DNA of 64,000 nucleotides from the NCBI GenBank assembly GCA_026874595.1, contig CM049319.1, positions 56,056,917-56,120,916 on the forward strand, given 5' to 3'. The notes under the pieces were generated by a model. It worked only from the letters and a program-made list of their open reading frames with translations, had not been told where the DNA came from and did not search any database. Positions 1-64,000 of the stretch are shown one piece after another. Every line of letters starts with the position of its first letter. The first letter of the stretch is position 1. This DNA is from Sipunculus nudus. Lineage: Eukaryota > Annelida > Sipuncula > Golfingiida > Sipunculidae. The translations under genes and the position numbers were made by a program.

Positions 1-1011
1 AGAAAAGTTCTGACCGCAGGCTCGATCCCAATATAGCATACATCAATATATAATACTTCTACTTGAGGCTGGTTCTGTGTAGGGATCCCCAGTAAATGAA
101 ATTGGTTATTTTTACCTGTGTCAAGTAAAATAAGCATAGCACAAGTTTACAGAAGTGAAGCAATATGTGTGGTTCTTAATATAGTTTTTTACTACCACTG
201 GCTGTTTACTACCACCCAAACCTGTTTTTTTTCCAAAGTGTTTTTGAAACTGAAAAATGTATACAAGTTGGCCTTACAAAATTTAAACCTTTCATGAATG
301 GCTGGTGTATGTTAGGCAATATAAGTACATTTGTGGATCAGCTTTTATGATTAATTTAAAGTTCTCTTTTTATATCAGGTACACATGTATATGACCAAAA
401 CACTTTCTATGTAAGCTGTTACTTTGATTCACAAGTCTAGCTACTGAAACATCTCATTCTGTAATGTGCATTGATCATTTTTGTTAAAGTATGTGTTTTG
501 ATGAAAATAAAGAATGAAAAATCTAGAAGCTGACTTAATGTGCATAAGAATGGTTCATGCTTGAATGAGTACTGAGTATTCTCATATCACAGCCAATCAG
601 TAACCACGAGTTCACAACTCAGTAGGGTGGTATATTTTCCTGTAATTCAGTGGTGACACAAGTTATATGCAGGAATGCACTGCCATGGCAATCCATCCTG
701 GTTAAGATCGAGCCAAGTTGACTTTTTCAGGAAGCACTGCTGATATTTCATTAAGCCAAAGTGAGCTGATTTTATGCAGATCAGTTTGGCTTGAGAAAAA
801 AATAATACATTAAAGATAGATTGTTGAAATATTTGTTCAGGTTTTGTTATTTTTTGTTTCTTGTCACTGATAGGAAATGGTGTGATTGTTAAGTATGAAC
901 TAATCAAGGCTCATGAAACCACCACAAATTGGCACAATGAACTATACTCCATATTTAATCAAATACTAGTTAAATGTAATGATGCAGTGTGCCACACATA
1001 ATATAGATATG
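1..1011. other. AT-rich sequence without a recognised gene
   Basis: No conserved coding signal, RNA gene or repeat with definable ends was seen. Short open frames here lack recognisable domains. Confidence 0.5.
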
Positions 1012-3434
1012 TTTTTAGCTCAGCTGACTTTCAGTCATGCAGGGCTATAGCGATGGGTCTTTGTCCGTCGTCCTTCGGTCTGTCTGTCCGGCCATTAGCA
1101 GGGCACAAATCGTAACCGTAGGGGCTAGGGCCATGAACCCTATGCAGTCTTAGAGGTTCTAAAAAGATCTCTTTGCAAACCTGAAATTAGGTCACTGCGA
1201 CCTATATTCTCGAAGTTATGGGGTGTGTTTGCACCCCCCAGAAATAATTCTTTTAGCCAAAATTTTCATCCCAAACCTTCCATCTTTCACATACAGCTCA
1301 CCTACCAACAGGGGAAGAACCACAATTATTTTGAGGTCACAAGGTCAAAGGTCAAGGTCACAGAACCAACTTCTTTGAAAAGCCTGTGGATGCATTTTAA
1401 GACAAACCTTTCATCCCAATTCTTTGATCTTTCACATATAGCTCACCTACTAAGTGGGAGAAGAATCCTATAGAAGTTGAGGTCACAAGGTCAAAGGTCA
1501 GGGTCACAGGATCCACTTCTTTGAAAAGGTTGTGGACACATTTCAAGCTAGACCTTTCATTCCAAACCTTTCAGCACTGATATCGCTTCTCTGCCAACAG
1601 GGGAAAAGACCTGTTGATTTTGAGGTCAAAGGTCAAGTTCACAGCACCCTCATCTTGCGTGGAGTCATTTTCAGGCAAACTTTTCAATCTATACTTTCCA
1701 TCTGTCATATATGGCTTACCTACCAATAGGGGAAGAAGCCTATTGAAGTTGAGTTCAAAAGGTCAAAGGTCAAGGTCACAATATTGTTCTAAATGCTTGT
1801 GAACATATTTCAAGTGAAACTGTTCAACCCAAACCTTCAGTCTTTCACATATGCCACATCTATGCATAACTCAATGTGATTCAAACTTCATATTTATGGG
1901 TCTTTTTGCATGAAGAAATAACTAATTGATTTTGAGGTCAGCTGGTCAGGAGGTTAAAGGTTGCAGGTCTAAGTAATTCACTCATTGGTTGCCAAGTAAT
2001 TACACCTGGCCAGATGTAATTGGTTAATAGTTACCCATCATTTAGAAAGAATCCAGTTGATATGTGGGCAAAAGGCCAAGGTCATAGGTCAGGTCAACTT
2101 ATTTTGTAGACCATCTCTGTTTTTCTTGTATATATAAGCTTGCACTCCAGCTGGTACATCTCCCCGTGTGGCTGTAATTGTGAGTGACACTGGTGACATA
2201 TGACTCCCTTTTGTATCAGGCTATTAAGTGATAAGGCTGAGTGATAAGTACCTCATTACTGCATAACAAAACACTGTTGTTGGAATACTTCAGCAAGGAA
2301 TTAACACTATGAGAGTATAGTATTAAGGTTTAGCTACTGATTTATAAGATGATGGGAACATTTTGCAGTTTATTTTATGGAATCATAGCAATAAACTTAG
2401 TTTTCTAGATATCTGAATATTTTTTTATAAATCACCACATATAAAAGCAAGTGTTTGTTCTCATAATATGTGGATGTGTACTTGATTTAGGATGGCTTTA
2501 TTTTATTACAAGACTCTTAGTCATGCTTTCTGCATTTCTTTTCTTTCAGGTTTTGCAGTTTACCAACCCTGCTGACCCCATTGAAAAGCAGAGTGATAAT
2601 AAAAAATATTGGACCTACACTTTTACATTTGCATATCTGTAAATCTGATATGATCGCCTGAACATGCCTTTTGAATTGTTTTGGACATTCATTACTGTAA
2701 CATCATTTGGAGAATTTGCCCCAAGTTTGGTCTCTTATTGGAGGATGTGTGATATCAAATGTCAGACTTGTCAGAAATCCATTATGTCTGCCAGTTAGCC
2801 ACCTTAGAAATTCTTTTTTTCAGTGCAGTTTCAGTAATTTTCCTTCAATTTTTGGTCCGATTTAGAAAATGGTTGTTGTCTGATTTCAGACTTGTCAGAA
2901 GTCCAAAATGGCCACCAGGCAACCATCTTTAAATTCCTTTTGATCATATTATCTCAAGAACTGTTAAAGTGAAGGCAGTCGGACGTATAATAATGTAATC
3001 TTGCAAAGGATTGGGTCATATATTTCTTAATAAATATTATCATCAAATATGAAAGTGCAGTACAGTTGGCTTGTATTGAATAAAAATTCATTCGGAAGCA
3101 CCTGTTTCTCAATAATTCTTGCATGGATTTCCTTGATTTTTTGCTATATATTTTGATCTTATATTTGCCCTTTGTGGTGTTCCTTTTGAGACTGACAGGT
3201 ATCAAGTAAGCTATGGGAATAGTTCTGGATACCTTAACAATCATACATTTTCCTAAGACCATCAATTCACTGTGTTTTAACCAGACATAGGTGATATATA
3301 TTTCTGTTGTCGTAGAAAGTTCAACAAATTGGCAAATTTGTTCTTCAAAATTTGACTGGAAGTTGTGAATCTCAGCCCATGATGTCGCAGGTCATGCTTG
3401 GCAGCTAAGCGTCATGACCCATGGGTCACTTGTT
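1012..3434 (+). mobile_element. HINE, AGCTCAGCTGA family, copy A
   Basis: The 5' end is TTTTTAGCTCAGCTGACT followed by an imperfect hairpin ending GGGCTATAG. The 3' end has a TCAGCTGAGC-like site (GCAGCTAAGC), the perfect palindrome GACCCATGGGTC at 3416-3427, and CTTGTT. The 5' part carries about four diverged monomers of roughly 140 bp with AGGTCAAAGGTCAAGGTCA. No coding capacity. Placement among Helentron-associated elements is by structure. Confidence 0.68.
1331..2110 (+). repeat. Tandem core of about 140-bp monomers rich in AGGTCA
   Basis: Diverged monomers near 1331, 1481, 1621 and 1757 each hold AGGTCAAAGGTCA or a close variant and a segment reading CTTTCATATAGCTCACCTACC-like. The same monomer forms the core of the element at 58982-60843, which has different ends. 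Confidence 0.75.
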
Positions 3435-3883
3435 TAAATATAATGAATAGGCTTTCAGGTCAGTAGAAGCCAACCAATATTTTGCAAGCTAAGTCGAGCA
3501 ATGAAACTTGGCTTTCTACTACAGTCAGCCATCTTATTGTCCAAGCCAGCTGCATTTGTGTGGCGAACACTGCTCCAGGTTGCAGCCTATATGGAGCTAA
3601 ACCAATAACCTGCACATGATGTAGACTCTGCCCACTTCTATATCTTACAATAAGATAGGCCCTCATTCTTTTGCAGTTATACCTTGCTTCAGCAGGTCAG
3701 TTGCCTGCCGTGTCATTGGTTTTGAAAAAAGCTCTACAGTAGTGTCATTGGGACGTAAACTGAAATCATCTGACCAGTCAAATCCTGTTTTACAACAAAA
3801 GCACCCCAAGAGTGCATAATAAAGCCTTTGTATATCTTGTGACCTGTAACCTCATTAAATATGCGCAAAATTCTTCCAAGACC

Positions 3884-4110
3884 GGAATTCAGGTGAGCAC
3901 TCTGCGGGCTTAATAGGAAGGCCGTGCCCATCGGCCATTATTCACAAACAAACGAATGCACCTTTTAGGGAGTTCATTTATCTTTTAGTGGTATGACTAG
4001 GCAATGGGGACTAGAACATACTCAGGGCCTGCAGGTGCAGTAGTCATTATAAAATGAGAGGAAGCGTGTGATACTGCCTTGTCATGTGGATTAAAAACCA
4101 AAATGGAATT
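3884..4110 (+). repeat. SINE copy, 5' truncated
   Basis: It begins in GTGAGCACTCTGCGGGC and continues through TAGGAAGGCCGTGCCC, CAGGGCCTGCAGGTGCAGTA and GAGGAAGCGTGTGATAC to ACCAAAATGGAA. The order matches the complete SINE at 53104-53430. Confidence 0.75.
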
Positions 4111-7100
4111 CTGCAGAATTATATTTAAGAGTTAAGCTAGCCTAAAAAAAGGAGGAGGCTATCTCCAACAAAAACAAATATTATAAAAATATATGCTCAG
4201 TAGCTAGCAAAAGTCATAATATCCATATGCACAGTTTGGTCATCATCTGCTACAATCCTTTATAGTTAATGGTTTAGTAAAGAGTCCAAGAACCTTTACT
4301 GACTGCACCTCTACTCTGTTAAACCCTTGCAGTGGTTTAACAAACAAGACGCCTTCAAACATACGATCTGATTTTATTATACATATAAAGCAATATGAAT
4401 ATAAATGTCTGAGTAACACATTTTATCTTTTTCTGGCCATGTACATATAATCTGTATATCAATGTATGATAAAGCTGATACAGGTCAATGTTAGAAGTAA
4501 ATACCCTCAATGACCTTATGGGCACCTATCAGCACCCATACGCATCTTATATATTTTATTCATTCTAAATAATGAAATGTTGATACATTCCTTTAAATGT
4601 TCCTTAATGAACAAATATGCCATCTCCATCTTCATAACATGCACTGTCCTAAACGTTTTGTATTTTCAGACTGTAAAGCACACTCATTATAAAGCAGGAC
4701 AAATGCAGGAAATCTGAAGGAAAAAGTTTGACAAAAGAAGGAAAACCATGAAAAATAGGACAAAAGTAGGAAAACTTAAGGAAAATGTATGACAAAAGTG
4801 GGAAAACTGAGGGAAATAGGACAAAAGTTGGAAACCAAGAGAAAATATGACAGAAGTAAGAAAACTGGGGAAAAAATTATGAAAACTGAAGGCGGAAAAA
4901 GCAGGACTGAAACCACTTTTGTAACAACATTATTCATGCCCATTCTTGATAAATTAATGTGAAAAAAATATATATATATTACTAAGAACATTAAAACAAA
5001 TTAACATGGCAGTTTTCAGATCATTTTGGGATACAAAAATCGCATATAATAGTTTACTTATAATAACAAAAGGGACAATTTAAGAGTAATTCACACTTTT
5101 TTTAGACTGTATGTTAAAGTGTAAAATGATTAAGTAGGAACTGTAAGAAAATTTAGAACTTTTATAGAAAAATAGTACTGAAACCAAAATTGTATGAAAA
5201 AGTAGGAAAAGTAGAATTGCTTGACAGTGGTAAGCCTGCATTTATTGTTGTACAGACAACCCAAAAAGGTTTGTGTGCAAAAACAAAAAAGGAAAATATT
5301 GATCAGAACAAAATACATACTTCAAGTTTCTATTGAAAATAAAAATTGTTGATGCGGAGGGTTAAAATAGATATGCGTGGTGCCTGAAAACTATACCTTT
5401 TATTTTTTTGGCCTTACATGTCTTAATTTTGTTTTTACTTTTTAAATTCAGCGTCATAAAAAGAACAAGACCTGAATAATGAAAGACATCACAATGGAAT
5501 CATTAATTGCTCTGACATAGTGAATTCACTTTGTCCCCAAGCCATGACATTAAAATCACCCCATAAATGGAGAGCTCAATAATATTTTCAAGTGACACCA
5601 TGAAAGACTTCATAGCATAAGTTCAAGACAATAAATCATAAATCAAATACTTTTTCATACTCTGCCAATTCACTATTGTACCACAAATTACTACATAATT
5701 TCCATTTGTGGAAAACCTGATGGAATGAAACCAGTAAGGCCAAAAAAAAAGAAAAAGAAACAGGTAGATAAGGGTAGAAGTGTGGAGTATGGCTATTAAA
5801 ATCTACATTTTTTTAATTTAAATCCAGCTGAGAATGACCATTTTACATAAAATATTATAAAAAGGTTCACAATACAATGGATAAATATATTATAAGAATG
5901 GTATAAAATCAATTGGTCACATTAATTTGTCCCACACCACTATGATATATATATTCTGATGGTCCAAATAATAATATCAATCCTTGGAATCTATCAATTC
6001 AGATTACTGCCCATAGGCTACATTTCTTTGAACCAGCCAGAGAATTATCATACCATGAGCAGTGAAATATATGTGATATAACTGGAAGACAATTGATGCA
6101 TTACAAAAGTAGAAAAAAAATCATCATTTAGGCAACACCAATAAATGAAATGGTCACAGAGACTTAGGCAAAAGCATGGAGGAAGCAGATGAACTGTTTC
6201 TCCTTTATTTTGCTTGAAAAGTTACTATTTGAGACAAAAGAAAATTTTGCCATCTTGCAGGAAGTCAATATTTGAGAGTTCTTGAAAATGTGCATATTAA
6301 AGGGGCCTCTTCTGATATCTGATGTCTATTAACTGAAGATATCCCGATGAACCTTATATATAACAGGCAAGAAAATGCCAATCCAACTGCACACAAGGCT
6401 GTTTGTTTGTTTAAATCCATGTGTTTGTAACGTGTGGGACCAGCAAAAATAATTCAAACAATAATCCAACAAAGATAGTCCATTAATATGCAAACAGAAT
6501 AAACAGAAAAGGCAAGTGTATATCTGGCTTTAAAAATACAAAAATTGTTCTATATTCAAATACTTCTTTATGAATAAAAATTTTGCGTTGCTAATGCACA
6601 TAATGATTTCTCTATGGGACTGAGGTAAGAACTTAAATTAAAAACATTATTACTGAGGACTTTGGGGGGAAGGGGGGCTCCAGAAAATAGGAGTGCGAAT
6701 TCAGTGAAACAATTACCCTTTTTTTTTGGTGTAGCCTTGCATATGTCTGAACACAACCTGGTAATGATTGTATACATGCTCCCTCTGTAAACACCAATGA
6801 TAAAAATGCGACGAGGTAGCACCAATATAATACAATATGCTATAAAAAGGTGGCAGTATAAAATGCAATCTAATATACAAGTAAATTTTAACAGATACAG
6901 TTTATCTAAAATTGTTCTTTGTGTTATGTTCCCATCATACATACAAAATTTATCATTCACTGTCACTTTTGTTATGAAGACTTTCACTCCTGTACACCTC
7001 AAATGCACAAACATACCTGTGGTGTAAGGTTATATAACAAACATATGTACAGTTTTGCACCATTTCATGTAAAGCCAAAAGTTTCGAGATTAATTTTCAT

Positions 7101-7905
7101 ACATTTGGCGATATTCAAGGATTGTATTCATAGGTAAAGCTTTCAGGGGATCTTTGCTTGGTCAAACGTGGATCTTTCACATATCACAGGGATAAACAGG
7201 CATGGCTACTTCATCCTGCTGTATCATTCCTGCTACTCTTCTAAAATAATTCATCACCATAACAAAGTACATGTGCGTATTTCATTCTCATTTAAATCAT
7301 CTTGAATGATCACAATGTCTCTTGTGATAACAGCTTAATTTAAGTGGATAATAAAATAAGTTGGACAAATATGGTTTAGTTTCTTAAAAAAATATCACAC
7401 ACAAAAGTGGACAGGTGATTATAATTATTCTGCACTAAATGTAAAGACCTGCAGTCTCAGTACAATGGATTACTCCAGGGCTTGACATTAACAGTTACCA
7501 GTTTGTCCAGGGCAAGTGAAAGTTCTAGAAATGGTGGTAGGGCAAACAAAGTCATGTCAAACTTAAACCTTAACCCATAGGCTTGAATCTTAATTTGAAT
7601 CCAGTTAGCAATTTTCTTTCTTGGAGAAATGGAATCACATTAATGATACCTCTTATCTTAAGTCACCTACATTTGTCTGTACAAATACGAACAAGAAATA
7701 ATATTAATTAACCAAAATTTGACAAGGTTTACAGTCTAACATGTAATGAAACATGCACCTTGAAGACTCTTTGTGTTCATGGCTACAACCATTGCATTTT
7801 GATGGGCAAATTAAAGGCAACATAAAAGCTAGATATCACTTGCCTGAGTAGGCAAACACTTTCAAATGTTAAGGTCAAGACCTGATGACCATTTCACTAT
7901 CACAT
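4111..7905. other. AT-rich region without a recognised gene; 3' flank of the TBC gene
   Basis: It holds no domain-bearing frame. Stretches 4690-4900 and 5140-5230 contain a dispersed purine-rich repeat of AGGAAAA and AGTAGGAAAA motifs. Several TTTATT strings (AATAAA on the minus strand) could serve as poly(A) signals for the TBC transcript, but none can be chosen. Confidence 0.45.
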
Positions 7906-8256
7906 TTAACAAGAGTACCACATTGGTGTATAATACGCCTGTCATATGTCTTGTGACCTCTGACCTCATAGTTTCTTTAAAATCCATCAAATTCCTGGTA
8001 AGTTACTGCAGCGACACCTCAAAGTAGCCTGGTCGCCTTTGATCTGATTATATATATGTGTGGATTTTTTCTATAATCAAATTTGGGTGAGATAATCTAC
8101 TGGTTAGTAGTTCTGATGAATTTCATAAATACCTATCTGACAGAACACCAGTAGTAAATTATCATGGGAACACTAAAAGTCAACGTACGGATGGACCATA
8201 GGTATACCATTTTATGTTCTGTTATAGATGAGTGTATAATAAAATTAAAAACATAA
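7906..8256 (-). mobile_element. HINE, TAATACGCCCA family (F), copy 1
   Basis: Read on the minus strand it starts near TTTTATTATACAC and ends with an AGGTCAGAGGTCA site, then GTACTCTTG. The inner part is shortened compared with 17318-17850. It lies in the predicted 3' UTR of the TBC gene. Confidence 0.62.
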
Positions 8257-8326
8257 CCAGGTCCCCCCCTGTAGTGTGAATTGATGAGTGATCTTATTTG
8301 TGGCTGTCTCAGCCGTTGTGTGATGT

Positions 8327-8459
8327 TCATTTTAAATTTTGTATTATCTGTAGCTCTATAGGACTCTCCACCCTGGCTGCCAGAAGGTACCTCTGCTGTG
8401 ACTGTCTCAGGGGTTTTGGTGTAATGTATGTGATGAACGCTTGCATGCTTTCCACGTTT
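8327..8459 (-). CDS. TBC gene, terminal coding exon 13
   Basis: The acceptor is a long T tract ending CAG. The exon encodes NVESMQAFITYITPKPLRQS and onward to PIELQIIQNLK, then TGA at 8329-8327. Open length and exact phase support it. The 3' UTR then enters a HINE copy at about 8256. No poly(A) site could be chosen. Confidence 0.78.
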
Positions 8460-11400
8460 CTGAAAAAAAAATAAACATACATGTGAAAATACAAAATAAA
8501 AAGCAGTGAAATGATTGTTTAAGTTCTTGTATCAACAAATCCAATAATATTTGATTCAGAAAAATATTTTTACCTTAAGTTTTCAAAGATTTTATTCAAT
8601 TAAATAAATGGGTTATTAATGAGTTCACATAATGTATTCCTTTCTGTGCTTAAATTTGCACAGAATTCCATAAAATTAAAATCTTCACAAATTATTTAAA
8701 TAATACTTAGCACTATATCAACCGTTATAAATGTCTTTGGGTGCATAAATTCTCATAAATCAGTTATTCAATAGAATTAAAACAACTTATTTTAAATCTA
8801 CATTATATATTAAATGACAGTGCCTAAATTTCTTAAATGTGCATCATTATCTGTTTAAGACAACTTGAAGAATGTCTTTTATTAGTCACTGGTAATGACT
8901 GACCAATGTAGAGCAATAATTCTGACCAGAAAAATACCACTGTAGTGATATGGACTTGGACTTGAGAGTCCTGGACTTGGACTCAAGAAATCAGGCCAAG
9001 TCCACCTCAAGTACAATAGAAGAAAAACAAAGGTCACATATTATAAAGACTTATGTACCTGTGTGGACTAGTAACAGAATATTACAAAATAGTAACACTA
9101 TATATACAAGCTTTGCTCAGCACTGGGAGCTATACCGGTAAATGTAATTACTAACCTCATAGTAAAAGGCTAAAAGCATATATGTGAACTAAAGCAAAAA
9201 TTGTATAAATGGTCAGCTGAAATTTCAATTTCAAACTGTTTTTTATTGTATTGGACTTGTTCTTGGACATTGACTCTGGTTTCAAATGACTCAGCCTTGA
9301 AGAAGGTGGACTTGGATTTGAACCTCAAGGACTTAGACTTAGACTCCAAAGGCCATGACTCTGCCTTACACTTTCACAGTGTGGACTCTACATAATCACT
9401 GTACCACTGAATGGACCATCAGATCAATGTTTAAAAAATCTGAGTGATTTTACACAACTTATAGAATAATCTGTACAACCTGTCTGTTTTAGCAATATTT
9501 ATTTAAAAAATCATGTTTATTTTGAAAAATCACCAGCCGTAACTCAGCTGAAAATCATAACCATACCTTGAAAAGAATAAATAAAGCGATTGATTTGATA
9601 TCAGATTTTGTCACAACATGCTGACTTAAGTGACACATTTTGACAGACATTGATTGGATAATTTGGAGTACTGGGTACTATAAATATGATAACATACTAT
9701 ATTGCATCCTGCACTGTCATGTGGAAGCAGCTAGAATAATGCAAAGCATACTTCTTTGCTTATACTATGTCTTATATAACTGTTTTATTGATAATGCAAA
9801 AAGGCAACAATTTAATTGACTATAAAAGAAAATATCCAATCATCAATATATTTGATTAATTTGCACACCATTAAAAAATAATATATTAGCAGTATATAAT
9901 AGTAGTTATATACACAGTCTGTTTGTAGCTTTAGCTTTCAAAGAAAACTTAATACAGTCAAAAGCTTCAGCTAAGAATGCTATGCAAGTCCCTGAGTTGA
10001 GAGTTTTACTGACATTATTGCAACCTCCTGGTACAGGATCCAGCATACATATTTTGTTAAAAATAAGTTTTTTTCCCAAGAAAAAGTATTACATAAAAGT
10101 GATCTTCAAGCTGTTTAGCAAGTTAATAAACACAAATAAATATAGAACTGTTATTTTAAATGTTATAAGAAAATCAGGCATAAATTGTGCACAATATTAA
10201 TGATTAAAAAAACTATACAATTAGAAAAAAATAAGCTTGAAAATGCAAATGGCGGCATTGTCTTACCTTTGATTCAGCTAAAATACAGATTAAGACAGAA
10301 AATTAGGCCCCTGTAACCCAACAGAATCATGAGAAAAAAAAGCATTTTAACAGATTTATGCAAATTACCATGTCAGCTGACATCACATGACCGAAGCTCC
10401 TGCCACCTCACACCATAAACTAAAATCCTTACCACATGGTACCAGCGAAATTGCGGCAGCACTAGTAAAAAGAGTGTTGACATGTCACAAAACATTTAAA
10501 TAGCATGCTGTGGTCAGTTTCTTTGTTCGTGAGGGTTTAAATTTTGCAATATTTGTGAAAGGGATATCATCGCCAAATTAAACCCTCTGTGAATAAGACG
10601 CATCTACTACATAAAACTGATTTTATTATTTTAAACAGAAATTTTTATGTTATCGTTAAATCAAAGATATTGGAAATAATATGGTAAAACCTCTCCTAAG
10701 GACCATCTCAGAATAATGACCACTTTTTCACGGTCCCAATAATTTTTTTTTTTCCTGTATATCAGACCTCGCTTAGAGGACCACCTAAAAAATTAGACCA
10801 TTTTATATAGGTCTCGTTGGTGGTCATCATTTGTATTTTCAAGATTTCACTGTATAAGATAGTTTATATTATTTCCCGATACTGAACAATAATTTCCCCT
10901 GGTTTGATGTTCCCAATGTCCTTCAATATTGTAAAGATTTTTATGAGAATATTATAGATTTCAAAGGATAAAGGATATAATCTGTGTAGTTTACTGTATG
11001 GTAAGATTATGAAAATAGAATATAATAAAGTACATATGTACTTACATATGAATTTGCATTTTAACCAGTGGTAATTTCACCTCTTGTTGTCTAGATATTT
11101 TGCAAATAATAAATGTAAAACCCACCCTTGTAGAATTGGTTTAATTAATAAATGTAACAGAAACTAAAACAATTTTCATCATGTGATTATTAAAAGATAT
11201 CACATGCATTAGCTTTGATCTGATATTTTCATACACAATTGTAAATGCAGAGTATGCAAAATGCAAATATTAAACTTAATTGTTTTTGCATTTGAACCAA
11301 AGCCCACTGGTCACCATGACTGGTAAGGCTAACACACTACTTTGTTGACAAGTGTGACAGAGACACCTGGTGGCAAATCAAGGAACCAGAATTTAAATAG

Positions 11401-14400
11401 GGTCAAACATAAACCAGCTTTAGTGAACACTGCAGCAAGTGCATTCTACACAGAGCCATATCTAAAAAGTGCTCAGTGTTAATTACTTTAAAAAAAAACC
11501 TAACAAAATGGATTAAATTTCCAAAGCTTTGCTAAAATAAAGCTGTAGTACTACGCCATCTAAGATCAGGCTGTCAAGCACATGATTGAAAAAAAGGACT
11601 GGAAATGCTGAAAAGGTAGTAGTAGGAAAGTAGAAGGAAAAAGGTCACTCAAACCACACAGAACAACGTCATAAATTTAATCTTATTCTTGGGGAACAAA
11701 TGTAAAATTGAATGTTTTCACATTAGTTCTTCAAGAATAAGCATGAATTTATAATGCTGAATAAGCAATATGCTCAAGAATTTATAATGTCAATTTATAT
11801 TTATAATAAATTTACTGATAACACATTTAAACAAAATTTTATTTGCCACATGGTTTGTAATTGCACTTTTTGAAATCACATGATGCTCAAAATTGCAAAA
11901 AAATATTTTATTTATAATAATACAAGGACTGATTCACAGTAATTCTCAGGACACTGCATGTTACAGTTCAAAACAAAAAAAGGAGGAAAAAATACGAATT
12001 TTCAAGAAAAAGAAGGAAAAATAGGACTGAGGTAAAAACGTAGGAAAATTAAGATCACTTGACAGCCTGTATTACTAACATTGCTACTGACTAAATCTGC
12101 CTCTGACACATGAGTGTAAACACTATCTTTTTAGTAATTCCCATAACATTTACACGGAAATACGGAAAAGTAAGAAAGTGGGAGTGATACCACAAGTAAC
12201 GATGCTCATTTATGCTCATTTCAGAATAGGCAAAGTCCAGCTGCTAAAAAATGAATGTATTAAAGATACAAGGTCTTGAGAGAGAGGCCCTTTACCACCT
12301 GCACAATGAGAAATGCAACTGAATCAATCAAATGATTCACTTTTATACAGCCAAAAAAAAAAAAAAAAGTATGATTCTCAGGCACCGCCCACATCAAATT
12401 TAATCCCCTGAATCAACAATTTTTATTTTGACTTTCCATTGAAACTTACCAATCTAAAGCTCCAGCCACTCGATAAATTTCTTCAAGATTATAAAGTAAT
12501 ATAATTTTTATAAAATTTTTATCAAGACATAACAAGTGACCCATGGGTCATGACGCTCAGCTGACTGGGAAGAGATTTGCAAAAGGAAATTTTATCATCT
12601 GTATGGTAGTATATAACCATTGAACTGAAGCATCAAATAGATTAACCAACAGGCTGAGATTGTGTCTGTATTAATATATCTAAAAAATAAGAGAAAAAAT
12701 GCGTAAACTTGAAAAAAAAATCCAGGTGGCTCCACCAGTCTGCAGAAACCAATAAAAACACTTAATGGTCAATATCCATGCAAAGAAGCATGGTGGTCTC
12801 TGGATTAGTTGTTCAGATACTTCAGCTTTTGTATCAAATTTTCCATTATTCTGAGGGAAACTTGAAGTCCTATAGCTTGAAGGGTATGGGTAACAGAGAC
12901 CTAATTTCAGGTTTCCACAGACATTTTTCATGGGCCTCCTTACATGACAAGAATGAAGATTCTATGTCCAGTTGTTACAATTTGTACCCTGTTGACAGAT
13001 AACTACATCCTTAAAGGTCTCAAAAATAAAGAAAACAATTGTAAAAATTTAAAAAATACAGGTGGTGCCACCAGTCTGCAGAAACTGATGAAACATCTCA
13101 TGATCAATATGTATGCCAAAAATCATGACCATCAGTGATGTAGTTAATCAGATATTGAAGTTTTTTTTATAAAATTTTTGACTATTCTGGGGGGTACTTT
13201 TGGGCCCCATAGCTCGAAGGATATGGGTAACAGAGACCTAATTTCTGGTTTCCATGGAGACTTTTCATAGGCCTCTCAGAATTTCAAGAATGAAGATTCT
13301 AGGTCCAGTCTTTACGATTTGTGCCCTGTTCACAGATGTCCACATTTTTAAAGGTCTCAAAAATAGAGAAAAAAATTCGTAAAAAATAAAAAAAAATACA
13401 GGTGGCGCACCCAGGCTGCAGAAACTGATGAAACACTCTATGATCAATATCCATGCAAATGATTATGGTGATCTCTGCATTAGTTGTTCAGATACTTCAG
13501 CTTTTGTATCAAATTTTCCATTATTCTGAGCTGTACTTTGGAGTTCCACAGCTCAAAGGATATGGGTAACAGAGACCTAATTTTAGGTTTCCATGGAGAC
13601 TTTTCATAGGTCTCTCAGAATGTAAAGAATGAAGATTCTAGGTCCAGTTGTTACAATTTGTACCCTGTTGACAGATAACTACATCCTTAAAGGTCTCAAA
13701 AATAAAGAAAACAATTGTAAAAATTTAAAAAATACAGGTGGTGCCACCAGTCTGCAGAAACTGATGAAACATCTCATGATCAATATGTATGCCAAAAATC
13801 ATGACCATCAGTGATGTAGTTAATCAGATATTGAAGTTTTTTTTATAAAATTTTTGACTATTCTGGGGGGTACTTTTGGGCCCCATAGCTCGAAGGATAT
13901 GGGTACGAAGAGACCTAATTTCTGGTTTCCAGCAGTTACGATTTGTGCCATGTTAACAGACAGACGGCTGGACGGCCATCCGGCCGTCCGGACGACGGAC
14001 AAAAGAGTGATCGCTATAGCTCAGATGACTTACAGTCAGCTGAGCTAAAAAACCTATTCCGTTTATGGTGCACACATGTTCTTGTTCAGATGCATGTGAA
14101 CAGTGTGTTATTTTTTATTTGATTTTGTCAGATTTTATTGGCAGTTGTGATTTGAGCCCAAACACTTGCAGGCTTAATAATTGTTCAATAAATTGACGCC
14201 AGAGTGGCTCCCTGAATCAAGGTCTGTGAAAGTGTAGCTGCCACAGAATTGGAAGTATGAAGATGAATTTTGTGCTAGTTTTTATGGTATTAAGATCATG
14301 TGGGTATCAAACTGTTTTATATATATTAACACATGCAAACTTTCACAGCCTTTACAGCATTTTGAAATTGTAAGCAAAAATAAAAAAGTATGAATAAAAA

Positions 14401-17400
14401 GTATTTTGAAGAAATAAGTAGGAAAAAGTTAGACTGACACAAAAAAGAAAGTAGGAAAAGCAGTACCACTTGACAATATGGACTGTGTGACCTGAGTTCT
14501 TATCCAGTAGAACCCATCTGAGAGACCACCTGTATAAAAGACCACCTGTCTATTAAGACAACCCTTGAGTGTGCCAAAAGGATTCATACAGGTTATGATT
14601 GACCTGTCTAATAAGACCACCGGTAAATTAAGACCACAATTTGCAAGTCCTACAGATGGTCTTATTACAAGGGTTTTACTGTATCAACAAATGACATCAT
14701 AAGAAAAGCAATTTGTCTACATTCTCCCAGGAGGAAGGGAGGCGGATCTCATACAAACAGATACTCACTGTGAGTAGTGGAAAGTTCCCTCCATTTTGTC
14801 AATGTTACAAGCCTTCTTCTTCGCAGAAAGGCGTGGACTCCTCCTGACTGGGGTCAGACTGTCAGAATCCTGCTGTACACGGTGAGGACTCTGAAAACTG
14901 AGTATGGAAACTCCTTGAGATATCAGCACAATTGTGAAATTAGTTTTACTTACATATGCATATCCAAAGGACTATACTGTGTTATCCATCATGTCATAAA
15001 GTCTTCTACACACTGCTCAGAAACAGACTTGCACGAGTATGACTCTGGTTTGGGTTTGTTGGCATTTTCTAAGCCCCACAATGCATTGGGGCTTCTAAAT
15101 ACAGCAGCAGCATGGGTATAAATGTAATGAAGAGGGCAATGTAGTCCATTCATATATGTTGGACAGGAATTGTTTCAAGGCAAATAATATAAACATTGGT
15201 GTTTTTGTGTAAGGACTTCATGGTATAGGTAATATTCTGTTTCAATGCACATGTTAAAAATGTAAACAGGTGTTTCCTTGACATGTAACAAATTTTGATT
15301 TTTATGTTTGACAGTTAAGTCCAGGCCATCTCCACAATGCCAAACTGCAATTGGTTTGTTTGAGTAGAAATGACCTCTGGCCAAACTGCAATTGGTTTGT
15401 TTGAGTAGAAATGACCTCTGGCAGAAGGATGGGTCTGCAATTCCCACATTTAATGTTAAACTGCTTAGGCAATGTATCATTTGAATTAATTTGACCTCAC
15501 TCATTGGTTTATCTTGATTATTAAGGCTGTAACAGTGCACCGAGTAACAGATGACAAAAAGGCAGTAATTAAGCAATACTAACACTGGAAATGAAATAAT
15601 AATTCAGTTACTGCATCAACAGTCATTTTTATCTTATTTTATCCCTAATTCATACCTGAGGACAGTTAAACAATGGACATGTAGCAAGTATAATTGTTTA
15701 ACAAAAGAAGTCACCTTATATCCTCTATTAGATGTAAATGCAGTATTGCATGAAAAGACTGATTATTATTTGGTCTCCATAAATCCCAAAGTACAATATC
15801 ATGTTAATATCAGCATCATTTGGGATGAAAATGTTTAGTAGATATGTCACATAATAGGTAAATATTTGCAATAATTTAATCCAGAATGAAATTGAAGGAT
15901 TTTGGGTCATTTCATGTAAAAATCAACAGATTTAAAAAAAATCCCTAAAGCTCATTTTGGATTTGCTTCATACTTTTGTAAATAATGCAAAGGTATCCAA
16001 CAGTAAGTGTGCATATTTGTAAGGCTGTGTCTACATTAGTTTCTGAGATATGGGGGACTTTAACATATGAGCATGGACCAAATTTTAATGCAAAAAAAAA
16101 ATGTTAGTAAAATACTACAAAATTCTACAAGTCATTATGTTTTCCACTAATAAGGCTAATTGCATGTAATTTTTAGGTTATGTGCTGCACTATTAGTTTT
16201 CTTTGACTTCTTAAAAAAATATAAAGGATTGGCCCAAAGCTGCATATTTTTTCATATATGGCTGGGTGAAAATTGTGTGAAAAAAAATTGTCTAATAGAC
16301 TGCATCATAGAAACTGAACCACATGAAGTCAGTTGAATTTTACAAACATATACTGATGTTAGGGTTCTTTATTGGAGAATAGGTGCATATCTGAAAGAAA
16401 TTAAAATTTTTCAGTGATTCAAAATAAAAATAGTCAAACTTGTAATATTTTACCAACACTTATTTGTTCCAGTAAAAATTAGAGCCACTCTTTTTGAAGT
16501 CTCCAAACCGCAATAACTATTGAAGATACAGACTTAGAACTTTTGCTGATTTCACATGGAATTACCTAATAATTGTAGATTAAATTGAATCAAACACCTT
16601 GTGCAACTCTAAGAACTATTGCAGTCTATTATAACTTAGTGATGGGCTGATGATCAATTTTAATTGATGATGGGTCAGGTTGATTCAAATGATCTGATGA
16701 TTAATCTTGTAATGCCATAATCAACTGCAACATTTTGCACACAACCTTGGCTTTGTGATGAGAAATATGTGCTTTATATACATTATACAAGCAACCTACA
16801 GAAAAGTCTGCAATTACCTTAAAACTTAATTCCTAAGTTACTTTATAGAAATGCAGGCGATAGATAAATGAAATGATTAGCCTGTATGTAGGACTACATG
16901 TCAGTTGAGATGTTGGTCCAAAAGTTTATACTTCTAAACAACCAATTATTTCCGATTATTGGTCAGTAAAGGTGAATGATTTTTACTGATGATCTATCAT
17001 AAAATTACAATCAATTCACAACAATGTGGTCTAATATGACTAACCTCGCATCACGGGGAGTCCCTCGTGTTGACACCCTCCTCCCAGAACGACCTACACT
17101 TGCCCTGGAACGACTCTGCCTCTGTGCCAGGGTACCACCAGTGCCTCTTTTTGCTGTGGAAACTCTCCTGGCAGAACGACCAATGGAAGCTTTTCTATGG
17201 AAAGGCTTTGGTTGTGGTTTGGGTTTAAATACATTGACAAATCTTTGTAAGACTGAAGGCTGGTTGTTGTCTACTTCTGTAATGAAAATAGTTAGTACTA
17301 TGTTTCAAATATCTAAACAAGAGCACCACAATGTGCATAACATGCCCATTGTGTATCTGGTGACCTCTGACCTCATAAAATACATGTCAATTTTGATTAG

Positions 17401-20400
17401 AAGGTAATTCAGGTAAGAAACTCTACTGGTAAATAAGTATAATGAATTTCATGAAAATCCATAGGATTTTTGGTTAGTCACCACGGTGCCTCACAAGTGT
17501 GGTGACCTCTGCCCTCATTAAATAGATTTGGCTGGAAATTGAACTTAGGAGAAATATTTTATCATAATTTCTGATTAATTTTATTAAAATCCTTCATATG
17601 CTTCATAAGTTATCATGGCAACAGCACAAAGTAGCCTAATGACCCATGACTTTATTAAACATGCGTGGATTTTGCCAATAATCAAACTTGGGCAAGATAA
17701 TATGGTGGTAAGTAGTTATGGCGAGTTTTGTGAAAATCCCTCAAAGCCCTGGAAAGTTATCGCAGCAACACTATAAGTTAACGGACAGACAGACTGTCGG
17801 TATACCATAATACTCCTGTCATAAGATGGGCGTATAATAAAAATGACAACATTATGTGTGAATAATTGTATCCGCCAAAACAGAGTTTTGCGGATACTAT
17901 GTTTTCAGCTGGCCGCCGCCGCCGCCGCCGCCGCCGCGTAGGTGTCCGGAGAACTCCTCTGTAACCGCTGGGCGGAATTTTCCGAAACCCGGGATTATGT
18001 TCGGGTCACATGTGAACTGCTGCGCCCCGATTTTGTTTTGACCTCTGACCTTTCCTTTGCGCTCTGCGTCCGTTTGTGCGTCTGTTTCCACACATAAACC
18101 CACATATCTCGGGAACCGTTTGACCGATCAGGAAAATTTTTTTGCACAAATGTAGCCCTCGGAGAGCTTTATAACATACACCAAAAATGGTGGCGCCACC
18201 TGCAACCATGTTTGCACAGTGTCCATCTGTTCGTCTGCCTTGGGTTAAAATCACTCATATCTCTGCAGTGACTTGACTAATTCACCTGAAATTGGGCATG
18301 CATAAACATCCTGGATAGCTTTTCTGATTTTATGACAGGTGGCGCCACCTACATTCACGTTTACCCTGCAGACATCCAAGCTCATATCTCGGGAACCGTT
18401 TGACCGATCAGGAAAATTCTTTTGCACAAATGTAGCCCTTGGAAAGCTTTATAACATACACCAAAAATGGTGGCGCCACCTGCAACCATGTTTGCACAGT
18501 GTCCATCTGTTCGTCTGCCTTGGGTTAAAATCACTCATATCTCTGCAGTGACTTGACTAATTCACCTGAAATTGGGCATGCGTATACATCCTGGATAGCT
18601 TTTCTGATTTTATGACAGGTGGCGCCACCTACATTCACGTTTACGCTGCAGACATCAAAGCTCATATCTCGGGAACCGTTTGACCGATCAGGAAAATTCT
18701 TTTGCACAAATGTAGCCCTAGGAGAGCTTTATAACATACACCAAAAATGGTGGCGCTACCTGCAACCATGTTTGCACAGTGTCCATCTGTTTGTCTGCCT
18801 TCGGTTAAAATCACTCATATCTCTGCAGTGACTTGACTAATTCACCTGAAATTTGGCATGCGTATACATCCTGGATAGCTTTTCTGATTTTATGACAGGT
18901 GGCGCCACCTACATTCACGTTTACGCTGCAGACATCCAAGCTCATATCTCAGGAACCGTTTGACCGATCAGGAAAATTGTTTTGCACAAATGTAGCCCTT
19001 GGAGAGCTTTATAACATACACCGAAAATGGTGGCACCACCTGCAACCATGTTTGCACAGTGTTCATCTGTTCGTCTGCCTTGGGTTAAAATCACTCATAT
19101 CTCTGCAGTGGTTTGACTAATTCACCTGAAATTCGGCATGCTTATACATCCTGGATAGCTTTTCTGATTTTATGACAGGTGGCGCCACCTACATTCACGT
19201 TTACGCTGCAGACATCCAAGCTCATATCTAGGGAACCGTTTGACCGATTGGGCCAAAATTTTGCATGTGTATAAATCTCACATAGCTCTTTATCATACGC
19301 AAAACTGGTGGCGCCACCTGCAGCCATGTTTGCACAGCTCCCATCTGTTTGTCTGCCATGGGATAAAATCACTCATATCTCGGCAGTGGTTTGACATATC
19401 TGCCTAAAATTTTGCAAGTTTATACATCCCCGACAGCTCTCTTGATTTTATGACAGGTGGCGCCACCTGCATTCTATTTTTGCAGCAGATATCCAAGCTC
19501 ATATCTTGGGAACCGTTTGACTGATTGGGCCAAAGTTTTGCATGTGTATAGAGCTTTCTGGATTTTTTGGTAGGTAGCGCAACCTACATACACAATTTGG
19601 CTGCAGACATCCATGCTAATATGCAACACTTCACCCGTTCCACTCTGATTTAGGCGGATACAAGTAGTCGCTTGTCGACTACCCGTATTCTAGTTCATAC
19701 TTGATATAAGGACCAATTTTTTATTCGCCTAAATGTTTATCATCCATTGGTGATTATAATATTATTTTTTTCTACAAAATATGAAATTCACAGATATTTC
19801 ATGCAGTGTACTGATACCTGAAGGTCCTATAAAAAGGTATTCTTAAATTGTAAGGTTTTCATTGGAACTCCATAATGCAGAAACACTTCCTAAATTTGGG
19901 CAAAATTCAAATGTATATCATGGATACATCTCCAGTAAAAGTAAAAACTTTACATAATCACAAGGATATTATAGAGCATACATGATGAATACATTTTTAC
20001 TTCTCTAGTGGTATTTACACTCCCTGTACACAAGTTGGTCAAACTTTAATGATTGCTAAGAGCTGAAAATAAAAATTCCTCTTAAATCATATTTAAAGTA
20101 AAATAATTACCATGCAACCTACTTTTACCAAGAAATGAATATATGAGGGCAAAATAAGGTGAAATGCAAACCCAACTTATAGAACAAAACCAGCTGCATC
20201 AACAAAGGACTTAATTAAGGGTCCTAGAAATGTCTCAGGAGTGTGTATAAATATCTTCCAGTATATCTCTTAAGACACAGAAGACCTGTGGGCATTTTTT
20301 GATTAATTAAATGACTTGTAATAGTATTTCAGATATGGGTGTTCAGTTTTTATATATTTTTATTTTGATCATGGTTCAAATGCTTCAACAAACTTTTTTT

Positions 20401-23400
20401 AAAATGTGGGTCCTGTGAACTTGACCTTTGCCCTGATGACCCTAAAATCAACAGGATTCTTGTAAGTTATGGGCCATATATAAGTCAAGTCTGAAAATCA
20501 TATGTCAATCCAAACTGGAATATCATCTGGAAATGAATTTTGGGACAGCTGGCTCATGCCACCTTGACCTTAACCCCTGTGACCCCAAAATCGATATGGA
20601 TCTCCCCTATTGGTAGATGAGCTATGTGTGCAAGATGTAAGGTCTTGGATGAAAAATCTGCAGAAAATGCATCCACAAACTTTTTAAGATGTGAGTCATA
20701 TGACCCTGACCATATGACTAAAAATTCAGTAGGGTTCTTGCTATTGTTGTGGGCCACATGTCCATCCAAACTGGAGTTGTCATCCAGAAACAAATTTGTG
20801 GATGGACACACAGACAAATGGACAGACAGACAGAAAGACAGACAGGGTGATAACTAAAGGGCACCTGCTTATTCAAGCAGGGCCCTAATGAACACAACAA
20901 ATTTATTCATGATAAGCCATCCATGTGGTTTCAAGAAAACACAATGATCCTACTACAATCAAAGAACTAGAATATGGGTAGTCTACTAGCGACAACGTGT
21001 ATCTGCCATAATCAGTGTGGTATGGGTGAAGTATGGATTGAGTGGTATGTAACACCACTCCTGAATGAAGTCCACTAAAACTGAGAAAAGGGCATTTATT
21101 TATACAACAAAAACAAGAAGGTAGGTGGGGCCACCTGTCCGGGTTTATGGGAAAACTGTCCAAGATGGATGGACATACCAAATTTCAGACCAACACATTC
21201 ACCACTTTTGACCCCAAAAAAATGTACAGATAGAGGCCATGGAAAAACTTTTGCAGATGGCATCACCAGTCTTGAGTACAAGATGGAAGTGTCCAAGATC
21301 TATAAATATGCACAATATCAAGCCAATATGGCAGACCACTCCTAAGAAAAGGGCATTAATTTATTCTACAAAAACAGCAAGGTAGGTGGCACCATCTGTC
21401 TGGTGTAGGAGTAAAATTTCCAAGATGGATGGACATGCAAAAATTTCAGACCACTACCTTGAAACACTCCTGAGATATGAGCAATTTTCACCCGAAGCAA
21501 ATGTACGGATGGACGCCATATGAAAACGATTGCAGATGGTGCCACCAGTCTTGTTTACGTGATGGAGGTGTCAAGGATCAATGGACATGCACAAGACCAA
21601 CACAATGCATTTAACAATCACTAAGACGAACAGATGGCAAATGCAAAGATGGACGCTACACAAAGTGTTGTAGGTGGCGCCACCAGTCTCAATTACGAGG
21701 TTGAAAGATCCAAGATCTATTGTCCATTTTAAAGAGTAGTCTGTAATAATTCTGAAGAACTGATTCATCTAATTGTCCTCAAACTTTGTATGTAGTCCAT
21801 ATGCACCCCATGGAGTCCACAAATATTTTTTTGTTGAGTTTCTGACTAGATTGTTCCTATTTAAATCATTAAAAATCCTAAAAATAAATGACATTTTCAG
21901 ACTAAATATAATCAAATTTTACTATAAAAACTGTCATGAAGCACTACCACAATATTTACAAACATTTTATTTTTCAACAAGGACAATGTCCCACGAACAT
22001 GACACAAGACATTAAGGTACCCTTGTTACAAACAAAACCAGTACTAAGATAGCAGACAACTTGTCTGAGAAACATAACACCAAAAGTCATAAATGAAATC
22101 GACCATATCATTATTGACAAAATTTTCACTCATAGTCTTCCAGGACTGATTTGCTACACCAAACAACATTTCATAAATACATATAGAGACAAACGCCTAC
22201 AGATAAACTGTTACATCTGTAACAAACAAGGGACCCATGGGTCATGGCACTTAGCTGATTGTGACAGGTATAACTGCATCACCATAGATGTTCTGAAGTT
22301 GCAATAAAAATACTATCCTCAGTGGTCAGAAACTAGGGCTCAATTACTGGGGGGGGGGGGGGGGGAGTTACAACACCTTTGGATATAAATACAGAATACA
22401 GAATTAAATTCAATGGTGCTTACAGGGACTGGTGGGAGTTACAGCACCTCTGCATATACCTAAAGGATAAAATCTAATTTAAATGAAATTATTTTTAAAT
22501 GTTTAAAAACAGGAAGAGAGATGGAAATCAAAGCAAATAACTTTAATTTCCATTCCACTCAGACAGGAAAATAATGAACAAATATTTGCATTAGATCCTA
22601 TTTTTTCTTTTGTAAAGTCATTTTTTTAAGTTTATAAATTTTACTATATATTTACAGTATATCATATATATCTGAATATTTAAATTGATTCACAAATCTA
22701 AATTGCATCAACATTTATACTTAATTTAGTCAGGTAACATCACATTATTTTTTAAATTTGTGAAGCAATAAATATATGAAAGTAACACTCCAGAATTCAC
22801 AATTTTTAAATTGCTACTTTATTTATCCATGATTTGTTTCATATATTATTAAATTATGCCTACTGATGGGTAAATTATTTATTGTTTAATTATTTAAAAG
22901 AAATAATTTCTTAAAAATGCTACATCAGAACAACGTGGCATCTCTTGGATTACATCTTGAATTAATATTTCAAGAAAAGTTGTGCACATTGGATCAAAAA
23001 CAAATTTACATATAAAGAAATACAGTTGACATTAACAAACCATGTATTGCAATATAATTTGTGATAGTGGTTGTGGCGAGGGGGGGGGGGGGAGGGCAGT
23101 CAGGAAAGGGCCCATGAGAATAAGTGTATGTTTATTACAGCAGGGGTGTTCTGCCAGTGCTGCATCACTAATAAGGTTACCTAGGCAAGGTTGCAGTGAG
23201 CAAGAGTGGGGTCTGGGATATACAAAATGCAAATACATTAGAGCATCTGAAAATCTTCAATAATTAGAATAATTTTTAAGCTTTTACTTTCAAATGTCAG
23301 AATTCAAATAACACAAACTTTGCAGATACTGACCACGCATGCTGACTACAGATATGGTCTGTGCACTTACGGTAAACCAGCTTTAGCTGCCTTAGCTGAT

Positions 23401-26400
23401 CAGTGAATCAGTTTACCTTGCAGTGCCCTCTGTTGTCTAGTCTTGGTACTTCTATTGGCTGGGACATCAATGGGCCCTGGCCTGCTCCTGCGGCGCCGCC
23501 TGTTGGAGGCTTTAGGAGTCAGCGAAGCTTTCACTTCATCATCCTGAACAATGGCCTGGAGGAGACGAATCTCCCAGGGTTCTATCACCGTCTTCCAGAT
23601 ACATGGAACTAACCTGTCATACTGCACTCTAAAAATAAAGGTCAAAGATTATTTTTCAAAACATCTTTCAGGCACATTTTCAGACACCCTAATACAAAGA
23701 CAACCTTTTTTTCTTATAAAAGTACTAAATTTATCAAATCTGCTGACAAGTTTAGTGGATTTTGTATTTTCATTTTTATGTCTGTCCATCTACTTGTCTG
23801 TTTTCATGTATAGAAAATTGCTCAAATAGTTTATTGTATTTAATAAAAAATTTGGTTGGAAGGTTAGTCTTGAGACAACAAAAAAATTATTTTAATAAAT
23901 TAAGACATACGAACAGAGAACCATGGACAAACGTAAGTTAAAATTAGTACATGTATAGCATATTTCATTCCATATACCTGAGCACTTGACAACTGACACA
24001 AAATTAGACACATATTACTGACAAGACACTTGAAACATTTGAGTACCTGCCTGAAGTTTAAGTCCAAATATATGAGAACCTGTCTAATTATGATACTTAA
24101 ATACCAGGCCTGTGAATTCTGAGTCAATTCATTAATTGGTTCTTTACCTTTGATTCTAGATTCAAATATTACTGAAGTAATAAATTTGAGACTTTCTTTT
24201 AAAAAAAAACCAAATATTAACAACAATGGATGTTAGTTAACTTCAGCAACTAAAAAGAAACAATGTAGCTTGCCCTCTTTATATCTCTACAATTTTGTTT
24301 CTATGTGATATGGAGCGGTTTACCAGTGAGCATTGGAATTGGATCTTCAGCACCCACACAATAAAAAGTCTCAATATTGCAGCATGCTTGGTCAAAGTTG
24401 ACAGCTCACTGAGAGTCCTGGGCTGTACATGCAAAAAATATGACTATTAAAAAATGAATAGATTTGGAGGGACAGAATCGGTTGCAATTTAACTGACAGG
24501 TAGCAATTCAATTTTTATGTATTGTTACACCTCTATTTGATACGGTAAAAATGAAATCCAACATTTACTCACGTTTCAGGTGACAGATGAAGCAATGCAG
24601 GTAGGATTGTTGACAGATCGTTTTTCAACAACACCTCATCATGGAGATTTTTCATAATGGCCAGACCGACACAGAATATAGAGTTTGTTCCTGAGAAGGA
24701 AGAGGGTGATTATGATGAAAAATTCTGCTAGTAAAGCATTTTGCTAGATAACTGATTACAACAATGATTGGTCATTTTCTTTCATAATAAATGAAACTGG
24801 ATGAATTTTTGTATAATTGATCCCAAACAATTAAATATGCAGTCAAGAAAGTCATGTTATCCGGGAAAAAATAAATAGCAAACAACATTAAACTGAACTT
24901 CAAGCAGCAGACAAGTGACAACAACCCAGGTGTTAATTTGACCTTTCATCATAACAGTAAACATTTATGTTCTATTATCAGTGCCAGTTTTAGAATTGAC
25001 TACCTGTGTGCTGTTGTTAATATACAAACTGAATGACACCTCATAATGTGTATGATAACTTTGACAAAATCAATACTGATTTATATTAATATATTTTATG
25101 GTAATATAGAAGGTACATACAATAACTGATAAATAATTGATCAATCACTGGGCAAGAATGTCAGATTCTCGCAATGAACCCCAGAACCCAACTGAAATGC
25201 ACTGTTAAAACAAAATCCAAGACTGTTTTATAAAGAAATACAATAGAAATTTCTTTAAGTTTATTAAAATCTTTGTTGATAATTCTTATTTAAATTTTAA
25301 TTGCAAAAGAAGCAAAATGGAAGTTCATTTAAAAAAAAATCACTCCTCATGGGCTGTAATCGCATCCATGATTAAACTCCCTGAACTGCCACAAAGCATA
25401 AAAAAATTATTGGGAAAATACGCAAATAATTTCTTTGTTGGACGAAAATTTACAAAAATTTGTATTTTTCACATAAAAATTAAGACCGATTCCAAGTGTT
25501 TAAAGATTTCACAGAAACTGTGAACACTGGTGTCCACAGATTTGAAAATATGAGATAATTATAAACTGATGTAAAGGTCTTATTGGTCAAAATTTTTTGA
25601 GGAATCATCAATGCACTGAAGTATATTAGTTGGTAAAAATGGCCCAAGAGTTATAAGGAAAGAAACTGAAAGGCATGAGCGCTATAATTTTTTTTTTATC
25701 AAGCACATCAATATATTAGCATATGACTTTGCCAACAAAAATGTTCGACACGTGGGGGGGGGGGGTTTACAGTGACAGGGGCAGTGACTGAGAAACATAA
25801 TAGATAACTTTTTTTGGCCTAAGAGATTGGACTGTACTCACCATGAAGAAGGAGGAAGTCCCAGATGGCCAAAACAGTATCCCAGCAAGGCAAGCTAGTG
25901 AACAGGCACATAAACCAAGGCACAATATACATCACCTCAGTCACACCATGTTTCTCCTGTAATGTAATAAGGCATATGAAGGCACATAAACCAAGGCACA
26001 ATATGCATCACCTCAGTCACACCATGTTTCTCCTGTAATGTAATAATGCATATGAAGGCACATAAACCCAGACACAATGTACATCACATCAGTCACACCA
26101 TGTTTCTCCTGTAATGTAATAAGGCATATGAAGGCACATAAACCCAGACATAATGTACATCACCTGTCACACCATGTTTCTCCTGTAATGTAATAATGCA
26201 TATGAAGGCACATAAACCCAGACACAATGTACATCACATCAGTCACACCATGTTTCTCCTGTAATGTAATAAGGCATATGAAGGCACATACACCCAGACA
26301 CAATGTACATCACATCAGTCACACCATGTTTCTCCTGTAATGTAATAAGGCATATGAAGGCACATAAACCCAGACATAATGTACATCACCTCAGTCACAC

Positions 26401-29400
26401 CATGTTTCTCCTGTAATGTAATAAGGCATATGAAGGCACATAAACCCAGACACAATATACATCACCTCAATCACACCATGTTTCTCCTTAACAAAATAAG
26501 GCATATGAAAGCACATAAACCAAGGTATGCACAATATACATGATCTCGATTACACCACATTTTTCCTGTGACAAAAGAAGGCATATAAACCAAGGGACAG
26601 TAATTGACAGGATACATGACCACTGTCTCACCATGTTTTCCAGTAATGAAATAAAGCTTACAAAAGTCAAAGGTACTTTACTCATGGCACAATATATGTA
26701 ATATTCATCACACTTAATTCCTATGACACAATTTTGAAAAAAAATTGTAATGCAAGGCATAAAGTAAGGCACCTGATATTGTTTCTTAGGATGCTTAACT
26801 GTTGACATCAACTATCATTTTGACATTTTTCTTGGCGTACTGGGTTGCTAAGACTATTAATTAGGCATATTACTTGTTCATGGCATCCTAAATGCAGAAT
26901 AATAAAATTTTGGTGATTAGCTGCATAATTTTTTCTGTGACAAGACATAACTCACCAAATGTTTATGAAGTTTGGGCAACTTTTGTCTCAGCAGTTTGCC
27001 AAACACAGCTGCATGTCTTTGTATTCTGAAAAAAATAATCATTAAGATAACATGAATTATAATTTCATAAATGTTGCAGTTTTAACACAGTAATTCTATA
27101 TGTAAATTTCCGTCAGATTATACACAATCTGTATGACACATTTTTCCCGAAGACTCTAGGGTTTCATTCTCCTATCTCTGTGTTGTTAACTGTTACAAGA
27201 TTCAAGTGCCATTGCCAGCTTGAGGTCTACAGTTTTGACAGTTTCTATAAACGTTCAAATTAATAAAAAGTGAAAATATACAGAGTCATTAGAAAGATAC
27301 ATACCAGTATTCTGGTTCTGATTATCATGAAGGAAAAGAGGGAAACTGAAGAGCTACAAGAGCACCAGGATCCTCTAGGGGTGAGTGTATTAACTAAGAA
27401 AGGCTTTTTGTTTTTGCTTTTTTTTAAATAATTTTTTTTGATGAAGGAAATAATTATTCTGGTGGGGGTTACTGCTTGCTCAACTTAGTACTTTGTACAT
27501 GTGCAGAATTCCATTCCAGTTTCTTTTCAAACAATTATTCAGGCATCAACCAGACTCAGTGTACCACACCTGCAGTTCCTTGGTGCTTAATCATCCCCAT
27601 TATTGGTTCATTACACCAAGGAATCCCTGAAAAGTGCACTCGTTTGTGAGTGAAACATGATTGTGGGTGACAGTCTTCCCATAAAGCCTGCAGAGCAATC
27701 ACCCTAGTGGGGGCCTACCAGAGAAATCTTCTGGGCTCTCGATCTCCCATCTGGGCTCTATTCCTGGGCCATAAAAGCCAATCTGTTTGTTTGTGCACCG
27801 ACATAAAATTGTAAATCATTATGTTTTAAGCAACAGCTGTTTTTCAAGGGTTTATGGTCGTGGCCATACTGCATACTGACTGAACTTTTTCAGTTTTTCA
27901 GTGGCACCACGCCACCTTGTGCTATGATTTAAGAACTGTTATCAGCTAAGGCAGCAGTTAAACTAGATGTGTCGGAATGACACGAATGCCCCCGCCTGGG
28001 GCAAATTAGAAACATTTGTAAAATTTTGAAAATTTTTTTAAGTTCAGGAGTGTCGTATGGTCAAAAGTAGGTCAACAAGGGCAAAATGCAAACTCGATCT
28101 GTAACGGGTCATTATCAAGCAACACACCAAAAATCATGCCAGTATATGCAGGCATTGTGAAAAAAAGTCCATACATGTGCATTTTCCATAAAAATTTCTG
28201 TCTTACATGAAATTTTTTATGTTTAGGAGCCGTAAAACAATCAAAAGTAGGTCAACCAGGACGAAACACGAACTCGATCTGTAACTGTCATTATCTGCCC
28301 ACACATAAAAAATCAGGGTGGTATCTGCAGGCATTTAGGAAAAAAAGTCAGTACATATGCATTTGTTATGAAAATTTCTATTTTTCATGAAACTTTCTAT
28401 GTTCAGGAGCAGTCAAATGGTCAAAAGTAGGTCAACTGGGACAAAACAAGAACTCGATCTGTAACTGGTCATTATCTGCCTACACACCAAAAATCAGGCC
28501 CATATCTGCAGGCACTGCGAAAAAAAGTCCATACATGTGCACTTTTTTATGAAATTTTCTATGTTAGAGCACCGTCAAATGGTCAAAAGTAGGTCAACTG
28601 GGACAAAACGTGAACTTGATCTGTAACTGGTCATTATCTGCCCACACACCAAAAATCAGGCCAATATCTGCAGGTATTGCGAAGAAAAGTCTGTACAAGT
28701 GTATTTGTCATGAAAATTTATATTTAACATGAAATTTTCTATGTTCAGGAGCCGTAAAACAATCAAAAGTAGGTCAACGGGGACGAAACGCGAACTCGAT
28801 CTGTAACTGGTCAATATCTAACAACACACCAAAAAATCAAGCCAATATCTGCAGGCATTGCGGAAAAAAGTCTGTACATGTGTATTTGTCATGAAAATTT
28901 ATATTTAACATGAAATTTTCTATGTTCAGGAGCTGTAAAACGGTCAAAAGTAGGTCAACCAGGACGAAACGCGAAATAGATCTGTAACTGGTCTATATCT
29001 GCCCACACACCAAAAATCAGGCCAATTTCTGCAGGCATTGCGAAAAAAAGTCCGTACATGTGTATCTGTCATGAATATTTCTATTTTTCATGAAATTTTC
29101 TAAGTTAAGGAGGCGTAAAACATTCAAAAGTAGGTCAACCGGGACAAAACGCGAACTCGATCTGTAACTGGTCATTATCTGCCCACACACAAAAATCAGG
29201 CCGATATCTGCAGGCATTGCGAAAAAAAGTCTGTACATGTGTACATTTGTCATGAAAATTTCTATTCCTCATGAAATTTTCTAAGTTTAGGAGCCGTAAA
29301 ACAGTCAAATGTAGGTCAACTGGGACAAAACGCGAACTCGATCTGTAACTGGTCATTATCTGCCTACACACCAAAAATCAGGCCAATATCTGCAGGCATT

Positions 29401-32400
29401 GCGGAAAAAAGTCCGTACATGTGTATTTGTCATGAAATTTCTATTTTTCATGAAATTTTTTAAGTTTAGGAGCCGTAAAACGGTCAAAAGTAGGTCAACG
29501 GGGACGAAACGCGAACTCGATCTGTAACTGGTCTATATCTGTCCACACACCAAAAATCAGGCCAATATCTGCAAGCATTGCGAAAAAAAGTAAGTACAAC
29601 TGTTTGATTTCGGAAGGACGGAAGTACGGAATGACGGACATGGGTAAAACTATATGCCCCGGCCACTTTGTGGTGGGGGCATAAAAAGAGCACTGAAAAA
29701 TAAATATGGCCTCTTTCTAATCTCTTCTCTACTATAACGACTAAGACTTCTAGAATTTTAATGAATTTTCAAAAATATATACTTGATGAAAGCTTTTTTA
29801 TTCATAGTCAATATTTTACCTCTGAAGCAAAAAGGGGGTCTCCATGGAAAATGCAGGAAAAATAATTGAATATAACAGCAGATCATAAACTGCTTTAGAT
29901 ACATGTGTTATTGATAAAGTGCTGTGTGAGAGCATGTCTGACCTATTTAAGTGTTTGTCGTAATATCCAAGCAGATATTTTTGTCGTTCTAGTAAGGAAA
30001 CCAGGCACCAGAAAGCATCTTCTTCCTCCAGATACATCAGAAACATTCCTCCAAGGTAAGACATACCTACAACCACAAAGGTCAAAGGTCAAGTGGAAAA
30101 TATCTCAAACAATAATTCCAATTGAATTAGAAATTCATCTGATCCAGATTAACTTAAACTGTACCATTGAGTTTATAAAAAAATAAATGATGAAATAATA
30201 TACATAAATATAATCATAGCAAAGGATGAACATTATATCGTAACATTCTTGCCCTTTGACCTGGACCTCAGTTGGCCAGGGGTAGGGCATCAACACTGAT
30301 TGACAGTCAATACAGAGATGCCCCATAACCAATCACAATGCAGGGTTTCTACCCTGCCTTCTGTGTCTGTAATTATTTGATAATAAGTCAGAAATTCTCG
30401 CTCTCATTCCATCAAGCAGTGGACCCCTATGCCTGCCCGGCCTCTGTGGCACTTACTGGAGTGGTGCTGACTATGTTTCTCTGAGCATATATATATAGTA
30501 TGGAAACCTATTACAGGCAACTAGCTCACATACAAAATAAATATGGGTACACAACATAGAAGAAGTATTCCTCTCACCTTGACAGTAACCTGTGTCTGGG
30601 TTGTACCTGACGTAGAGTGCCAACAATCGGAATAAAGCAGCTCTTCCTTCAACAGCAGCCTCAGTGTTACCCATAAACAGCTGATGCTCAGGGAAGGATC
30701 GTCCTGCAATTTCAATGTTCATAAAGAAAATAATTTTTACATTTCATTTTTGTGGACATAATCACCTTCAATTTTTGTGATCTTCTATCTAATTCTTAAC
30801 CTGAGTATGTGCACCTGCAAAGTTCCATTTTTGGTTTGGGACAACTTGACAGGAAGGTAGCACTTACTAGCTGTTATTTTATATTATATCCTGGTGTCAC
30901 CCAACCCCGATGTTCACTGCATCAGTGGGTCCTGGGTGTGTAATCATCCCAAATCTGGCTTGTAACAACAAGGAAACCCCCCCCCCCGCCCAAAGATGCA
31001 CTTGTTTGTGATCCACAGCTGTGGGGCACAGCCTTCCCTTTAAGGCCACACAGCATTCACCATGGGTAGGGGCCGGTCAAGAAAAATCTCTTACTCCTCA
31101 GGTGAGCTCAGAACTAAACACCACTTTATTTCAGTCCTGTGCTCCATCACGAGAACACAGAAATCAGTTTTCATAATGAACATAAGATATGAAGAGCACT
31201 TGCAGCTCTGGAAATCCCTACCCTGATACTTTAATTAAATCAATGTTTAAAGAAAATGTAAGTACATTAAAATATGCATCCTTTCATCAGATTTTTATAA
31301 TAGTATATGTATGACCTGTAAACAAGCTAAAGCACTGATGTCAACAATCATGTAAGGAACTTAAGTTATTGATTTTTTAGTTACAATATTTTAGTCCTTT
31401 ACCACAATCATTCTTCTACAGTTCTATAAAGACTTTTTACCAAGTATCTACAAGGATTTTTTTCTTCTGCAGTTCTATAAGGACTTTATACATAAGTATG
31501 TACAAGGATTTTTTTCTTCTACAGTTCTATAAGGACTTTATCCACAAGTATCTACAATGTTTTTTTTCTTCTACGGTTCTATAAGGACTTTATACACAAG
31601 TATCTACAATGATTTCTTTCTTCCACAATTCTATAAGGACTGTATACACAAGAATCTACAATGATTTCTTTCTTCTACAATTCTATAAGACTGTATACAC
31701 AAGTATCTACAATGATTTCTTTCTTCTACAATTCTATAAGGACTGTATACACAAGTATCTACAATGATTTCTTTCTTCTACAATTCTATTAGGACTTTAT
31801 CCACAAGTATCTACAATGATTTCTTTCTTCTACAGTTCTATAAGGACTTTATACATAAGTATCTACAATGATTTCTTTCTTCTACAATTCTATAAGGACT
31901 GTATACACAAGAATCTAGAATGATTTTTTTCTTCTACAATTCTATAAGGACTGTATACACAAGTATCTACAATGATTTCTTTCTTCTACAGTTCTATAAG
32001 GACTTTAACCACAAGTATCTACAAGGATCTTTTTCTTATACGGTTCTATAAGGACTTTATACACAAGTATCTACAATGATTTCTTTCTTCTACAGTTCTA
32101 TAAGGACTTTATACACAAGTATCTACAAGGATTTTTTTTCTTCTACAGTTCTATAACGACTTTATACACAAGTATCTACAAGGATCTTTTTCTTATACAG
32201 TTCTATAAGGCCTTTATACATAAGTATCTACAAGGATTTTTTTTTTCTTCTATGGTTCTATAAGGACTTTATACATAAGTATCTATAATGATTTCTTTCT
32301 TCTATAATTCTATAAGGACTATATACACAAGAATCTAGAATGATTTCTTTCTTCTAAAATTCTATAAGGATTGTATACACAAGTATCTACAATGATTTCT

Positions 32401-35400
32401 TTCTTCTACAATTCTATAAGGACTGTATACACAAGAATCTAGAATGATTTTTTTCTTCTACAATTCTATAAGGACTGTATACACAAGTATCTACAATGAT
32501 TTCTTTCTTCTACAGTTCTATAAGGACTTTAACCACAAGTATCTACAAGGATCTTTTTCTTATACGGTTCTATAAGGACTTTATACACAAGTATCTACAA
32601 TGATTTCTTTCTTCTACAGTTCTATAAGGACTTTATACACAAGTATCTACAAGGATTTTTTTTCTTCTACAGTTCTATAACGACTTTATACACAAGTATC
32701 TACAAGGATCTTTTTCTTATACAGTTCTATAAGGCCTTTATACATAAGTATCTACAAGGATTTTTTTTTTCTTCTATGGTTCTATAAGGACTTTATACAT
32801 AAGTATCTATAATGATTTCTTTCTTCTATAATTCTATAAGGACTATATACACAAGAATCTAGAATGATTTCTTTCTTCTAAAATTCTATAAGGATTGTAT
32901 ACACAAGTATCTACAAGGATTTTTTTTCTTCTACAGTTTTATAAGGACTTTATCCACAAGTATCTACAAGGATCTTTTTCTTATACGGTTCTATCAGGAC
33001 GTTATACACAAGTATCTACAAGGATTTTCAGAAACTCCTCTTCCTCACCTACATCCAGGAAGATCAGTCGTAGGGCATCCCATGATATATGACCTTTAGG
33101 TTGTGGCGCCCCCTGGCGTTCATGCTCTGCTTCAGCCAGGACATCCAGGGCTTTACTGTGACCATACTCACTAATACCCAAATCAACCAGCTGTTCCCGC
33201 ACTGCTACAACATTGGCCTGAAATTATACTTACATGCTAAGCAATGTGCCATGAACACTGAATACTGCAAACCTAGACATGACAACACAAAATTCAGGCC
33301 TTTTTAAAACCAACTGATAGTGGCCTGCAAGTCATGATACAAGTCATAATAGAACATCCATTCCAAGGGTTGGATAAAAAAAATTTGCTGTGTGGTTTTA
33401 TTTGACATCAGAGGCTTATATGGTTGTGTTTTGTTTGCTAAATAATGAAAAAAAAAGTTGGTACACAAAATTTCTGGTGGTTACCCTGGCGGCGAGAACT
33501 GAAGATGACAGCAGTTTCAGCTACCACAGTTTTACTGTCAAGCTGTCATGGAGAGACAAACTTTCCAAGTAAAACCAGCCTTGTTATTAATAACTGCTTT
33601 ATAAATAGATGTAAGTCAATCATGAATATAACATTTATTATTTTACCCAACAGAATAACTTCCTTTTTGTCTTATCGCAGAAAATGACAATAAGAAAAGA
33701 AGATGAAAATGAATAGTACTTTTAGAAACTGCTTGCACATCTACTAATACTACAATTGATCCTAACCCGAAAGCTTGTACTGCCACCTCAACATCATCAG
33801 TTTATCAACAAGAGCACTGCAAATGATGCATAATACACCCATTGCATATTTTGAGACCTCTGACCTCATTAATCATAAATGAATTTGCTGAGAATTTAAA
33901 ACAGGTGAGAAACTGTATTGGTTATTACTCATCATGAGTTACAGGAAAATCCATCAGATTTTAGGTAAGCCATGGTGGTGCCACAAAAGTCTGGTGACCT
34001 CTGACCTTATAAAATATGCAAGGATTTTGCTAAAAATATAACTTTTGGAAAATATTATATTTATTACTTAATCTATTCAGTTTTTTCAAATTCCATTCTA
34101 TTCCTTGTATGATTCAAGGTGACACCACAAACTGGCTTGTAAAAAGCATTCTGATGACCTCTGGCCTCATTAAATATGGATGAAATTTGCTTGAAAATTT
34201 AACTGAGGTGAAAAAATTAAACTGAGGTGTTGATAAATATGTATAATGAGCTTCATGAAAATCAATAGGAGTTTTGGCAAGTCACCACTGTGCCTTCATT
34301 AAATTTGCCTGGACGTTGCTGGAAATCAAACTTAGGGGAGATATTTTATTTGATCAAATTTCATCATATTCCTCTCAAGTTATCAAAGCGACCTCTGACC
34401 TCATGAAATAAACATTTATGGATTTTGCCAATAATCGAACTTGGGCAAGATAATCTATTTGTCAGTAGTTATGGAGAGCTTAAATTATATAATGCAGACA
34501 TTGGTGTAGCCAGCAATATAAGAGTAAATTGTAGCCAAAAAATTGGAATCTTAATTTGCTTTCAGACTTTCATTTACCTTGTAACTGAAGCTAGAAGAAG
34601 ACTTAAGTGTATCACTCTCCAAAAGTTTCTTCCATAAATAAGGTCTGCAGTCTGGTGGTACTCCTCTTCTCACGAGTGTAATGGCCTGCAAATATTTATA
34701 ACATAATGACAGCTGAAGTAACTAAGGAAAGGGGTACATATACTGTGGTTGGCTTCATATTCGCGAGGCTTGAATTTCGCGATTTCTCCATTTTGAATGT
34801 TTCACGAGGGTTTCATTTTCGTGATCTCACCAGAACCTATATTATATATCTGGTAAAGCCATACCTGTGTGTATTATAAAATGAGAATGAGTCATGAGTT
34901 TGTGATATTCTACTCATAACCATAACAATGGTCCCATACACCCAGCACAGGTAGTTAAGTTCAAATTTAAGGTAAGGTAATTTACTTTAACATTTCTCAC
35001 TGTTCTAACCTATTCTCATACAAGTATTGGTTTCACTGAATAAGATGCCTATACTCAATGGGCCAATTATTTCCGAGGGTTTCATTTTCGCGATTATTTC
35101 CCATTCGCGAATATCGCGAAATTAAAACCCTCGCGAACAAAAAGGCAACCACAGTATACCAGTATAGCATCAGTAAGATCAGAAGGAATGTCAATCAAGA
35201 TGTTGCAGAGAATTTGGATCATGCCTTCATTACTTCTAAACTGGACTACTGTAATGCACTGCTTTGTGGCCTCCCTTCTGTTCAGATATAGAAACTGCAG
35301 CGTATACAAAATATGTGGGTTCATTGTACCATTGTAACTTTAACAAAAAAGTCTGATCACAGCACACCTGTGCTCCATGCTCTTCACTGGTTGCCAGTGT

Positions 35401-37217
35401 GCCAGAGGATCCATTTTAAAATTCTTTTCCTGGAATTCCAAGTGAAAAACCAATTGGCTCCACACTACCTGCAGGAATTCATTCAACTTTACCACTAGAA
35501 TAGTGAGCTTTGCTCTTCCCACCAATTACCACAGCACCTGTGGTCACAATCAAGTCTATCTGCTTTATATAATCTCATTTGAAAACTCATTTCTTCAGTC
35601 AGTTTTACGGATTATGTATTCCATAAACTTCTGTGATACAAAGTGAACTCTCTTGAATGTTTTTATTGTTTAAACTTGATCATATCTTTTAATGTTTTTA
35701 ATCATTGCTAATTTAACTAATATCATTGTCACCTTCTAGTCATGTACAGCATTTAGGGCACCCTTTCTGGTGTCTGGACATGGACTTGTGCTCGGACTGT
35801 GAGGTAAGGACTAGAAAGATCAAGCCAAGTCCATCTTGAGTCCAATACTGTCACATATTAATAATTATTATTAAGACATACCAAACTTTAGCTCTGCATG
35901 CATCAGGAGCTTTAAATAGAAAATAGAAAAAAACCTACTGGTTCAAATCATATTAAAGAAGATATATGTCTGAAATAATGTGTGCAATTGAAAATCATCA
36001 ATTTACTCAGGTGGCCATATTTGATTTTGATTCTGTAATTATATTTTCTTCTGGGGCATGAAAATAATGAACAAATATTTGCATAAAATAGTCATTCTTT
36101 TCATTTCATCAAAAATGTTTAAAGTTTATAAATGTTATACATTTGCAATATAACATTTATCAAATGCTGCATAATTCTGAGGGGGTACTTACAAGCTCCA
36201 TTGCTCAGAAGATATATGTAACAGAAACCTAATTCAAAATGTGTCGGTTTACAGCTGGAGGGGCAGCTGATGGACAAATGACCATCACTCTAGCTCAGTT
36301 GACTTAAAGTCAGCTGAGCTATAAATGTTTGTACACAAAATCTCTGGTGGTTACCCTGGCAGCAAAAATTTAAGTTTTAAGTTAACCGAGCTCAAAATTC
36401 AACATCAAAATTACAAACCTTTTGAGGATCGATATCTTTGTTTCTTTCCATTAGATCCTGCCATGATTTTAAATCCCTTTTCATAACATGTTGTTCTCTG
36501 AAAATAAACAGTCATTTATCTGCACAGTGTAGAATTTGTAGGTTTTACCTGCTGCAGGGTAAAACCAGGTTTATACCCAGGTTTTTACCATTTCGGGTAA
36601 ATTAGGTTTTACCCAAGCTTTTTTCATACCCATATTTTCCCTAGTTTAAAACATATAGTTAATGTAACATGAGCACAACAAAGGTACAATCGTGTATGAT
36701 TTGCCGGTCTGTGACCTCTGACCTCATTGAATATGCGTGAAATCTGCCCGGGAATTTAATTGAGGGGAGAAACCCTGTTGGTATATAAGTATAGGAGTTA
36801 TAGGAAAATCCATCAGATTTATTGCGAGTCAGACCTCATTAAATATGCATTGATTTTGCTGGAAATCAAACAAAGGCCAGATATTATACTGATTAATATT
36901 TGAGTTGATCAAAATCCCTTATAGTTTAGGGTTAGTAGTCAGCATTATGTTTCACAATGTATGCACCTGGGCCCCCCAGGAACAAGTGTCTGAATGTCAC
37001 AGGTGCTTATCCCTGCGCTCATGAAAGCCCTGTTATAGGCCTATGTGTATTGAGATACACTAAGTGTAGGGCATGATTTCTTTGGGGAGTATAAAAGGTT
37101 GTAGTACATGTCATTAATTTAATTGTTTACTTACTTGTATTCATGACAGCGTTTACTGTTCTCCCCTTCTTCAACAATGAAGCCATGTTTATCAAACTGG
37201 TTTCTGTTATCTGTCAT
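8327..37217 (-). CDS. TBC-domain Rab GTPase-activating protein, 13 coding exons
   Basis: Joining 13 exons (37217-37135, 36497-36419, 34685-34578, 33217-33049, 30703-30578, 30066-29943, 27025-26956, 25956-25842, 24690-24573, 23628-23417, 17276-17045, 14897-14769, 8459-8327) gives an uninterrupted frame of 565 codons plus TGA; every intron is GT-AG and phases agree. Residues about 60-300 form a TBC domain, which speeds GTP hydrolysis by Rab GTPases on membranes. The arginine finger is in LDVGR (R148) and the glutamine finger in YCQG (Q188); VPWFMCLFTSLPCWD near residue 265 is the typical late TBC helix. Residues about 350-565 are a basic, Ser/Arg-rich, probably disordered tail, so the protein resembles TBC1D10/USP6NL-type GAPs in layout, but I cannot name the orthologue. 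The start is the ATG at 37217 (A at -3); an in-frame ATG at 37232 and an upstream exon are possible because an acceptor precedes both. Introns are crowded with transposons. Confidence 0.9.
8943..9401. mobile_element. hAT-like MITE, GGACTTGGACT family, copy 1
   Basis: The ends are TAGTGAT and ATCACTG, flanked by a perfect 8-bp duplication TACCACTG at 8935-8942 and 9402-9409. Subterminal regions repeat GGACTTGGACTTGAG in inverted orientation. There is no transposase. The 8-bp duplication and (C/T)AGTG end fit the hAT superfamily. Confidence 0.85.
10515..10600. repeat. Decayed relative of the TTCGCGAGGGTTT inverted-repeat element
   Basis: TTCGTGAGGGTTTAAATTTT and, in inverse, AAATTAAACCCTCTGTGAA resemble the ends of the element at 34741-35157, with CpG changed to TpG/CpA as expected of methylated repeats. 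Confidence 0.45.
10681..10855. mobile_element. Small MITE with GGTAAAACCTC ends, copy 1
   Basis: It starts TGGTAAAACCTCTCC, ends GATTTCACTGTA, and contains GACCACC-type repeats in both orientations. The relative at 14503-14683 shares ends and inner motifs. Confidence 0.55.
12531..14052 (-). mobile_element. HINE, AGCTCAGCTGA family, copy B
   Basis: On the minus strand the 5' end at 14052 reads TTTTTTAGCTCAGCTGACTG followed by a hairpin partner AGTCATCTGAGCT. The 3' end holds TCAGCTGAGC, the palindrome GACCCATGGGTC (12538-12549) and CTTGTT. Inside are four direct repeats of about 338 bp. Short repeated frames are by-products of this periodicity. Confidence 0.8.
12723..13900. repeat. About 338-bp direct repeats inside HINE copy B
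   Basis: The landmark GGTGGNNCCACCAGTCTGCAG (or a variant) recurs at about 12724, 13064, 13401 and 13739. The 13063 and 13739 units are almost identical, so amplification was recent. Confidence 0.8.
14503..14683. mobile_element. Small MITE with AGTAGAACCC / GGGTTTTACTGTA ends, copy 2
   Basis: Terminal inverted repeats CAGTAGAACCC and GGGTTTTACTG enclose repeated AAGACCACCTGT motifs. It is a relative of 10681-10855. It has no coding potential. Confidence 0.65.
14769..14897 (-). CDS. TBC gene, coding exon 12
   Basis: It encodes SPHRVQQDSDSLTPVRRSPR and then LSAKKK. The upstream acceptor (ACTCAG at 14898-14903) must be used: the better-looking TTTTCAG seven bases later gives a stop. The donor GTGAGTAT also reads CAG-TGA, so intron retention would end the protein here. 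Confidence 0.72.
15338..15421. repeat. 41-bp tandem duplication
   Basis: Two nearly perfect neighbouring copies begin CCAAACTGCAATTGG and end GAAATGACCTCTGG. They lie in the TBC intron and look recent. Confidence 0.85.
15430..16990. other. Intronic AT-rich sequence
   Basis: Within the intron between TBC exons 11 and 12. No gene or well-bounded repeat was seen apart from possible old transposon fragments near 16630-16990. Confidence 0.5.
17045..17276 (-). CDS. TBC gene, coding exon 11 (Ser/Arg tail)
   Basis: The 232-base exon encodes a basic segment with an internal duplication: ASIGRSARRVSTAKRGT (residues 431-447) and ASVGRSGRRVSTRGT (from 460). The R-x-x-S spacing could suit basophilic kinases, which is inference. 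Acceptor TTTCATTACAG, donor GTTAGT. Confidence 0.82.
17318..17850 (-). mobile_element. HINE, TAATACGCCCA family (F), copy 2
   Basis: On the minus strand it starts TATTATACGCCCATC. It ends with TGGGCATGTTATGCAC, which completes a GCAC-loop-GTGC hairpin, then TCTTGTT. It holds several AGGTCAGAGGTCA sites. It ends 42 bp from the acceptor of TBC exon 11 and abuts the next HINE. Confidence 0.72.
17911..17937. repeat. (GCC)n microsatellite
   Basis: A GCC triplet run close to the 5' end of the HINE. The same position is GCC-rich in the elements at 49581 and 58982. Confidence 0.95.
18085..19600 (+). repeat. 280-bp higher-order tandem repeat (dimer of ~140-bp monomers)
   Basis: Units repeat with a 280-bp period (landmarks at 18337, 18617, 18897 and about 19178). 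Each contains two diverged monomers starting CTCATATCTC, one continuing GGGAACCGTTTGACC and the other TGCAGTGACTTGACT. Most monomers end at the palindrome GGTGGCGCCACC. Confidence 0.93.
19694..20400. other. Intronic AT-rich sequence
   Basis: Between HINE copy 1 and the fragment that ends at 20890. No gene or clear element boundary seen. Confidence 0.45.
20400..20890 (-). mobile_element. HINE-like fragment with GGGCCCTGCTT 5' palindrome
   Basis: On the minus strand the 5' end is a hairpin, GGGCCCTGCTT-GAAT-AAGCAGGTGCCC (20863-20884 region), followed by a GTCTGTCTTTCTGTCTGTC tract, a layout also seen in other HINEs. Inside are TTGACCTT and TGACCC motifs. The 3' end was not found. Confidence 0.5.
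21115..21740. repeat. Decayed ~135-bp tandem core with GGTGGCGCCACC-type palindromes
   Basis: GGTGG-NN-CCACC or a damaged version occurs at about 21123, 21257, 21383, 21536 and 21672, alternating with GTCCAAGATGGATGGACAT segments. Only the last is perfect. No HINE termini were recognised here. Confidence 0.65.
21790..22230 (+). pseudogene. LINE reverse-transcriptase ORF2 C-terminal remnant
   Basis: Frames read KINDIFRLNIIKFYYKNCHE then LPQYLQTF, and after a frameshift IDKIFTHSLPGLICYTKQHF followed by a Cys-containing end. This order is typical of the C-terminal tail of non-LTR retrotransposon ORF2. At least one stop and a frameshift inactivate it. Confidence 0.7.
22226..22260 (-). mobile_element. 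3' end of an AGCTCAGCTGA-family HINE, truncated
   Basis: On the minus strand it reads TCAGCTAAGTGCC, then the palindrome GACCCATGGGTC and CCTTGTT, as in copies A, B and E. No matching 5' end was found. Confidence 0.65.
22350..22367. repeat. Poly(G) run
   Basis: An uninterrupted G tract on the plus strand. Similar homopolymers occur at about 23080, 25755, 46833 (C), 51440, 57549 (C) and 60781. Confidence 0.95.
23417..23628 (-). CDS. TBC gene, coding exon 10
   Basis: The 212-base exon encodes YDRLVPCIWKTVIEPWEIRL and then a basic run including NRRRRRSRPGPIDVP. It marks the change from the folded domain to the basic tail. Only the first AG of the acceptor ATTTTTAGAG keeps the frame. Confidence 0.86.
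24573..24690 (-). CDS. TBC gene, coding exon 9 (end of TBC domain)
   Basis: It encodes TNSIFCVGLAIMKN, then LLKNDLSTILPALLHLSPE, the last helices of the TBC fold. Acceptor CCTTCTCAG, donor GTGAGT. Confidence 0.87.
25842..25956 (-). CDS. TBC gene, coding exon 8
   Basis: It encodes EKHGVTEVMYIVPWFMCLFT and on through LPCWDTVLAIWD. The first 50 or so bases and the acceptor TTACATTACAG are copied about ten times upstream in a 76-bp tandem array (25950-26640). This copy is the only one followed by a full exon and a donor. Confidence 0.9.
25945..26640 (-). repeat. 76-bp minisatellite derived from TBC exon 8 and its acceptor
   Basis: CCATGTTTCTCC landmarks stand at 25946, 26022, 26098, 26172, 26248, 26324, 26400 and 26476, then degrade near 26555 and 26631. 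On the minus strand each unit is TTACATTACAG (acceptor) plus about 50 exon bases encoding EKHGVTEVMYIV-like residues. 76 is not a multiple of three and no unit has a donor except the real exon. Confidence 0.93.
26956..27025 (-). CDS. TBC gene, coding exon 7
   Basis: A small 70-base exon encoding IQRHAAVFGKLLRQKLPKLH and more. It matches the amphipathic stretch that usually precedes the PWFM segment in TBC proteins. Donor GTGAGT. Confidence 0.85.
27560..27745 (-). repeat. SINE copy, minus orientation
   Basis: Its reverse complement reads GATTGCTCTGCAGGC, TTTATGGGAAGACTGT, TCACTCACAAACGAGTGCAC and GGATGATTAAGCACC, matching the body of the SINE at 53104-53430. Confidence 0.75.
27963..29683 (-). 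mobile_element. HINE, TATGCCCCCACC family (G), copy 1
   Basis: On the minus strand the 5' end TATGCCCCCACCACAAAGTGG folds back on GGGGCATA. The 3' end has GGGGGCAT as inverted partner, the hairpin GTGTC-ATTCC-GACAC and CTAG followed by TT. The interior is a tandem array of about 178 bp. It lies in the intron next to TBC exon 6. Confidence 0.82.
28030..29620 (-). repeat. ~178-bp tandem repeat array
   Basis: About nine units share AAAAGTAGGTCAAC, CGAACTCGATCTGTAACTGG and ATCAGGCCAATATCTGCAGG. Small repeated frames here are periodicity artefacts. Confidence 0.9.
29943..30066 (-). CDS. TBC gene, coding exon 6
   Basis: It encodes GMSYLGGMFLMYLEEEDAFW and more; the L-x-x-(E/D)-E-D-A-F-W run is a classic TBC motif. 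The acceptor is GTTGTAG and the donor GTCAGA. Confidence 0.9.
30578..30703 (-). CDS. TBC gene, coding exon 5 (catalytic Arg and Gln)
   Basis: It encodes GRSFPEHQLF and, at the other end, NPDTGYCQ. It therefore carries the arginine finger (R148) and glutamine finger (Q188) needed for dual-finger GAP catalysis. Acceptor ATTGCAG, donor GTGAGA. Confidence 0.93.
30860..31110 (-). repeat. SINE copy, minus orientation
   Basis: It contains, in reverse, GGTGTCACC, GGATGATTACACACCC, AGTGCATCTTTGGG, CACAGCTGTGG and GCCTTAAAGGGAAGGCTGTG, all also in the full-length SINE at 53104-53430. Confidence 0.8.
31405..33029. repeat. 58-bp minisatellite with a 524-bp higher-order unit
   Basis: About 28 units read TTCTATAAGGACTTTATACA, CAAGTATCTACAA and a T-rich CTTCTACAG end. 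A block starting at 31921 repeats nearly exactly at 32445, giving a nine-unit higher-order repeat. It fills most of the intron between TBC exons 4 and 5 and stops about 20 bp from the exon 4 donor. Confidence 0.95.
33049..33217 (-). CDS. TBC gene, coding exon 4
   Basis: This 169-base exon (acceptor ATTTCAG, donor GTGAGG) encodes the helical part of the TBC domain up to LRLIFLDV and the first base of the next Gly. A 58-bp minisatellite begins only about 20 bp past the donor. Confidence 0.88.
33811..34475 (-). mobile_element. HINE, TAATACGCCCA family (F), copy 3
   Basis: At its lower-coordinate end it reads CAACAAGAGCACTGCAAATG, then GCATAATACACCC. It carries several GACCTCTGACCT sites, but lacks the intact 5' terminus. 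It ends about 100 bp from TBC exon 3. Confidence 0.65.
34578..34685 (-). CDS. TBC gene, coding exon 3 (start of TBC domain)
   Basis: The 108-base exon, with acceptor TTTGCAG and donor GTAAAT, encodes AITLVRRGVPPDCRPYLWKK and more. The R-x-G-(V/I)-P-x-x-x-R-x-x-x-W signature marks the start of TBC domains. Confidence 0.9.
34741..35157. mobile_element. Inverted-repeat element with CpG-rich ends (TACTGTGGTTG)
   Basis: The left end TACTGTGGTTGGCTTCATAT then TCGCGAGG mirrors the right end CCTCGCGAACAAAAAGGCAACC then ACAGTA. TCGCGA motifs are repeated near both ends. The flanking TA may be the duplication. No coding sequence. Confidence 0.75.
35160..35620 (+). pseudogene. Non-LTR retrotransposon reverse-transcriptase tail (CR1/jockey-like)
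   Basis: It reads HAFITSKLDYCNALLCGLPS, then after a TAG KLQRIQNMW, and DHSTPVLHALHWLPVCQRIH, LAPHYLQEF. The L-D-Y-C-N and L-H-W-L-P-V signatures are typical of the region after the RT catalytic core. The internal stop and missing 5' part make it a dead 5'-truncated copy. Confidence 0.87.
35764..35860. repeat. Fragment of the GGACTTGGACT hAT-like MITE
   Basis: GGACATGGACTTGTGCTCGG and CAAGCCAAGTCCATCTTGAG match one end of the elements at 8943 and 37942. Confidence 0.6.
36150..36325 (-). mobile_element. AGCTCAGCTGA-family HINE, 5' fragment
   Basis: On the minus strand it starts TAGCTCAGCTGACTTTAAGT and its hairpin partner, then runs into GTTTCTGTTACATA-type core sequence like copy B. The 3' part is missing. 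Confidence 0.6.
36419..36497 (-). CDS. TBC gene, coding exon 2
   Basis: Acceptor TTTATTTTCAG and donor GTTTGT bound 79 bases encoding a charged segment, KEQHVMKRDLKSWQDL onward, just before the TBC domain. It starts in phase 2 and ends in phase 0. Confidence 0.85.
36665..36905 (-). mobile_element. HINE, TAATACGCCCA family (F), copy 4 (fragment)
   Basis: It carries GTGACCTCTGACCTCATTG, ATATGCGTGAAATCTGCC and CAGACCTCATTAAATATGC in the same order as the other F copies. The 5' end is missing. Confidence 0.6.
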
Positions 37218-37244
37218 TTTGACTAAACACATAAGTACTTCATT
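37135..37244 (-). CDS. TBC gene, first coding exon
   Basis: Acceptor TTTTTCCAG precedes 37244 and donor GTAAGT follows 37135. It encodes MTDNRNQFDKHGFIVEEG and more. The first 27 bases are probably 5' UTR, although the frame stays open through them. A hAT-like MITE lies 130 bp upstream. Confidence 0.8.
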
Positions 37245-37376
37245 CTGGAAAAATGAGAACATAAAACACGAATGAATGTAAACATCACAAATTAGTAAAT
37301 CATTCTGGCAAAGAGCCACTTTCCTCCCAGGAAAGACGGGTCGGAATCCATCTGATTGGGGCGACTCACTAGTTAG

Positions 37377-37764
37377 CAGGGCTGGTATGATTTAAATCAC
37401 TACAAAAAATGTCATCAAAAATGTGATACACATTACTTCAATTTGGATCACAAACCTAAGAAAACATCAACTGCAAATCATCTGTGAAAAAATTTCAAAA
37501 TAATCTGAAATTATAAGTTATAAGCATTGTTTTATTACTGAGCTTAGTACTTACTTCAAATTTAACACTGCAATTCAAATTAATTTTAAGTTTTAAATTT
37601 AATCACCATCATAATAATCTGTACTAAAAAACCTGTTAACTTTGTAAATAAAAATGGAGGAAATTAATAATATATTATAAGTTGATTTAAATAAATAAAA
37701 GAAGATTTAAATTAAAAAAGGAAAAAATCATTTTTTTTTTAAAGCTGACTTTTAACCAGCCCTG
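37377..37764. mobile_element. hAT-like MITE with CAGGGCTGGT ends
   Basis: CAGGGCTGGT at the left and ACCAGCCCTG at the right form terminal inverted repeats. The flanks CTAGTTAG (37369-37376) and CTAGTTTG (37765-37772) match at 7 of 8 positions as a target duplication. It is about 390 bp and very AT-rich inside. Confidence 0.8.
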
Positions 37765-37797
37765 CTAGTTTGGGAACTTTGTTGTGTTAAAGAGACT

Positions 37798-37882
37798 ACT
37801 GCCCTTTAAGTTACATAAAATTGTGATGCTTGGACCCATCTGCCCTTTAAGTTACATAAAATTGTGATATTTGGACCCATCT
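37798..37882. repeat. 47-bp tandem duplication
   Basis: CTGCCCTTTAAGTTACATAA with the following AATTGTGAT and GGACCCATC occurs twice in succession. Confidence 0.85.
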
Positions 37883-37941
37883 GTATCTCAGGAGAGACTG
37901 CCCTGAGAGAAGTGATTGACAATTTTGTGATGTTTATGTGA

Positions 37942-38434
37942 CAGTGTTGAAAGACTTGAGTCTGGACGGAAACTGCAGTACACTTTTTTAGTGATTCGGA
38001 TTTGGACTCAAGTGTCCTAGACTTGTACTCGGACTTGGAGGGCAGGACATGAGAAACCGGGAAGAGTCCATATTGAGTTCAACAGAAAAAAGAAAACTCT
38101 GTTTCGAAAGACCTGAGGTTCACATTAGAACTTCCACCATAATGAAACTGAATATTACAAAACAAGTTAAGACTACCGGTAGGTACATAACTCAATCACT
38201 GCATTGGAAGTTAAATGCAATTCAATATTGAATTAAAAACCTTGGTTAAACTTGCTTATAAAATACATGATGATCTCAAATTTGAATTTTGAGGTGCTTT
38301 GAGTGAAGAAGTTTTGGACTCGGACTCAAGGTCCAAAAACTCGGACTCAAAGAAAGCAGACTAAGACTCGAGTGTGGATTCGGACTTGAGTGGCTTGGAC
38401 TTGACTCAGATAATTAGACTCCAGTACATCACTG
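37942..38434. mobile_element. hAT-like MITE, GGACTTGGACT family, copy 2
   Basis: It begins CAGTGTTGAAAGACTTGAG and ends GTACATCACTG, flanked on both sides by TATGTGA (37935-37941, 38435-38441). Inner repeats of GGACTCGGACTCAAG agree with copy 1. Confidence 0.8.
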
Positions 38435-38661
38435 TATGTGACTAATTATATATAAGTAGTAAGTTTTGTCTGTTATATTATTATTTGTCTATATATTGTC
38501 TGATAACACCTGCTCCAGCATAGGGCCAAGAATCAGACCAATGAGATATGTGTCCCTTTGAAATCAAACCAATGACAGCAAGTGTTACATTTTTAAACTT
38601 AGAGCTGGATGCACATGGCATAACAACACTCTCATTGGTCTGGCTGCAATTCAGTATTAAA

Positions 38662-40306
38662 CTAGATGTGTCGGAACGACACGAATGCCCCCGCCTGGGG
38701 CAAATTAGAAACATTTGTTAAATTTTGTAAAATTTTTTAAGTTCAGGAAGTGTTGTATGGTCAAAAGTAGGTCAACAAGGGCAAAATGCAAACTTGATCT
38801 GTAAAGGGTCATTATCAAGCAACACACCAAAAATCAGGCCAGTATCTGCAGGCATTGTGAAAAAAGTCCATATATGTGCATTTTTCATGAAAATTTCTGT
38901 CTTTCATGAAATTTTCTATGTTCAGGATCTGTCATATGGTGAAAAATAGGTTAACTGGGACATAACGCGAACTCGATCTGTAAGTGGTCATTATGCGCCC
39001 ACAGACCAAACATTAGGCCAGTATCTGTAAGCATTGCATTGCCAAACTAGAATATTAGCAAAAGTTGATAATCATTTATAAATTTAAATTGGAGAGGTAT
39101 ATACCATGATTCATAACAATCCACCAAATGCTTCCTGAGAAATAAGCTTCTAAGTTTTTTTAATATACTAAGCTATGTGAGCTTGAAAAGTAGGTCAAGA
39201 TCACCCATCCTTGAACTTGACCAAGATTTTGTAAATAAAATTCAATAACACTGAAGAAATGAAGTTCCTGTGTTGAATACCTTTGGAGATATCCTGCACA
39301 AAAGGCCAAAACTGAAAAATCAGATAAAATTTCATTAAAAAATGAGAAATTGCAGGTGGCGCCACCAAAATTGTGCAGCACATACAGACCATCAGTCCCA
39401 ATGATCATAGTAAGTTTTGTGAAAATCTACACAATGGTTCCTGAGATATAAACTTCTGAGTGTTTTTCTATAATCAGCTCTAAAATGAAGAAAAATGGGT
39501 CAAGATCACCCATCTTCGAACTTGACCGAGATTTTATCGATATACATCTTCTCTGATGAAATAAAATTCCAACGGTGAATCCCGCTCACAAGGTAAAAGT
39601 AAACAGACGCGGAACAGACGGACGGACATACACCGGACAGACAGATGGACAGACGGACACCTTGGGTGACGACAATAGCCCATCAGCCTATGAGCTGAGG
39701 GCTAAAAACGGCTGTACATGTGTATTTGTCATGAAAATTTCTATTTTTCATGAATTTTTCTAAGTTTAGGAGCCGTAAAACGGTCAAAAGTATGTCAACC
39801 GGGATAAAACGCGAACTCAATCTGTAACTGGTCATTATCTGTCCACACACCAAAAATCAGGCCAATATCTGCAGGCATTGCGAAAAAAAGTCCGTACATG
39901 TGTATTTGTCATGAAAATTTCTATTTTTCATGAAATTTTCTAAATTTAGGAGCTGTAAAACACTCAAAAGTAGGTCAACCGGGACGAAAGCGAAATCGAT
40001 CTGTAACTGGTCATTATCTGCCCACACACCAAAAATCAGGCCAATATCTACAGGCATTGCGAAAAAAAGTCCGTACATGTGTATTTGTCATGAAAATTTC
40101 TATTTTTCATGAAATTTTCTAAGTTTAGGAGCCGTAAAACGCCCAAAAGTAGGTCAATTGGGACGAAACGCGAACTCGATCTGTAACTGGTCATTATCTG
40201 CCGACACATCAAAAATCAGGCCAATATCTGCAGGCATTGCGAAAAAAAGTCCGTACAACTGTTTGATTTCGGAATGACGGACATGGGTAAAACTATATGC
40301 ATAATA
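38662..40306 (-). mobile_element. HINE, TATGCCCCCACC family (G), copy 2, interrupted
   Basis: The minus-strand 3' end repeats copy 1: GTGTC-loop-GACAC hairpin, then CTAGTT. Tandem ~178-bp units lie on both sides of an inserted element at 39047-39707. The 5' terminus stops after AACTATATGC, so the outer palindrome is lost. Confidence 0.78.
39047..39707 (-). mobile_element. Nested HINE-like element (H), TTTTTAGCCC family
   Basis: On the minus strand the 5' end TTTTTAGCCCTCAGCTCATA folds back on GGCTGATGGGCTA. The other end reads CTAGTTT. It interrupts a G-family unit between GCATTGC and CTGTACATGTG. It has one perfect GGTGGCGCCACC. The 3' hairpin was not clear. Confidence 0.68.
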
Positions 40307-40309
40307 AAA

Positions 40310-40560
40310 AATAATAATATCGCTGGATGATTTATATATATATCAATATATATATATATAACTAATATATATAATACTTATATTAGATTGTATGATATAA
40401 TTGTATGCTGTATGTTATATACTGAATGAGGAATAACGTTATATAAATATATAAAATATATTAAAGTTGATAACATATTAAATATTATATCATTCTGTGA
40501 TACATGGTGTTGTGTTAAATATAAGTTATAACATTTTATCCACTAGTATTTTATTGTATG
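40310..40560. other. Very AT-rich stretch with (AT)n
   Basis: TATATATA runs at about 40331-40362. No gene or element boundary was seen. Confidence 0.7.
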
Positions 40561-40573
40561 GATTAATATCACA

Positions 40574-41098
40574 TAGGGTTGGGGCCAGGTAGAAGGTAAA
40601 GTACCAAGGTACAGGTACAGGTACTTGTGAATTGGCCAGGTACAGGTACTTGACTTTCACAGAGTACCTAGGTACGGGTACTTTAGAAAGTACCTAGGTA
40701 CAAGTACAGGTACATTTATTTTATGATCACTACAAAGACGTTTTTAAAGATAACAATAGCTGCATAAGTTCACATATATATACAAGTTAACATGCCTTTT
40801 TTCTATCAAACAGTATTGAAGTCGTTTGCTAAAGTAAATTCTAAATACAGGTATAAAGTTATTAATCACACTGATGGCTTGCTGATTATTTTACACTACA
40901 GGTAATCAATTTTAATACTTAAAGAGGAAAAAAATTAAAAAAATGAAAATATGAAAATGTACCTGGAGTACCTTGTACCAGGTACAGGTACTTTAGTTCC
41001 AGGCCCAGGTACAGGGTACTTCCTACTCATGACCAGCAGGTACAGGTACTCTGAAATGTATACCTAGGTACAGGTACTAGTACCTGGCCCCATCCCTG
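40574..41098. mobile_element. hAT-like MITE rich in palindromic GGTACC-type repeats
   Basis: The ends TAGGGTTGGGGCCAGGTA and CTGGCCCCATCCCTG are flanked by a perfect 8-bp duplication ATATCACA (40566-40573, 41099-41106). Many copies of AGGTACAGGTAC and TACCTAGGTAC fill the subterminal parts. No transposase. Confidence 0.87.
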
Positions 41099-41490
41099 AT
41101 ATCACATTCTTTTTAATTAAACTGTATTATTCGGTACAATGTATACATGCAGTTTAGGTATATATATTTATTGAATTATACCTAAAAGTATGATGTTGTC
41201 ACATTTATATTTAATCATATTATTTTTTTTATATACACCCAAAATCATTAGGATATTTTAGGTTCTACTCTAGTATTTTTGTGTATTTAAGAAAAATGTT
41301 TTAGGTATTATATAGATTTATTTTACACAAAATTATCCTATTATCCTATACACTATAAAGTTATTATTATTAAACTTTCAGAAATCATTTTATCAATATG
41401 TTAGAAAAAAGCATCAAGATTCTTTTACAGATTCTTTATGTGTAATTTTGATTTATCATGATTTTTACACATCAAGATTGCTTTGCAATT

Positions 41491-42798
41491 TAGACCCAGT
41501 TGTGGCTCTGTTGTAAACACAGAGCCACAGGTCCCTGCCTTCATTTATCTAGCGGACAGGAGCGCATGCAGGTGACTACGATGTACCCATTTTAAGAACA
41601 TTCAGCCTGTGGTTAAGCCCCGGGTGATTGGCTGGTGATTGTTTCAGGCTAGCCCTGCCCCTGTGCACTGCACGTTACATCATCACTGCAAACTTACTGG
41701 CACACCAAGCTGAAATGTGATACATGCACCTGGCCAGCTGAAACAATCATGTTCCTTGGTAACAACGCTGCCTATGGCCAATGGTCCCTGTGTATGGAGT
41801 GGTCCAGTTACAGGACACTAACACCATGACAGCAACTACCAAGACGACTACCCAGACCTACACCGGGACAGCTCCAGACAGACCAGACAAGACCCCCCAA
41901 CAGTCCTTTTTAGGACTACCCCCCAACAGTCCTATTTAGGACTAATCAATCACAAACAGACCTGGCAGCGGACAGACAGACAACTTTAGGTCCGCTGCCT
42001 GCCTCAAGACCAAGACTTCAAGACCCAAGACCCAGCCTCAAGACCAAGACCAAGCCAAGATTGGTAGCCCTGGGACAAGCCAAGAGAAGACAAGACCACC
42101 CGACAGCCAGAACCCAAGTCAAGACAGCAAGACAAGGCACAGCACAAGTCAAGAATCCCTGACAGTGGGCAGACAGACAACTTTAGGCCCACCGCTCAGG
42201 GACCAGCTGAAGACCAAGCCAAGACAGCCTGCATGATACAAGTCACAGGAAGTATGGCTCTTCTCGATAGGAGTTGTTCTGTCGGCGACCTGGGTTTCCC
42301 TGCTTGTGTTCGGGCCTCTCTGTTGTGGTGCGCATTCTGCTCAGGGATGTCGCTCGCGACCGGGTTCTTGGGGGCAGCGGCTTTGCTGCTGATGTCCGTG
42401 CGGTGAGTGGCCCGCTCGGGGCTTTGTGGGTGTGGATGAAGTAGCTTTCCCAGTCACCGATGCGGGTGAACGCTGGTGGCTCTTCGCGGCTCCTTGGCTT
42501 GGCTTGAGTGGCAACTTTCTGTATCAAAATTATAGTCTAAAGAGGCAGGCCGGGGCGGTGGTCCCAGACCACCTCAACCGTGTCTGTCTAGTGACTCAAA
42601 ATACTAGATCTGATCTGACACTAACGCCATGCACCAGTGATGATGTAACACATGCATGTACACTGCCTCTTGAAACAATCAGCACACAGGGCACTGGGAT
42701 AGGCACCCAACATCAGGTGTAGCCTACTCCCATCCACTAGATAAATGAAGGCTGGGACCTGTGGCTCTGTGTTTACAACAGAGCCACAACTGGGTCTA
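41491..42798. mobile_element. Mutator-like element with captured-sequence features
   Basis: Inverted repeats beginning TAGACCCAGTTG (over 60 bp closely matched, then diverged to about 200 bp) are flanked by a perfect 10-bp duplication CTTTGCAATT (41481-41490, 42799-42808). Long inverted repeats with 9-11-bp duplications point to Mutator-like elements. Each end holds a subterminal palindrome with 11-bp arms. The interior has CAAGAC-rich repeats and an exon-like open frame, with no recognisable transposase. Confidence 0.83.
42243..42518 (-). CDS. Exon-like open frame inside the Mutator-like element
   Basis: An acceptor-like TTTTGATACAG precedes 42518. The frame runs KVATQAKPRSREEPPAFTRI and on to QNNSYREEPYFL, then stop. 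It is GC-richer than its surroundings, as host coding sequence would be. I do not recognise the protein. It could be a captured exon fragment, a non-autonomous element's own product, or chance. Confidence 0.35.
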   Translation of the reverse strand, partial: KVATQAKPRSREEPPAFTRIGDWESYFIHTHKAPSGPLTARTSAAKPLPPRTRSRATSLSRMRTTTERPEHKQGNPGRRQNNSYREEPYFL

Positions 42799-43620
42799 CT
42801 TTGCAATTCTAAGATGACATCTGTATGGGGTCTGATCCTACATCTGGCTTAATTTTACTTCTGGTAACAAAATATTGCAAACCGTTATCTGCTGGCCTAA
42901 GGGTTTATACTTGTATTATAGCGAGCCAGAATAAGTTGATTTATTATTTTGATCAATATGTAACTGAATATTATACGGGTTCTCACTGCCGACCACCAAG
43001 TTTCTACACTCGAGCAGAGTCCAATATTTTCGTTTGCACAACTTTCTGTGTGCACCAAACATTTCGGACGGAAAGCCAATGTCTTTTTCAATAAGACATA
43101 CTTAGTATCGATGACCAAATTAAAGCATCACTAGACCGTCCATATATCAGTAAACAGGGTAATCAGGTAATTTATCACTACCTCACTCGGTTACAAGAAG
43201 GATACACCCTTTTTGAAATGACCGCCTGCTGCTCCAGAGTGACCTTGACCTTGCGCAAAATATAGGGCCTGTTGTTAATAATAAATTTGCTGCAGTCTTG
43301 CAGCGCTGATATATATAGTAAACAATACAAGCGTATCACAGATAAATGGAGTCCGTACGTGGCGGACTAATAATAAATCAAGTATGATATGCATGCCTTG
43401 AATAATTCACGTATTATATTATATTGTTAACGGGTATATTATTACGTTTCTAAATTTCAATTTGCGGTCGATTATCAATCATAAAAAGAAACTAAAAAAA
43501 ATGTATTTAAAATCTTCTCCCATTAATTAGACTGGTACCCCCGCTCTATTATGGCACCGCTGCTCTAGGCCAATCATAGAGACGGGCGTACAACGCCATC
43601 TTCAGGACTCCCGGCAGACT

Positions 43621-44150
43621 GGTTCCATCTCAGGTATGATTTACATATGATAAAAATTAGCATTTCGTTTGCTCAGAGAAGTTGTCCAAAGTTGGCTGTA
43701 CATTTCGTGTGACATTTATGATTAGATTAATAGATATTGATTATAAACCAATGCCATGTACAGTGGAATATCAGATATTCAGTATATCGTTCATCTATAC
43801 ATCCGTCAGTCAATTTTTGTGCAACAACTAATTCTTCAATATTTGGAAACTTTAAATAAATAAAGAAAGTAATTTTATAAGAAATCTTCACGGATAACCA
43901 GCAAGGATCGCGGAGGTATGTTGGGAGCTCATTTTCGGGTTTCTGGCCGACGCGTGCAGCCGACTATTTTTAGATCATACCTCGCCACGAGCCATTTCGG
44001 CACCGCGATCCGTACCCGCTGTGGTCGTACCACGGAATAACCACGTTATTTCGTACCCATAATTGTCCTGTTTTTTTTACCTCGAGTTCATTATGTGATA
44101 TGATCGCGTGAACGTCCATGACAATCGGTATGAGCGTGTAGGCTGGAGTT
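43621..44150. other. Sequence present in only one arm of the Mutator-like element
   Basis: The right arm joins its outer and inner parts directly, while the left arm has about 530 bp between them. Either the left arm gained an insertion or the right lost it. A donor-like CAG-GTATGA stands at its outer edge. Confidence 0.6.
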
Positions 44151-44382
44151 GGAACCAGTCTACAGGGGTATAGGGACATATCGGCCGCCGTCGACATCGG
44201 CCGCCGGCCTCAAATGAACCATATCGGCCACCAGCGCCCAGCGGGACGCAATATCGGCCGCCAGCTGCAATTGCCAACACGCCTGTATTAACTCTGTCAA
44301 GTCAACCATAACGGCCGCGAAAAGAACTAGGCTACCATATCGGCCGCCGCTTCCTCATTATACGTTTCATTGGATAATCTAT

Positions 44383-44383
<1 letters not shown>

Positions 44384-44428
<45 letters not shown>
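44384..44428. repeat. (TC)n microsatellite
   Basis: A long CT run at the inner end of the left arm. Its inverted counterpart is (GA)n at about 46119-46146. Confidence 0.95.
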
Positions 44429-44431
<3 letters not shown>

Positions 44432-44827
44432 ATATGTACATTTCAATTTTCATTCAATATTTTATATGAAACTTTTTTATTCAGTGTGACCACGAGCATT
44501 TTGCAAACGTTTTCAACTCCACCTCAAACACGCACAAACTCCCGATTGGAAAAACGACAAATTACAGTAAATACACATTTTTTAACAGAAATGACAATAA
44601 CCATTACAAACACTGACCAAAATTACTGCATGATAAAAGCATCACAGCAACATCTCAATAAACTATATATATAGATCATAATACTTCTACGCTAAAATCC
44701 AACCCAATAAAATCTTACTAAAACGTGTGAACAAAAGAAAATCTTGGTACTAATATTTACAAAGAATATTTACAAATATTATGTAACAATATACATGGAA
44801 AACATTAATCTCATTTAAATCCAAGAA

Positions 44828-44828
44828 A

Positions 44829-44877
<49 letters not shown>
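44828..44877. repeat. (AT)n microsatellite
   Basis: A pure AT dinucleotide run of roughly 48 bases. Confidence 0.95.
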
Positions 44878-44878
<1 letters not shown>

Positions 44879-45149
44879 CTAACTAAAACCAACTTACTAA
44901 TACGCATCATCAACACCTCTACATAAAACTAATATAAAAGCACATAAGAAAAAAAAGAAATCACAGCGAATATTTATACATGTATCTCACAAGATTAAAA
45001 AAAATAAGAAAAAACAATAGCTCAGGCGATCACTTGCTGGTCCTCTTGCTACTGCGGCTCGTCCGCGGGTTGCAGACTTGGTTTTGGGCAAACCAATCTG
45101 CTACCAGCCGCCAAGAGAGAGGTTGCGCTCCGCTCCCCATCCCCATACT

Positions 45150-45726
45150 CTCTACATCAAGCAAAGAGTCGAGTGTTTACGTCACGGCTTCTGTGTGACA
45201 ATTTCCTGGAGACTTGCTCCCTTGACACTAGTTCGGCTGTCATATTTACAATCTGTGCCTCCTTGTGCAGCAACTTGAACAAACGGCCAAGTCCCTTTCT
45301 TCCAGTGCTGAGGGTTCGTGGAAGGAACCGAGGTCTTCCGCGTACAGACTGGCGTCCTGTGCCTGTGTTTCCTCTGGGGCTGCATTAAATGCTTCCTCCG
45401 GGGCTTCCTCCACAGGTTCGGGCTGATGCAGATCTATGAGGGCTGCTGTGGTTGTTTCCTCAAGGTTCTCGTCTACAGGTTCGGGCTGAAGCAGATCTAT
45501 GGGGGCAGCAGTAGCTGCTTCCTCGATCCGGGGTCTCGTCTACAGGTTCGGGCTGAAGCAGATTTATGGGGGCTGTAGTAGCTGCTTCCTCCGGGGCCTC
45601 GTCTACAGGTTCGGTCTGAAGCAGATCTAGGGGGGCTGCAGTAGTTGCTTCCTCTGGGGTCTCGTCTACAGGTTCAGGTTGTTGTTCTTCACCTTAGGCG
45701 GAAATCTCGGCTGGCGATGTCGCCAT
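45150..45726 (-). pseudogene. Decayed gene with 21-residue PEPVDE repeats inside the Mutator-like element
   Basis: From an ATG at 45726 (MATSPAEISA, then TAA) the frame continues with GEEQQ and about 4.5 repeats of the type PEPVDEAPEEAATTAPINLLQ without its first residue, a 63-bp period. A 4-bp insertion in the third repeat shifts the frame, and a further shift precedes a basic helical end reading FKLLHKEAQIVNMTAELVSR. The periodic, codon-length repeat argues for former coding function. Not a recognised transposase; it could be a captured host gene or the element's own lost protein. Confidence 0.6.
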
Positions 45727-45856
45727 CTGTCGGCAAGGCTGGCACATCCGTTCAAGCCACCCTTCTCTGGTCGCCTCTTTATATTTCACAACTGACACTG
45801 GAGGGCGTTTTATTCAATATTATCTATCTGGAAGATAACCTGATGTATACTTGCAT

Positions 45857-45865
45857 AATTAGTAT

Positions 45866-45915
<50 letters not shown>
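45857..45915. repeat. (AT)n microsatellite
   Basis: A pure TA dinucleotide run of nearly 60 bases. Confidence 0.95.
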
Positions 45916-45922
<7 letters not shown>

Positions 45923-46114
45923 ATAATCAATATCAAAATACATTAATTTTTATATAAAATATATTCATGTTAAGCCTTGATTTATTATATTCGCTTTATT
46001 TGGAAGATAAGTCGGTGATTTGGTTTATTAATTTATTTACATTTTTATTATAATGCTTTAGTATTTATGTAGGTATGTGTATATGTATATATTTATACAT
46101 ACATTACATATACA

Positions 46115-46146
<32 letters not shown>

Positions 46147-46829
46147 CTATAGATTATCCAATGAAACGTATAATGAGGAGGCGGCGGCCGATATGGTAGC
46201 CTAGTTCTTTCCGCGGCCGATATGGTTGACTTGACAGAGTTAATACAGGCCTGTGGGCAATTACAGCTGGCGGCCGATATTGCGTCCCGCTGGGCGCCGG
46301 CGGCCGATATGGTCCATTTGAGGTCGGCGGCCGATATCGACGGCGGCCGATATGTCCCTAAACCTCTACAGGTAGGTCAGGAGTTGCAACTGGGAGTACT
46401 TAAGATGGCGTTGTACGCCTGTCTCTATGCTTGGCTTGAGGGCCTTTATAGAGCAGGGTACCAGTCTACCCATTAATATGTTCATGTATCAATGATTACA
46501 ATTGGTCTAAAGAAAGACCGTGCGATGTATGAGCTCTTCTCTCATTGGTCAAACCATGGTCATGTAAACGTCATTCGAGGTTATCAACCAATCAGGTGTT
46601 ACAATCTTCCCATGCATGTGTCCTTCCGTCCGTCTCTCCGTGACCGGTTGACAGGAGTAAGTAGAACACTCGGAAATTTTGTGAAATTGACTGTTAAATA
46701 GTGGCTTATGAACACCATTGTTTGAAAATTTTATAACGTGTGGAATCATATGATTAGATCGTTAGTGTTCTTTAATTACATGCATCGGCAGAGTTTAAAT
46801 TATTAGAGTCAAGCCATTCAATTGATATT

Positions 46830-48160
46830 GACACCCCCCCCCCCCCCCCAAGCCCGATTTAATTGGACTCAATATTATAAGGCCCTGCCATATATTGATT
46901 CAGATAGCTATACAGTGAGAGTTCTACAATATACACACCACCTACACCACCTCAGACTACACACCACCCAAATCCCTTGCAACCAGTGGCAACAGGTGTT
47001 CATTACCCCATGCCAGCGCGTCACTCTTAATTCAGTGCTGGGCCCATTGAAACAAAATGTTTCAAAATTTTAGCTGTCAGTCACTCGAGTCAGCGAGACT
47101 ATCAATGAGGTCATCAAGTGGCCCTATTCGACTGTTCTTCTCTGTCCCTACTAAACTCGCTGACATGCCTCCGGTAAAAAGGTCAGTAAATGTTAAAAAA
47201 TGATGATCCAAGTTTAATTTTAGTTGCTATCGGACCATGAAACACATACTTATTGGTGTTAATATGGTTTAATCCTGTGTCTTGTTGTTAGGGAATAAAC
47301 AGGCAGTCAAAGAAGATGCAACGGATCTGTTGCATTTTCAGGGGCTTGTATTGCTACAGTCAAGCAGTGCTGACATATAGTAAACACTGATCAAGCGCTG
47401 CAGCCTCTGGCGGGGAGAGTCTATACTATCCAAGGTTGTACGGATCCGTACAAACCCTAAGTTATAAATATGCATTTTGTATTGAGTAGACACCAATTAA
47501 ACCCCACATATTATTATTGTTACAGACGCTTGGACTCCGTTGGGACCAAAACTTTTGCTGAATGATCAGTATATAATAAAGTATGAGTACTTACTGTGAA
47601 TGAAGTCAGATATTACCTCATCTGCGTCGGGCTGCTGGCACTTTTAAGTTGGAACAGCCAATAGGAAATTAGCATCATTGACAACACGCGATGTATGATA
47701 GTGCACGGCACTTGCGTTCCTGGGAAAAGCCCCCCTGAATTCCTCTTTTGCATAGATTGCCCACCTAATTTGCATGTAATTCCTTTTCCGGCGGTGTCCT
47801 GATACGCATGCAACAACTGAACCCTGGCAGTTCAAAGGATAAAAACATTTACAGGCGCACATTAAGGTGATATATCGATTTAATTTGATACATAACAAGT
47901 TTATTACTATATATAAATACAAGATTGCTTCTCTATCGCACAACAAGCAGTGGTATTTCATGTTACAGGTCCCTCCATGTACCGCAGGGTGAACTCTCAC
48001 CGCCAGACGGTCGGACTCCATATCACATAAATGGAGTCTGTACGTGGCGGACTAGGGCTTGTATTGTAGAAACTCACTGTATGGCTATCAGGCTCAATAT
48101 ATTGGCAGGGCCTTATAATATTGAGTCTGGTTAAGTCAGGCTACCCCTCCCCCCATAGGC
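46830..48160. repeat. Inverted-repeat segment, possibly another TIR element
   Basis: ACTCAATATTATAAGGCCCT and the following roughly 60 bases at 46868-46935 recur in reverse at 48052-48125. A C-run lies outside each arm. Target duplications could not be read because of the homopolymers. No domain-bearing frame inside. Confidence 0.6.
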
Positions 48161-48164
48161 CCCA

Positions 48165-49580
48165 CTCTTATTAAATAGTAGGTCATATTAGTTTATTACA
48201 CTTCCACTTTGATCCCCATTTCATCGACCTATTATAACATTTAGGCTATTTTAGGTACTACATTAGAATGCGGGCTTCTGCCCAACAACCATAGGAAACT
48301 GCTGCTTGCATATTAATTTTGCTACTTATTTTTATCTGCCACTTACATGCTCCTCTATTACATAAATCCTAAACATCATAACGTCCATCCATATAGACTC
48401 ATAACCTCATCTAGACAGTGTGTGAGTGATCCTACATTCGCTCTGAAGCCCCCGTTCTGTAGTGGCTCTCTATTTTATCAAAGCCCTGACTCCAATAGCA
48501 CCTGAAGTGCTACCATGGCATGGTTTGCACCCTTGGCATGGTTTGCTCCCTAGGGCAGGATCTAAATCATGCCACAGACCATTAATTATACTAGAGGACA
48601 GGGTATATATAGGCAAGTTGGATTCCCTGTACTGTTTGCATAGCAATTTAGGCAAAAGAGCAATCTTGAACTGTGAATCATCCCCCCCCCCCCAAAAAAA
48701 AGATTTTTAAATCTTTTTAATTAAATTCAAAGGCCTACTTGAAAATTAAAAACTGCTTTTGGTTGGGAACACTGATCCCTTTTTAATAGTGGCACCAAAA
48801 CTGGATTTGCAAACCTCAGTTGAAATTATTCATTAGGTAATAATTTTAAATCCCTTTATTAGGATCATATAAACTTGATCATTAAACTGAAATACAGAAT
48901 ATGAAATATAACAAATTTATCTTTTAATTTTTTTTTTCTTTTGATCAAAATAACATTTCAGAAGTATATTTCAGATATAATCTGCCCTGTGGAGACCACA
49001 TATTTCACTAAAAAAAACATTTAAAATCACCTTCCAATAGCAAGTTAAATGATTATATTTTTTTACAACTGGTTTCTTGTGTAATTTAGAAGTATTGCAC
49101 TATTTAATATAAGATAAAAATAATTGTTAATTTGAAATATAAAAAAAAATTTTAAATGAATTTGTTTCTCAAGTCATATTACATATGATCATTTCACTCC
49201 CATGCACATATAACAGACAATCTCCATATAACCTGTTGATCACATGATATGCCTATCAACCAGGTATTGTCCACTTCATTGATTTGCTGGTGGTTTTGTG
49301 TTATGTCCTTTTATGACTGATGTTTATGTGATGTAATGGTATTGCCAATTATTTATACTTACTTAAATCTGTTGATTAAGGAAAGCATGTGTCTGAGGGA
49401 TTATTTTATCATTACAGACTTAAAATATTTTATATTCCCTTCTGTATCAACTACATTATTAAATTTTGTATACACTTTATCATCAGCCCCCTGAATGATA
49501 TAATATTATATATTCCTATATATTTTATTAAAATTAAATATTATATATGCTAAATAATTATCCATTATTATTTACATAAT
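48165..49580. other. Intergenic AT-rich sequence
   Basis: It holds CATGGCATGGTTTGCACC near 48513, repeated in inverse near 51905-51985, but no gene. Confidence 0.5.
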
Positions 49581-51603
49581 TGTATCCGCCAAAACAGAGT
49601 TTTGCAGATACTATGTTTTCAGCTGCACGCCGCTGCTGCCGCCGCGTAGGTGTCCAGAGAACTCCTCCGTAACCGCTGGGCGGAATTTTACGAAACCCGG
49701 GATTATGTTTGGGTCAAATGTGAACTGCTGCACCCCGATTTTGTTTTGACCTCTGACCTTTCCTCTGCGCTCTGCGTCCGTTTGTGCGTCTGTTTCCACA
49801 CATAAACCCACATATCTCGGGAACCGTTTGACATACAGGAAATTTTTTTTACACAAATGTAGCCCTTGGAGAGCTTTATAACATACACAAAAAATGGTGG
49901 GGCCACCTGCAACCATGTTTGCACAGTGACCATCTGTTCATCTGCCTTGGGTTAAAATCACTCATATCTCTGCAGTGACTAGACTAATTCACCTGAAATT
50001 CGGCATGTGTAAACATCCTGGATAGCTTTTCTGATTTTATGACAGGTGGCGCCACCTACATTCATGTTTACGCTGCAGACATCCAAGCTCATATCTCGGG
50101 AACCGTTTGACCGATCAGGAAAATTTTTTTGCCCAAATCTAGCCCTTGGAGAGCTTTATAACATACACAAAAAATGGTGGCGCCACCTGCAACCATGTTT
50201 GCACAGTGTCCATCTGTTCGTCTGCCTTGGGTTAAAATCACTCATATCTCTGCAGTGATTTGACTAATTCACCTGAAATTATGCATGCATACACATCCTG
50301 GATAGCTTTTCTGATTTTATGACAGGTGGCGCCACCTACATTCACGTTTACGCTGCAGACATCCAAGCTCATATCTCGGGAACCGTTTGACCGATCAGGA
50401 AAATTTTTTTGCACAAATGTAGCACTTGGAGATCTTTATTAACATACACAAAAAATGGTGGCACCACCTGCAACCATGTTTGCACAGTGTCCATCTGTTC
50501 TTCTGCCTTGGGTTAAAATCACTCATATCTCTGCAGTGACTTGACTAATTCACCTGAAATTCGGCATGCGTACACATCCTGGATAGCTTTTCTGATTTCA
50601 TGACAGGTGGCGCCACCTACATTCACTTTTACGCTGCAGACATCCAAGCTCATATCTCGGGAACCGTTTGACCGATCAGGAAAATTTTTTTGCACAAATG
50701 TAGCCCTTGGAGAGCTTTATAACATACACAAAAAATGGTGGCGCCACCTGCAACCATGTTTGCACAGTGTCCATCTGTTTGTCTGCCTTGGGTTAAAATC
50801 ACTCATATCTCTGCAGTGACTAAACTAATTCACCTGAAATTCGGCATGCCTAAACATCCTGGATAGCTTGTCTGATTTTATGACAGGAGGGGCCACCTAC
50901 ATTCACGTTTACACTGCAGACATCCAAGCTCATATCTTGGGAACCGTTTGACCGATTGGGCCAAAATTTTGCCTGTGTATAGATCTCACATAGCTCTTCA
51001 TCATACGCAAAACTGGTGGCGCCACCTGCAGCCATTTTTGCACAGCTCCTGTCTGTTTGTCTGCCATTGGATAAAATCACTCATATCTCGGCAGTGGTTT
51101 GACATATCTGCCTAAAATTTTGCAGGTTTATACATCCCCGACAGCTCTCTTGATTTTATGACAGGTGGCGCCACCTGCATTCTAGTTTATGCAGTAGACA
51201 TCCAAGCTCATATCTTGGGAACCGTTTGACCGATTGGGCCAAAGTTTTGCATGTGTATAGTTCTCACATAGCTCTTTATCATACGCAAAACTGGTGGCGT
51301 CACCTGCAACCATTTTTGCTCAGCGTCCATCTGTTTGTCTTCCACGGGCTAAAATCACTCATACATGTAGTGGTTTAACTTATCTGCCTTAAATTTTTCA
51401 TATGTATACAACTTGGACGGCTTTCTGGATTTTGTGGTATGGGGGGGGGGGGGGGCAACCTACATACACAATTTGGCTGCAGACATCCATGCTAATATGC
51501 AACACTCAATTTTCCCTTGCCACTCAATCCATGCCTCACTTCACCCGTTCCACTCTGATTTAGGCGGATACACCTAGTCGCTTGTCGACTACCCGTATTC
51601 TAG
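49581..51603 (+). mobile_element. HINE, TGTATCCGCC family, copy 2
   Basis: Same architecture as 17867-19693: TGTATCCGCC start, fold-back GCAGATA, GCC-rich run, dimeric 280-bp array, subterminal GGCGGATACA, hairpin TAGTCG-CTTGT-CGACTA and CTAG followed by TT. A poly(G) run disrupts the array near 51440. High similarity to copy 1 suggests recent activity of the family. Confidence 0.87.
49800..51400 (+). repeat. 280-bp dimeric tandem repeat
   Basis: Landmarks GACAGGTGGCGCCACCT recur at about 50041, 50321, 50602 and 51160, with intermediate monomers carrying TGGTGGCGCCACCTGC. Monomer types alternate as in the copy at 18085-19600. Confidence 0.93.
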
Positions 51604-53100
51604 TTAATCTTTCCAAAGGCTTTATACAGTTATTCTTATTTATGCAAATGTAATTATGCATTTGATTTTCCATCAACTGATCAGGGACACTGACTATATA
51701 GCAGTTATTAAAATCACCTATTAGATTGATAGAATGCCACAGATTTACTTAACTGCATATAATAAGTCATGAAGTACCCTGTAATAACTACTATCATAAT
51801 GTACAATTATCCCAGTACTGCCCCAGCATGTCAATCAATGAATAGTCAATCAGTCAGCTACAGACTGGGATACACACCATCTGCCCTAGCTAATTAACTA
51901 GCCTATGGCATGGTTTGCACCCTGCCTTAATTAGGGTGCAAACATACCAACGGTGCAAACCATGCCATGGTAGCACTTTAGCCCAGCAAAAGAGATACCA
52001 GCATAGCAAGAACAGCCTAAACTCTTAATCTTATTAAAAAATAGGTTGAATTTTGTTCCCTCTGTATTTCCTCTCCATTGACCTATTGTGACATTAAGAC
52101 TCTTATCATAGCCATGTATTGGTTGCCAGCGAAATGGTTTCCAGCCGAAGGAGGAGTGGTCAGAGCCAAGTTGTTTCATTTCATTTTGATTGACAGCTTG
52201 CCCGCCCTGTGCCGTGTTTTTAGTAATTTTTTTGTGGTTTCTAAATAGCATGGAGGTTACCATACACAGAAAACAGCTGAACTGCCTTCTTAAAAAAATC
52301 AAAATGTTTGCATCCCTGGCTATTCACAACACAAGATTAAGTTCAATTGTGTATATGATTAAACCCTGCTGTTAGTGATGGATTTAAGCATGTTTGACCT
52401 GACATTTGACCCAGTTACTGGCCAACTTGTATATGGTCAGTAAATGTGAGCAACAGGTGACTTGAGATCCCTTTGCACTTTCTTGTTATGTCAGCATGAA
52501 ATAATGGTTAATGATGGCCTCCAGTTCATCAAGGAAATCCTTTTGAGTGATGTTGAGTTGAAATGACTTCAACAAGTGTTGCTTCCCTATTACCTTGCAT
52601 TTCAACTTCAACAATTTATTAAACAGTTGTATCACGTAAAATGGCTGAGGAAGCACAGACATATACTTGTATTTATTCACTGATATTGAATGCAAAATAA
52701 TTCCACATATCAATATATAAATTATGTCTCAAGGTTAAATACCTTTTGTTGTTTATATTTGGAATGAATGTTGTTGATGCATACTCTTAATTTGCTCCGT
52801 TTAATTAATTTTTGTAATTGTCTGAACTCCTTAAAAAATGTTGTGATGGATGAAAAAAAAGCAGGGGGGGGGGGGGACTTTATCCCCCTTGGATCCACTT
52901 CTGCTACTAACGAGGAATGCATATTTCCATTTTTTTTTTAATTAGGAACAGCTTCTTTGCCTTAAAACATACATTCAAATCATCTAGCCTTTGTACGTCT
53001 AACAATAATAATATGTTTAACCAGTCAAAGACCTTAGAAAATCTGAATATCCCCATGTCCCTTTCCAGTTTGCAAATGTAAACATCATCACTAACCAGGT
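51604..53100. other. Intergenic sequence without a recognised gene
   Basis: It includes an imperfect inverted repeat at 51905-51985 (GCATGGTTTGCACC and GGTGCAAACCATGC). No conserved coding signal was seen. Confidence 0.5.
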
Positions 53101-53103
53101 CTT

Positions 53104-53430
53104 CAAGGTAACGGCCTTCTGTGGCTCAGGGGTAGAGCGCAGGACTCAAAGCCGGGAGATCGTGAGGCGGTGAGGTTTTTCACGGTCAGCCCCCACCTGG
53201 GTTGAGCGCTCTGCAGGCTAAATGGGAAGGCTGTGCCCCACAGCTGTGTATCACTCGCATATGAGTGCATCTTTGGGGGGTTCCTCCGTGCTATTACCTA
53301 GCAATTGGGATGATTACACACCCTGGACCCGCAGGTGCGGTAGACACCGGGTCTAGGTGACACCAGGATACAAAATAAAAATGATTGGAAGCGTGTGCTA
53401 CAGCCCTGTCAAGTAGTCCCAAACCAAAAT
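53104..53430 (+). repeat. tRNA-derived SINE, full-length-like copy
   Basis: It begins GGCCTTCTGTGGCTCAGGGG, where TGGCTCAGGGG fits the pol III A box of a tRNA, followed by GTAGAGCGCAGGACTCAAAG like a tRNA D arm and anticodon arm. The B box region is damaged. The body ends near ACCAAAATGGAAACTCTG. Three truncated relatives lie elsewhere in the window. Confidence 0.82.
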
Positions 53431-53913
53431 GGAAACTCTGTTGATTTACATAATTAGGTTAAGAATTAGATAAGTCAGCATTAAAAAATAGAGGCAGTTA
53501 CCACCACCAAAAAAAAAAAAAAAAGGTCTACAAGGCAAACCTTCTGACTGAAGAAATTCTTGCCGGCAAGAGCACAGCACCACAAAATTAACTGTAAAAA
53601 TATTTGTACATGTCTTATTGAGACAGTATTCCACTGAAAATATATATTTTATTTCAACTTTTAGAAGTAAAATGTTCCAGCATTCCTCATCTTGTTTAAT
53701 ACCATCCCCCCAGTCCTAATAAAAAGCCTGGTTACCAGGTTTATCCGCTAGTTAGTTTATAAAATCCATGTAAAATAAATAAATTTTATGTTTAAAATCT
53801 CTTTAAATGGTCTTGTGGTTTCAAGAATGAAAATACCAGGCATTAAACACTACTGCTATACAACATCACCCCTGATGATCTTCAAGGAATCTTTTTTTTC
53901 AATCAAGTAGAAA

Positions 53914-54060
53914 ATGAGTGCCTCCCCAGCTAAGAAGAAGAGCTGTCCAGCGACTGCTCTGGAACTGTTTGATGAAGTGTTTCCTCAGCTGGTAGAGGAT
54001 CTGAAGGGAGCTGGAGATAATTCTCCTGAAATCGAGGATGCCATAAAATGGTATAAAATG
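53914..54060 (+). CDS. FDPS: FDPS coding exon 1
   Basis: It encodes [20 protein letters not shown] and on to DAIKWYKM, then donor GTGAGT. TAG lies two codons before the ATG in frame and a T-rich acceptor stands just upstream, so translation starts here and an untranslated exon is spliced on. Confidence 0.88.
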
Positions 54061-57000
54061 GTGAGTTAGTTAAGGTCGGACTGTTCACAGAGAACCAGTA
54101 AAAACCACAGAAACTAAAATCAATCAAAATCAACTGGAAATCATCCAGTTTTTGGCATTTGTGCACATTATAGTTCTTTTGACTGGTAATTTGCAGAAAA
54201 AATTGTGGTCAATAATAAAATTTATAATTCATGACTTCATGGAAAACCTACACCGACTTGAAGCCATTGAATGCCCCGCACTGAGGGAAAGGTGTCACCA
54301 CCTGTAGGCCCAATCGGTCACTACACTGCTGATAGCCAGCTTGACAGGAGTGAGATGAGAAAAAAAATGTAAATTTCAGAATACTATTCATTTTTAGCTC
54401 AGCTGACTATAAGTCATCTGAGCTATAGTCTTGGTCCATTGTCCGTCGTCCGTCCGTCCGTCTGGATGTCTGTCCGTAAGACTGGCACGTTTCGACACCG
54501 TTCGACCTACGAATCTGAAATTCGGCATACAGTTAGATGTCCCCAAAATCTCCTACCATGCCAAAAATTGTGTCAATATGACTTCGTTCCTTCGAGATAT
54601 TAAGGAAAAACCTCAATTTTTTATTAGAAATCTATTTTCACACTTCAGGACTGCCTAATATCAAAACCACTCATCTGGTTTTCTTTATTTTTACCATAAA
54701 TATTCCTCTAAATGGTTCCTATGTACATGCCAGAAATTGAGTCAGTATTATTTAATTTAAAAAAGTTATGGGCCCAAATATAATGGACTTTGTAAAAAAA
54801 TGAGGAAAGATATTTTGTCACTTAAGACCAAAAGTGTTAAAGGTAGGAATTTTTTTTCAGTAATACTACTTTAAATAATCAAAATTGAATTGTATACCAA
54901 AAATTAGATCAAAATCTGTTAAATTTTTTTAAATATTGGCAAAAATATAAAATTGGTACCTTAAATTTTGCCCAAGTTTGACCATGTCACGTTTTTTTTC
55001 CTGTAACTGCTGTGGATTTAATTTTCAAAGCATGTTTTTGTTACCATTTCAACTGTTAAAACAAAAAATTTGAAACCAGTTGATCAAAAACTGTAGATTT
55101 TATTCAAGTTTTAAAGCACTATGTCATATATTGTTTACACCAAGCTAGTGTTATGCAGTTTACTAGAGCTCAGCTCCCCAGCTTCAGCTCTAAGTTCCTT
55201 AAATTTTGCATACAGTTAGATGTCCCCCAAATCCTCTACCATACTAAAAGTTTGGTCACTAGGACTGCATTCCTTTGAGATATTAAGAAAAAACTTCATT
55301 TTTCCATTAAAACCCCATTGTTACACTTTAAGATTGCCTAATATCAAAACCACTGATCTGACTTTGATGATATATAATATACATATTTTTCTATACATTC
55401 GCTATGCATATGCCAGAAATGATGTCAGTATCGTGTAATTGTTTTAAGTTCTAGGCCCAACCATAATGCACTTTGTAAAAAATCAAGAAATATATTTACT
55501 CTCTTAACATGAAAATTGCTGAAGGTAGACATTTTTTGCCAGGGATATAACATTATTTAATCAAGATTCAATTGTATTCCCGAAATTAGTTTTGAATTTT
55601 TCAAATTTTATAAGTTATTAGCATAAATATAAAATCAGTACCTTAAATTTTGCCCAACTTTGGCCATGGCATGTTTTTTCCCTGTAAGCACTGTTGATTT
55701 AATTTTCATATCTTGCACTGGTAAGGATTTAAGCTTCTAAATTCTGAAGTTATAAAAGGAATTGGTCAAAAACTAGCTTTTATGAAAGTTTTTATGAGAC
55801 CATATCACAACTTGGCTGTACTGAAGCCCCTCTTTTATGTCCCCACATTGACCTTTCAGGCCAATTATGCATGCTTGAAGCGAGGCACTCTGCAGCCAGC
55901 CAGCTCTTGGGTGGCTTTAACTGGATCTAACTGTCCAACCCCATCCGCTAGTATTTGTTTAGGCCATAAACATAACAATAAACTTTTTTTTTAATATTTG
56001 GTTTATGATAAGAATTTTAAAAAATAAATGGAAAGGAATTTATAGTTAATGAGTTACAGGGGATTACCTTGCAATTACTGATCATTTATGGATCTTCCAT
56101 GGATGGCCAAAATTGTATTTCAAATAACACCATGCAGTCACCATTGGGTATTTTTCATTTCAACCATAAAAATGCAAAATAAATAATTAAAATAAATTGT
56201 TGTTTACTATTAGGGATTATATGAAGCAAGATAATGATAGACAAGGATGCAGTTGATTATATTAAATTAATCTAAATTTCCAGGTCTTTTCCAGGTCTTT
56301 AACTTGTTGGTTTATATTTATTACAAAATTATAATAATAAATAAATATGTCAAAAATTTAAAATATTACTCAGACAAGTGTTCATTAAAGATTTTAATTT
56401 GTTTGACTTATAACTCATGGTTGTATCAGTTGTTACATGAGACCGGCTAAATAATCAAAATTTATATTGCTGGTCCTTTATTTCAGTTCATAAAATTAAA
56501 CATTCCCAACTCCAGTTTGCTCCTGGTATGATATATTGGGTGTTTTGATCCTTGGATTAATTTTAACACATGTATTAGTTTTATAGCTGAGAATACTTTT
56601 CTTTTTTTCCTGATACCATTTAAAAAATATAAATATTCAAATTTTTCCTGTTAGTGCTGTGGATATAATTTTCACAGCATGTACACATTAACATTTCATC
56701 TGTTAAAATCTGAAATTTGAAACCAATTGATCAAAAACTGTAGATTTTATTCAAGTTTCCAGGTACCATGTCTTCATTGTTTGCATTAGATCAGTATAAA
56801 TGCAGTATACTGGGCAGTTACATAACACCTTCAGGTCTGACCTACTGCCACTGTGAGTGTCTGGGTCAGGCTGGGTCAGGCAGTAATTACCAGAGAGCCT
56901 CTCTTTCTCTCTCTCTCTGGCAGTCTAGGTCTCTTTCTCTCTCTTTCTCTCCTCTGCTTCTTCTCTTTCTTTCTCCATCTTTCTTTCTCTCTTTCTCTCT

Positions 57001-60000
57001 TTCTCTCTCTTTCTCTCTCTCTCTCTCTCCCTAATTGCCTCCCTTGCTCCCTCCATCCCATTCTGTTGACAGGTACTATAAACTAGATACATTAGCTATA
57101 AATGTTGATGCAATTTAGAAATGTGAATCAACTGAAATATTCACAATCACATGTATGTTATACTGTAAATTTATAGTAACATTCGGAAACTTGGATTAAA
57201 ATTATGTAATGAAAAAAAGGAATAAATGCAAATATTGTTAATTTTTTTTTGGCTCAGTAGAATTGGGAAAAAAATTATTTGCTTTGTTTCTCCATCTTTC
57301 TTTCTGTTTTAAATATTTAATGTTTATGAATAAACTTTTTTTTTATAAGCAATGTGGAATTAAATTTCATATCCTGTATGTATATGCAAGGGTGTTGTAA
57401 CTCTCACCATCCCCTTCTTCATCCCACTGAGGCTTTGCTCCTTGGCACTGTGAACAATAGTTCTATGGCTATAGCATAAAATTTAATAATTAAAGAAAAT
57501 ATCTACAGAGAGACAGAGGCTTTGTAACTCTGATCATAACACAACACCCCTCCCCCCCCCCCCCCCCCATCAAGTCATTGCACCTGTGGAATGAGGACGT
57601 TATGGCAACTGTATACATATCATAAAATTGATAAAAAAGGTTTACCAAATAAATTGGATCTCATCAGACAAATGTGTAAACTGTTTAACTGTCAACAGCT
57701 TATCAAAAAGGTAACCAATGGAAAGGCATGGTCAGGTCTCAAATATTATTTGCAACATTTTCTTCAATCAGTACTGTTGACCATTTGTCCATAGGTACCT
57801 ATGTACATGCCAGAAATTATGTCAATATTATGTAATATGTAGACGTGAGGGGCATCAAAATAATGCACCTTGTCAAGACCGATCTTGTCAAGATATTATG
57901 TCATACAGTCACAAATTCATAAATCCCCTCATTAGTATAGTTAATCATAACCTTTTATCTGTCAAATTGAACTCTTGCAGTTTTCCATACACTATAGATC
58001 CTTCAACAAATAGCCTTATCATCATTATACCACTGCTTAGCATACTGTCATTGCATTCATATTTGCTCAAATAAATTGCTTTTTTCAACCCCTCCCAAAT
58101 AAATAAAAAATAAACCACTATATTTTACTCCATATTAATCCATCAGTCAGGTTATTTCATATATCATTTACTCACATATTACATTATATTCCTTTATAAA
58201 ACCCAACATGACCATGATATTCTAAGCTTTATCTACTCAATATAGTATCACAATGGTGATACATTTATAGTCCAATCAGGATCAGCTGAGCGCCGTGACC
58301 CATGGGTCCCTTGTTAGCTTAGCTGACTATAAGTCAACTGAGCTATAGCCATAGTCCTTTGTCTGTCAGCTGTGCGTCCGTCTGTCCGTAAAACACTGCT
58401 TTATACATTAACCATTTACCATTTACTTCTGTGGGCTTTGCTGACATAATTTAAGTCATGTTGAAGTCTGGTCAGGTGCTTTACTGCCTGCAGTATGTAG
58501 GTCCAATTCTCCCCTGAGAAGTCCATATTACTGTGGGTCTCATGCCACTTACCACAGTTTGCATACTGCGGGCCCGGTAAACACTTAATGATAAAATAAC
58601 TAGAGCAGAAAAAAATTTTTTTTTTTCGCTTACCGCATATCGCGCCCAGTAAACGCAGCTTTATAGTGATATCAAGGGCCTGTGAAATGGGGTATAGAAT
58701 ATTCAATGTTTCCTCATAAGCCTGATAAGGCTATTTTTATATTAAATGTAATTATACAGGAATTCTTCATAATAGAAGTACTTTTATAAATAAAATGCTC
58801 ATTATACCATTTTGCAATTAATTTATTTGAATATGTCTTGAAAAAAAAATGAGATTTACAATGTTTCCATTCAAACTCCTGTAAATTTACAACAAAGTGT
58901 ACAGCTAAGTGTTTTGTTTGTGTTATTTGGTGGTTAAGGATTTGATTACTGTTATTATTTTTATTATGATTAAACTATTGTTGTATCCCCAGACAAAGTT
59001 GGGGGATACTATGTTTTCATACCGGTCCCGCCGCCGCTGCCGCCGCCGCCGCCGCCGCATATAAATCTTGTTGGCGCGATAACCCAAAAAATATTTCACG
59101 GAACTTTATCAAACTTGGTATATGTATAGATATGGGTAAGAGGACGACGCCTATTTAAAATGAGGTCATGACCTTTAAAAGGAGAGTGACCCTGACCTTG
59201 AATAGGTCCAATTTTAGGGAAAATCACACAAATTCTTTAATATCTCAAGAAATCTTGCATGGATTTATCCCAAAATCAAGTTGATGGAAGATCATGGATA
59301 GGGTTGTCATGTTCCAGAAAATGGTGGCGCCACCTATTATTCTTTACTTGTTTTCATGCCGTTTAATACCCCCAAAATTGCCACCTTACAGTACTGTGAG
59401 CATTATAAGTCAAAAACTAATGGACAGATTTCTTTTATATTATGCATATACATAGGTATGGGTTATTGGATGATGTTTATTTAAATTGGGGTCATGACCT
59501 TTCCTATGATAGTGGCCTTGACCTTGAATATTGCCATATATGGTGAAAATCACACACCTCTTACGATATCTCCAGTGTTGATAGCCATATGGATTTCAAA
59601 CATGACTTATGTATGGCCCACCACTAAAGTAAGAACCCTATAGGTTCTAGGGTCCTGAGGTCAAAGGTCAAGGTCACTGGACTGGCATTTTAAAAGATAC
59701 TATGGATGCATTTTAAGCCAAACTTTCATCCCAGGTCTTCCATCTTGAATATATAGCTCACTTGCCAATAGTGGATGATCCATATAAATTTTTGGGTCAC
59801 AAGGTCAAAGGTCAAGGCCACAGGAGCTATCTGTCCAAAAATTAGTTTCTGGATGATAATTCCTGCTTTTATTGATGTATTGATTTCAAATTTGACCTAT
59901 ATATGTCCCATTGAAAAAGCAAAACTCCAATTGATTTTGGGGTCATGAGGTCAAAGGTCAAGGTCACAGGACACATCTTTAAAAAGATTGTGGATGCATT

Positions 60001-62985
60001 CTCAGCCAAACATTTCATCTCAGACCTTTCATCTTGCACATATAAGTCATCTGCCAATAGAGGAAGACCCCTATCAATTTTGAGGTCACAAGGTCAAAGG
60101 TGAAGGTCACAGGAGCCATCTGTCCAAAAATTAGTTTCTGGATGATAATTCCTGCTTTTATTGATGTATGGATTTCAAACTTGACTTGTATTTGACCCAT
60201 TGGAAAAGCAAGACCCGAATTGATTTTGGGGTCATGAGGTCAAAGGTCAAGGTCACAGGACACATCTTTATAAAGATTGTGAATGCATTTTCAGCCAAAC
60301 AATTCATCTCAGATCTTTCATCTTGCACATATAGTTCACCTGCCAAGAGTGAAAAACCCCTGTCAATTTTGAGGTCACAAGGTCACAGGTGAAGGTCACA
60401 GGAGCCATCTGTCCAAAAATTAGTTTCTGGATGATAATTCCTGCTTTTATTGATGTATGGTTTTCAAACTTGACTTGTATATGTCCCATTGGAAAAGCAA
60501 GACCAAAATTAATTTTGGGGTCATGAGGTCAAAGGTCAAGATCACAGGACACATCTTTAAAAAGATGTGGATGCATTTCAGCCAAACATTTCATCTCAGA
60601 TCTACCATCTTGCACATATAGTTCTCCTGCCAAGAGAGGAAGAAAACTATCAATATAAGGTCACAAGGTCAAAGGTGAAGGTCAACATCTTCAACAAGAT
60701 TGTGGATTGTTAGATGGAAGAAACAATAAATATGCCAAGTGTCAGTATATGCTGCTAAAAATGGGGGTCTGTTCTTAAAGGGGGGGGGGGGGCCTACTAT
60801 GTCTGGGGATTCTCTGGCACCTGCGGTGCCAAGAAATGTCTAGTTGTTATTATTATTATTATTATTATTATCTCTATTCTCGTATTAATAAAAGATAATA
60901 ATACTTGTACTTTTCAGGTCAATGAATACAATGTACCTTTTGGGAAGAAGAATCGTGGCTTGACGGTCGTTCACTCATACAAGTTCATCAAAGGTGATGA
61001 GGCTACGGAGGAAGATCTCCATCTCGCTCGCATCATCGGCTGGTGCATTGAATGGGTAGGTCAAGGTTTCCAGACTTCATACCTCTGATTGATGAGCCAG
61101 GGAATATACTATGTTGTTATCACATAAAGCTATACTTCATCTTTTCAACTGTTTTTGGGGGCTCTAAGAGTGGTCAAACTTGTCTGTATCATGAATTATA
61201 AATAAGCCAGTTGAGGGGTCACAAATGCTCCTTGTGATACGTAGAATATTTTGTTATTAATCACATTTCACCATTATTAAAATGACTCCTATATTATTGA
61301 GAGTCTGACAGAATAACAGGAGATGGTGGTGTATAAACCTGTTACATGTTATGTCTGGTACATATTGTATATATGCTATCAGTCTTATTTGTAGTGGGTT
61401 GTCATAATTGGGGCTGTAAGGGTACATTATTTCACAACACTATGCAAATCATTATACTTTCCCTGCCATGTGTGATATTATAATATAAATTTTATTATGA
61501 TTTAAATTCCAAATCAGAGTTCCTTTTTTGTTCAAAGAAGATTTACAACTTTGTGGTCACACCCAGAAAACCAAGCCAAACCCCTGCTTAAGAAACACTT
61601 TGTGAAAATAAACTAACACCCTGTATAAAGAGTATAATTTTCCCCTACTTCCTTGGAAGGAACTGGGGACATTGATTTGGGTTTGTCTGTCTATCCCTCT
61701 TGTCTGTCCGTCTGTCAGGTTTCCATGTGATAACTTCCCTAATGCTTACCATGGTTGGGATTGGTTTTGGAGTGTCTGTCTCACAAGATAATAATACAGT
61801 ATGATATTTAATTTTTTGATATGATGAATCAGCACATTTAGTTCACTAATCACCAACAGATGTTGCTAGCAGTGGACATAATATACTTGATATTTTTGTG
61901 GTAACTGTCAGGTGCTTCCATTTTTGAGCATGGTTTAAACTATCTGTTCTTGGTCACCACAGACTTGAAAATCATCCCGGACTTGGAGGCGGAAGCAGGG
62001 AACATCAACTCCTTGAATTTGCTTGTTTACTAATGGATTCAGGTCTAAAAAATTAAGCATCTGTGGCTGTAGATTCAGATGCAGACCTTAAAATAAATAT
62101 AGTCCTATACTCCTTACACATGGCAACTGTTCCTTAACCATATGACTATTGCAGATTGCAGAAACTAGTTTGGAGCTTTCACACATTAAAAAAACCAAAA
62201 CAGTTTTGGCCACCACCCCAAAGACAAGATATGAAGCAATAATAAGGAAAAAACAGGTTTGTTTAACATTTCATTGCTTAATGAAATCTCCATCCACATT
62301 GAAACAGTCTACATTTAAATTTGGATTAAACTGATTTGAATGAGTCAAATACGCCATATGGGGTTTAAGTTGAGGACAACACTATCAAAATGATATAATA
62401 AGCTGTTATTTGTTACATTAATTTCAACTTTTTTTTCAGCTTCAAGCCTTCTTCTTGGTATCAGATGACATCATGGATGGCTCAATAACCAGGAGAGGTC
62501 AGCCATGTTGGTATAAAAAGGTCAGCTGCATAAATTTGCATAAATTACTATTAAGGTCAGCAGCATATATTTGCATATATTACTAAAAAGTTCAGCAGCA
62601 TATATTTGCATAAATCCCATAAAAAAAACATATTTACATTTAAACTATATCATTACATTATGTTTACAATGCAAGGTATCTATTATGTTGACAATTACAT
62701 CCTTATATTTTCATTCCACTTGATGTTGAAATTTATATAAATATATTTCTAATTATTCTAAAAAGCAGAAAATTACTTTTATTGTGACTGTGTTAGATGT
62801 TTTATTCATTTAAAATCACTTTATATATATTATATCAGTATATCTCTTATATGTTTTTGCAGGACAACGTTGGTTTGATAGCGATCAATGATTCGTTCTA
62901 CCTCGAGAGTGCTATATACCAGGTCCTGAAAAAATACATCCGTGACAAACCATACTACCTGAATATCATAGAGCTGTTTCATGAT
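53914..62985 (+). CDS. FDPS: Farnesyl diphosphate synthase, coding exons 1-4 (gene continues past the window)
   Basis: Exons 53914-54060, 60918-61055, 62440-62520 and 62863-62985 join in phase 0 with GT-AG introns to give the N-terminal 163 residues of a family usually about 350 long. The enzyme condenses isopentenyl diphosphate with dimethylallyl and geranyl diphosphate to give farnesyl diphosphate in the isoprenoid pathway. Visible signatures are [10 protein letters not shown] (isopentenyl diphosphate binding), [13 protein letters not shown] with the first DDxxD motif, ITRRG, and [10 protein letters not shown]. The two Phe residues before DDIMD are the chain-length residues expected for a C15 product. 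The second aspartate motif and C-terminus lie outside. The N-terminus [10 protein letters not shown] shows no clear transit peptide. The first intron (6.9 kb) holds two HINEs, and an upstream non-coding exon is likely. Confidence 0.95.
54391..58314 (+). mobile_element. HINE, AGCTCAGCTGA family, copy E (3.9 kb)
   Basis: The 5' end is TTTTTAGCTCAGCTGACTAT with hairpin partner AGTCATCTGAGCTATAG. The 3' end is TCAGCTGAGC, palindrome GACCCATGGGTC (58297-58308), CCTTGTT. The interior repeats a segment of about 680 bp (for example GCATACAGTTAGATGTCCCC at about 54525 and 55207), plus later insertions. It lies in FDPS intron 1. Confidence 0.75.
56896..57033. repeat. Pyrimidine-rich CT/CTTT microsatellite
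   Basis: A long run of TCTC and TTTC units. The Ser/Leu-rich frame across it is simple-sequence translation. Confidence 0.95.
58315..58395 (+). mobile_element. 5' end of a second AGCTCAGCTGA HINE, directly abutting copy E
   Basis: AGCTTAGCTGACTATAAGTC and its fold-back partner start at the base after CCTTGTT of copy E, followed by GTCTGTC-type sequence. It is then truncated. Confidence 0.72.
58982..60843 (+). mobile_element. HINE, TGTATCCCCAGACA family
   Basis: The 5' end TGTATCCCCAGACAAAG folds on GGGGGATACT. ATCCCCAGACA pairs with TGTCTGGGGAT at 60800-60810. The 3' hairpin GGCACC-TGC-GGTGCC (60816-60830) is followed by CTAG at 60840-60843 and TT. A GCC-rich run stands near the 5' end. The core is a ~288-bp dimeric array rich in AGGTCA sites. 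It lies in FDPS intron 1. Confidence 0.87.
59640..60700 (+). repeat. ~288-bp dimeric tandem repeat rich in AGGTCA
   Basis: CCAAAAATTAGTTTCTGGAT recurs at about 59834, 60124 and 60413. Within each period AGGTCAAAGGTCAAGGTCA or a close variant occurs twice, about 143 bp apart. Confidence 0.92.
60843..60872. repeat. (TTA)n microsatellite
   Basis: A TTATTATTA run beginning at the 3' insertion boundary of the HINE. Confidence 0.9.
60918..61055 (+). CDS. FDPS: FDPS coding exon 2
   Basis: Acceptor TACTTTTCAG, 46 codons, donor GTAGGT. It encodes [20 protein letters not shown] and ends GWCIEW, matching the allylic/isopentenyl binding part of FDPS. Confidence 0.95.
61635..62032 (+). mobile_element. 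HINE-like element, GGGGACATTGATTT family (N), copy 1
   Basis: The 5' region folds (CCCC...TTCCTTGGAA...GGGGACATTGATT) and is followed by GTCTGTC-type sequence. The far end reads GGGAACATCAACTCC, then GAATTTGCTTGTT. It matches 63441-63872 end to end in layout. Confidence 0.6.
62440..62520 (+). CDS. FDPS: FDPS coding exon 3 (first aspartate-rich motif)
   Basis: 27 codons, [20 protein letters not shown] and more, with acceptor TTTTTTCAG and donor GTCAGC. The magnesium-binding DDIMD motif is intact. The donor and following bases are repeated downstream. Confidence 0.97.
62521..62625 (+). repeat. ~37-bp tandem repeat starting at the FDPS exon 3 donor
   Basis: AAGGTCAGC(T/A)GCATA with TTTGCATA and an ATTACTA spacer occurs three times. 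The first copy is the exon-intron junction itself. Confidence 0.82.
62863..62985 (+). CDS. FDPS: FDPS coding exon 4
   Basis: 41 codons, [20 protein letters not shown] to [10 protein letters not shown], with acceptor TTTTTGCAG and donor GTAAGT. The last 29 coding bases plus the donor are duplicated 39 bp downstream, with the donor there changed to GCATGT. Confidence 0.95.
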
Positions 62986-63034
62986 GTAAGTCTCTACCTA
63001 TATATCATAAAACTGTTTCATGATGCATGTCTCA
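62957..63034 (+). repeat. 39-bp tandem duplication across the FDPS exon 4 donor
   Basis: TACCTGAATATCATAGAGCT followed by GTTTCATGATGTAAGTCTC is repeated 39 bp later as a diverged copy in which GTAAGT is GCATGT. Confidence 0.88.
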
Positions 63035-63440
63035 AACAACATTACATCAGACTTTGACCCATCAATATAAAAGTTCTTACAGAGTGGTCATGCTGCATTT
63101 GTTCTTTAATTTATTCTACTTCACCACTGCTTTCACTAGCCCCTTATACAAAGTATTGCCAGCAGGGAATGCATGGTCACAGTGCTAGGAATGTTCTGAC
63201 CAATAAGAGCTTTGTACTAGAGGTCTGACTAAGTTGCAACACTGCATGCTCATGGTTGGAACATTCTTGGCCCAAAAAAATTTTTGAATTTTTACATAAT
63301 AATGGTAACAGCTGTATTTTTGAGGATACGCCAGGCAAACTTTTGTCTTATAATCTATCCGTAAGCATTTTTGCTCAATTCTTTCCAAATAAATGCTTTC
63401 TAGATGTAATGTGTGTATTATTTGCAGTATTTCCTATTTT

Positions 63441-63872
63441 ATTGTCCCCAGCTCTGTAGATGCGGGGGACATTGATTTAGGTATGTCTGTCTAACTGTCT
63501 GTCTGTCTGTCAGTTTTTTTTTCGTTTCTGTGCAATAACATTCCTAAATTTTATCTGATTTCATTCAAATTTGGATCAGTGATTGATTTCATGCATACCT
63601 CAGTTAGGATTGGTTTTGGAGTGTCTATCTGAAAAATATTTCTCTCCAGCTCAAAAACAAAATTATAAACTTTTGGTCCTATTTCTCAATGTGTTTTAGT
63701 TTTTATGTTCCCCTGCAGGTGTCTCCACATTTCATAGTGCATCTGTTTTAAGTTTTTATTAAGTTGTGCCCTCAAGATTTTCTCCACATGTCATAATTTT
63801 GGTTGCTTATCAAGCATGAAAGACAACAAGACCCCAAAGTGGGGGACATTAATTTCACGAATTTGCTTGTTC
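63441..63872 (+). mobile_element. HINE-like element, GGGGACATTGATTT family (N), copy 2
   Basis: It starts TTGTCCCCAGCTC and folds on GCGGGGGACATTGATT, then a GTCTGTCTGTCTGTC tract. The end reads GTGGGGGACATTAATTTC and ATTTGCTTGTT. The inverted pairing of TGTCCCC with GGGGGACA fits the HINE plan. Confidence 0.65.
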
Positions 63873-64000
63873 TAAATAGAATTCTGGCTGCTTAAAATCA
63901 GCCAAAATGCAAATTGTAGGTAACTGTCAGTTTTCTTATTCAGATTGATGATAATTGTCTTGTATAAAAGTTGTCATGCAGTCATTCTCAGATTCAAATT

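What the first reader, a model, noticed from the sequence alone, without database searches (positions are those of the whole stretch)
1331..60700. The same ~140-bp satellite core sits inside two HINE families with unrelated ends
Monomers at 1331-1800 (ends AGCTCAGCTGA / GACCCATGGGTC) and at 59640-60700 (ends ATCCCCAGACA / CTAG) share AGGTCAAAGGTCAAGGTCA, the GTGGATGCATTTTNAGNCAAA segment and the CACATATAGCTCACCTNCCAA segment in the same order. The termini share nothing obvious. This points to modular exchange of satellite cores between transposon families, a possible route by which satellites spread.
Basis: seen in the sequence. Interest (0 to 1): 0.8.

Follow-up and report, generated by a model that had tools for sequence, protein, structure and literature searches.

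The report
One satellite shared by unrelated transposons
The same short tandem repeat sits inside two kinds of rolling-circle jumping element whose ends are unrelated, and one of the two is a patchwork in which this repeat appears to have replaced an older one, which suggests how such repeats move between elements and spread.

Summary
Confirmed and extended. A (window 1012-3432, "alpha" ends AGCTCAGCTGA/GACCCATGGGTC) and B (58981-60843, "beta" ends ATCCCCAGACA/TGTCTGGGGAT, hairpin, CTAG) share a ~145-bp unit C beyond the AGGTCA box: outside it, strict identity averages 66.6% (shuffles 46%, maximum 53%). Their termini match no better than shuffles. B alternates C with a unit X (289-bp dimer); a larger alpha family, D, carries the same X-C dimers. 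Beta elements also exist with arrays of a ~326-bp unit M instead (4 of 8 sampled beta 5' ends). B is a mosaic: M-type sequence to about 59561-59573, then D-type X; the junction string has 2,864 genome matches. The stretches between M and the array are unrelated in D and B, so X-C joined the two backbones separately. Best reading: X-C replaced the M array of a beta HINE, from a D-like donor or a shared third source, once and long ago. HINEs with exchangeable satellite arrays are known from oysters, and a 2025 review reports the same arrays in different oyster Helitrons; the junction and its parental form are what is added.

The parts
1012..3432 (+). Element A: alpha-ended HINE-like element (5' TTTTTAGCTCAGCTGA, 3' CAGCTAAGCG..GACCCATGGGTCACTTG)
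   Evidence: 11 other copies fetched; 5 of 11 align in one piece over about 1012-3436 at 94.6-96.8%, a sixth from 1042, the others in pieces or shorter; 5' end in 11 of 12 loci, 3' end in 9 of 12, window copy included; coordinates
1264..1880 (+). A's tandem C units (period about 146 bp)
1880..1935 (+). Degenerate X-like piece after A's C units
   Evidence: blastn 68-70% to B X units; alignment
58981..60843 (+). Element B: beta-ended HINE-like element (5' TTGTATCCCCAGACA, 3' TGTCTGGGGAT, hairpin, CTAG then TT)
   Evidence: of 17 loci looked at, 14 show the 5' end and 14 the 3' end; TT follows the 3' end in 13 of those 14; hairpin z -4.4, 0 of 200 shuffles; coordinates
59120..59446 (+). M unit 1 of B (limits approximate), with palindrome GGTGGCGCCACC at 59323-59334
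   Evidence: B 142-268 and 468-594 also hit each other's places in B copies; tandem M in L071, L073, L074, L075
59447..59563 (+). Truncated second M unit of B, resembling the later-unit variant of beta-M arrays
59561..59573 (+). Mosaic junction: beta-M to the left, D-type X to the right (ATATCTC in M, ATAACTCCAG in D)
   Evidence: match sums over 220 bp: M then D 183.2, all M 158.2, all D 140.7, D then M 158.8 (6 M units, 3 D edges); junction string 2,864 genome hits at up to 3 mismatches, 0 reversed controls
59574..60699 (+). B's X-C dimer array (289-bp period)
60700..60711 (+). Right junction (approximate), after which B and beta-M are alike again (TAGATGGAAGAAAC at 60711)
   Evidence: L071 tail against window B tail, score 90, no shuffle control run; one beta-M copy only
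12533..14048 (-). Alpha-ended element carrying a 337-bp tandem array of M-type units; no box found in the 1.6 kb scanned
   Evidence: M_D against this repeat score 115, 0 of 200 shuffles
17866..19693 (+). Gamma element: left end related to beta, 280-bp array containing GGTGGCGCCACC
   Evidence: left-end profiles beta to gamma 5 of 5 (best E 8.4e-10), gamma to beta 21 of 21, but 2 of 21 reversed controls also pass (best 0.00086)
49580..51603 (+). Second gamma element

Best explanation
A and B are non-autonomous Helentron-type (HINE) elements of two families that, to judge by their unrelated ends, would need different transposases (inferred). SHOWN: both carry homologous C units; the alpha family D and the beta family B carry homologous X-C dimer arrays; beta elements with an M array and no box in the 1.1 kb held exist; B changes from beta-M to D-type X within about 12 bp, and is alike with one beta-M copy again near the right end. 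INFERRED: during rolling-circle copying or repair of a beta-M element, the copying strand switched at a short, partly shared stretch (ATATCTC / ATAACTCCAG) to an X-C array, most likely one inside an alpha D-like element, and re-joined before the beta right end, replacing the M array. The chimera kept intact beta ends, so the beta machinery could spread it, while its X-C units were homogenised. Thus a satellite array changed carrier.
For: Core homology beyond the box. No terminal similarity between alpha and beta, strong similarity between A and D. Of 11 arrays at the first core-motif places on C1 (0.14-0.92 Mb, a stretch dense in these elements), 7 match B, of which 4 show a beta end in the stretch held, and 4 match D, of which 2 show the alpha 3' end, one with a base changed. 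Of 8 sampled beta 5' ends, 4 lead into tandem M, 2 into X-C, 1 is cut by an alpha insertion, 1 is diverged with one weak M palindrome and no box in 1.1 kb. Mosaic junction, junction string 2,864 matches. D and B spacers between M and the array unrelated (one copy of each; score 21, 93 of 200 shuffles reach it), so the two joinings are separate. B's left-edge X scores 48 and 44 with two D left edges, mean 36.8 (max 45) with 8 internal D X units, mean 26.5 (max 33) with 88 internal B X units: the edge kept a D-like state.
Against: The donor is not identified: D's X-C may itself come from another element (a microsatellite-like run precedes its array), and no alpha copy with exactly the donor state was seen. 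The right junction rests on one beta-M copy (L071). M and X are partly alike near the switch, so the break is placed only to about 12 bp. The core tree is unrooted and its family branches are not strongly supported; direction rests on the mosaic and the edge X unit. B's left-edge C unit sits beside A+D in the tree (89/90) but is nearer to other B units by a raw identity measure that I judged flawed (84.3% against 79.4% to D). Only 8 beta ends were sampled.
Confidence: 0.7

Rival explanations
1. Independent capture from a third source: a free-standing satellite or another HINE family supplied X-C to both the alpha and the beta backbones. (It differs from the best explanation only in the donor, so the two odds overlap.)
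For: D and B join X-C at different points with unrelated spacers; D's array is preceded by a microsatellite-like run typical of a left flank.
Against: No long free-standing X-C array in the stretches held of 11 C1 arrays, and B's edge X resembles D's. The genome was not surveyed for such arrays.
Confidence: 0.35
2. Common descent: alpha and beta derive from one ancestor that already carried M and X-C, and their ends diverged beyond recognition.
For: Where M was found in the 250-400 bp stretch searched, it lies at similar distances: alpha 300-356 bp (10 copies), beta 282-357 (21), gamma 298-323 (5); with the palindrome masked the alpha profile finds 19 of 21 beta and 5 of 5 gamma copies. Good for M.
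Against: The opposite profile searches are weaker: beta finds 3 of 10 alpha and 0 of 5 gamma, gamma finds 0 of 10 and 0 of 21, and many alpha ends, A copies included, show no M. For X-C: the M-to-array junctions are not homologous, B has the array inside a truncated second M unit, and X-C identity between alpha and beta (73.5%, 69.8%) is no lower than between two alpha families (68.1%).
Confidence: 0.15
3. Nested insertion: an alpha element jumped into a beta element and the composite was amplified.
For: An alpha insertion into a beta element was seen (L072).
Against: No alpha end lies between B's own ends in the window copy; the array starts within an X unit.
Confidence: 0.05
4. Chance or convergence on the AGGTCA box.
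For: The box is the most conserved part (90.9% against 66.6% between families), though units were cut out by fuzzy matching to the box, which inflates this.
Against: Similarity outside the box, in the same order over several units.
Confidence: 0.01

Closest known systems
Cg_HINE elements of the oyster Crassostrea gigas (PMC7492417; abstract, Results part 1 of 2, sections 8 and 9, Discussion part 1 of 2 seen)
   Same: Non-autonomous Helentrons with 5' subTIR, inverted repeat, microsatellite, central satellite-like array (140-180 bp), 3' subTIR and palindrome, TT insertion; a group with related flanks and unrelated repeats.
   Different: In that sample each repeat cluster went with one specific flank pair ('but not vice-versa'). 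Here related repeats sit between unrelated flanks, with a mapped junction.
'Same type of arrays ... across different Helitron elements' in C. gigas (review PMC12628747, passages seen; its reference 47 not seen)
   Same: States the phenomenon that the finding reports.
   Different: No junction or parental form is given in the passages seen; whether the elements are related to these was not tested.
Pearl / CvA / DTC84 modular elements of bivalves (only as described in passages of PMC5139131 and in PMC7492417)
   Same: Modular elements with up to six ~160-bp internal repeats, some related to satellites; cut-and-replace of monomer segments proposed.
   Different: Sequence relation to our C, X or M units was not tested; no such sequences were at hand.
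DINE-1 and mite HINEs (PMC4067079, passages seen)
   Same: Architecture, and the classification rules used here.
   Different: Other hosts (flies, mites); sequences not compared.

Membership tests
HINE (non-autonomous Helentron) | Subterminal inverted repeats | tested here: met
   B: ATCCCCAGACA / TGTCTGGGGAT, 11 bp exact. Alpha is weaker: 5' GCTCAGCTG against 3' CAGCTGAGC, 9 bp, in 8 of 9 A loci with a 3' end; the window copy has one change.
HINE (non-autonomous Helentron) | Palindrome or stem-loop near the 3' end | tested here: met
   B hairpin z -4.4, 0 of 200 shuffles. Alpha palindrome GACCCATGGGTC, 4 in window against 0.03 expected at up to 1 mismatch, but the alpha 3' end folds no better than shuffles (z -0.14, 86 of 200).
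HINE (non-autonomous Helentron) | Insertion at TT / T-rich sites | tested here: met
   TT follows B's 3' end in 13 of 14 copies; at least four T precede the alpha 5' end in 11 of 11 A and 3 of 4 D copies.
HINE (non-autonomous Helentron) | No target-site duplication | not tested
   No empty-site search was run.
HINE (non-autonomous Helentron) | No coding capacity | tested here: met
   No ORF of 80 aa or more in B; two in A, 82 and 103 aa, the first running into the repeats; neither was searched against protein families.
HINE (non-autonomous Helentron) | Autonomous Rep/Helicase/endonuclease partner sharing the ends | not tested
   No protein search of the genome was made.
One Helentron family for A and B (at least 11 bp identical subTIRs, rule from PMC4067079) | Shared subTIR | tested here: not met
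   AGCTCAGCTGA against ATCCCCAGACA; ends no better than shuffles. A and B are different families by this rule.
Classical satellite DNA | Long free-standing arrays | tested here: inconclusive
   0 of 11 C1 arrays were long free-standing arrays in the stretches held; the genome was not surveyed.

The most novel reading that the evidence does not exclude
HINE families with incompatible ends share one pool of satellite arrays and trade them directly by strand switching at short homologies between satellite units, and the AGGTCA box (a DR1-plus-extended-half-site arrangement of the kind nuclear receptors bind, recalled) is kept because it helps the carrier, for example as a promoter in the germ line.
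Probability: 0.12. Interest if true: 0.75.

Novelty: new member of a known kind. Interest (0 to 1): 0.5.

Why it matters
How short satellites become scattered over euchromatin is an open question. Here a likely parental form, a likely donor type and the chimera coexist in one genome, with the switch point placed to about 12 bp and 2,864 matches to the junction string, so satellite replacement in a rolling-circle element can be studied at sequence level rather than inferred from similarity alone.

Tried and rejected
Rejected: box-only similarity; nested alpha insertion for the window copy. An identity measure that ignored gaps was dropped because shuffles averaged 75% with it; one search replaced it. 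The homology of M between D and B rests first on alignments that include the palindrome (84 against shuffle maximum 56; 61 against 43); with the palindrome masked one pair was marginal (33, reached by 1 of 200 shuffles), and only the profile tests with the palindrome masked support it, unevenly by direction. Homology of M between beta and gamma is not shown by profile (0 of 5 and 0 of 21), though one pair scored 51 against 40.

A general strand bias of insertions was considered: strong among 100 listed alpha ends on C1 0.1-6.4 Mb, but not beyond 6.5 Mb on C1 among listed junction sites (83 sites, adjacent same 47 of 82, 3,355 of 10,000 shuffles as high; pairs under 20 kb were 6 of 6 same, 143 of 5,000 shuffles) nor among 216 sparse sites on all chromosomes.

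Papers: (box string plus 'satellite') gave one unrelated paper; (five strings from these elements) none; (Helitron and nuclear-receptor terms) none. One search asked for a paper that is not held. PMC11136912 and PMC8268682 were seen in passages only.

Full report
THE OBSERVATION. Element A spans 1012-3432: of 11 other fetched copies, 5 align over about 1012-3436 in one piece at 94.6-96.8% and a sixth from 1042; the rest align in pieces or are shorter. Element B spans 58981-60843; of 17 loci looked at, 14 show the beta 5' end and 14 the 3' end, with TT after the 3' end in 13 of 14. A carries four C units (period ~146 bp), preceded by a partial one, and a degenerate X-like piece; B alternates C with X in a 289-bp dimer.

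HOMOLOGY. Blastn finds 79-80% in pieces of 110-193 bp and 64-70% in pieces of 466-632 bp. On strict identity (gaps counted), sampled A-B unit pairs average 69.8%, and 66.6% with the first 32 bases removed; shuffles average 46% and reach 53%; the weakest pairs (48.7%) overlap the shuffles. The termini share nothing above shuffles (left 21, 74 of 200 shuffles reach it; right 19, 94 of 200), and left-end profiles of alpha and beta find nothing in each other (0 of 21 and 0 of 10).

OTHER CARRIERS. The core motif has 19,965 matches (up to 1 mismatch), the alpha 5' end 49,324 and the beta 5' end 2,575 (up to 2 mismatches), each with 0 reversed controls. At the first core-motif places on C1 (0.14-0.92 Mb, a stretch dense in these elements and perhaps not typical) lie 11 arrays: 7 match B, 4 of them with a beta end in the stretch held; 4 match a third family, D, 2 of them with the alpha 3' end (C4 exact, C2 with one base changed), while C5 and C9 show none. 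D copies L064-L067 have the alpha left end (4 of 4) and alpha right end (3 of 4 in the stretch held) and an X-C array; the M palindrome is found in 3 of 4 at up to 2 changes. D had 6,514 first-look candidates, A 384 (lower bounds). So X-C dimers occur between alpha ends (D) and between beta ends (B).

THE OTHER BETA FORM. Of 8 beta 5' ends (the first listed zero-mismatch hit on each of C1-C8), 2 lead into M then X-C, 4 into tandem M units of about 326 bp with no box in 1.1 kb, 1 is interrupted by an alpha element inserted at a T run, and 1 is diverged, with one weak M palindrome and no box. In B the first M unit is complete and the second stops inside. Against six beta-M units and three D edges, B matches M at 0.80-0.93 per 20-base block up to 59560 (D 0.37-0.70) and D at 0.82-0.87 in the four blocks 59561-59640 (M 0.49-0.69), then D 0.62 and M 0.42 in the last block; the best break is 59563, near-ties 59561-59573. 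An M-then-D mosaic scores 183.2 against 158.2 (M only), 140.7 (D only) and 158.8 (D then M). Near the right end, from TAGATGGAAGAAAC (60711), B is alike with beta-M again, seen in one beta-M copy. The junction string has 2,864 matches (up to 3 mismatches), as expected of one founding event that was then amplified; whether each match lies in a beta-ended element was not checked.

WHY NOT COMMON DESCENT. The stretch between M and the array is unrelated in D and B (one copy of each; score 21; 93 of 200 shuffles reach it), so X-C seems to have been attached to the two backbones separately. X-C identity across the alpha-beta divide (D-B 73.5%, A-B 69.8%) is no lower than between two alpha families (A-D 68.1%), although A and D left ends are plainly related (161 against a shuffle maximum of 32). 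For M, common descent is reasonable: where it was found in the 250-400 bp stretch searched, it lies at similar distances in alpha (300-356), beta (282-357) and gamma (298-323), and with the palindrome masked the alpha profile finds 19 of 21 beta and 5 of 5 gamma copies, with 0 reversed controls. The opposite searches are weaker (beta finds 3 of 10 alpha and 0 of 5 gamma; gamma finds 0 of 10 and 0 of 21), and many alpha ends, A copies included, show no M.

TIMING AND DIRECTION. In a tree of 70 core units (of 141, subsampled by locus) A and B each fall on one side of a branch (support 86/34 and 91/89) and D needs two changes; in a tree of 49 X units (of 96) B and D separate at 100/99. Continuing exchange is not seen in these samples. 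The left-edge C unit of B lies beside A+D (89/90), though a cruder identity measure put it nearer to other B units. B's left-edge X scores 48 and 44 with two D left edges and mean 36.8 (max 45) with 8 internal D X units, against mean 26.5 (max 33) with 88 internal B X units. I read this as a D-like donor whose edge unit was not homogenised with the rest, but a third source would also fit.

MECHANISM. Shown: the mosaic and the two sequence types that it joins. Inferred: strand switching at a short, partly shared stretch during rolling-circle copying or repair, then homogenisation. The parts seen of PMC7492417, PMC5139131 and PMC12628747 discuss filler DNA, cut-and-replace and rolling-circle models for bivalve elements.

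WHAT IS KNOWN. PMC7492417 found each repeat cluster tied to one flank pair in its sample, with related flanks carrying unrelated repeats in one group. PMC12628747 (passages) says that the same type of arrays is found across different Helitron elements in C. gigas, citing a paper I have not seen. The phenomenon is therefore known; these families and this junction I did not find in print (searches, in an open-licence library only).

Noticed in passing
G000:C1 about 0.1-6.4 Mb: 100 listed alpha 5' ends run on one strand over hundreds of kb (adjacent same 87 of 99, 0 of 10,000 shuffles), and core arrays follow the strand of the nearest alpha end in 25 of 28 cases, 2 more having none in range. Not seen beyond 6.5 Mb on C1 or among sparse sites on all chromosomes; the window's own elements are mixed. 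Unexplained.
   Followed up: partly
G000:C1:1405532-1421655: Core hits recur in groups spaced about 2.6-2.9 kb, and four B junction strings lie there 2.6-2.8 kb apart on the same strand: B-like elements seem to lie head to tail. The sequence was not fetched.
   Followed up: no
window, 17 sites incl. 18039, 49747, 7954, 17361, 33995, 36712: AGGTCANAGGTCA (DR1-like) occurs 17 times against 0.03 expected, also in the left parts of both gamma elements and outside the C arrays; AGGTCA 113 against 31.
   Followed up: no
window 12533-14048, 17866-19693, 49580-51603, 59323: The palindrome GGTGGCGCCACC recurs about 280-360 bp from the 5' end in copies of three terminus types (which searched only 250-400 bp; open scan).
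   Followed up: partly
window about 60919-61056: Likely exon of a polyprenyl synthetase just downstream of B (Pfam PF00348, E 2e-05, 24.3 bits, below its cut-off of 27).
   Followed up: no
L041; L043-L048 (arrays C4 and C6): A further element's 3' end (..TTTGGGGTGACA-GCTGTCGCTAG, one base differing) abuts a D copy and a B array: probably another CTAG-ended family.
   Followed up: no
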